From Perkinsus olseni (taxonomy: Eukaryota > Perkinsozoa > Perkinsida > Perkinsidae): a DNA stretch of 24,094 bases. Below, piece after piece: positions 1 through 24,094 of this stretch. Made by a program: the position numbers and the translations under genes. Numbering within the stretch: position 1 is the stretch's first letter; every line of letters starts with the position of its first letter. Location of the stretch: assembly GCA_013115135.1 (NCBI GenBank), contig JABANP010000661.1, positions 1 through 24,094 on the forward strand, read 5' to 3'. The notes below the pieces were generated by a model that saw nothing but the letters and a program-made list of their open reading frames with translations, did not search any database and was not told the origin of the DNA.

Positions 1-66
1 AATCAGCGTTGGCAGCCCGCTTAGTGTATATACTCTGTACTTCCAGATAGTATGTGACACACTGTC

Positions 67-88
67 TGTCCATGATGGACAGTCCATC
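67..88. repeat. 22-nt inverted motif, T = TGTCCATC
   Basis: Exact: t1-t7, full reverse complement of T, t2-t8. Intergenic. Confidence 0.95.
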
Positions 89-700
89 CTCGTCCACATT
101 GTGAAGTTTAAATTAATCTGTGCTGCGACCAGTGCTAATTCGTCGTCTGATTTGCGATATGAAAGTTGAATTCGCTGGATCTTGTTGAGTTACTCTGAAG
201 TTCGATTAGAACTGTTCGAGTGATATCCACTGGATATTATCCACCATAACTAGTCGACTCAAAATAACGTAACAAGAATGCGGGTCCACGGATTAATAAC
301 AGTTATTCCGGAGTTACTCCAGGATATGGAACCCAACTCTGAACCGACGAGATATAAGCCTTGATCAACTAGCAGTACTAATGGTATTTCACCCGGCTCT
401 AACACCGTGGTACTTCCATGATGACGGTAGACCCTGGAATCATGGTTTCAAGCCAGGTACACTCGGTCTGCTTAAGCGCACTGGATAACTGCGCGGGAGA
501 GTGTGTTATCGCCCGGGGTGATCGATTTCATCGTTTCAACAGAACCCACGAAATTTCATGAAATTTCACCGCGAAATTTCGGGGCTCGTGCCCTGCGGGC
601 ACATGCTGGGTTTGGTAGTTCAATGCTGGATTATATATTTCAATTCCCAATTCTAACGAAAACTCGTTGATCTAACGAAAATATCGGGGGACTCCAACGG
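89..700. other. Intergenic, no gene seen
   Basis: No coding or RNA gene recognised. A near-exact 22-nt inverted motif lies at 223-244, and near 549-581 GAAATTTC is repeated three times, two of the copies forming a palindrome. It may include the unidentified 5' end of the retrotransposon. Confidence 0.4.
223..244. repeat. 22-nt motif, one mismatch, T = ATATCCAC
   Basis: Same geometry with one substitution in the central inverted copy. Confidence 0.75.
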
Positions 701-722
701 TGTTCAGGCTGAACAGTTCAGC
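701..722. repeat. 22-nt inverted motif, T = TGTTCAGC
   Basis: Exact copy, followed within a few bases by a TCTAGA-A-TCTAGA palindrome. Confidence 0.95.
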
Positions 723-930
723 TCTAGAATCTAGATCGGGCCCGGGTCGTGTGGCAACGACTGCGAGAAGTACGAGCGAACCTTCAAAAGATCGCGGCGT
801 GTGTTCGCACACGAAGTGACTAGCACGCCACGGGAGCGCGCCCCCATATCTTTCTCGCCGTTTCATCACTCGCCCGTTGCCATAACAGGGTGTAGACGGC
901 TGTGGCTCTCAACCATTATTTCTTTTTCGC

Positions 931-2000
931 ATGACCAAGCCAGAACGGCTCCCCCGCCTTCAGCTCAGCGAGCAATGGACCCAGCGGCTCGCCAAGCGGA
1001 CCTCTTAGAGTCACCCGTAAGTCGACTGCCGCGGAGGTCCTGGACGCGCTGAAGCAGCTCACCTTCCTCGGCAGCATCACCGTGGACTCTTCCTTCGCCG
1101 ACGTCGACGGCGAGATGCTTCTACAAATGGGTTCACCCACCGCGCTCAAGGAGCTCGTGCCGACTATCCCACCGAGGGCCGCCGCCCTCCTAGCGGCAAA
1201 GATCAGAGCATGGGGAGAGCCCCCCTCGAGGCCCAGAAGCCGCTCCAGGTCACCACGGCGCGGCAGTTACTACCTCCAAGCGGCGTACTTAAGGAGCTGT
1301 TCAAGGCTAAAGAAGACGGTAAGCCGGGTGCTATACCCTTTCTGCCACTACGCCGCTTCACTCCTATATCCATGACCGGTCTGACGCTACCCGATAGCTA
1401 CGCCTCGACGGTGTCTACCAGGGGCATGTGCCTGGCAACCGCCTACACCCTCGCAGGCTTCTGGAAGCCAGCAGACGGCGCAAACTACTGCAACGCCCTG
1501 ACCAAGCTGGCCGCGCAGCATAGCCCCACCCTGTCGGCTAAGTATGACTCACTGGTGAGAGAGAAGTGGGCCGTCAAAAGCGTCACCAACAGCGACTTTG
1601 ACATCTCCCACGAGACCTCCACTCTAGACCTAGAGGCAATGGTTCTTCTACAGAACGACGCCAGCAAGGCGGGCAGAAGTCAAAGGTCTACAGCCAACTA
1701 CTGCAACAACTTTAACAACAAGGGCCCGGGTGGTTGCACCAGAAAAACTGTCCCTACTCCCACCGGTGCAGGATATGCCGCAACTCCAACCACGGCGCCG
1801 CTCAGCACAAGGGGAAAACCTCCCGCGAGGACGTGTTGCTCAATCCCAATCCGGCGAAGAAACCGACCTCTACCGCCCCCTCGACATCTAAGTCTCAACA
1901 TTGACGGTCATGCGGAGGACCCGCATCACCGACTCCGACATCTACTACGCCGAAGGCGAGCGTACCACCGGAACCCCCGGATCCCTGGTCCAGACACATC
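931..2000 (+). pseudogene. gag-like ORF of the DIRS-like element, frameshifted
   Basis: Coding potential jumps between frames. An ATG at 931 opens a short frame. From about 1010 to 1240 a second frame encodes a helical stretch (around ADVDGEMLLQMG) that resembles a SAM-type fold, followed by an R/S-rich tail. From about 1240 to 1745 a third frame encodes a capsid-like region ending in a Cys-rich motif. At the A5 run 1743-1747 the frame must shift once more for the zinc finger to continue (GGCTRK then NCPYSHRCRIC, with Cys and His spaced as in DIRS gag proteins). An in-frame TGA at 1902-1904 then separates it from pol. Several independent shifts argue for decay rather than programmed frameshifting, although the A-run alone could be a slippery site or a sequencing error. 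The SAM resemblance is by eye. Confidence 0.6.
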
Positions 2001-2249
2001 GACCAAGCCAAGCAGACGGCCCACCCCTTCGACGCCCCCCCAGAGCCCTCGCTCACCAAGATCATCAAGGAGGCTAACGCCATCGGTGACTCCAAAGCCC
2101 TCAACGACTACCGCACAGAGAGGCTCAGGTTCTGGGAAAGGCGATCTACCTCTCCGGAGATTGAGGCGCTGAGAGCCGAGCTACTCCAGGGCGCTGACGA
2201 AGCCACCCAGCTCAGACTCAGGAAGGTAAACCTACCGCTGCTCTCTGAG

Positions 2250-3986
2250 ATGCTCACTACTATAGGCCACTGCGACACCGCACTACCCCACGACCTTTGC
2301 GACGGCATGAGGATCACCGGTACCCTCACCACCAACGGCCTGTACGAGCCCAAGGACGCCGACCCGCCGGTAAACAAGGAGGCCGCCCTTGATGGCGCCT
2401 CCCAACAGCGTGCCGAGCTAGGGCACTACGGTGGGAACTCAGATCATGAGCTCGACGAGGCACTCTGGCAACAGGCCCTGGCCGAGACCACTACCAACCG
2501 ACTACGAGGCCCCTTCACCGAGCAACAGCTCAACCACAACGGGCGCTGGCTCTATTTCCCCAGGTTCCCCAAGCGCGAGAGCGACAAGATTCGGGAGATA
2601 GACGACATGAAGGCCTCGTCGGTGAACCTCCTCACGTCGGTCCCAGAGCTCATCCACTTGGATAATCTCGACAACCTTATTGCCGCCCTACAACTCTGCA
2701 AGGAGCACGACTCGCAGCATAAGCTGAGAAGACACTACGTCATCGCGAAAGGCGACCGCCGGCAGGCATACCGCCAGGTAGCAGTCCACGGCGACGACTA
2801 CGACGTCCTCTACGTCCGCCTCCGCAACCCCATCACCGGCACTTGGAACTTCTTCCAACACCTCACCTTACCGTTCGGCAGCAAGGCCAGCATGTTGCAG
2901 TACACCCGCCTGGCCAGAGCTCTCGTGGCCATCATGCGGGCGGAGTTCAAGTGCCTAGCCTTCAGTTACGTGGACGACTACTTCTTCCTATGCGACAGGG
3001 ACCAGGCCGCCCTGTGCTACCAGATCTTCATCAGACTAAACGAGCTTCTGGGCTTCGAGGTTAAGCGGGAGAAGTCGCTCGAGCCCTCCGCCGAAGGCAA
3101 GCTTCTAGGTATACTGGTGAGGATTGACGACGACTCCATCACGCTCGACACCTGCCCGGCTGAGTCAGCCGGGCTGACCAAAACCATCGACGATCACCTC
3201 CACTCAGCGTCCATCACCCCTACCCAGGCCTCTAAGCTGGCGGGGAGACTATCCTTCGCAGCCACGAGCTTCCATAGCCGCTGCGGCCGGGCCTTCCTGA
3301 GAGCCCTATACCACAGGGCCAACGACACCAACTATGATCATCGTGGTAACAACAACGACGAGGCCCTGGCAGCGCTCAGGTGGTTCAGATGGGCCATTAC
3401 GGCCTGCCCTAGGAAGATCGTGTACCTCCACACCAACACCCCGCATGTCATCCTCTACACCGACGCCGAGTTCTCCTACACCGGCGACCCTCCAACCGCG
3501 AAGAGCGGCGGCATTGGAGCGGTTCTGGCGATCCCCAACCACCAGCGCGTGTTCTGCCTCTCCTGGCCACACCCCGCGGACGTCTTCGACTCTCTGGAGC
3601 AACGGCAGACCGACATCCATCCACTGGAGGTCATGGCGATCCCAATCGCACTACATCACTGGCTTACCACTACGGTTCCTCTGCAGCTTCTACTTCGGCG
3701 AACCGGCGGCATCAACATCTCCCTCTACACGGACTCCACGGTCGCACAGGGGGCCCTCACGAAGGGATCTTCTTACTGCAGGGACATCAACAACCTGGTA
3801 GCGGCCACATGGAAACTCTGCGCCGAGAACAACGTGGGCCTCTGGATTAACCGGGTTACCTCCGGCGAGAATCCCGCCGACCTACCTAGCCGCCTGAAGA
3901 CTGACACAATCCGAAGGCTGGGGTGGACGACAAGCAACATGGAGACCACTCCCCCCTGGCGCGAATGGCTACAGGAGCTCAAGTGA
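2250..3986 (+). CDS. Reverse transcriptase-RNase H (pol) of the DIRS-like element
   Basis: A 578-residue open frame. RT motif A is GDRRQAYRQ with Asp169, motif B is LPFGSKAS, and the catalytic motif C is SYVDDYFF with Asp242 and Asp243. The RNase H domain begins near LYTDAEFS (Asp405) and continues with HPLEVMA (Glu), LYTDSTVAQG (Asp) and a final NPADLPSR block, so the acidic set looks complete. No DNA methylase or DDE integrase domain follows. The same frame stays open upstream to the TGA at 1902-1904, so the true protein may start before the ATG at 2250. All catalytic residues I can recognise are present, so this part could still encode an active enzyme even though its gag and recombinase neighbours are broken. 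Confidence 0.9.
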   Translation: MLTTIGHCDTALPHDLCDGMRITGTLTTNGLYEPKDADPPVNKEAALDGASQQRAELGHYGGNSDHELDEALWQQALAETTTNRLRGPFTEQQLNHNGRWLYFPRFPKRESDKIREIDDMKASSVNLLTSVPELIHLDNLDNLIAALQLCKEHDSQHKLRRHYVIAKGDRRQAYRQVAVHGDDYDVLYVRLRNPITGTWNFFQHLTLPFGSKASMLQYTRLARALVAIMRAEFKCLAFSYVDDYFFLCDRDQAALCYQIFIRLNELLGFEVKREKSLEPSAEGKLLGILVRIDDDSITLDTCPAESAGLTKTIDDHLHSASITPTQASKLAGRLSFAATSFHSRCGRAFLRALYHRANDTNYDHRGNNNDEALAALRWFRWAITACPRKIVYLHTNTPHVILYTDAEFSYTGDPPTAKSGGIGAVLAIPNHQRVFCLSWPHPADVFDSLEQRQTDIHPLEVMAIPIALHHWLTTTVPLQLLLRRTGGINISLYTDSTVAQGALTKGSSYCRDINNLVAATWKLCAENNVGLWINRVTSGENPADLPSRLKTDTIRRLGWTTSNMETTPPWREWLQELK

Positions 3987-4933
3987 GCTACGAGGCCGTA
4001 GCCTACGGCAGTGCCGTAACAGCACTCCCCGCGGACGGGCACCGTCACTCCAACAGTGGCCACCACTACCTTCGTTTCTAGCCGAGGCCGCCGCGCTTGC
4101 GCTAGAGAGGGCACGACGGGCCACCCGCGTCCCCCATCGGTGGTCACCACCTGCTCCGGGTTACCCTTCGATGGCGGACACCGCCCGCGCAACTCGCTCT
4201 GCCCCGCACCTGTACCTTTTCAGCTTTATCTTTCCCTTGTCACTCAGGTCACACCACACATGACATCTCTCGCCATCTCGAGGCAACGAGGATCCTACGG
4301 CATCTGAGGAGCTTCGAGAGTTCTACTTTCAAGACCAGTGTGGCTGACGGACAGAATAAATCGTGGAAAATTTTTGCTAGAAAATTTTCGACAGAAAGAA
4401 AAGAAAAATAAGAAAAAATAGAAAATTTACGGAAAAATAGGGACGAAAATGCAGAAATCTCCCGGAACCAGGGTACTTAAGTCGCAGATTTAAGATAAAT
4501 CAATATCGGCCATCACGATATCAGCGACGTTTCGACACTCCATAGGAGCACTACTGAGTGAACGAGATTTATATCAACAAGAAAAAAATTGAAAAAATGG
4601 CTGTTCTGGAGCGAATTTGGGGAATTTTCATAAAAATATTTTCTGCCACAATATTGCGGTCTAACCGACTAATCATTAGTCACTAATGTACGGCGGAGCT
4701 CCGAGCTATACAGTATCACCGTGCACTGTGTAGATTCCGGGTGTCAGTGCTTGCGCTCAAGTCAAACAGAGTTGTATTTGACACGACTTGATTTCGGGGG
4801 AGATAAACTCCCGATCCGGGAGTCTCGGAGTTTGAAGGGACCCGGACAACAAGGCCTGCATCTTTCGTCCAGCTTCTGCACTATGAAGAAAATTCGCGAA
4901 AAACAACAGCTGCCCCGGTCTAGGTCGTGAGAT
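3987..4933 (+). other. Noncoding spacer between pol and recombinase of the retroelement
   Basis: No convincing coding sequence. It becomes A/T-rich from about 4350, with a 9-bp inverted repeat (GAAAATTTT arms) near 4365 and A-runs around 4390-4440 and 4580-4600. It probably holds internal control or strand-transfer sequences of the element, but I see no long direct or inverted copy of the element's ends here. Confidence 0.4.
4667..4688. repeat. 22-nt inverted motif, T = GACTAATG
   Basis: Exact copy. It lies in the noncoding spacer of the retrotransposon, so if that spacer belongs to the element this event is younger than its insertion, or was carried along with it. Confidence 0.95.
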
Positions 4934-6084
4934 ATGGAATATTCACGTCGTGCATTTCACGACATGAATTTCCTTGGGCGCGCGCTTTCCGCATTTGAAC
5001 AGAAAAATAGATTCTGTTATATGTTCGAAAATATTTCGAACAGAAAGATGAAAATTTTCATTGTGTCAGCCACACTGTTCAAGACCTACTTACAAGGCGC
5101 GAGACACTATGCCAGGTTCTGCCGGGCCTTGGAGTTGAGCGACTACTTCCCCCCTAAACCGCTTGTCTTGGCATGGTGGGCCATACGCTGCTTCCGGTGC
5201 CACAGTACCCTCAAGAACTACATGAACGGCGTCAAGTTCTTCACGCGCCTGGTCTCCCATTCGGACGACTGCATGGACGCCTTCAACAGCGACGTCGTCT
5301 CAAACTCTATGCATGCGGTCTTCCGCCTGAGCCCGAAGCCCCAAGGCAAGCGTGGTATCCACTACGCCACGGTCAAGTCTATCGTCAAGCGCGCTGACCA
5401 CACCTGGGAAGCCGCCACAAAGACTCCCTGCGACAACGACACCCTAACGCCTTCAAGACGGCCCGGTTCGCCGTCGCCTGCCTAACGGCCTACAGCTGCG
5501 CTCTCCGGGTACGGTCCGAACTGCTCATCCTGAACGACTCCGCTATCTCCTTCGACAAGGAGGGAGGCTTCACCATACACCTCAAGCGCAGGAAAAACAT
5601 CCCGGAGCCCACGGAGATACAGCGGCCCTGTGTATGCCGCGTTGACCCGGAGTTCTGTGCCTCCCACCGACTCCGCTACCTACACGACCTCCTGACTGGC
5701 TCGCCGCCTCACACGGGCCCCACGGCGAGCAGTCCTCGGTTCGGGCGCTGGTTCCCAATGTCTCTCGAGCACTTCAACGGCGAGCTGCGAAGGACGCTAA
5801 CACTCTGCGGCTATCCCGAGACCGAGGTCTCGGCCTACGCCTCCCACAGCCTGAGAAGGGGCTCCACTGAAGACCTAACTACCGGAGGCGGCCGGGCGAC
5901 CCTAACCCAAGTACTGCGACGTCAACAGGTCTGCAGCGGCAGCTACAAGCGCTACATGGACCTGCACAAGGCCGAGAGCCTGGAATTCCTTCAGCTAATG
6001 GGGAACATCGTCGAATCGGACAAGGGCACAAATGCTGCCAATGGGCCTGACCGCGGAGGGATCCCGTCACATGGGCCTCTATAG
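4934..6084 (+). pseudogene. Tyrosine recombinase of the DIRS-like element, one frameshift
   Basis: The N-terminal half is open in one frame from the ATG at 4934 and the C-terminal half in another, joined near 5440-5450. The C-terminal frame carries the catalytic set of tyrosine recombinases: an Arg in the LRVRSELLIL block (5506 or 5512), His and Arg in the HSLRRG motif (5845-5847 and 5854-5856), and a Tyr in SGSYKRYMD (5944 or 5953). In DIRS-like elements this enzyme integrates a circular cDNA without target-site duplication. Joined length would be about 380 residues, normal for the family. One single-base shift makes the copy nonfunctional unless it is a sequencing error. Confidence 0.8.
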
Positions 6085-6862
6085 GCTCCCTCTGCGGTTG
6101 TGCTCCTACCACACTTCCACTATCTCTCGACATCGTGCCCACGGCCTGCGCCATGGCGGTTATATCGGCTGTCTCTGCTAGCCTCGTATGCCAAGCCCAG
6201 GTCCGTACGTCCGACTGAGACTATTCAGCAATCAATCGCTAGACTTCCCCCACGCTCCCAGCGTACGGGCTGAAGGTTTTCCCATGTATAATTACACTGT
6301 GTCGTGTTGGCGCCGCTCCAGTGGGGTATGTGTTAGTCTAACACAACAGGGTGGATTTGATCGATAGCGGCGCTATCATAGCGCTATGTTCTCGTTTAGT
6401 TGCCTACATTACGATCAGAGATTCCCTCTCATTCCTCAAGAGCTGCTCTCCTAAATAGGCTGGAGAGTTCAATACTCTCCGTCGAATAGCGAAACTTGGA
6501 GCTTACTATTCCCTAGTATTTTATTGGCTTCCTGTTATCCCCCGAACTCGACATGAAAAGTGGATTGTGCGCCTACACGCTACCCTTAATTCCCGTCCAG
6601 ACATTTCTTCCCTCCCATTATTACAAAAAAACAAGCATCACTTGATGAGTTGCACCTTTGCAACGCAACACCACTCGTTCGGAAAAAGGCAAAAATGCCC
6701 ATCGTCAACATGCACAGTGCTCCACAATCGCTGGAAGGGTTCTCTGCCATGAGCTTGAACGAAGAATGGGTCGGGAAAGCGCTGAAAGCACCGAAGTAAT
6801 AAGGATGAGCGATAACGTGATAGGGTTGCTCAGAGAAAACGAGCCGACGAGGAAGGACGATA
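6085..6862. other. Downstream of the recombinase, no gene seen
   Basis: No protein or RNA gene recognised. The unidentified 3' end of the retrotransposon should lie here. One exact 22-nt inverted motif is at 6363-6384 and a 7-bp inverted repeat (GGAGAGT arms) near 6461. Confidence 0.4.
6363..6384. repeat. 22-nt inverted motif, T = GATAGCGC
   Basis: Exact copy, about 280 nt after the recombinase. Confidence 0.95.
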
Positions 6863-6919
6863 ACAGAGGACCGCCAAGCGCTGAATGTACGTTGATATGG
6901 TCACAGTGGAGTCCACGCT
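6863..6919. repeat. 57-bp direct repeat, copy 1
   Basis: Matches 7029-7085 over 57 positions with one mismatch, in the same orientation. Flanking sequence is unrelated. Confidence 0.9.
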
Positions 6920-7028
6920 GAGCGAGCCCCCTACTGTTGGTTCATATCTGTACTAGCACTGGAGATCACAACCGTATGGGTGAACGCGATTTCTTCGAGA
7001 ATATGCCATGAAAAATACAAAACGTATC

Positions 7029-7085
7029 ACAGAGGACCCCCAAGCGCTGAATGTACGTTGATATGGTCACAGTGGAGTCCACGCT
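7029..7085. repeat. 57-bp direct repeat, copy 2
   Basis: Second copy of 6863-6919, starting 166 nt downstream of the first. One mismatch (G to C at the eleventh position). Function unknown; both copies contain a short GTGGA/TCCAC palindrome near the end. Confidence 0.9.
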
Positions 7086-7210
7086 TAGTTACCACTAAGC
7101 TAAAGTGGCTCACACAAGATGATGTCCAGAAACTTAGCGGTCAAATAACCGTGGCGCGAGATTTTCCACCTACCGTTATTATGGGACAACGCGAGCACAC
7201 CAAACAGTTC

Positions 7211-7283
7211 AGCCACGTGACAGGATTGAACTGACGTCCTTTGGCTTTCAAAGCAGACGGTATACCAGTGGTACATCGTGGTC
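7211..7283 (-). other. tRNA-like sequence (possible pseudogene or SINE head)
   Basis: On the minus strand a B-box-like AGTTCAATCCT lies 3' of a D-arm-like stretch with TGGTATACC, and 5-bp acceptor-like ends (CCACG/CGTGG) pair at a tRNA-sized distance. The anticodon arm does not fold cleanly, so a functional tRNA is unlikely. Confidence 0.35.
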
Positions 7284-7481
7284 TTACGCAAAGACCTACG
7301 CGATCATTGGTTGATGCATGCGGGCCAGATGGTTGACTCAGTCAACGGTGAGAGTCGCTCTCCGTGAGAGGCACATAGGACGCCATTCCACTCCATCCAC
7401 CTGGTAGCGTATCAGTGATATGTGAGAGGGTGGCTCGCAATAGGGCCTATCACATGGTGAAGGTTGAAGTCTCCTTCGAGC

Positions 7482-7503
7482 ATGTGAACTTCACATTGTG
7501 AAG
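7482..7503. repeat. 22-nt inverted motif, T = ATGTGAAG
   Basis: Exact copy, intergenic. Confidence 0.95.
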
Positions 7504-7838
7504 GCAGCGATGGTCGCTGGGGGTCCCTCATGTCGCGCAGGAGGCTTCTTGTGATGTCGGCTGCACTGAGCACAGTTGATCGATGCGGCGATAATTCGCA
7601 CTGACAGTACCGCGGCCTGATTGGCCCCAGCAGAGTATTCTGGACTGACTGCAGTCCAGTGGCGGCGAACTTTCGTCTGAACGACGTTCTCGTTTAGCCC
7701 TGATCGTTATCTAACCCAATATTGCACTCATTGAGCAACGCGCCATCAGGCTGCTTGGCATCACGGAGCCGTTTTGATATCTTGAACACTCACTGCTGTT
7801 CTCGGATGTAAGCTTGATGCTTTAGTGGGCTCAAGTTG

Positions 7839-7857
7839 GTCGCAAGTCACTTGCGAC
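7839..7857. repeat. One-base-centred palindrome, 9-base arms
   Basis: GTCGCAAGT, centre C, then the exact complement. No third arm, so it fits a one-sided hairpin scar. Confidence 0.8.
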
Positions 7858-8123
7858 GTAGAGATCGACGAAGACTTCGACTGCCTCCACGTTAACTTCC
7901 GTTACGAAGTGCCTCGTCATCGAATCTGCAGTACCGGTTTGTGACTCTGCTCGAACTTCGCGCTTTTCCGAGAACTTGGACTCGGAAATCAGAGCACTGT
8001 AATCGGCTCCAGCGCTCTTCGAAGAGATATTATGCCTCTGCGGGTAATCTAACCTGCGCTATTCAGGAGCTAGATTGTGAACCATCCCTTCAACAGAGAA
8101 GTGCTCAGGCATGCGATCCGGAG

Positions 8124-8145
8124 TCACACGCCGTGAGTCTCACGG
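8124..8145. repeat. 22-nt motif, two mismatches
   Basis: Central copy CCGTGAGT and right arm CTCACGG are exact; the left arm differs at two positions. The core closely resembles the motif at 11027-11048. Confidence 0.55.
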
Positions 8146-8733
8146 GTCTTCAGAAAACAGCCTTCGCCAAAGAGACATACTTCTCATCACTCTGGGGTAG
8201 TTTTCCCTGAGCAGCTCAGTCACCGAGGGAGGAGGGAGCATCTACGACTCACTTGTTACCAGCAAACTATATATTACACATAGTATATCTATCTAATTAT
8301 AATAATACCATATAAAAAGCTACAATACACTAAGTGAATACAGTATATTCATACTTACCACCTGCATATCCCAATAGTTTATAACCATTGTTAGGTAACG
8401 AATCGTTCCTCGTCTTGCGAACCATTCGTTTCCCGATTGCTAGGCTTGGGGTCCAAGCCTTGGGCTGCCTGCAACTCAACTCATTGCCATTAAGGTCTAA
8501 AGAAGAGACTAACTTGAATGAGTATGGGCCTGAACTCAGTCCTTCAACTCAGATGCCGAGTAATACGGCCATTGCTCGGCCCGAGCAAAGTACACATTCC
8601 CAGAATAGAGCACAAGCACATTTAGTGCCGAGAAAGACAGACTTGTGTCGGCCACGATCATTAGGCGACGTAAGCCCAACAACCGATGCCTACGATGATA
8701 TATTATATCACCAAAATGCTCTTGATGGCTTGT

Positions 8734-8752
8734 TACTGACATGATGTCAGTA
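8734..8752. repeat. One-base-centred palindrome, 9-base arms
   Basis: TACTGACAT, centre G, exact complement. One-sided type. Confidence 0.8.
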
Positions 8753-8797
8753 CAAACAGAGCAGGCTGATTATCGAAAAGCCGACAATGTGATTGTC

Positions 8798-9340
8798 TCA
8801 CCAAAATAACGTGAAAATACTCGCGATCCGCCTCACGAAATTGTGCTCCCTGCCTCTCGCTACGACATCCTGTGGTTTTGATAGGTCGGTGTCGTCGATT
8901 GCCGTGAAGCTTGAGGAAGATGCTTGAGCAGCAAGTGTTGCCAGCAAAAATTCCACATCGTACTCAACTCCACTAGGGACTAGCAGTACGTCAGGGTTAT
9001 CGAGACCAAGAGTATCAAACTCTTCTTTCATCTGACCCGCCAACCACATCCAGAAAGGGTGCTCATCGTCTGTCGCTGCAATAGCCAGTTCTGTCGGCAT
9101 GTTACTGTCATCGTCAACCACATAGACCAGCTTGTTCCGCACTTGGTCGGCCATTTCCAGCCAGAAAGCGGCATCACCACTTCCACTGGCCGCCGCGGCT
9201 CCAGGATGTGGCACGGTGGCTTCGTCGGGTAGCCCAGAGCTTGAGCTGCGGGTCGGTTCGGCGACTAGCCCAACCGGTGCGAAACCCCTAGTTGAAGTCA
9301 GAAGTAGGGTCGAGAGCAGATATCTGAGTAGGGTGAGCAT
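8798..9340 (-). CDS. Predicted secreted or plastid-targeted acidic protein with three FW..A.Q repeats
   Basis: A 180-residue frame with a clear N-terminal signal peptide (hydrophobic residues 2-15, likely cleavage after Gly19), followed at once by FAPVG. A Phe-Ala-Pro just after a signal peptide resembles the plastid-import motif of algae with secondary plastids, but could be chance. Residues 28-55 are Ser/Ala/Pro-rich linker. Three related helical segments follow at Phe59, Phe96 and Phe131, each Phe (Trp in the first two), then Ala and Gln about 7-8 residues on, so the mature protein looks like a diverged internal triplication of about 36 residues. The C-terminus is basic and hydrophobic. 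I do not recognise a family. No intron is needed and no 22-nt motif interrupts it. The start is the only ATG upstream of the signal peptide. Confidence 0.6.
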   Translation of the reverse strand: MLTLLRYLLSTLLLTSTRGFAPVGLVAEPTRSSSSGLPDEATVPHPGAAAASGSGDAAFWLEMADQVRNKLVYVVDDDSNMPTELAIAATDDEHPFWMWLAGQMKEEFDTLGLDNPDVLLVPSGVEYDVEFLLATLAAQASSSSFTAIDDTDLSKPQDVVARGREHNFVRRIASIFTLFW

Positions 9341-9437
9341 ACTTGAATAAGAAGCAAGTCCTGAGAAACGTCACAGATGATTGGCCTAGGGCGCGCAAAG
9401 GTCAAAAAACCCATAATTTGGGTGATTTAATCACACC

Positions 9438-9459
9438 ACTACGGGCCGTAGTCTACGGC
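9438..9459. repeat. 22-nt inverted motif, T = ACTACGGC
   Basis: Exact copy about 100 nt upstream of the secreted-protein start. Confidence 0.95.
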
Positions 9460-9585
9460 GTGGGACCGTGAGAAAGGGCACTTGTAGCGAGAGAAAATCG
9501 TGAGACAACGATGGACGCAACCAGCGTGGCGCCGGGAGGGTGACGCTAGCAAGTGGGACATTTTGACCCGGACCTAGAGTCGCAG

Positions 9586-9607
9586 GTCACAAGTTGTGAC
9601 TCACAAC
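9586..9607. repeat. 22-nt inverted motif, T = GTCACAAC
   Basis: Exact copy, 15 nt before the asymmetric hairpin scar at 9623. Confidence 0.95.
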
Positions 9608-9622
9608 TATGAGAGAAGATCT

Positions 9623-9662
9623 GTCTTATGATAAGAGAGGATAAGACTCTTATCCTCTCTTA
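9623..9662. repeat. Asymmetric double-hairpin scar, T = GTCTTATC
   Basis: Left part GTCTTAT-G-ATAAGA is a 6-arm hairpin tip; right part is a 15-arm palindrome centred on C at 9647 whose inner half is TCTTATC. Both tips imply the same 8-mer GTCTTATC, and the two tails overlap by about 5 nt. Confidence 0.8.
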
Positions 9663-10174
9663 GTGGCAACAGGAAGTTGAGTTACAGATAGAGGAAGAAG
9701 TATGTGTGCCCGTCATGGTGGGAGTCCCACTGAGCGGTTGGCACTGTTAGACCCTTGAGATTCAGCGTTAACGCCGGCGGACTTCTTAGCCACACGAGGA
9801 GCCTTAGGGGTGATGGATTACTTGATAAGACATTAAGAATAATAATCTCAATGATTGGGGAATGGACCGCAGCGTAAGCACGCATACGCATAGCGTTCCT
9901 CATCGGGTTCTTTCACTGGGGCACCTGTCCCAGGTACGTGAGTCACGTGACGTGACATACGACTAGACTGAAAAAGGGGAACCAATGACAAAGCTCAATG
10001 ACAATGCCCAGCCTCGCCCCCCCATAGAGCGAGCGTACAAACAGCCTCAAGAGAGTGGCGGGAGGGCCACTAAACTCAAGGGGTCTTCCTCTCCTGGATG
10101 TGCGTTCTATAGCACTCGTTCTTCAATGAGCACCCCACGTCACACTCGCGTGACGCCCGCCCCATGATTCGGTG

Positions 10175-10205
10175 CGTATGCGTACACAAGCTTCGTCGTG
10201 TACCC
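10175..10205 (+). repeat. 31-bp repeat, inverted partner at window end
   Basis: Exactly the reverse complement of 24064-24094; after one mismatch the next two bases also agree. It contains internal GTACAC/GTGTAC arms around an AAGCTT site. Confidence 0.9.
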
Positions 10206-10708
10206 TATAAACACAACCGAGATCCAGGGGCTCAACAAGTGCTTGATCGTTGGGAGGTGCTCCCACTGAGTCTGGGGATGGGCAGAAGCTCTACTCTTCC
10301 CCACGTCCGCACGGTGTGGCCAAAATTTTCAAGTGCCCTAATAAAAAACCCGTTCTAGCCTAGAATTTTCAGGTCTACATGAGTACAGTCGATCCACGAA
10401 ATTTCAGAACCATATTCGCATTCGTTGACTCGCACTTTCGCCGGATACTTTCATACATATTTTCGCCATTCTCGTTCGTTTTGCATGTGGAAAAGTGAGA
10501 TTAACAAATTCCTAGACCTACGTTGTTGGCCGACCACTTTTTTAACACGTTAGTTCAAGTCAAAAATGAGTGGGATCCCTATGGTGTTCTCGGTTCGTTT
10601 AGACTTGATTTGACCTAGAGCCTATTTCATAGGATTTCCTGAGTAAGGGTGCCTTTAAGTTTAGGAATCCTCAAGTAAGGACAAGCTATATTACAAGGTT
10701 GTCCTCAC

Positions 10709-10898
10709 TACACCATTTCCAGACCTACTTAGTAAAACCCCAGACTCTGGGGTTTTACTAATTTGGTCTGGGCTTTATTAAATTGCTTTGGGATTTTACT
10801 AATTTGGCCTGGGCAGCCCAGGCTGGGCTTTATTTAATTGCTCTGGGGTTTTACTAATTTACTGTGGGGTTTTATCAAGTAGGTCTGGAAATGGTGTA
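10709..10898. mobile_element. 190-bp MITE with 20-bp terminal inverted repeats and TA flanks
   Basis: The ends CACCATTTCCAGACCTACTT and its exact reverse complement face each other, each flanked by TA, as expected for a non-autonomous Tc1/mariner-like element with a TA duplication. The interior holds a 16-base-arm palindrome centred at 10740 and two copies of a unit of about 42 bp (ATTTGG.CTGGGCTTTAT type). The second unit carries a 22-nt motif at 10808-10829; the first does not. The MITE lies within a larger imperfect inverted repeat: TTTAAGTTTAGGA near 10653 and its complement near 10921-10935. Confidence 0.75.
10808..10829. repeat. 22-nt inverted motif inside the MITE, T = CCTGGGCT
   Basis: Exact copy. 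The sister unit at 10767-10774 still has a plain 8-mer, TCTGGGCT, in the same context. Confidence 0.97.
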
Positions 10899-11026
10899 AA
10901 CCTTACTAAGGGTACCTTAGGATCCTAAACTTAAAGACGTCCTCACCCGAGGATAAGGACCTCCTTAATAGACATTTTGAGCACAATTTTCGGCGGAAAT
11001 GAACATCATAGAGATCAATCCCACAC

Positions 11027-11048
11027 CCTCACGCCGTGAGGCTCACGG
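11027..11048. repeat. 22-nt inverted motif, T = CCTCACGG
   Basis: Exact copy, separated from the next motif by only 12 nt. Confidence 0.95.
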
Positions 11049-11060
11049 ATGTCCGCTTGA

Positions 11061-11082
11061 TCCACTAGTAGTGGACCACTAC
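11061..11082. repeat. 22-nt inverted motif, T = TCCACTAC
   Basis: Exact copy, close neighbour of 11027-11048. Confidence 0.95.
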
Positions 11083-11201
11083 CGTTAGACCATCTTTGTC
11101 CTCTTTAATAATCAAAATAATTTGGATGGTCAATATACCCCTTTTTTGAAGGGCCTTTTATCCTCAATGAGGTTGTCGCGTCGCTCACACGGTGAGGTAG
11201 A

Positions 11202-11242
11202 GCACCGGGTGAGAGACTCTCACTGAGAGTCTCACCCGGTGC
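11202..11242. repeat. Fold-back palindrome, about 20-bp arms
   Basis: Perfect 10-base arms around a single C at 11223. After a two-base indel the arms continue for about 10 more pairs. Confidence 0.85.
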
Positions 11243-11295
11243 CGTCAAAATACGTCACAGAGGTGTATCAAGGCCTCAACAGTTGAGGTTTTGAT

Positions 11296-11344
11296 AAGTT
11301 CTCCGATGTTGAAGTTTAGGCTCAACTTCAACATCGGAGAACTT
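11296..11344. repeat. Fold-back palindrome, 21-bp arms and 7-nt loop
   Basis: Perfect inverted repeat of 21 bases (AAGTTCTCCGATGTTGAAGTT) separated by 7 bases. Confidence 0.9.
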
Positions 11345-11477
11345 ACCGGATGGAATGTTTGCAAAACTAAGCTGCAAAATCAAAATTCTATTGATTGAAA
11401 GATTATTGAAGCATCACGAAAATCCGTTAAGTCGAAAAAAGATGTAGAATGGACCCCATTCGGCCAATCCATCCAAT

Positions 11478-11545
11478 GGAGAGCAGCAGGATTCGAACCC
11501 GGGGACTATCAGCGGAGCGATTCGCGACTCGAATACCACTTTTCA
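11478..11545 (-). other. tRNA-like sequence with perfect B-box
   Basis: The minus strand carries GGGTTCGAATCC, an exact Pol III B-box, preceded by an A-box-like stretch at tRNA distance. I cannot fold a proper anticodon arm, so I read it as a tRNA-derived repeat or pseudogene. It lies just beside the inverted ACGTTAGGACGC repeats at 11546-11605. Confidence 0.4.
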
Positions 11546-11845
11546 CGTTAGGACGCTCTATAAAGTACCTCGGGAGGTACTTTAGTTACGCGTCCTTGAA
11601 AACGCGTCCTAACGTTAGGAAATGTATCTTGTGAAATAGCTTCCGAAGCTAGGTCGAATCGACCTAACCACCCATCCTAACGTCCTTATCGAGGATTTCC
11701 TGACTTGAAAAGTCCTAGACTAGGACTCCTAGTGTCCTAAGGTCCCACCCTAACGTCAGGAAACGGGTCTTGTGAAAGAGCTTTAGCTCAAAAACTCGTC
11801 CTAATTTTTAAGGATCCTAAGAAAAAACGTCCTATGAAATAGGCC
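11546..11845. repeat. Compound fold-back region with repeated CCTAACGT ends
   Basis: ACGTTAGGACGC near 11546 is inverted near 11594. A TAAAGTACCTC palindrome lies between. Two diverged units follow, starting near CCTAACGTTAGGAAA and CCTAACGTCAGGAAA and sharing a CTTGTGAAA.AGCTT core. At the right edge CCTATGAAATAGG is the inverse of the same sequence near 10620, which suggests that 10616-11845 may be one larger fold-back element. Confidence 0.55.
11712..11733. repeat. 22-nt inverted motif, T = GTCCTAGT
   Basis: Exact copy within the fold-back region. Confidence 0.95.
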
Positions 11846-12065
11846 CCTGGAGTGAACTGCCAGTTATTGAAAATGCAGCCTGTGGGGATTGGGCCGGAGA
11901 CCTCGGAGGGATTCATCTTGCCACTCGTAGGAATTCGCAAACCTAAGCGAATTCCTTGGTCCGCCTTCAACGGTAATACTTCTACAAATGAAGTCATCGG
12001 TAGAAGCTTCATTCGGCAGTTAGCCTCAAGGGTTCATCGTTAGGTTTCTACCTTCAAACTTGTCG

Positions 12066-12100
12066 GCCCGTGACCAGTGTCGGCGACACTGGTCACGGGC
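12066..12100. repeat. One-base-centred palindrome, 17-base arms
   Basis: GCCCGTGACCAGTGTCG, centre G, exact complement. No matching partner 8-mer on the other side, so one-sided type. Confidence 0.9.
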
Positions 12101-12171
12101 AGCACGACTCAGCATCTTCATCACCGAGTGCTGCACCTGAGGATCAAGCTCATCGGGTTGATAACCGAAGC

Positions 12172-12431
12172 TCATGACTTCATTGGTAGAAGTATTGTGT
12201 TCTGGGAGCTCCCCCGAGATTCGGAGTCCGAGCTATCCGACAAAGATGGTCGGTAGCTTCTCTTTCTCCTAGAGCCTCTAGGCTAGAGGGGATATCGTCG
12301 TCTTGAAGTATATGATATACCGTATTTCCCTCGACGATAGCCCTCTCGGACGAATAACCAGATTCGGCGAAGTGCTTTGCGGATATCTTTCGAGAGTCAC
12401 CGAAGGTGGGGAACGGCTCGGAAAGGCCCAT
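12172..12431 (-). CDS. Hypothetical small protein interrupted by a 14-nt palindromic insertion
   Basis: From the ATG at 12431 the frame is open for 47 codons to the 22-nt motif at 12268-12289. Read straight through it continues to 12180. If the motif is collapsed to its 8-mer (CCTAGAGG on the plus strand) the frame becomes an Arg/Ser/Asp-rich tail (SRRKRSYRPS then SDSSDSESRGSS) ending in a TGA at 12172, total 81 codons. The Ser/Asp-rich version is far more gene-like than the straight read. No family recognised. No intron is needed. Confidence 0.4.
12268..12289. repeat. 22-nt inverted motif, T = CCTAGAGG
   Basis: Exact copy inside the minus-strand ORF 12172-12431; collapsing it changes the downstream frame to a Ser/Asp-rich tail. 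Confidence 0.95.
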
Positions 12432-12659
12432 AGCTAGCCCATGGGACCTTCGAATCTGCCTTCAAGAAGATCCTGCTAATGCCGGAACAGCTCTGCCGGA
12501 GCCGAGTGAGACGGATAACCGCGCCATTCAAATTCAGTGGCACTATCCTTATGAGACGCATTTCTATCACTGACCGTAATGAACGTGGTAGGATTTTCGT
12601 CGCAGGATTGCCCGGGTGACGTCACATGACGTCACCTCGCACGCCTGACAGGACGCGTT

Positions 12660-12681
12660 CCCATACAGTATGGGCCATACT
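12660..12681. repeat. 22-nt inverted motif, T = CCCATACT
   Basis: Exact copy just before the 5S-associated tandem units. Confidence 0.95.
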
Positions 12682-12703
12682 GTTCGCATGCTGGGAGCTT
12701 GGT

Positions 12704-13023
12704 GCATGGGAAGTCGCTCCGCCCACCCAAAGATTCTCCGTATATCGCTCGCCCACCGTTTGTAGACACTCCGCATGCCCACTGATGGAATAAGATTAGA
12801 GTTCCCTCTGGCTCCATCTTGTGCTATTGCATTAATCATGGCCGACCCCTGCGAACACATAAATACAAGACTGACGCATGCGAAGTCGCCACGCTCACCC
12901 AATGATTCATATCTATCGCTCGCCCACGGTTTCAGGCGTCGTAGTGCACCGTTTCAGTGACTCGATGAACTAAAGCAAGAGTTATCTTCGGACTCATTAA
13001 ATACTATTGCGTTAACTGTGGCC
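12704..13023 (+). repeat. Diverged tandem duplication (about 170-bp unit) leading into a 5S-like sequence
   Basis: 12704-12860 and 12876-13023 align throughout with many substitutions, sharing GAAGTCGC, TATCGCTCGCCCAC, and an end of the form CTATTGC.TTAA. followed by TGGCC. The first unit runs into a short fragment resembling the start of 5S rRNA, the second into the longer 5S-like sequence, as expected for decayed 5S-plus-spacer repeats. Confidence 0.6.
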
Positions 13024-13140
13024 AATCTCCCCGAACAGGACGAATCCTGAGGAAGCTAAGCAGAGCATGGGGTTCAGCGTGCCACTAACCTTGACCGCCT
13101 TGGGTACGTTCTCGGGGGAACCAAGGCGCTGCTGTCACAG
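13015..13140 (+). rRNA. 5S rRNA-like sequence (gene or pseudogene)
   Basis: About 126 nt whose ends pair (CTGTG at 13015, CACAG at 13136). The internal control region is recognisable: an A-box with GGAAGCTAAGCAGAGC (13051-13066), then TTGACCGCCTTGGG (13091-13104) matching the C-box. Loop and spacing agree with eukaryotic 5S rRNA. There is no T-run just after 13140, which Pol III needs to stop, and the tandem neighbours are decayed, so this may be a relic or a 5S-derived SINE rather than an active gene. Confidence 0.5.
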
Positions 13141-13549
13141 CACGGCTATGTTGTGCCCTGTTGGTTCTGCCACTGTGTTATCCCCTCGTGCGTGGGTTCT
13201 TCTCATGAACAGAATTGAGTGAATATTACCATGATTTCCCAGCCTCCCGCTTTCCACTGGTACGCACGCACATAGCGGACACGATTTAGCGCTAGCCTGC
13301 GCTGGGGTATCCACTGTTCATGCAAAGGTGTACCAGAGTCGGAGCCATCGAGAACAGTTCATGCTAGGGATACGGAAGGCGATGAGAATTTAATTGAGCT
13401 ATTCGAATTTTCAATCAGAAGTGTATTCTTCGGCCGAGTCTCTATGCTGCTTCGCGTGGACGTGACGTGACGGGGCAGTGCTGAGCCCGTGACGTGACAC
13501 GCCACCGCACCCGGAAACCCGTGAAGTTCTCCTTCAGTCCTAGCTGTCT

Positions 13550-13680
13550 CGATAGACGCGGCGTCAATCTAGACCACCTACCGGGCGGTCTCAAACTGCT
13601 TGGTCTCATCTAGACGCCTAAGACGGTCATTAGGTCTCATTAGACGGTCTCATCTAAGATGACACATCTGTTCAGAATTG
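13550..13680. repeat. Short repeats built on GGTCTCAT..AGACG
   Basis: GGTCTCA occurs four times between 13588 and 13655, often flanked by TCTAGAC or TTAGACG, and GCGTCAATCTAGACC near the start is partly inverted later. No gene is visible here. Confidence 0.6.
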
Positions 13681-13813
13681 GAATTCTCTTGACGGAATAC
13701 GATATTCTGCCAGGAGAATGCCCGTCCTAGTCTTCCGCGTTCCGATTTGCTTGCACACCAATATTCCGGGGTTACGAGTCCCATATCAGTCAGCCCATTG
13801 TTAACTTTTTCCT

Positions 13814-14816
13814 ATGTCCTTGAGCATTAGAAACGCTCCTGTCCACCGCCTCTCCAACTGCTTCTGTTACGGCGTTTTCTTCGTCTCCGCCATGCAGTTA
13901 GTGCTTTCCGGAAATTCAGTCCGCAAGTCAGCCAGCGCCTCTCCGACGACCGTGACTTCTTCTATCATTCCCGGTCATCACACGAAAGCTAGCGCTACTA
14001 CCAGTCCTCCTCATACTTCATCTCCCAGTCCTCCTCCAACCTTAGCTCCCAGTACTCCTATCTCAACTTCCACTGTTGGTCCATCGCCTACTGCAGCTAC
14101 GGCCGGGCCTGTTACCGCCGCCTACTCCAGTCTGGAGTCTCCAGACCTTTTGAGGTAACTGCAGATTATCCTGCGGGTTGCAGGGGTGGTATGGGCCCGG
14201 GAGAGAACGGTAAGAGTAAGGTACTGGTTCTGTCTCCTGGTTCTCCTGGTTCTTGCGTTTACATTATGAAGGGTCGTAACCGGGACGGCGTTCAACAGGA
14301 GAGCGTTGGATTCAAACTGGCGAGCGATAGACGACTCAGTCGTCACGACTGTCCGACGGTGCACTAGAAGTTCAGCTCAATCTAGTTCAGGACGACTCAG
14401 ATGAAGGTCCGAGGGTCAGTGTGGATATCAGTGGTCGCGTTAAAATGGAGTTTTCAGAGTCTGATGGTACGTCTATCCTTTGGGAACTGTTATCGAAGCC
14501 CAATAAAGGGCAGGAGCCTGGAGAAGGGGGGGAGATAAGCATGACATCGCACGTGGATTTGACTTCCTCAAAAACCCTTCACACACCTTCAACCCCATTT
14601 TTTCCAGTCGAGGGTGACGTTAGCAGCGATTTTTTGGGTTTTCAGTCGTTTGAGGCAGCTAGTGACCAGTCCTTCTCGGCTATACCGGTTATCTCTTTGA
14701 GAAGAAAAGGGAGAGGCTGGACATATCAAGTCGCCCTCCAGGTTAAGGGATCGCTTGGTGCCTATAAAGATTTATTCTCACATATGGTTGCTATAACTGG
14801 TGTGTTGTATGACTAG
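13814..14816 (+). CDS. Hypothetical mucin-like protein gene broken by two 14-nt palindromic insertions
   Basis: Codons 1-103 are open from the ATG at 13814: a hydrophobic segment near residues 16-32 (possible signal or anchor), then a Ser/Thr/Pro-rich, mucin-like region. At 14124-14145 a 22-nt motif (T = ACTCCAGA) shifts the frame and TAA follows at 14156. Collapsing it to its 8-mer gives a frame open across the next 180 nt (around FEVTADYPAGCRGG). A second motif at 14330-14351 (T = GACGACTG) breaks that frame; collapsing it joins the long frame that runs to the TAG at 14814 and ends WTYQVALQV then ITGVLYD. Total about 324 residues, no other stop. A third motif (14812-14833) covers the stop codon and keeps it. 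Family not recognised. Alternative: a three-exon gene, but the GT at 14155 does not give a phase-compatible AG in the region I checked. Confidence 0.6.
14124..14145. repeat. 22-nt inverted motif, T = ACTCCAGA
   Basis: Exact copy; first frame break of gene 13814-14816. Confidence 0.96.
14330..14351. repeat. 22-nt inverted motif, T = GACGACTG
   Basis: Exact copy; second frame break of gene 13814-14816. Confidence 0.96.
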
Positions 14817-14833
14817 CTGAGCTAGTCTAGCTC
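14812..14833. repeat. 22-nt inverted motif, T = ACTAGCTC
   Basis: Exact copy covering the TAG stop of gene 13814-14816; the stop is part of T and so survives. Confidence 0.95.
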
Positions 14834-15135
14834 GCCGAGCAACTCGTCAAGCTGCTTTTCCCGCATTTCAGTAGGGGTTCAAGTTCAATCGTTCAACGAA
14901 CCCCGATTCACCCATTTCGCACTTACTCAGCTGTTTTTCAAGATTCATTTCACGACTGCAAGAAGTATTGTGTTCTGGAAGTTCTCTTGAGCTGGAGCAA
15001 AAACTAATTGGGTCTTCCCGGGCATCGGCGACGGAATTAAATGAAGTCGATTCGATTCTGAGAGCTGGTAGGAACTTCAATGCTTCGAGTGGCAAGTTGC
15101 CTCTGGCCGCAGAACGTGGCGGAATGAAACCGGTG

Positions 15136-15157
15136 CCTGAGAATCTCAGGCTGAGGT
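15136..15157. repeat. 22-nt motif, one mismatch, T = CCTGAGAT
   Basis: Right arm differs at one position. A second 8-arm palindrome centred on C overlaps its right end. Confidence 0.65.
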
Positions 15158-15196
15158 ACTACCTCAGGTCCTGCATAGTGAGTGATTTTTTATTGA

Positions 15197-15250
15197 ACTG
15201 GTGTCACCAGTCTGGGCCAGACTGTCTGGTGATAACTTATCACTGATAAG
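15197..15250. repeat. Nested cluster of three 22-nt motifs
   Basis: ACTGGTGA-derived outer motif, split by an AGTCTGGT-derived motif (15209-15230, one mismatch), and overlapped by an exact GTGATAAG motif (15229-15250). Undoing the three 14-nt gains reduces 54 nt to the 12-mer ACTGGTGATAAG. Confidence 0.85.
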
Positions 15251-15386
15251 CGATTGAGATCCACTTCTCCAGTGTTTTGACTATCGACCATGTGTATGAC
15301 CGCCGATGGTCACAGAAGTGAATACGAGCAGATATTGCGCTGAATCGTGATCGATGTAATATATGTCGGATATATGGAACTGAACG

Positions 15387-15408
15387 CTCAGCGTCGCTGA
15401 GTCAGCGA
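15387..15408. repeat. 22-nt inverted motif, T = CTCAGCGA
   Basis: Exact copy, followed by a 7-arm palindrome at 15410-15424. Confidence 0.95.
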
Positions 15409-15878
15409 TAAAACGTGACGTTTTTGTGGGCGTATCATAGGCGTATCTATAGTGGATGGTGCAGATCCCCAGACGCTGAAAATTTTCAAACCGGCTGGAG
15501 ATACAGACCGTACGGCAGAGTTGACTTGGACAAGGAATGTATTGGCATTGAGCTGTGTTTGATAAATTAACGGGAGTCTCTCACTGATAGGCAGTCGGAC
15601 GAACCATCGAGTGGCAGCTCTAAACCATTTTGTTTGAGTTATGAAGCTCAGCAACGCTTCTCGTTATACCACCTCACAATGGAACATATCCGAGAAACAG
15701 CTGGTGATGCGTCCAAAACGGAAGTAAGTCCTCGTCTTGATATTCACGTTCGGGTAGGAACATTCAGGTCAGCTCTTTGCCCGGCAAAGGCTGTACGAAT
15801 TATCGTGTGGCGATTGGGCTATCGTCACGGTCGGACAACCGAGCGCTCGGCTGCAATCAGGTGAGAGGTGTATCCGGA

Positions 15879-15900
15879 TTCCCAAGTTGGGAATCCCAAC
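15879..15900. repeat. 22-nt inverted motif, T = TTCCCAAC
   Basis: Exact copy; the motif at 22727-22748 is its exact reverse complement. Confidence 0.95.
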
Positions 15901-16070
15901 CACTTCACGGGAGGCACCTGTGTCGGGAGCCCCGTCGATGATTTGTAATGAGTCGTATGCAAGGATAGTTGGAACAAAATTATCCTCTGCGGTGAAGACA
16001 GTGATTACTTCAGGAGGGCTCTAAGAGTATGCTCCACCCACCATAGTTGGGATATCCGTACATCCGTGCT

Positions 16071-16092
16071 ACCTGCCAAGCAGGTCCTGCTT
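16071..16092. repeat. 22-nt motif, one mismatch, T = ACCTGCTT
   Basis: Left arm has one substitution. Confidence 0.75.
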
Positions 16093-16188
16093 GGGCGAGA
16101 ACCCAATGGAAGAGTGCTGCTTCACTGCTGCAACTGCTGTAGTACAGCAGGCCTACAGCTCTCTTGACCTTCGGGAATTGGTTCCGGA

Positions 16189-16209
16189 ATATTCCGGAAT
16201 CCGGAATAT
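16189..16209. repeat. One-base-centred palindrome, 10-base arms, overlapping a 9-base zero-centre palindrome
   Basis: ATATTCCGGA, centre A, exact complement. It overlaps the zero-spacer palindrome TTCCGGAATATTCCGGAA that starts near 16182. Confidence 0.8.
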
Positions 16210-16240
16210 CACAGCTTGTTGGTCATAGGGCTCGTCTCAT

Positions 16241-16262
16241 GTGGGAACTTCCCACTCGGAAG
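16241..16262. repeat. 22-nt motif, one mismatch, T = GTGGGAAG
   Basis: Right arm has one substitution. Confidence 0.75.
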
Positions 16263-16313
16263 GCCCATCCGCCGCTGTGGGCAAATCAGCGGCGCAAACC
16301 TCAGAACGAAGGT

Positions 16314-17201
16314 TTAACATTCGTAGGTGATATCAGCCTGGACTCCCTGCCTGAGCAGGCTGCTCAGAGCAGCTGCACACCGGCTGCCATGACCGGGCAA
16401 CAAGGCCGTCGAGAACCGAATGCAGACAGCGGGGGCCTCGCCGAACAATATGTCGATTATGTCATCAGATGCTGTCTCAATATTCGGCAACAGTGGCAAC
16501 ACTCGGCGCTCACTTTCCTGGATGCCGGCGTTGCCCTGGTAATCTTGGTGAGCTACGAGAGCGAGGCAATGAAATCGGGCAGGTGCTCCACTTGAAGCAG
16601 GGTAGAGGGCTACTTCTCGGCCATCGAGCAGTACCCTGGGCGGGTTGGCCATCACAGACACCTTTAGATAGGAGAGCAAACGTCGACCAGCGATAAGGAG
16701 AGGCATATCTCCTCGCGAGGGGAACTCAGGCCCATGAAGAGCATACTATGCTTCTATTAGAAGCAGCGCGGTGCCTTCTGGTAGGGCCACGATCCGAATC
16801 AGTGAGGATTGTTGCTTCCGGCCACGAAAGCAGAGGAAAGCAAAGCTGTCGAGCATCTCTGGTATGTTCTGGTGCAACGCATCTCCCCACGAGTCGAAAA
16901 CATTTGATGAGAGACTCGGCAAGATAGCGGGCGCACCAGTCTCTAACCGTACCTCCACGGGCCTCCCCTGTGGAATCGGACGCATTCGCCTTAGTGGACT
17001 GGGTTACCGCGGCAACAACGGCGACTTCCTCACTCGCACTTAAACCCCTGGACGTTAGAGTGCGAGCAGCGACGTCCTGTCGTTCAAGCCTATTGAGAAT
17101 GCCAAGGAGTGACTCACTCCGAGTGAGGTCTCGGTTCCATCGAAAGAATTCGCGAGCGCCCAGTCAGGCGTGTCGCTTGCAGACGAGCAACGCGGTGCGC
17201 C
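16314..17201 (-). CDS. Hypothetical minus-strand gene, interrupted
   Basis: Going down the minus strand, a frame opens after a TGA at 17204. It is broken by the 22-nt motif at 17106-17127. With the motif collapsed (T = CTCACTCC on this strand) the frame stays open for 153 codons, including SLLGILNRLERQDV and EEVAVVAAVTQSTK. A second frame covers 16985-16314 (including PVEVRLETGAPAI and RFHCLALVAHQDY) and is interrupted only by a TAG at 16725-16727, beside the palindromes at 16735-16765. One candidate 70-nt intron with GT/AG ends and a suitable phase could join the two frames near 16890-16960, but its acceptor context is weak. A further motif at 16352-16373 sits near the 3' end and its effect there is unclear. 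No family recognised. Confidence 0.4.
16352..16373. repeat. 22-nt inverted motif, T = TGAGCAGC
   Basis: Exact copy near the 3' end of the minus-strand frame 16314-16985; its effect on that frame is unclear. Confidence 0.95.
17106..17127. repeat. 22-nt inverted motif, T = GGAGTGAG
   Basis: Exact copy that breaks the minus-strand frame 17201-16726. Confidence 0.96.
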
Positions 17202-17318
17202 TCAGAGATCAGGGCTGGCGCCCGACTGGCCGGTAGCCTCGCAACGGTCTTGCATTCCGCCTAACACGGCCTCTACGGCGCCCCAATCTCCTCTACCTCT
17301 CCCTTTACCAGGAAACGT

Positions 17319-17347
17319 GCAAGAAATTTCGCGGCGAAATTTCTTGC
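17319..17347. repeat. One-base-centred palindrome, 14-base arms
   Basis: GCAAGAAATTTCGC, centre G, exact complement. Confidence 0.9.
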
Positions 17348-17390
17348 CAAGAATGAAACTACCATTAAGCGCAGTCCTATGTGTCTAGTA

Positions 17391-17412
17391 TTCTGAAGTT
17401 CAGAATCTGAAC
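17391..17412. repeat. 22-nt inverted motif, T = TTCTGAAC
   Basis: Exact copy, intergenic. Confidence 0.95.
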
Positions 17413-17471
17413 ACATGCCAACGATCGAAGTGTATACGATGACCCCATCGGATGGAGCCCATCCTGAGTAA

Positions 17472-17534
17472 GCAAGATTTAGCGAGGAAACTCATTGAGT
17501 TTCCTCGCTAAATCTTGCATTGAGTTTAACTCAA
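17472..17534. repeat. Asymmetric double-hairpin scar, T = AAACTCAA
   Basis: A 23-arm palindrome centred on T at 17495 has AAACTCA as the inner end of its left arm. One base after it ends, a 7-arm palindrome centred on T at 17527 has AACTCAA as its right arm. Both tips imply the same 8-mer AAACTCAA. Confidence 0.88.
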
Positions 17535-17941
17535 CACCACCGAAATCACACGAGAGCCGATATCAAGAGGACATCTACTCGAATTTCATGAGTCGATCCT
17601 CTCGCCGATCCACCCTCGTGGTTTACTGAATTAAAATATCATGAATAACAAACCCGGCTATTGATGGCGATCAGGATGCGCTGCCATCAGAATGAACAGA
17701 GGCGCACACTACTAGTAAATTTCCTAATATTCCTCTGTGAATAGCGCGGAGCTACTTTCTGGACAGGATGACCTGCTCCCTTATGGAGTGCGGTGACTCG
17801 AGTCTTCAGGTGCACAAACAAATGGTCAGCAGCCCAGGCCTACCCTGAGGCATACCGACAGAAGGCCGGAAATTAACACTTCTGACAGGCTGACAGCCTA
17901 CCTTCGCGACTTCCTAAAGATAAATCTCTTCCGGGATCGAC

Positions 17942-17972
17942 CATGCATCATGCATGACATGCATGATGCATG
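17942..17972. repeat. One-base-centred palindrome, 15-base arms, built from CATGCAT
   Basis: Four alternating CATGCAT/ATGCATG arms with single-base spacers C, A, G. A 9-arm palindrome overlaps its right half. Confidence 0.9.
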
Positions 17973-18322
17973 TCTCGCATGGCGAGACTCGCTAACACAG
18001 TCGTCAGTAATAAATTTGATTCCGTTATAATGAGTGTGGGTGAGCAGTCAGATCAACTGAGGAGGGAAGGCTCCATAGATCCGGCGCTCCATAGATCGGC
18101 GCACCGAGGCGGTAGGGGAGAACCCGCTTGTAACCATCTACGGGAGAGCAGTCTTGAAAGTTGCGGAACAAAGATCACGTCACCGGGATAGGCGCACTCA
18201 GCGTCTCTCAGCAGACTGTACTAGCCAGAAACTACTAACTCCACTAATATACTGTACTAGCCGGCACCAATCTTCCTCATCTTCGTTGTTGTTGTCTTCC
18301 GTGACGGGACCAAGATTAATTT

Positions 18323-18344
18323 GTCCTCCAGGAGGAGCCCTCCT
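18323..18344. repeat. 22-nt motif, two mismatches, T = GTCCTCCT
   Basis: Degenerate copy. Confidence 0.5.
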
Positions 18345-18474
18345 GCACCAGATTGACGAATGTGCCAGGAAACTGAAACTGGATCGAACTGCGAAGCTCT
18401 ATACATTTTGAAACACATAGTATTCAGATACATGCATCAGCCTGTCTATGTCGTTCCCAGCTCCAGCGTCTTCG

Positions 18475-18493
18475 ATGGTATCAGTGATACCAT
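18475..18493. repeat. One-base-centred palindrome, 9-base arms
   Basis: ATGGTATCA, centre G, exact complement. One-sided type. Confidence 0.8.
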
Positions 18494-18753
18494 ATCCGAG
18501 ATACCTTATCACGCCCGACGTGTCTCGGGGGGATCATCGATCGGGGGAGGGGTCCTTGATCTCGCCTCCTCGGCCGAAGCGTTCAAGATGTGATAGGAAG
18601 TTATTAGGCAGCGGAAAGTTGTCCTGGTCTCCGCGAATGCTTGACGTGAGAGGTTGAGAGTTACAATGAAAAACCGCAGCACGTATAGAGGCGTTACCCG
18701 TCATTGGCCGCGAGGAGGCATTTCCGGATCATTTCGATATGGCCAAATCCATC

Positions 18754-18775
18754 TCCTGGAGTCCAGGACCTGGAC
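18754..18775. repeat. 22-nt inverted motif, T = TCCTGGAC
   Basis: Exact copy at the stop of the minus-strand exon 18775-18963. Confidence 0.95.
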
Positions 18776-18963
18776 TATCTCATCAGCGATAGTAAAACAC
18801 GTCTGAAAGTGCGACTACCCAGAGGGACCCCGGCTAGAGAGAAGTACAGTGGAATGCCATGGAATAGCAGAACATCGCTGATACTCACCATTGATCCCTT
18901 GAGCGCATTCAACCAAGCCTTGTCCACTTTCTCGGCCTTCAATACGGCTACTTCAATAATCAT
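18775..18963 (-). CDS. Small hypothetical exon
   Basis: A 62-codon minus-strand frame with alternating hydrophobic and charged residues, ending LLSLMR and a TAG just before the 22-nt motif at 18754-18775. The motif lies in or after the stop, and collapsing it does not remove the stop. A CAG just upstream of the first ATG would serve as a splice acceptor, so this may be a last exon. No family recognised. Confidence 0.3.
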   Translation of the reverse strand: MIIEVAVLKAEKVDKAWLNALKGSMVSISDVLLFHGIPLYFSLAGVPLGSRTFRRVLLSLMR

Positions 18964-19033
18964 CCTCTGACCCTATTGATCCACATATCTGGAAGGGGTA
19001 GCTCCTCCACGCCCCTCAGGACAAATGCATGGC

Positions 19034-19630
19034 TCACTTGTCCTTATCTTTGTCACTGTCAGAAGCTTGTAAAGATGTGACGGCGATCCCCACCGGCTCG
19101 AGGTCACGAGCCGTCCACATTACCCCCGAATGGGGTAGACGGTAGACCATCGCAGGGCAGAAGTTGCCGAGTGAAGCTGACAAACCTGATCGCGAAAACC
19201 ATAGTATGGTTACCATACCGTAAAATTTATATTCTCCGCCAAAGGCGTCCGACGCCGACTCGGCCCAACGCTCACTTCCCAACCGCCTTTCCCAGTTCCA
19301 CGCCGAGCCAGAGGTACAGGGCAGTAACACTACCACTCGGGATCCGGTGAGCGGATTCCGCTCCATTGGGGTATGATAACCGTCGGGCCATACCGGAGCT
19401 TTGAGGCCCATTACAGGCATCTCCGGGGGTGGTGGAGGAGGAGGCGGCGGCGAAAGTGGGAGTGCGGGTGGAGGAGGCGGAGGTTGAGGTGGCGGTGGAG
19501 GCGGCGGTGGAGGAGGAGGAGGAGGTGGCGTCTCCACGGGTGGTACTGGTGGAGCTGCTTCAGCCTCTGGCTCGGAGATCAAAGAGAGCTCTAGACCCCC
19601 CTCCCAGTCGAATGTGACTCGGCTTTAGTC
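19034..19630 (-). CDS. Proline-rich hypothetical protein, C-terminal exon
   Basis: On the minus strand, an acidic start (EPEAEAAPP) leads into about 30 prolines in two blocks, then a globular-looking segment (GLKAPVWPDGYH and SAWNWERRLGSERW) and a charged end (SDSDKDKDK). Poly-proline of this kind binds profilin, SH3 or WW domains, as in formin FH1 regions, but no FH2 or WH2 domain is visible. There is no convincing ATG: the frame is closed by TAA just upstream near 19630, so the 5' end is probably a splice acceptor. The 22-nt motif at 19197-19218 lies inside. Collapsing it sends the frame to an earlier TGA near 19104, whereas the straight read keeps the charged end, so here the motif evidence is ambiguous. 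Confidence 0.5.
19197..19218. repeat. 22-nt inverted motif, T = AACCATAC
   Basis: Exact copy inside the proline-rich exon. Both the straight and the collapsed frame are open for some distance. Confidence 0.95.
19423..19530 (+). other. G-rich tract with G-quadruplex potential
   Basis: The plus strand opposite the poly-proline codons is a run of GGTGG, GGAGG and GGCGG with many G-tracts, so it could form G-quadruplexes in DNA on the strand opposite the gene. Confidence 0.6.
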
Positions 19631-20039
19631 TCACGGGCAGGGCGATCGCCCCTGGATAGACAAGATGATTCGAGCTTCCCACGCACCTTGCTGACTCTCG
19701 ACGACTCAGTGGCGGTGGATAATATGCTAGAGGTCATCGAGTTAGTATCATTTTGAGTGGGAAGAACCATAACAATGTAGGGAGCAGAGGGTGTGCCAGC
19801 CGGCAGCGATACTGGATAGTGTCGAGTCGGTGTACGGTAGCCATCCAGCCGCTGGATTCCAGCGGTGGATAGCGAGATCCGTAATATATTGGCGGGTGTG
19901 TCTTGTTGTGATGAGCATTCGACGAGCCCTGAATATCCCCTGCAGCACACATGTCACGGTGCCCTCGATAGCCAGAGTCACTATCCTGGCTTGGCCACGC
20001 TATAAACGACCTGATAGTGGGCTGCCTACGGAACATCAA
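19591..20039 (-). CDS. Hypothetical upstream part of the proline-rich gene, broken by one 14-nt insertion
   Basis: Two minus-strand frames overlap. One starts at 20039 (MFRRQPTIRSF) and is gene-like down to the 22-nt motif at 19843-19864; the other is gene-like below it (GYRTPTRHYPVSLPAG). Collapsing the motif to its 8-mer joins them in frame without a stop, giving 144 residues. The link to the proline-rich exon downstream needs an intron or shift near 19590-19690 that I could not resolve. No family recognised; the product is rich in Ser, Thr and Pro. Confidence 0.4.
19843..19864. repeat. 22-nt inverted motif, T = ATCCAGCG
   Basis: Exact copy that separates the two gene-like minus-strand frames of 19591-20039. 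Confidence 0.96.
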
Positions 20040-20143
20040 ATTTTGAATCTAAATGACATACAGTACGCACAATCTAGGGAATGTGAAACTGTTCAGCGCG
20101 AGAACCTTTCAACTAAGACGAATTACTCTCTCAAACTTTGAAT

Positions 20144-20477
20144 TTATACTCTCATATGCATATTGTATTGAACCTCGGACCGAGGTTCGATCAGATCGAC
20201 AGGCCTCGAAGGTCCCTTCCCCACAGGCTGTAGGCTACAGCCGAGGTACGCATCAATGCCGGCCCCGGGTGGGGCTGTTGGGCCAACAGTGTTGGCGGTC
20301 GGTCATTGTATCATTAGAGCTATATCGATTGTTATCCCTCGGATATTGGCGAGAGTCAGGAGGATGGAAGGCGTCCATCCTGGGACAGTCTGTAGCATCC
20401 AGCAGGCGATTGTAATCATGATTAAATTCAGCCGAGGAACTCATAGAGATAGACAATTGATAACTGGTACGAGGCAA
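20144..20477 (-). CDS. Hypothetical Ser-rich minus-strand ORF interrupted by two motifs
   Basis: The frame from 20477 (SYQLSISMSSSAEF) is broken at the exact motif 20275-20296 and again at a one-mismatch motif 20220-20241. With both collapsed the frame is open to a TAA at 20144, 101 residues in all. A 9-base-arm palindrome (20170-20188) also lies inside and may be another scar. It could be an upstream exon of the proline-rich gene on the same strand. No family recognised. Confidence 0.3.
20170..20188. repeat. One-base-centred palindrome, 9-base arms
   Basis: GAACCTCGG, centre A, exact complement. One-sided type. Confidence 0.8.
20220..20241. repeat. 22-nt motif, one mismatch, T = CCTACAGC
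   Basis: Left arm has one substitution. It lies inside ORF 20144-20477. Confidence 0.75.
20275..20296. repeat. 22-nt inverted motif, T = CTGTTGGC
   Basis: Exact copy inside ORF 20144-20477. Confidence 0.95.
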
Positions 20478-20803
20478 GACTACTGAGTCGCCCGAACGTA
20501 TTTAGTATCGGAGGCTGAAGCAAAGCTGGTGATCTGAGAAATGCCACAATGAATCGCCACATTCCGAAGAGATCGCTAAGTGAGAGACACTCAACTGGCC
20601 ACAACAGGGACAGAGACCGCGAAGAATATTGGTCGTCAAGCCGGGAGATGACAGCGCCAACACAACACTGAACTCACGGGCACTGAATCATGTCAGTTGC
20701 ATGCCTACTCCCACCGGGGGGAGGATGTGGGTCGCCGATTGACGAATTCTCGAGAGTTTCCTATGGTGGAAGGTGTCAGCGTAGAAAAGACGTCAGCATC
20801 TCA

Positions 20804-20825
20804 CCCGCTGTCAGCGGGCCGCTGA
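20804..20825. repeat. 22-nt inverted motif, T = CCCGCTGA
   Basis: Exact copy, intergenic. I see no gene between 20490 and 21157. Confidence 0.95.
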
Positions 20826-21157
20826 GGAGAAAAATGTATTCAACAGCAGCTATCTTCCCTTGTTAGAGGACTGAGGTTAGAAGCGGCGGGATGATGAAAT
20901 GGATGATGTACGGCGGCCTACGCTCTCGTTCGCTCCTGGTCATAAAGCTCACGAGCACCTAAATAGAGGTAGACGACACTATACCGATGGGGCTAGCTCA
21001 TCAGCTCATGTGCGTCCTAATCTCTTGATCATATCCAGCAAGCGAGCTCTCGGCTAAATCGAAGATACGCCTGGAACGTTCAACCATTCTCGCCAGAAAC
21101 TTCTTCATGAGGGGATGTAACTGGCGATGTAATTTCACGAATATATGAAGCAGGTGG

Positions 21158-21681
21158 ATGATGCTACGTGGAGAAGATGATGACGGAAATGGAGCACATA
21201 TTTATCAATTGATGATACGAATACGCTGGAGTCTAACGGCTCGACCTAAGGTCGCCGACATCGCGCAAAGATATCTAGCCGATTGTTCACCCTGGCACCA
21301 GGGGAGAAGAGGGAGGGGGTATGTGACTAGTTCATACCTACCAGCAACCTACCCCGAGGAGAGCGGCTACTCGCATACCGACCTCGAAATAGTAGAAGCT
21401 CTTCTGGTTGAGCCGCATAACCCCAGCGATAGGGTCAACACTGCGGCAGTGTCACTGCCTGCATAGCTGGGATACCCGTTTTACGATGGGTTGAGCACAC
21501 GCAAGCCCTGTATGTCAGCGTTGAACATCGGAGGCAACTCGATCTGAGCGCCGTAACTCCTCTCATCCCCGTCACGGAAAGACAGGACCTACCTGTACGA
21601 AACGTCGTAAATAAAGACCCTCACCGATCCATAATGGGAGGGACAATTTGCAGGCCGCTGGTAACTCCAGGACTCCCTTAA
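21158..21681 (+). CDS. Hypothetical protein gene broken by one 14-nt palindromic insertion
   Basis: The frame is open from the ATG at 21158 to the 22-nt motif at 21438-21459 (T = ACACTGCC), where it soon meets a TAG. Collapsing the motif to the 8-mer removes that stop and the frame runs for 75 further codons (AGIPVLRWVEHTQALY, then RQDLPVRNVVNKD) to TAA at 21679-21681, 169 residues in all. An in-frame stop lies just upstream of the ATG, so the start is either this ATG or a splice acceptor. No family recognised. Confidence 0.45.
21438..21459. repeat. 22-nt inverted motif, T = ACACTGCC
   Basis: Exact copy that breaks ORF 21158-21681. Confidence 0.96.
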
Positions 21682-21791
21682 GGACGCTGTTAATGGGGCG
21701 AGGAATCCTCACGTGACTGACACTCCATTCGTTCCCCCACTCGCCACCTGATGGGCCGTTATCAGCGACGCCCTGACACACGTTAATGACA

Positions 21792-21813
21792 GGTTCACGG
21801 TGAACCGTTCACC
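21792..21813. repeat. 22-nt inverted motif, T = GGTTCACC
   Basis: Exact copy, intergenic. Confidence 0.95.
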
Positions 21814-21899
21814 CTTAATCTTCGTCGATTCCGATGAACCGAACGTTCCGCCACCCAAGGGTCACACTAGTTGGTGCTCTTCACAGTATTCCCGCCGTG

Positions 21900-21921
21900 C
21901 TAGCGTAACGCTAGTAGCGTT
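21900..21921. repeat. 22-nt inverted motif, T = CTAGCGTT
   Basis: Exact copy, 20 nt before the near copy at 21941. Confidence 0.95.
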
Positions 21922-21940
21922 ACTATATTTCCGTCTTCGC

Positions 21941-21962
21941 CGTCCTGGCAGGACGGTCCTGT
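21941..21962. repeat. 22-nt motif, one mismatch, T = CGTCCTGC
   Basis: Right arm differs at the last base. Confidence 0.75.
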
Positions 21963-22025
21963 TCTTCTTTCATTCCTCTCTTTTAGACCGCTATCTCGGC
22001 AGCCTGGGTGTTCATCCGTACGCGG

Positions 22026-22047
22026 TGTTGAGTCAACAGTGTTGAAT
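22026..22047. repeat. 22-nt motif, two mismatches, T = CTGTTGAC
   Basis: Outer bases of both arms differ; the 6-base cores are exact. Confidence 0.6.
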
Positions 22048-22130
22048 AGTCGGGTTTCTATCAGCAGCTCATCCTAGTGGTGCGGAACAGTACGAGCGAT
22101 GAGCGGCAGGCTGTCCCAGCTTACCTGCAG

Positions 22131-22152
22131 GCTGCAGCCTGCAGGCTGCAGG
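22131..22152. repeat. 22-nt motif, one mismatch, T = CCTGCAGG
   Basis: T is itself palindromic, so the copy is part of a longer CCTGCAGG/CTGCAG palindrome cluster (22124-22152). Confidence 0.65.
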
Positions 22153-22726
22153 ATCTGATCCAGGCCCCAGTAATCCTTTCTGTAATACATGCTTCCAGCT
22201 GGCGCACTCGGGCCCTGTGTCGTGGACCTCGAAGGAAAGGATAGTTGGGGCCCTCTGAAAATACGTCCTGCGTTTCTGACGACGACATGAGCGAAGCAAC
22301 GACGAAGATAATAATAGCAAGGTTACACAACAAGTCGTATCACTAGCGAGCAGAAGAACACGTGAACCAAATCCACTGGGCTTCAATCCAGCGCGTGTTA
22401 CGATATTATAATAAGGGGTAAATGTACTTTGTCAGCGTGTGTTGAACTCTGTTGTGAATTCTCCTAGTCTTTCTCAACTGGGTCGGGAAAGTTTCGTTTT
22501 CGGATAATATTGTCCCGCAGAATAGTTGGAAAAGTAGACCACTGTAGGTTGTTGTCCTTGTTCAACACCCGATTCTCAACTACTTCGGGTGAGAGCTATC
22601 TCAACACACGCGAGTTTAAATTCTCAATCAAAAAACTGTAAACGCCCTATAGTTGTTCGAAAAGAACGTCGGATGTTGTAATTTCCACGGTCGTGTTCCC
22701 TTGGCCGAGCTGTTGACGTTCTGCCT
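22153..22726. other. No gene seen
   Basis: No convincing coding frame or RNA gene. Fairly A/T-rich from 22400. Confidence 0.35.
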
Positions 22727-22748
22727 GTTGGGATTCCCAACTTGGGAA
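22727..22748. repeat. 22-nt inverted motif, T = GTTGGGAA
   Basis: Exact copy and the exact reverse complement of 15879-15900; it lies just before minisatellite array 1. Confidence 0.95.
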
Positions 22749-22771
22749 TGCTCACTCGGGTGTATCACGAC

Positions 22772-22965
22772 TCATACACCGAAAACTCGTACACTTTCAT
22801 TTCGTACACGACTCGTACACTGAATGCTCGTTCACCCCTTGGATCCGTACACCGTCGTTTCGTACACTTAAAACTCGTACACATAATACTCGCACACATA
22901 AAACTCATACACATAAAACTCGTCCATCATCAGCTCGTACACGAGCACGACTCGTACACTATGCT
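22772..22965 (+). repeat. 15-bp minisatellite, array 1
   Basis: About 13 units of TCGTACAC followed by about seven variable bases, mostly in strict 15-nt register. The variable half often resembles ATAAAAC, TTAAAAC or TTTCATT. Confidence 0.9.
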
Positions 22966-22991
22966 GCTTGAGTCGCATTTTTGGGCCGCGC

Positions 22992-23010
22992 GCTCGTTGA
23001 ATCAACGAGC
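22992..23010. repeat. One-base-centred palindrome, 9-base arms
   Basis: GCTCGTTGA, centre A, exact complement; it abuts the 3' end of ORF 23011-23328. Confidence 0.8.
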
Positions 23011-23328
23011 TTACCAATGGTAGGTTACCATTGCGAAGAGGACGTCGACGAACCCCCAGGGAGAGGGCGTGCGTCGGCTGCCTTCGACGGGGAACGCTCG
23101 ACTGCTTGCAGAGACATCGAAAAAAACTTCTCCTTTTGGATGATTCCTATCGACATCATCGCCGTCAGGATCGACGTTCAGCTCAATGACCGTCTCTGAC
23201 TTCGTCTCAACTTCGTCCCCGTAGTACGTTGTCCCAAAGAGGACGGTGGTGGTCGGGATGCGGCACATGATATTGGATTTCTGCTGGGGCGGACAGAGGA
23301 AGGGGACGACATTCGATTCGAAAAACAA
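23011..23328 (-). CDS. Hypothetical ORF between the two arrays
   Basis: A 105-codon minus-strand frame with mixed, gene-like composition (TTTVLFGTTYYGDEV, then an Asp-rich stretch DPDGDDVDRN). No family, signal or splice evidence. It may be a real exon or simply unique sequence between the arrays. Confidence 0.3.
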   Translation of the reverse strand: MFFESNVVPFLCPPQQKSNIMCRIPTTTVLFGTTYYGDEVETKSETVIELNVDPDGDDVDRNHPKGEVFFDVSASSRAFPVEGSRRTPSPWGFVDVLFAMVTYHW

Positions 23329-23563
23329 CTGAGGCAGTTATCTCTTGTTTTATTCCGAGCTATCACTGCCATTCTGTATTTTGTCTACCGTAGTACCGTA
23401 GCATACACAAGACGGGAGCGACAGAATCGGGTTGATGGACAGTGTTCATTGGACACCACCGATATCCGTGGTCATCGCCGATTCGCCGTGGTCCGGCGAA
23501 TCGGCACCGGGCCCTAGAAGAGTGCAGGCCGCCTAGCCAGAAGTGAGTCGGGATGTTCACGTT

Positions 23564-23850
23564 TCGTACACCAAATAGTCGTACATTTTCAACTCATGTC
23601 TCCAATACTCATACACTTCCTGATCGTACACGAAATACTTATACACCGAATAGTCATACACAAAATACTCATACACGAGAGATTCGTACATATAAAACTC
23701 GTATACATGATGCTCGTATACGTAATACCCGTACATATAACACCCGTACACATAATAGTCGTACACTTTCAACTCGTATACCAGCATTTCATACACTCTC
23801 ATTTCGTACAAAACCCCAGTTTCAAGTCGTATACCGTCATTTCGTACACT
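23564..23850 (+). repeat. 15-bp minisatellite, array 2
   Basis: About 19 units of the same TCGTACAC plus seven variable bases, in the same orientation as array 1, with 15-nt phase kept over most of the array. Because 15 is a multiple of three, frames on both strands stay open (minus strand VYE.. pentapeptides), which is a by-product of the period. Confidence 0.92.
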
Positions 23851-23932
23851 CCGCGAAAATCTTTCAGGCAAGTCGCGGAGCTGCTCCGCGCCCTCCCGCC
23901 CCTTGTTACCACTCTACTTCCTCCCTGGTAAG

Positions 23933-24010
23933 GGAGTCCCTGCACATAGGATCGAACCTGCGGCCTTCAGATCGAGAGTCCGCTACCTTAACCACCCTAC
24001 CACTCACACC
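23933..24010 (-). other. tRNA-like sequence
   Basis: The minus strand reads GTGGTTAAGGTAGC (D-arm and A-box like), GGACTCTCGATC (anticodon-arm like, tentative anticodon CTC) and CAGGTTCGATCC (B-box) at tRNA spacing. The T-stem pairs poorly and no clean acceptor stem is visible, so it is probably a tRNA-derived repeat or pseudogene. Confidence 0.5.
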
Positions 24011-24063
24011 AATAAGCTTTTTCTCACAGAGTGGCGCGAACAGTTCGCTCCCTATAGACAATG

Positions 24064-24094
24064 GGGTACACGACGAAGCTTGTGTACGCATACG
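24064..24094 (-). repeat. 31-bp repeat, inverted partner of 10175-10205
   Basis: Perfect inverted copy ending exactly at the last base of the window, so the match may continue beyond it. Confidence 0.9.

What the first reader, a model, noticed from the sequence alone, without database searches (positions are those of the whole stretch)
67..22748. A rigid 22-nt inverted triplication, 31 exact copies with almost all different sequences
For an arbitrary 8-mer T the motif reads t1-t7, reverse complement of T, t2-t8. Exact starts: 67, 701, 4667, 6363, 7482, 9438, 9586, 10808, 11027, 11061, 11712, 12268, 12660, 14124, 14330, 14812, 15229, 15387, 15879, 16352, 17106, 17391, 18754, 19197, 19843, 20275, 20804, 21438, 21792, 21900, 22727. 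Eleven more have one or two mismatches. Fourteen positions are constrained, so under equal base use about 24094/4^14, or 0.0001, would be expected. Length is constant while sequence is not, so a process that counts 8 bp makes them, not copying of a repeat family. Known hAT chemistry (Hermes: first nick one base into the flank, then flank hairpins, 8-bp target duplications) predicts this exact product if both hairpins open 8 nt from the tip and their complementary tails anneal. This window shows no intact hAT element, so the link is inference.
Basis: partly seen in the sequence, partly recalled or inferred. Interest (0 to 1): 0.97.

Follow-up and report, generated by a model that had tools for sequence, protein, structure and literature searches.

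The report
Scars of short-lived jumping genes
In the genome of what is almost certainly the clam parasite Perkinsus olseni, arbitrary 8-letter DNA words have been turned into 22-letter inverted triplets at an estimated 18,000 places, each likely the repair scar of a hAT jumping gene that inserted and left again, which would make the genome a countable record of such visits.

Summary
The motif is real. All 31 listed sites are exact and two more exist in the window. The rule holds at k=8, with at most a few copies at k=6, 7 or 9. Twenty arbitrarily chosen 10-kb stretches hold 60 exact copies, about 18,000 if extrapolated genome-wide. At 22 distinct sites another copy of the locus lacks exactly 14 bp and carries the plain 8-mer; at 15 both states are exact. 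Ten rarer sites fit the same two-hairpin grammar with other opening points, against 1 in a control. Three of them have an aligned copy in hand, and all three are plain there; two were recognised before that copy was fetched. The 8-mers carry a hAT-like target preference, and hAT elements with 8-bp duplications exist, one in the window. Best reading: hAT excision scars, where two flank hairpins open with 3' tails and rejoin through the complementarity of the duplicated target. No element-bearing allele was seen at any scar site, so insertion followed by excision remains inferred. Known kind (hAT footprints); new variant in uniformity and density.

The parts
67..88 (.). canonical scar, T=TGTCCATC
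   Evidence: exact
701..722 (.). canonical scar, T=TGTTCAGC
   Evidence: exact
   Evidence: exact
4328..5085 (.). hAT-type element of 742 bp with no long transposase frame, including both copies of the duplication TTCAAGAC
   Evidence: ends match 13 of 14; plain target exact in C79 and C242, one extra base in C692
4667..4688 (.). canonical scar inside the element, T=GACTAATG
   Evidence: exact; shared with the copy in L001
6363..6384 (.). canonical scar, T=GATAGCGC
   Evidence: exact; shared with C367 and C826
7482..7503 (.). canonical scar, T=ATGTGAAG
   Evidence: exact; shared with C367
9438..9459 (.). canonical scar, T=ACTACGGC
   Evidence: exact
9586..9607 (.). canonical scar, T=GTCACAAC
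   Evidence: exact
9623..9654 (.). non-canonical scar, T=GTCTTATC, openings 7 and 16 nt, overlap 5, +24 bp
   Evidence: found; plain GTCTTATC in C367
10808..10829 (.). canonical scar, T=CCTGGGCT
   Evidence: plain and exact in C367
11027..11048 (.). canonical scar, T=CCTCACGG
   Evidence: exact
11061..11082 (.). canonical scar, T=TCCACTAC
   Evidence: exact
   Evidence: plain and exact in C367
11712..11733 (.). canonical scar, T=GTCCTAGT
   Evidence: exact
12268..12289 (.). canonical scar, T=CCTAGAGG
   Evidence: exact
12660..12681 (.). canonical scar, T=CCCATACT
   Evidence: exact
14124..14145 (.). canonical scar, T=ACTCCAGA
   Evidence: plain and exact in C447
14330..14351 (.). canonical scar, T=GACGACTG
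   Evidence: plain and exact in C447
14812..14833 (.). canonical scar, T=ACTAGCTC
   Evidence: exact and shared with C447
15209..15230 (.). canonical scar with one mismatch, T read as AGTCTGGT
   Evidence: 14 bp shorter in C447 with ACTCTGGT, read by eye
15229..15250 (.). canonical scar, T=GTGATAAG
   Evidence: exact and shared with C447
15387..15408 (.). canonical scar, T=CTCAGCGA
   Evidence: exact and shared with C447
15879..15900 (.). canonical scar, T=TTCCCAAC
   Evidence: plain and exact in C447
16352..16373 (.). canonical scar, T=TGAGCAGC
   Evidence: exact and shared with C447
17106..17127 (.). canonical scar, T=GGAGTGAG
   Evidence: exact and shared with C447
17391..17412 (.). canonical scar, T=TTCTGAAC
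   Evidence: exact and shared with C447
17488..17534 (.). non-canonical scar, T=AAACTCAA, openings 24 and 8 nt, filler 1, +39 bp
   Evidence: found; plain AAACTCAA in C447 and C826
18754..18775 (.). canonical scar, T=TCCTGGAC
   Evidence: exact; shared with C447 with one mismatch
19197..19218 (.). canonical scar, T=AACCATAC
   Evidence: exact
19843..19864 (.). canonical scar, T=ATCCAGCG
   Evidence: exact and shared with C447
20275..20296 (.). canonical scar, T=CTGTTGGC
   Evidence: exact
20804..20825 (.). canonical scar, T=CCCGCTGA
   Evidence: exact; C447 aligns poorly here
21438..21459 (.). canonical scar, T=ACACTGCC
   Evidence: exact; shared with C447 with one mismatch
21792..21813 (.). 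canonical scar, T=GGTTCACC
   Evidence: exact; C447 is 4 bp shorter here
21900..21921 (.). canonical scar, T=CTAGCGTT
   Evidence: 14 bp shorter in C447 and C826 with CTGGCGTT
22727..22748 (.). canonical scar, T=GTTGGGAA
   Evidence: exact

Best explanation
The 22-nt triplets are 8-bp sites that gained exactly 14 bp (seen at the 22 sites that could be compared), most likely the scars left when hAT transposons that had inserted there were cut out again. Predicted steps: (1) the element sits between two copies of T; (2) hAT-type cutting would nick one base into the flank and seal each chromosome end as a hairpin, t7 joined to t8' on the left and t2' joined to t1 on the right; (3) a host nuclease would nick each hairpin some nucleotides back from the tip on the 5'-ending strand, leaving 3' tails; (4) because both tails carry a copy of the same duplicated 8-mer, t8'..t1' on one and its complement on the other, they would pair in register over up to 8 nt; (5) fill-in would give t1-t7 / rc(T) / t2-t8. 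Shown: the 14-bp difference from a plain 8-mer, both palindrome centres, rarer scars with other opening points, the target preference in the whole set, and hAT elements with 8-bp duplications in the same genome. Inferred: that an element was present at each scar, the hairpin chemistry, the nuclease and the tail annealing.
For: Specificity: k=8. Comparison state: 22 distinct sites where another copy is 14 bp shorter and carries T; 15 of 22 exact on both sides (13 by script, two by eye), the other seven with one to three differences. Closest pair, window 6335-12936 against C367: 48 substitutions in 6,284 aligned bases, and within the alignments all six gaps over 2 bp are scars, five canonical and one 24-bp non-canonical. 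Grammar: joins with a+b=8 occur 109 times against 0 in a shuffle. Ten further sites fit two hairpins with other openings, against 1 under a control rule and 0 in each of five shuffles; three of the ten have an aligned copy in hand and all three are plain T there: window 17495/17527 (+39 bp), window 9630/9647 (+24), L001 3062/3074 (+19). Insertion length equals a+b+f+6 in these three. The palindrome centre is the complement of the base beside the break, as described for Ac/Ds scars (PMC5873905, passages). Target: half-sites starting GT 38 of 214 against 12.7 expected, p=1.4e-9; nTnnnnAn 17 of 107 against 6.5, p=2e-4; Hermes prefers nTnnnnAn (PMC10368747, passages). hAT dimerisation domain: 21 matches genome-wide, a lower bound. 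Nine elements with equal 8-bp duplications, six of nine with GT../..AC, p=1.4e-4. One match each to the SNM1/Pso2-type (DRMBL) and Mre11 domains.
Against: No element-bearing allele was found at any of the 22 sites or the three non-canonical ones, so insertion and excision are not witnessed at one locus. The classical Ac/Ds product (each hairpin opened one base from the tip) is not enriched: 3 observed, 6 in a shuffle; some low-information classes are in excess for reasons not settled, above all (0,0), 177 against 63. The target preference is not significant in the 22 polymorphic sites alone (5 of 22, p=0.10), and 0 of 11 non-canonical T are nTnnnnAn. Several diverged copies (about 70 to 83% identity: L008, L021, L024, L025, L002) align without the insertion but do not show an intact T; they were not counted. 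The scan that found three of the nine elements gave 4 hits against 6 in its own control, so the weaker ones (L002 at 11 of 14, L007 at 9 of 14 end matches) rest on lying around hAT domains. Other transposons with 8-bp duplications (P, Merlin, KDZ) were not searched for. A 28-bp palindromic insertion (window 17320) needs a 12-nt filler to fit.
Confidence: 0.8

Rival explanations
1. Another transposon superfamily with 8-bp duplications, not hAT, inserts and leaves, and its exit is repaired the same way.
For: P elements, Merlin and KDZ elements also make 8-bp duplications (recalled); a GT start also fits the P target (recalled); PMC8101967 reports Merlin in Alveolata (abstract start in the listing).
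Against: Flank hairpins with a one-base offset are described for hAT; six of nine hAT duplications here share the GT../..AC half-site. These other superfamilies were not searched for here.
Confidence: 0.08
2. No element is ever stably inserted: a hAT transposase, perhaps a domesticated one, makes 8-bp staggered hits or hit-and-run joins and the break is mended into the triplet.
For: No element-bearing allele at any scar site in hand; exact ends of two hAT families number only 14 and 17 genome-wide against an extrapolated 18,000 exact scars. Kat1 shows a hAT-derived protein making hairpin breaks (PMC4763223, passages).
Against: The two-hairpin scars need two copies of T at the break, which ordinary insertion provides; complete elements with clean duplications exist.
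Confidence: 0.12
3. Replication template switching copies the local 8-mer backwards and returns.
For: Short template switches can make inverted copies (recalled).
Against: Length is fixed at k=8, and the 8-mers share a symmetric target preference.
Confidence: 0.02
4. A small repeat family, a functional RNA or protein-binding hairpin, or an assembly artefact.
For: The sequence can fold.
Against: 106 of 109 exact sites are distinct in T and context; the other allele is a plain 8-mer; copies decay (57 with one and 65 with two mismatches) and many are shared between copies of a locus.
Confidence: 0.01

Closest known systems
Ac/Ds excision footprints in yeasts and plants (PMC5873905, passages)
   Same: Palindromic insertions centred on the complement of the base next to the element; arms up to 20 nt in S. 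cerevisiae; microhomology in 88 to 89% of S. cerevisiae footprints
   Different: There footprints are varied (28 kinds in 128 C. albicans revertants); here one product of exactly 14 extra bp dominates and the tails run through the whole 8-bp duplication
Hermes, a hAT of Musca domestica (PMC10368747 and PMC6900584, passages)
   Same: 8-bp duplications, nTnnnnAn preference, flank hairpins
   Different: A defined active element; here scars and a few elements are seen and nothing was assayed
TcBuster (hAT) excision in human cells (PMC3499496, passages)
   Same: Small insertions attributed to flank hairpins and end joining
   Different: Insertions of a few nucleotides and deletions up to 50 bp; a 14-bp product is not mentioned in the passages seen. 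The central-TA target of the Buster group (recalled) is not enriched here (2 of 107)
Excision scars from comparing two rice genomes (PMC4423477, passages)
   Same: Genome comparison used to read excision scars
   Different: 94 putative excisions over all superfamilies with deletions and fillers; only nine hAT transpositions
Kat1 of Kluyveromyces lactis (PMC4763223, passages)
   Same: hAT-derived protein that makes hairpin-capped breaks on the flank
   Different: Acts at the mating-type locus and leads to gene conversion

Membership tests
hAT excision footprint | The empty state is a single copy of the 8-bp target | tested here: met
   22 distinct sites chosen because a copy 14 bp shorter was in hand; 15 exact on both sides, seven with one to three differences. 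Diverged copies without a recognisable T exist and were not counted
hAT excision footprint | Flank palindromes centred on the complement of the base beside the break | tested here: met
   follows from the 22-nt rule and the ten non-canonical sites
hAT excision footprint | A range of opening points and joins | tested here: met
   ten sites with openings up to 24 nt, control 1, five shuffles 0; they are a minority, and the classical one-base class is not enriched
hAT excision footprint | An allele with the element between two copies of the same 8-mer at the scar site | tested here: inconclusive
   none among the copies in hand; copies spanning the sites of three other-way elements (window, C367:31254, C408) were empty, none a scar of that element
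hAT excision footprint | hAT target preference in the 8-mers | tested here: met
   GT half-site p=1.4e-9 and nTnnnnAn p=2e-4 in 107 distinct T; in the 22 polymorphic T alone 5 of 22, p=0.10
hAT superfamily (the elements) | hAT C-terminal dimerisation domain | tested here: met
   21 matches over the cut-off; L007 frame 31.7 bits. The window element itself has no transposase frame that was recognised
hAT superfamily (the elements) | 8-bp duplication and terminal inverted repeats | tested here: met
   nine elements; C25 and C4 pairs with unequal duplications were dropped
hAT superfamily (the elements) | Flank-hairpin chemistry of the local transposase | not testable with these tools
   needs biochemistry

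The most novel reading that the evidence does not exclude
In this genome hAT elements live by touch-and-go: they insert and leave so fast that scars outnumber elements by orders of magnitude, and the host mends nearly every exit by the same duplication-guided join, making 14-bp inverted triplets a leading form of small structural mutation (six scars per 48 substitutions between the closest copies).
Probability: 0.4. Interest if true: 0.9.

Novelty: new variant of a known kind. Interest (0 to 1): 0.82.

Why it matters
Cut-and-paste transposons usually leave varied or invisible exits, so how often they come and go is hard to read from a genome. Here most recognisable exits appear to be written in one fixed, target-independent grammar that a short script can find, so turnover, relative age (by decay) and target preference could be counted genome-wide. 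It also makes hAT hairpin opening, usually a passing step, readable in natural sequence: opening points, polarity (3' tails) and joining. And it points to a frameshifting 14-bp insertion as a frequent small mutation in this genome.

Tried and rejected
Exact 8-nt counting by the nuclease: not needed, since other openings occur and any in-register join of tails with a+b of 8 or more gives the same product. 5' tails instead of 3' tails: rejected on paper, because filling in 5' tails would put t8 and not its complement at the centre. Classical one-base opening: looked for, not enriched. The 237 against 252 bp difference of the repeat at window 22757-22994 looked like a scar but is a 15-bp tandem unit in the three copies fetched. 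A 14-bp gap at window 19555 is a tandem repeat and one at 9413 against C826 does not fit the rule; both were counted as gaps, not scars. The window 10204-10722 insertion relative to C367 has only a 3-bp repeat at its ends and is not taken as hAT. Ribosomal RNA for naming the organism did not complete. An A-family DNA polymerase frame in L013 was checked as a possible polymerase theta and could not be assigned. Ku gave one weak match, so classical end joining stays open. Yu et al. 2004 and, as I recall its DOI, Lazarow et al. 2012 are not held; what I say of them is as quoted in PMC5873905. A joined-flank search at the sites of five other elements found copies spanning two of them (C367:31254 and C408); these were empty, the latter with one substitution.
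Full report
What was checked. All 31 sites obey the rule exactly. The window has 33 exact copies, 11 with one and 16 with two mismatches. In 28 further stretches of the same genome (225 kb; eight chosen for hAT domains, twenty by contig number) there are 76 exact copies at k=8, against 1 at k=7 and 0 at k=9. From the twenty arbitrary 10-kb stretches alone: 60 exact and 144 with up to two mismatches, about 18,400 and 44,300 per 61.5-Mb genome, with bootstrap ranges of 11,400-26,100 and 28,000-62,700. Five block shuffles gave none exact. Stop-free frames of 250 codons or more cover 17% of the sample and hold 5 of 112 exact copies, as expected if a 14-bp insertion is usually harmful in genes.

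Where it is. The window is a whole contig (C625) of an unnamed 61.5-Mb, 968-contig eukaryote. A hAT-type frame from the same genome (L007) is 96% identical over 75% of its length to a Perkinsus olseni protein and 69% over 71% to one of P. chesapeaki, so I take the organism as P. olseni or very close. The name rests on that one search.

The plain allele. Self-comparison of the first sample gave three sites with a clean shorter copy, each the plain 8-mer. Genome searches with the window found other copies of much of it: C447, C826 and C367. They were fetched in part, with further pairs, and aligned. In alignments of at least 100 columns and 77% identity there are 69 gap rows of 3 bp or more, of which 26 are exactly 14 bp. 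Of these 26 rows the script scored 23 as fitting the scar rule (two of them on a neighbouring scar; I read the right 8-mer by eye), one more was read by eye, and two do not fit: window 19555, a tandem repeat, and 9413. Counting each site once gives 22 sites, in both directions (window has the triplet and the copy not, or the reverse). At 15 both states are exact, 13 by script and two by eye (CTGTGGGG; CTGCTACT); the other seven carry one to three differences.

How frequent. Against C367 (three main alignments) there are 48 substitutions in 6,284 aligned bases and six gaps over 2 bp, all six of them scars; a further difference of about 519 bp lies between the alignments. Against C447 there are 269 substitutions in 7,350 aligned bases and ten canonical scars. 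At window 17489 and 21907 both C447 and C826 are plain, which fits the triplet being the derived state, although those two copies may be closer to each other than to the window. A wider search with joined flanks also met diverged copies, about 70 to 83% identical, that lack the insertion but do not show an intact T; these were not counted.

Other exits. If T was duplicated and each broken end became a hairpin, the exit should read t1-t7, then a bases of the left hairpin's far strand, then f filler bases (negative for overlap), then b bases of the right one, then t2-t8, and be a+b+f+6 bp longer than T. The triplet is the case a+b+f=8. A grid of blunt joins (a, b from 0 to 8) shows 109 sites for a+b=8 against 0 in a shuffle, 3 against 6 for the classical (1,1) join, 0 to 8 observed for most others, and an excess in low-information classes, above all (0,0) with 177 against 63, to which tandem repeats contribute. 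A scan for two palindrome centres that imply the same T, with a and b at least 3, a+b at least 9 and filler at most 6, found ten sites besides the triplets, against one for a control rule with uncomplemented centres and none in five shuffles. Openings run up to 24 nt; five of ten joins overlap, one is blunt, four have 1 to 5 filler bases.

Three of the ten lie where an aligned copy was in hand: window 17495/17527 (24 and 8 nt, filler 1, +39 bp), window 9630/9647 (7 and 16, overlap 5, +24) and L001 3062/3074 (9 and 3, filler 1, +19). In each the copy is the plain predicted T. The first two were found before their copies were fetched; the L001 gap had been seen. In C826 the 9630 region is otherwise rearranged and not informative. 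By hand, a 16-bp insertion in C826 at window 16861 fits openings of 1 and 7 with filler 2; a 28-bp palindromic insertion at 17320 needs a 12-nt filler; a 21-bp one at 22125 was not resolved. Detection favours the triplet, so the ratio of about ten to one is an upper bound.

Why hAT. First, the chemistry: flank hairpins are described for hAT elements and V(D)J recombination (PMC6900584, passages), and Ac/Ds exits are centred on the complement of the base beside the element (PMC5873905, passages), which is the centre found here. That the first nick lies one base into the flank is recalled. Second, the target: among 107 distinct T, half-sites starting GT are 38 of 214 against 12.7 expected (p=1.4e-9) and nTnnnnAn 17 against 6.5, the pattern reported for Hermes (PMC10368747, passages). 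In the 22 polymorphic sites alone the GT/AC test is 5 of 22, p=0.10, and none of 11 non-canonical T is nTnnnnAn. Third, the elements: 21 hAT-domain matches and nine elements with equal 8-bp duplications, six with GT../..AC. The general scan gave 4 hits against 6 in its control, so it is the recurrence of the ends genome-wide and the hAT domains nearby that carry the weaker members. One element is in the window at 4328-5085; copies C79 and C242 have its plain target once and C692 has it with one extra base. So insertion (T to T-element-T) and the scar (T to triplet) are each documented, but at different sites.

Mechanism. Shown: the two states, both palindromes, and the spread of opening points. 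Following from the sequence: the complement at the centre requires that the hairpin strand itself ends as a 3' tail. Inferred: the element in between, the nuclease, and annealing. The simplest account is that hairpins are nicked several to twenty-odd nucleotides from the tip on the strand that ends 5', so that the tails run through the duplicated target and the two copies pair with each other in register. In S. cerevisiae 47% and in Arabidopsis 20-30% of Ac/Ds exits have palindrome arms of 3 nt or more (PMC5873905, passages), so openings there are mostly shorter, which by this account is why exits there are more varied. Candidate openers are encoded: one match to the SNM1/Pso2-type domain (64 bits) and one to the Mre11 domain (57 bits, with one stop inside the matched stretch, read without regard to introns). 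A Ku match is weak (28 bits).

Novelty. It is a footprint of a known kind with unusual uniformity and density. My searches (open-licence papers only, seen as listings) showed no title or abstract start describing this 22-nt product or Perkinsus footprints; I read passages of six papers and no whole paper.

Noticed in passing
window 1210-5485: Retroelement with a reverse-transcriptase frame (RVT_1, 36 bits) and a following frame that looks like a tyrosine recombinase by eye; the hAT element at 4328-5085 lies between or in these frames, and element-free copies of the surroundings exist on C79, C692 and C242.
   Followed up: partly
window 3157-3178: An exact triplet lies inside the 693-codon stop-free frame of the reverse transcriptase, although a 14-bp insertion should shift the frame.
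   Followed up: no
window 6335-22415 against C367, C826, C447: Large segments of the contig recur on three other contigs in the same order at 78 to 99% identity; whether they are alleles, subtelomeric duplicates or a large mobile unit was not settled.
   Followed up: partly
window 10204-10722: About 519 bp present here and absent from C367, bounded by a 3-bp repeat (ACC); possibly a different DNA transposon.
   Followed up: no
window 22757-22994: About 240-bp repeat with more than 20 dispersed copies; the window copy is one 15-bp tandem unit shorter than the three copies fetched.
   Followed up: partly
L001 and L004 (C129, C209), also C25: A hAT-type element follows the same 8-mer (GTCCGGAG) in duplicated surroundings on three contigs; in L004 the right-hand copy is followed by a tandem of the same 7-mer.
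   Followed up: no
C11:41957-42052: An about 80-bp miniature hAT-type element with duplication GTTCAAAA.
   Followed up: no
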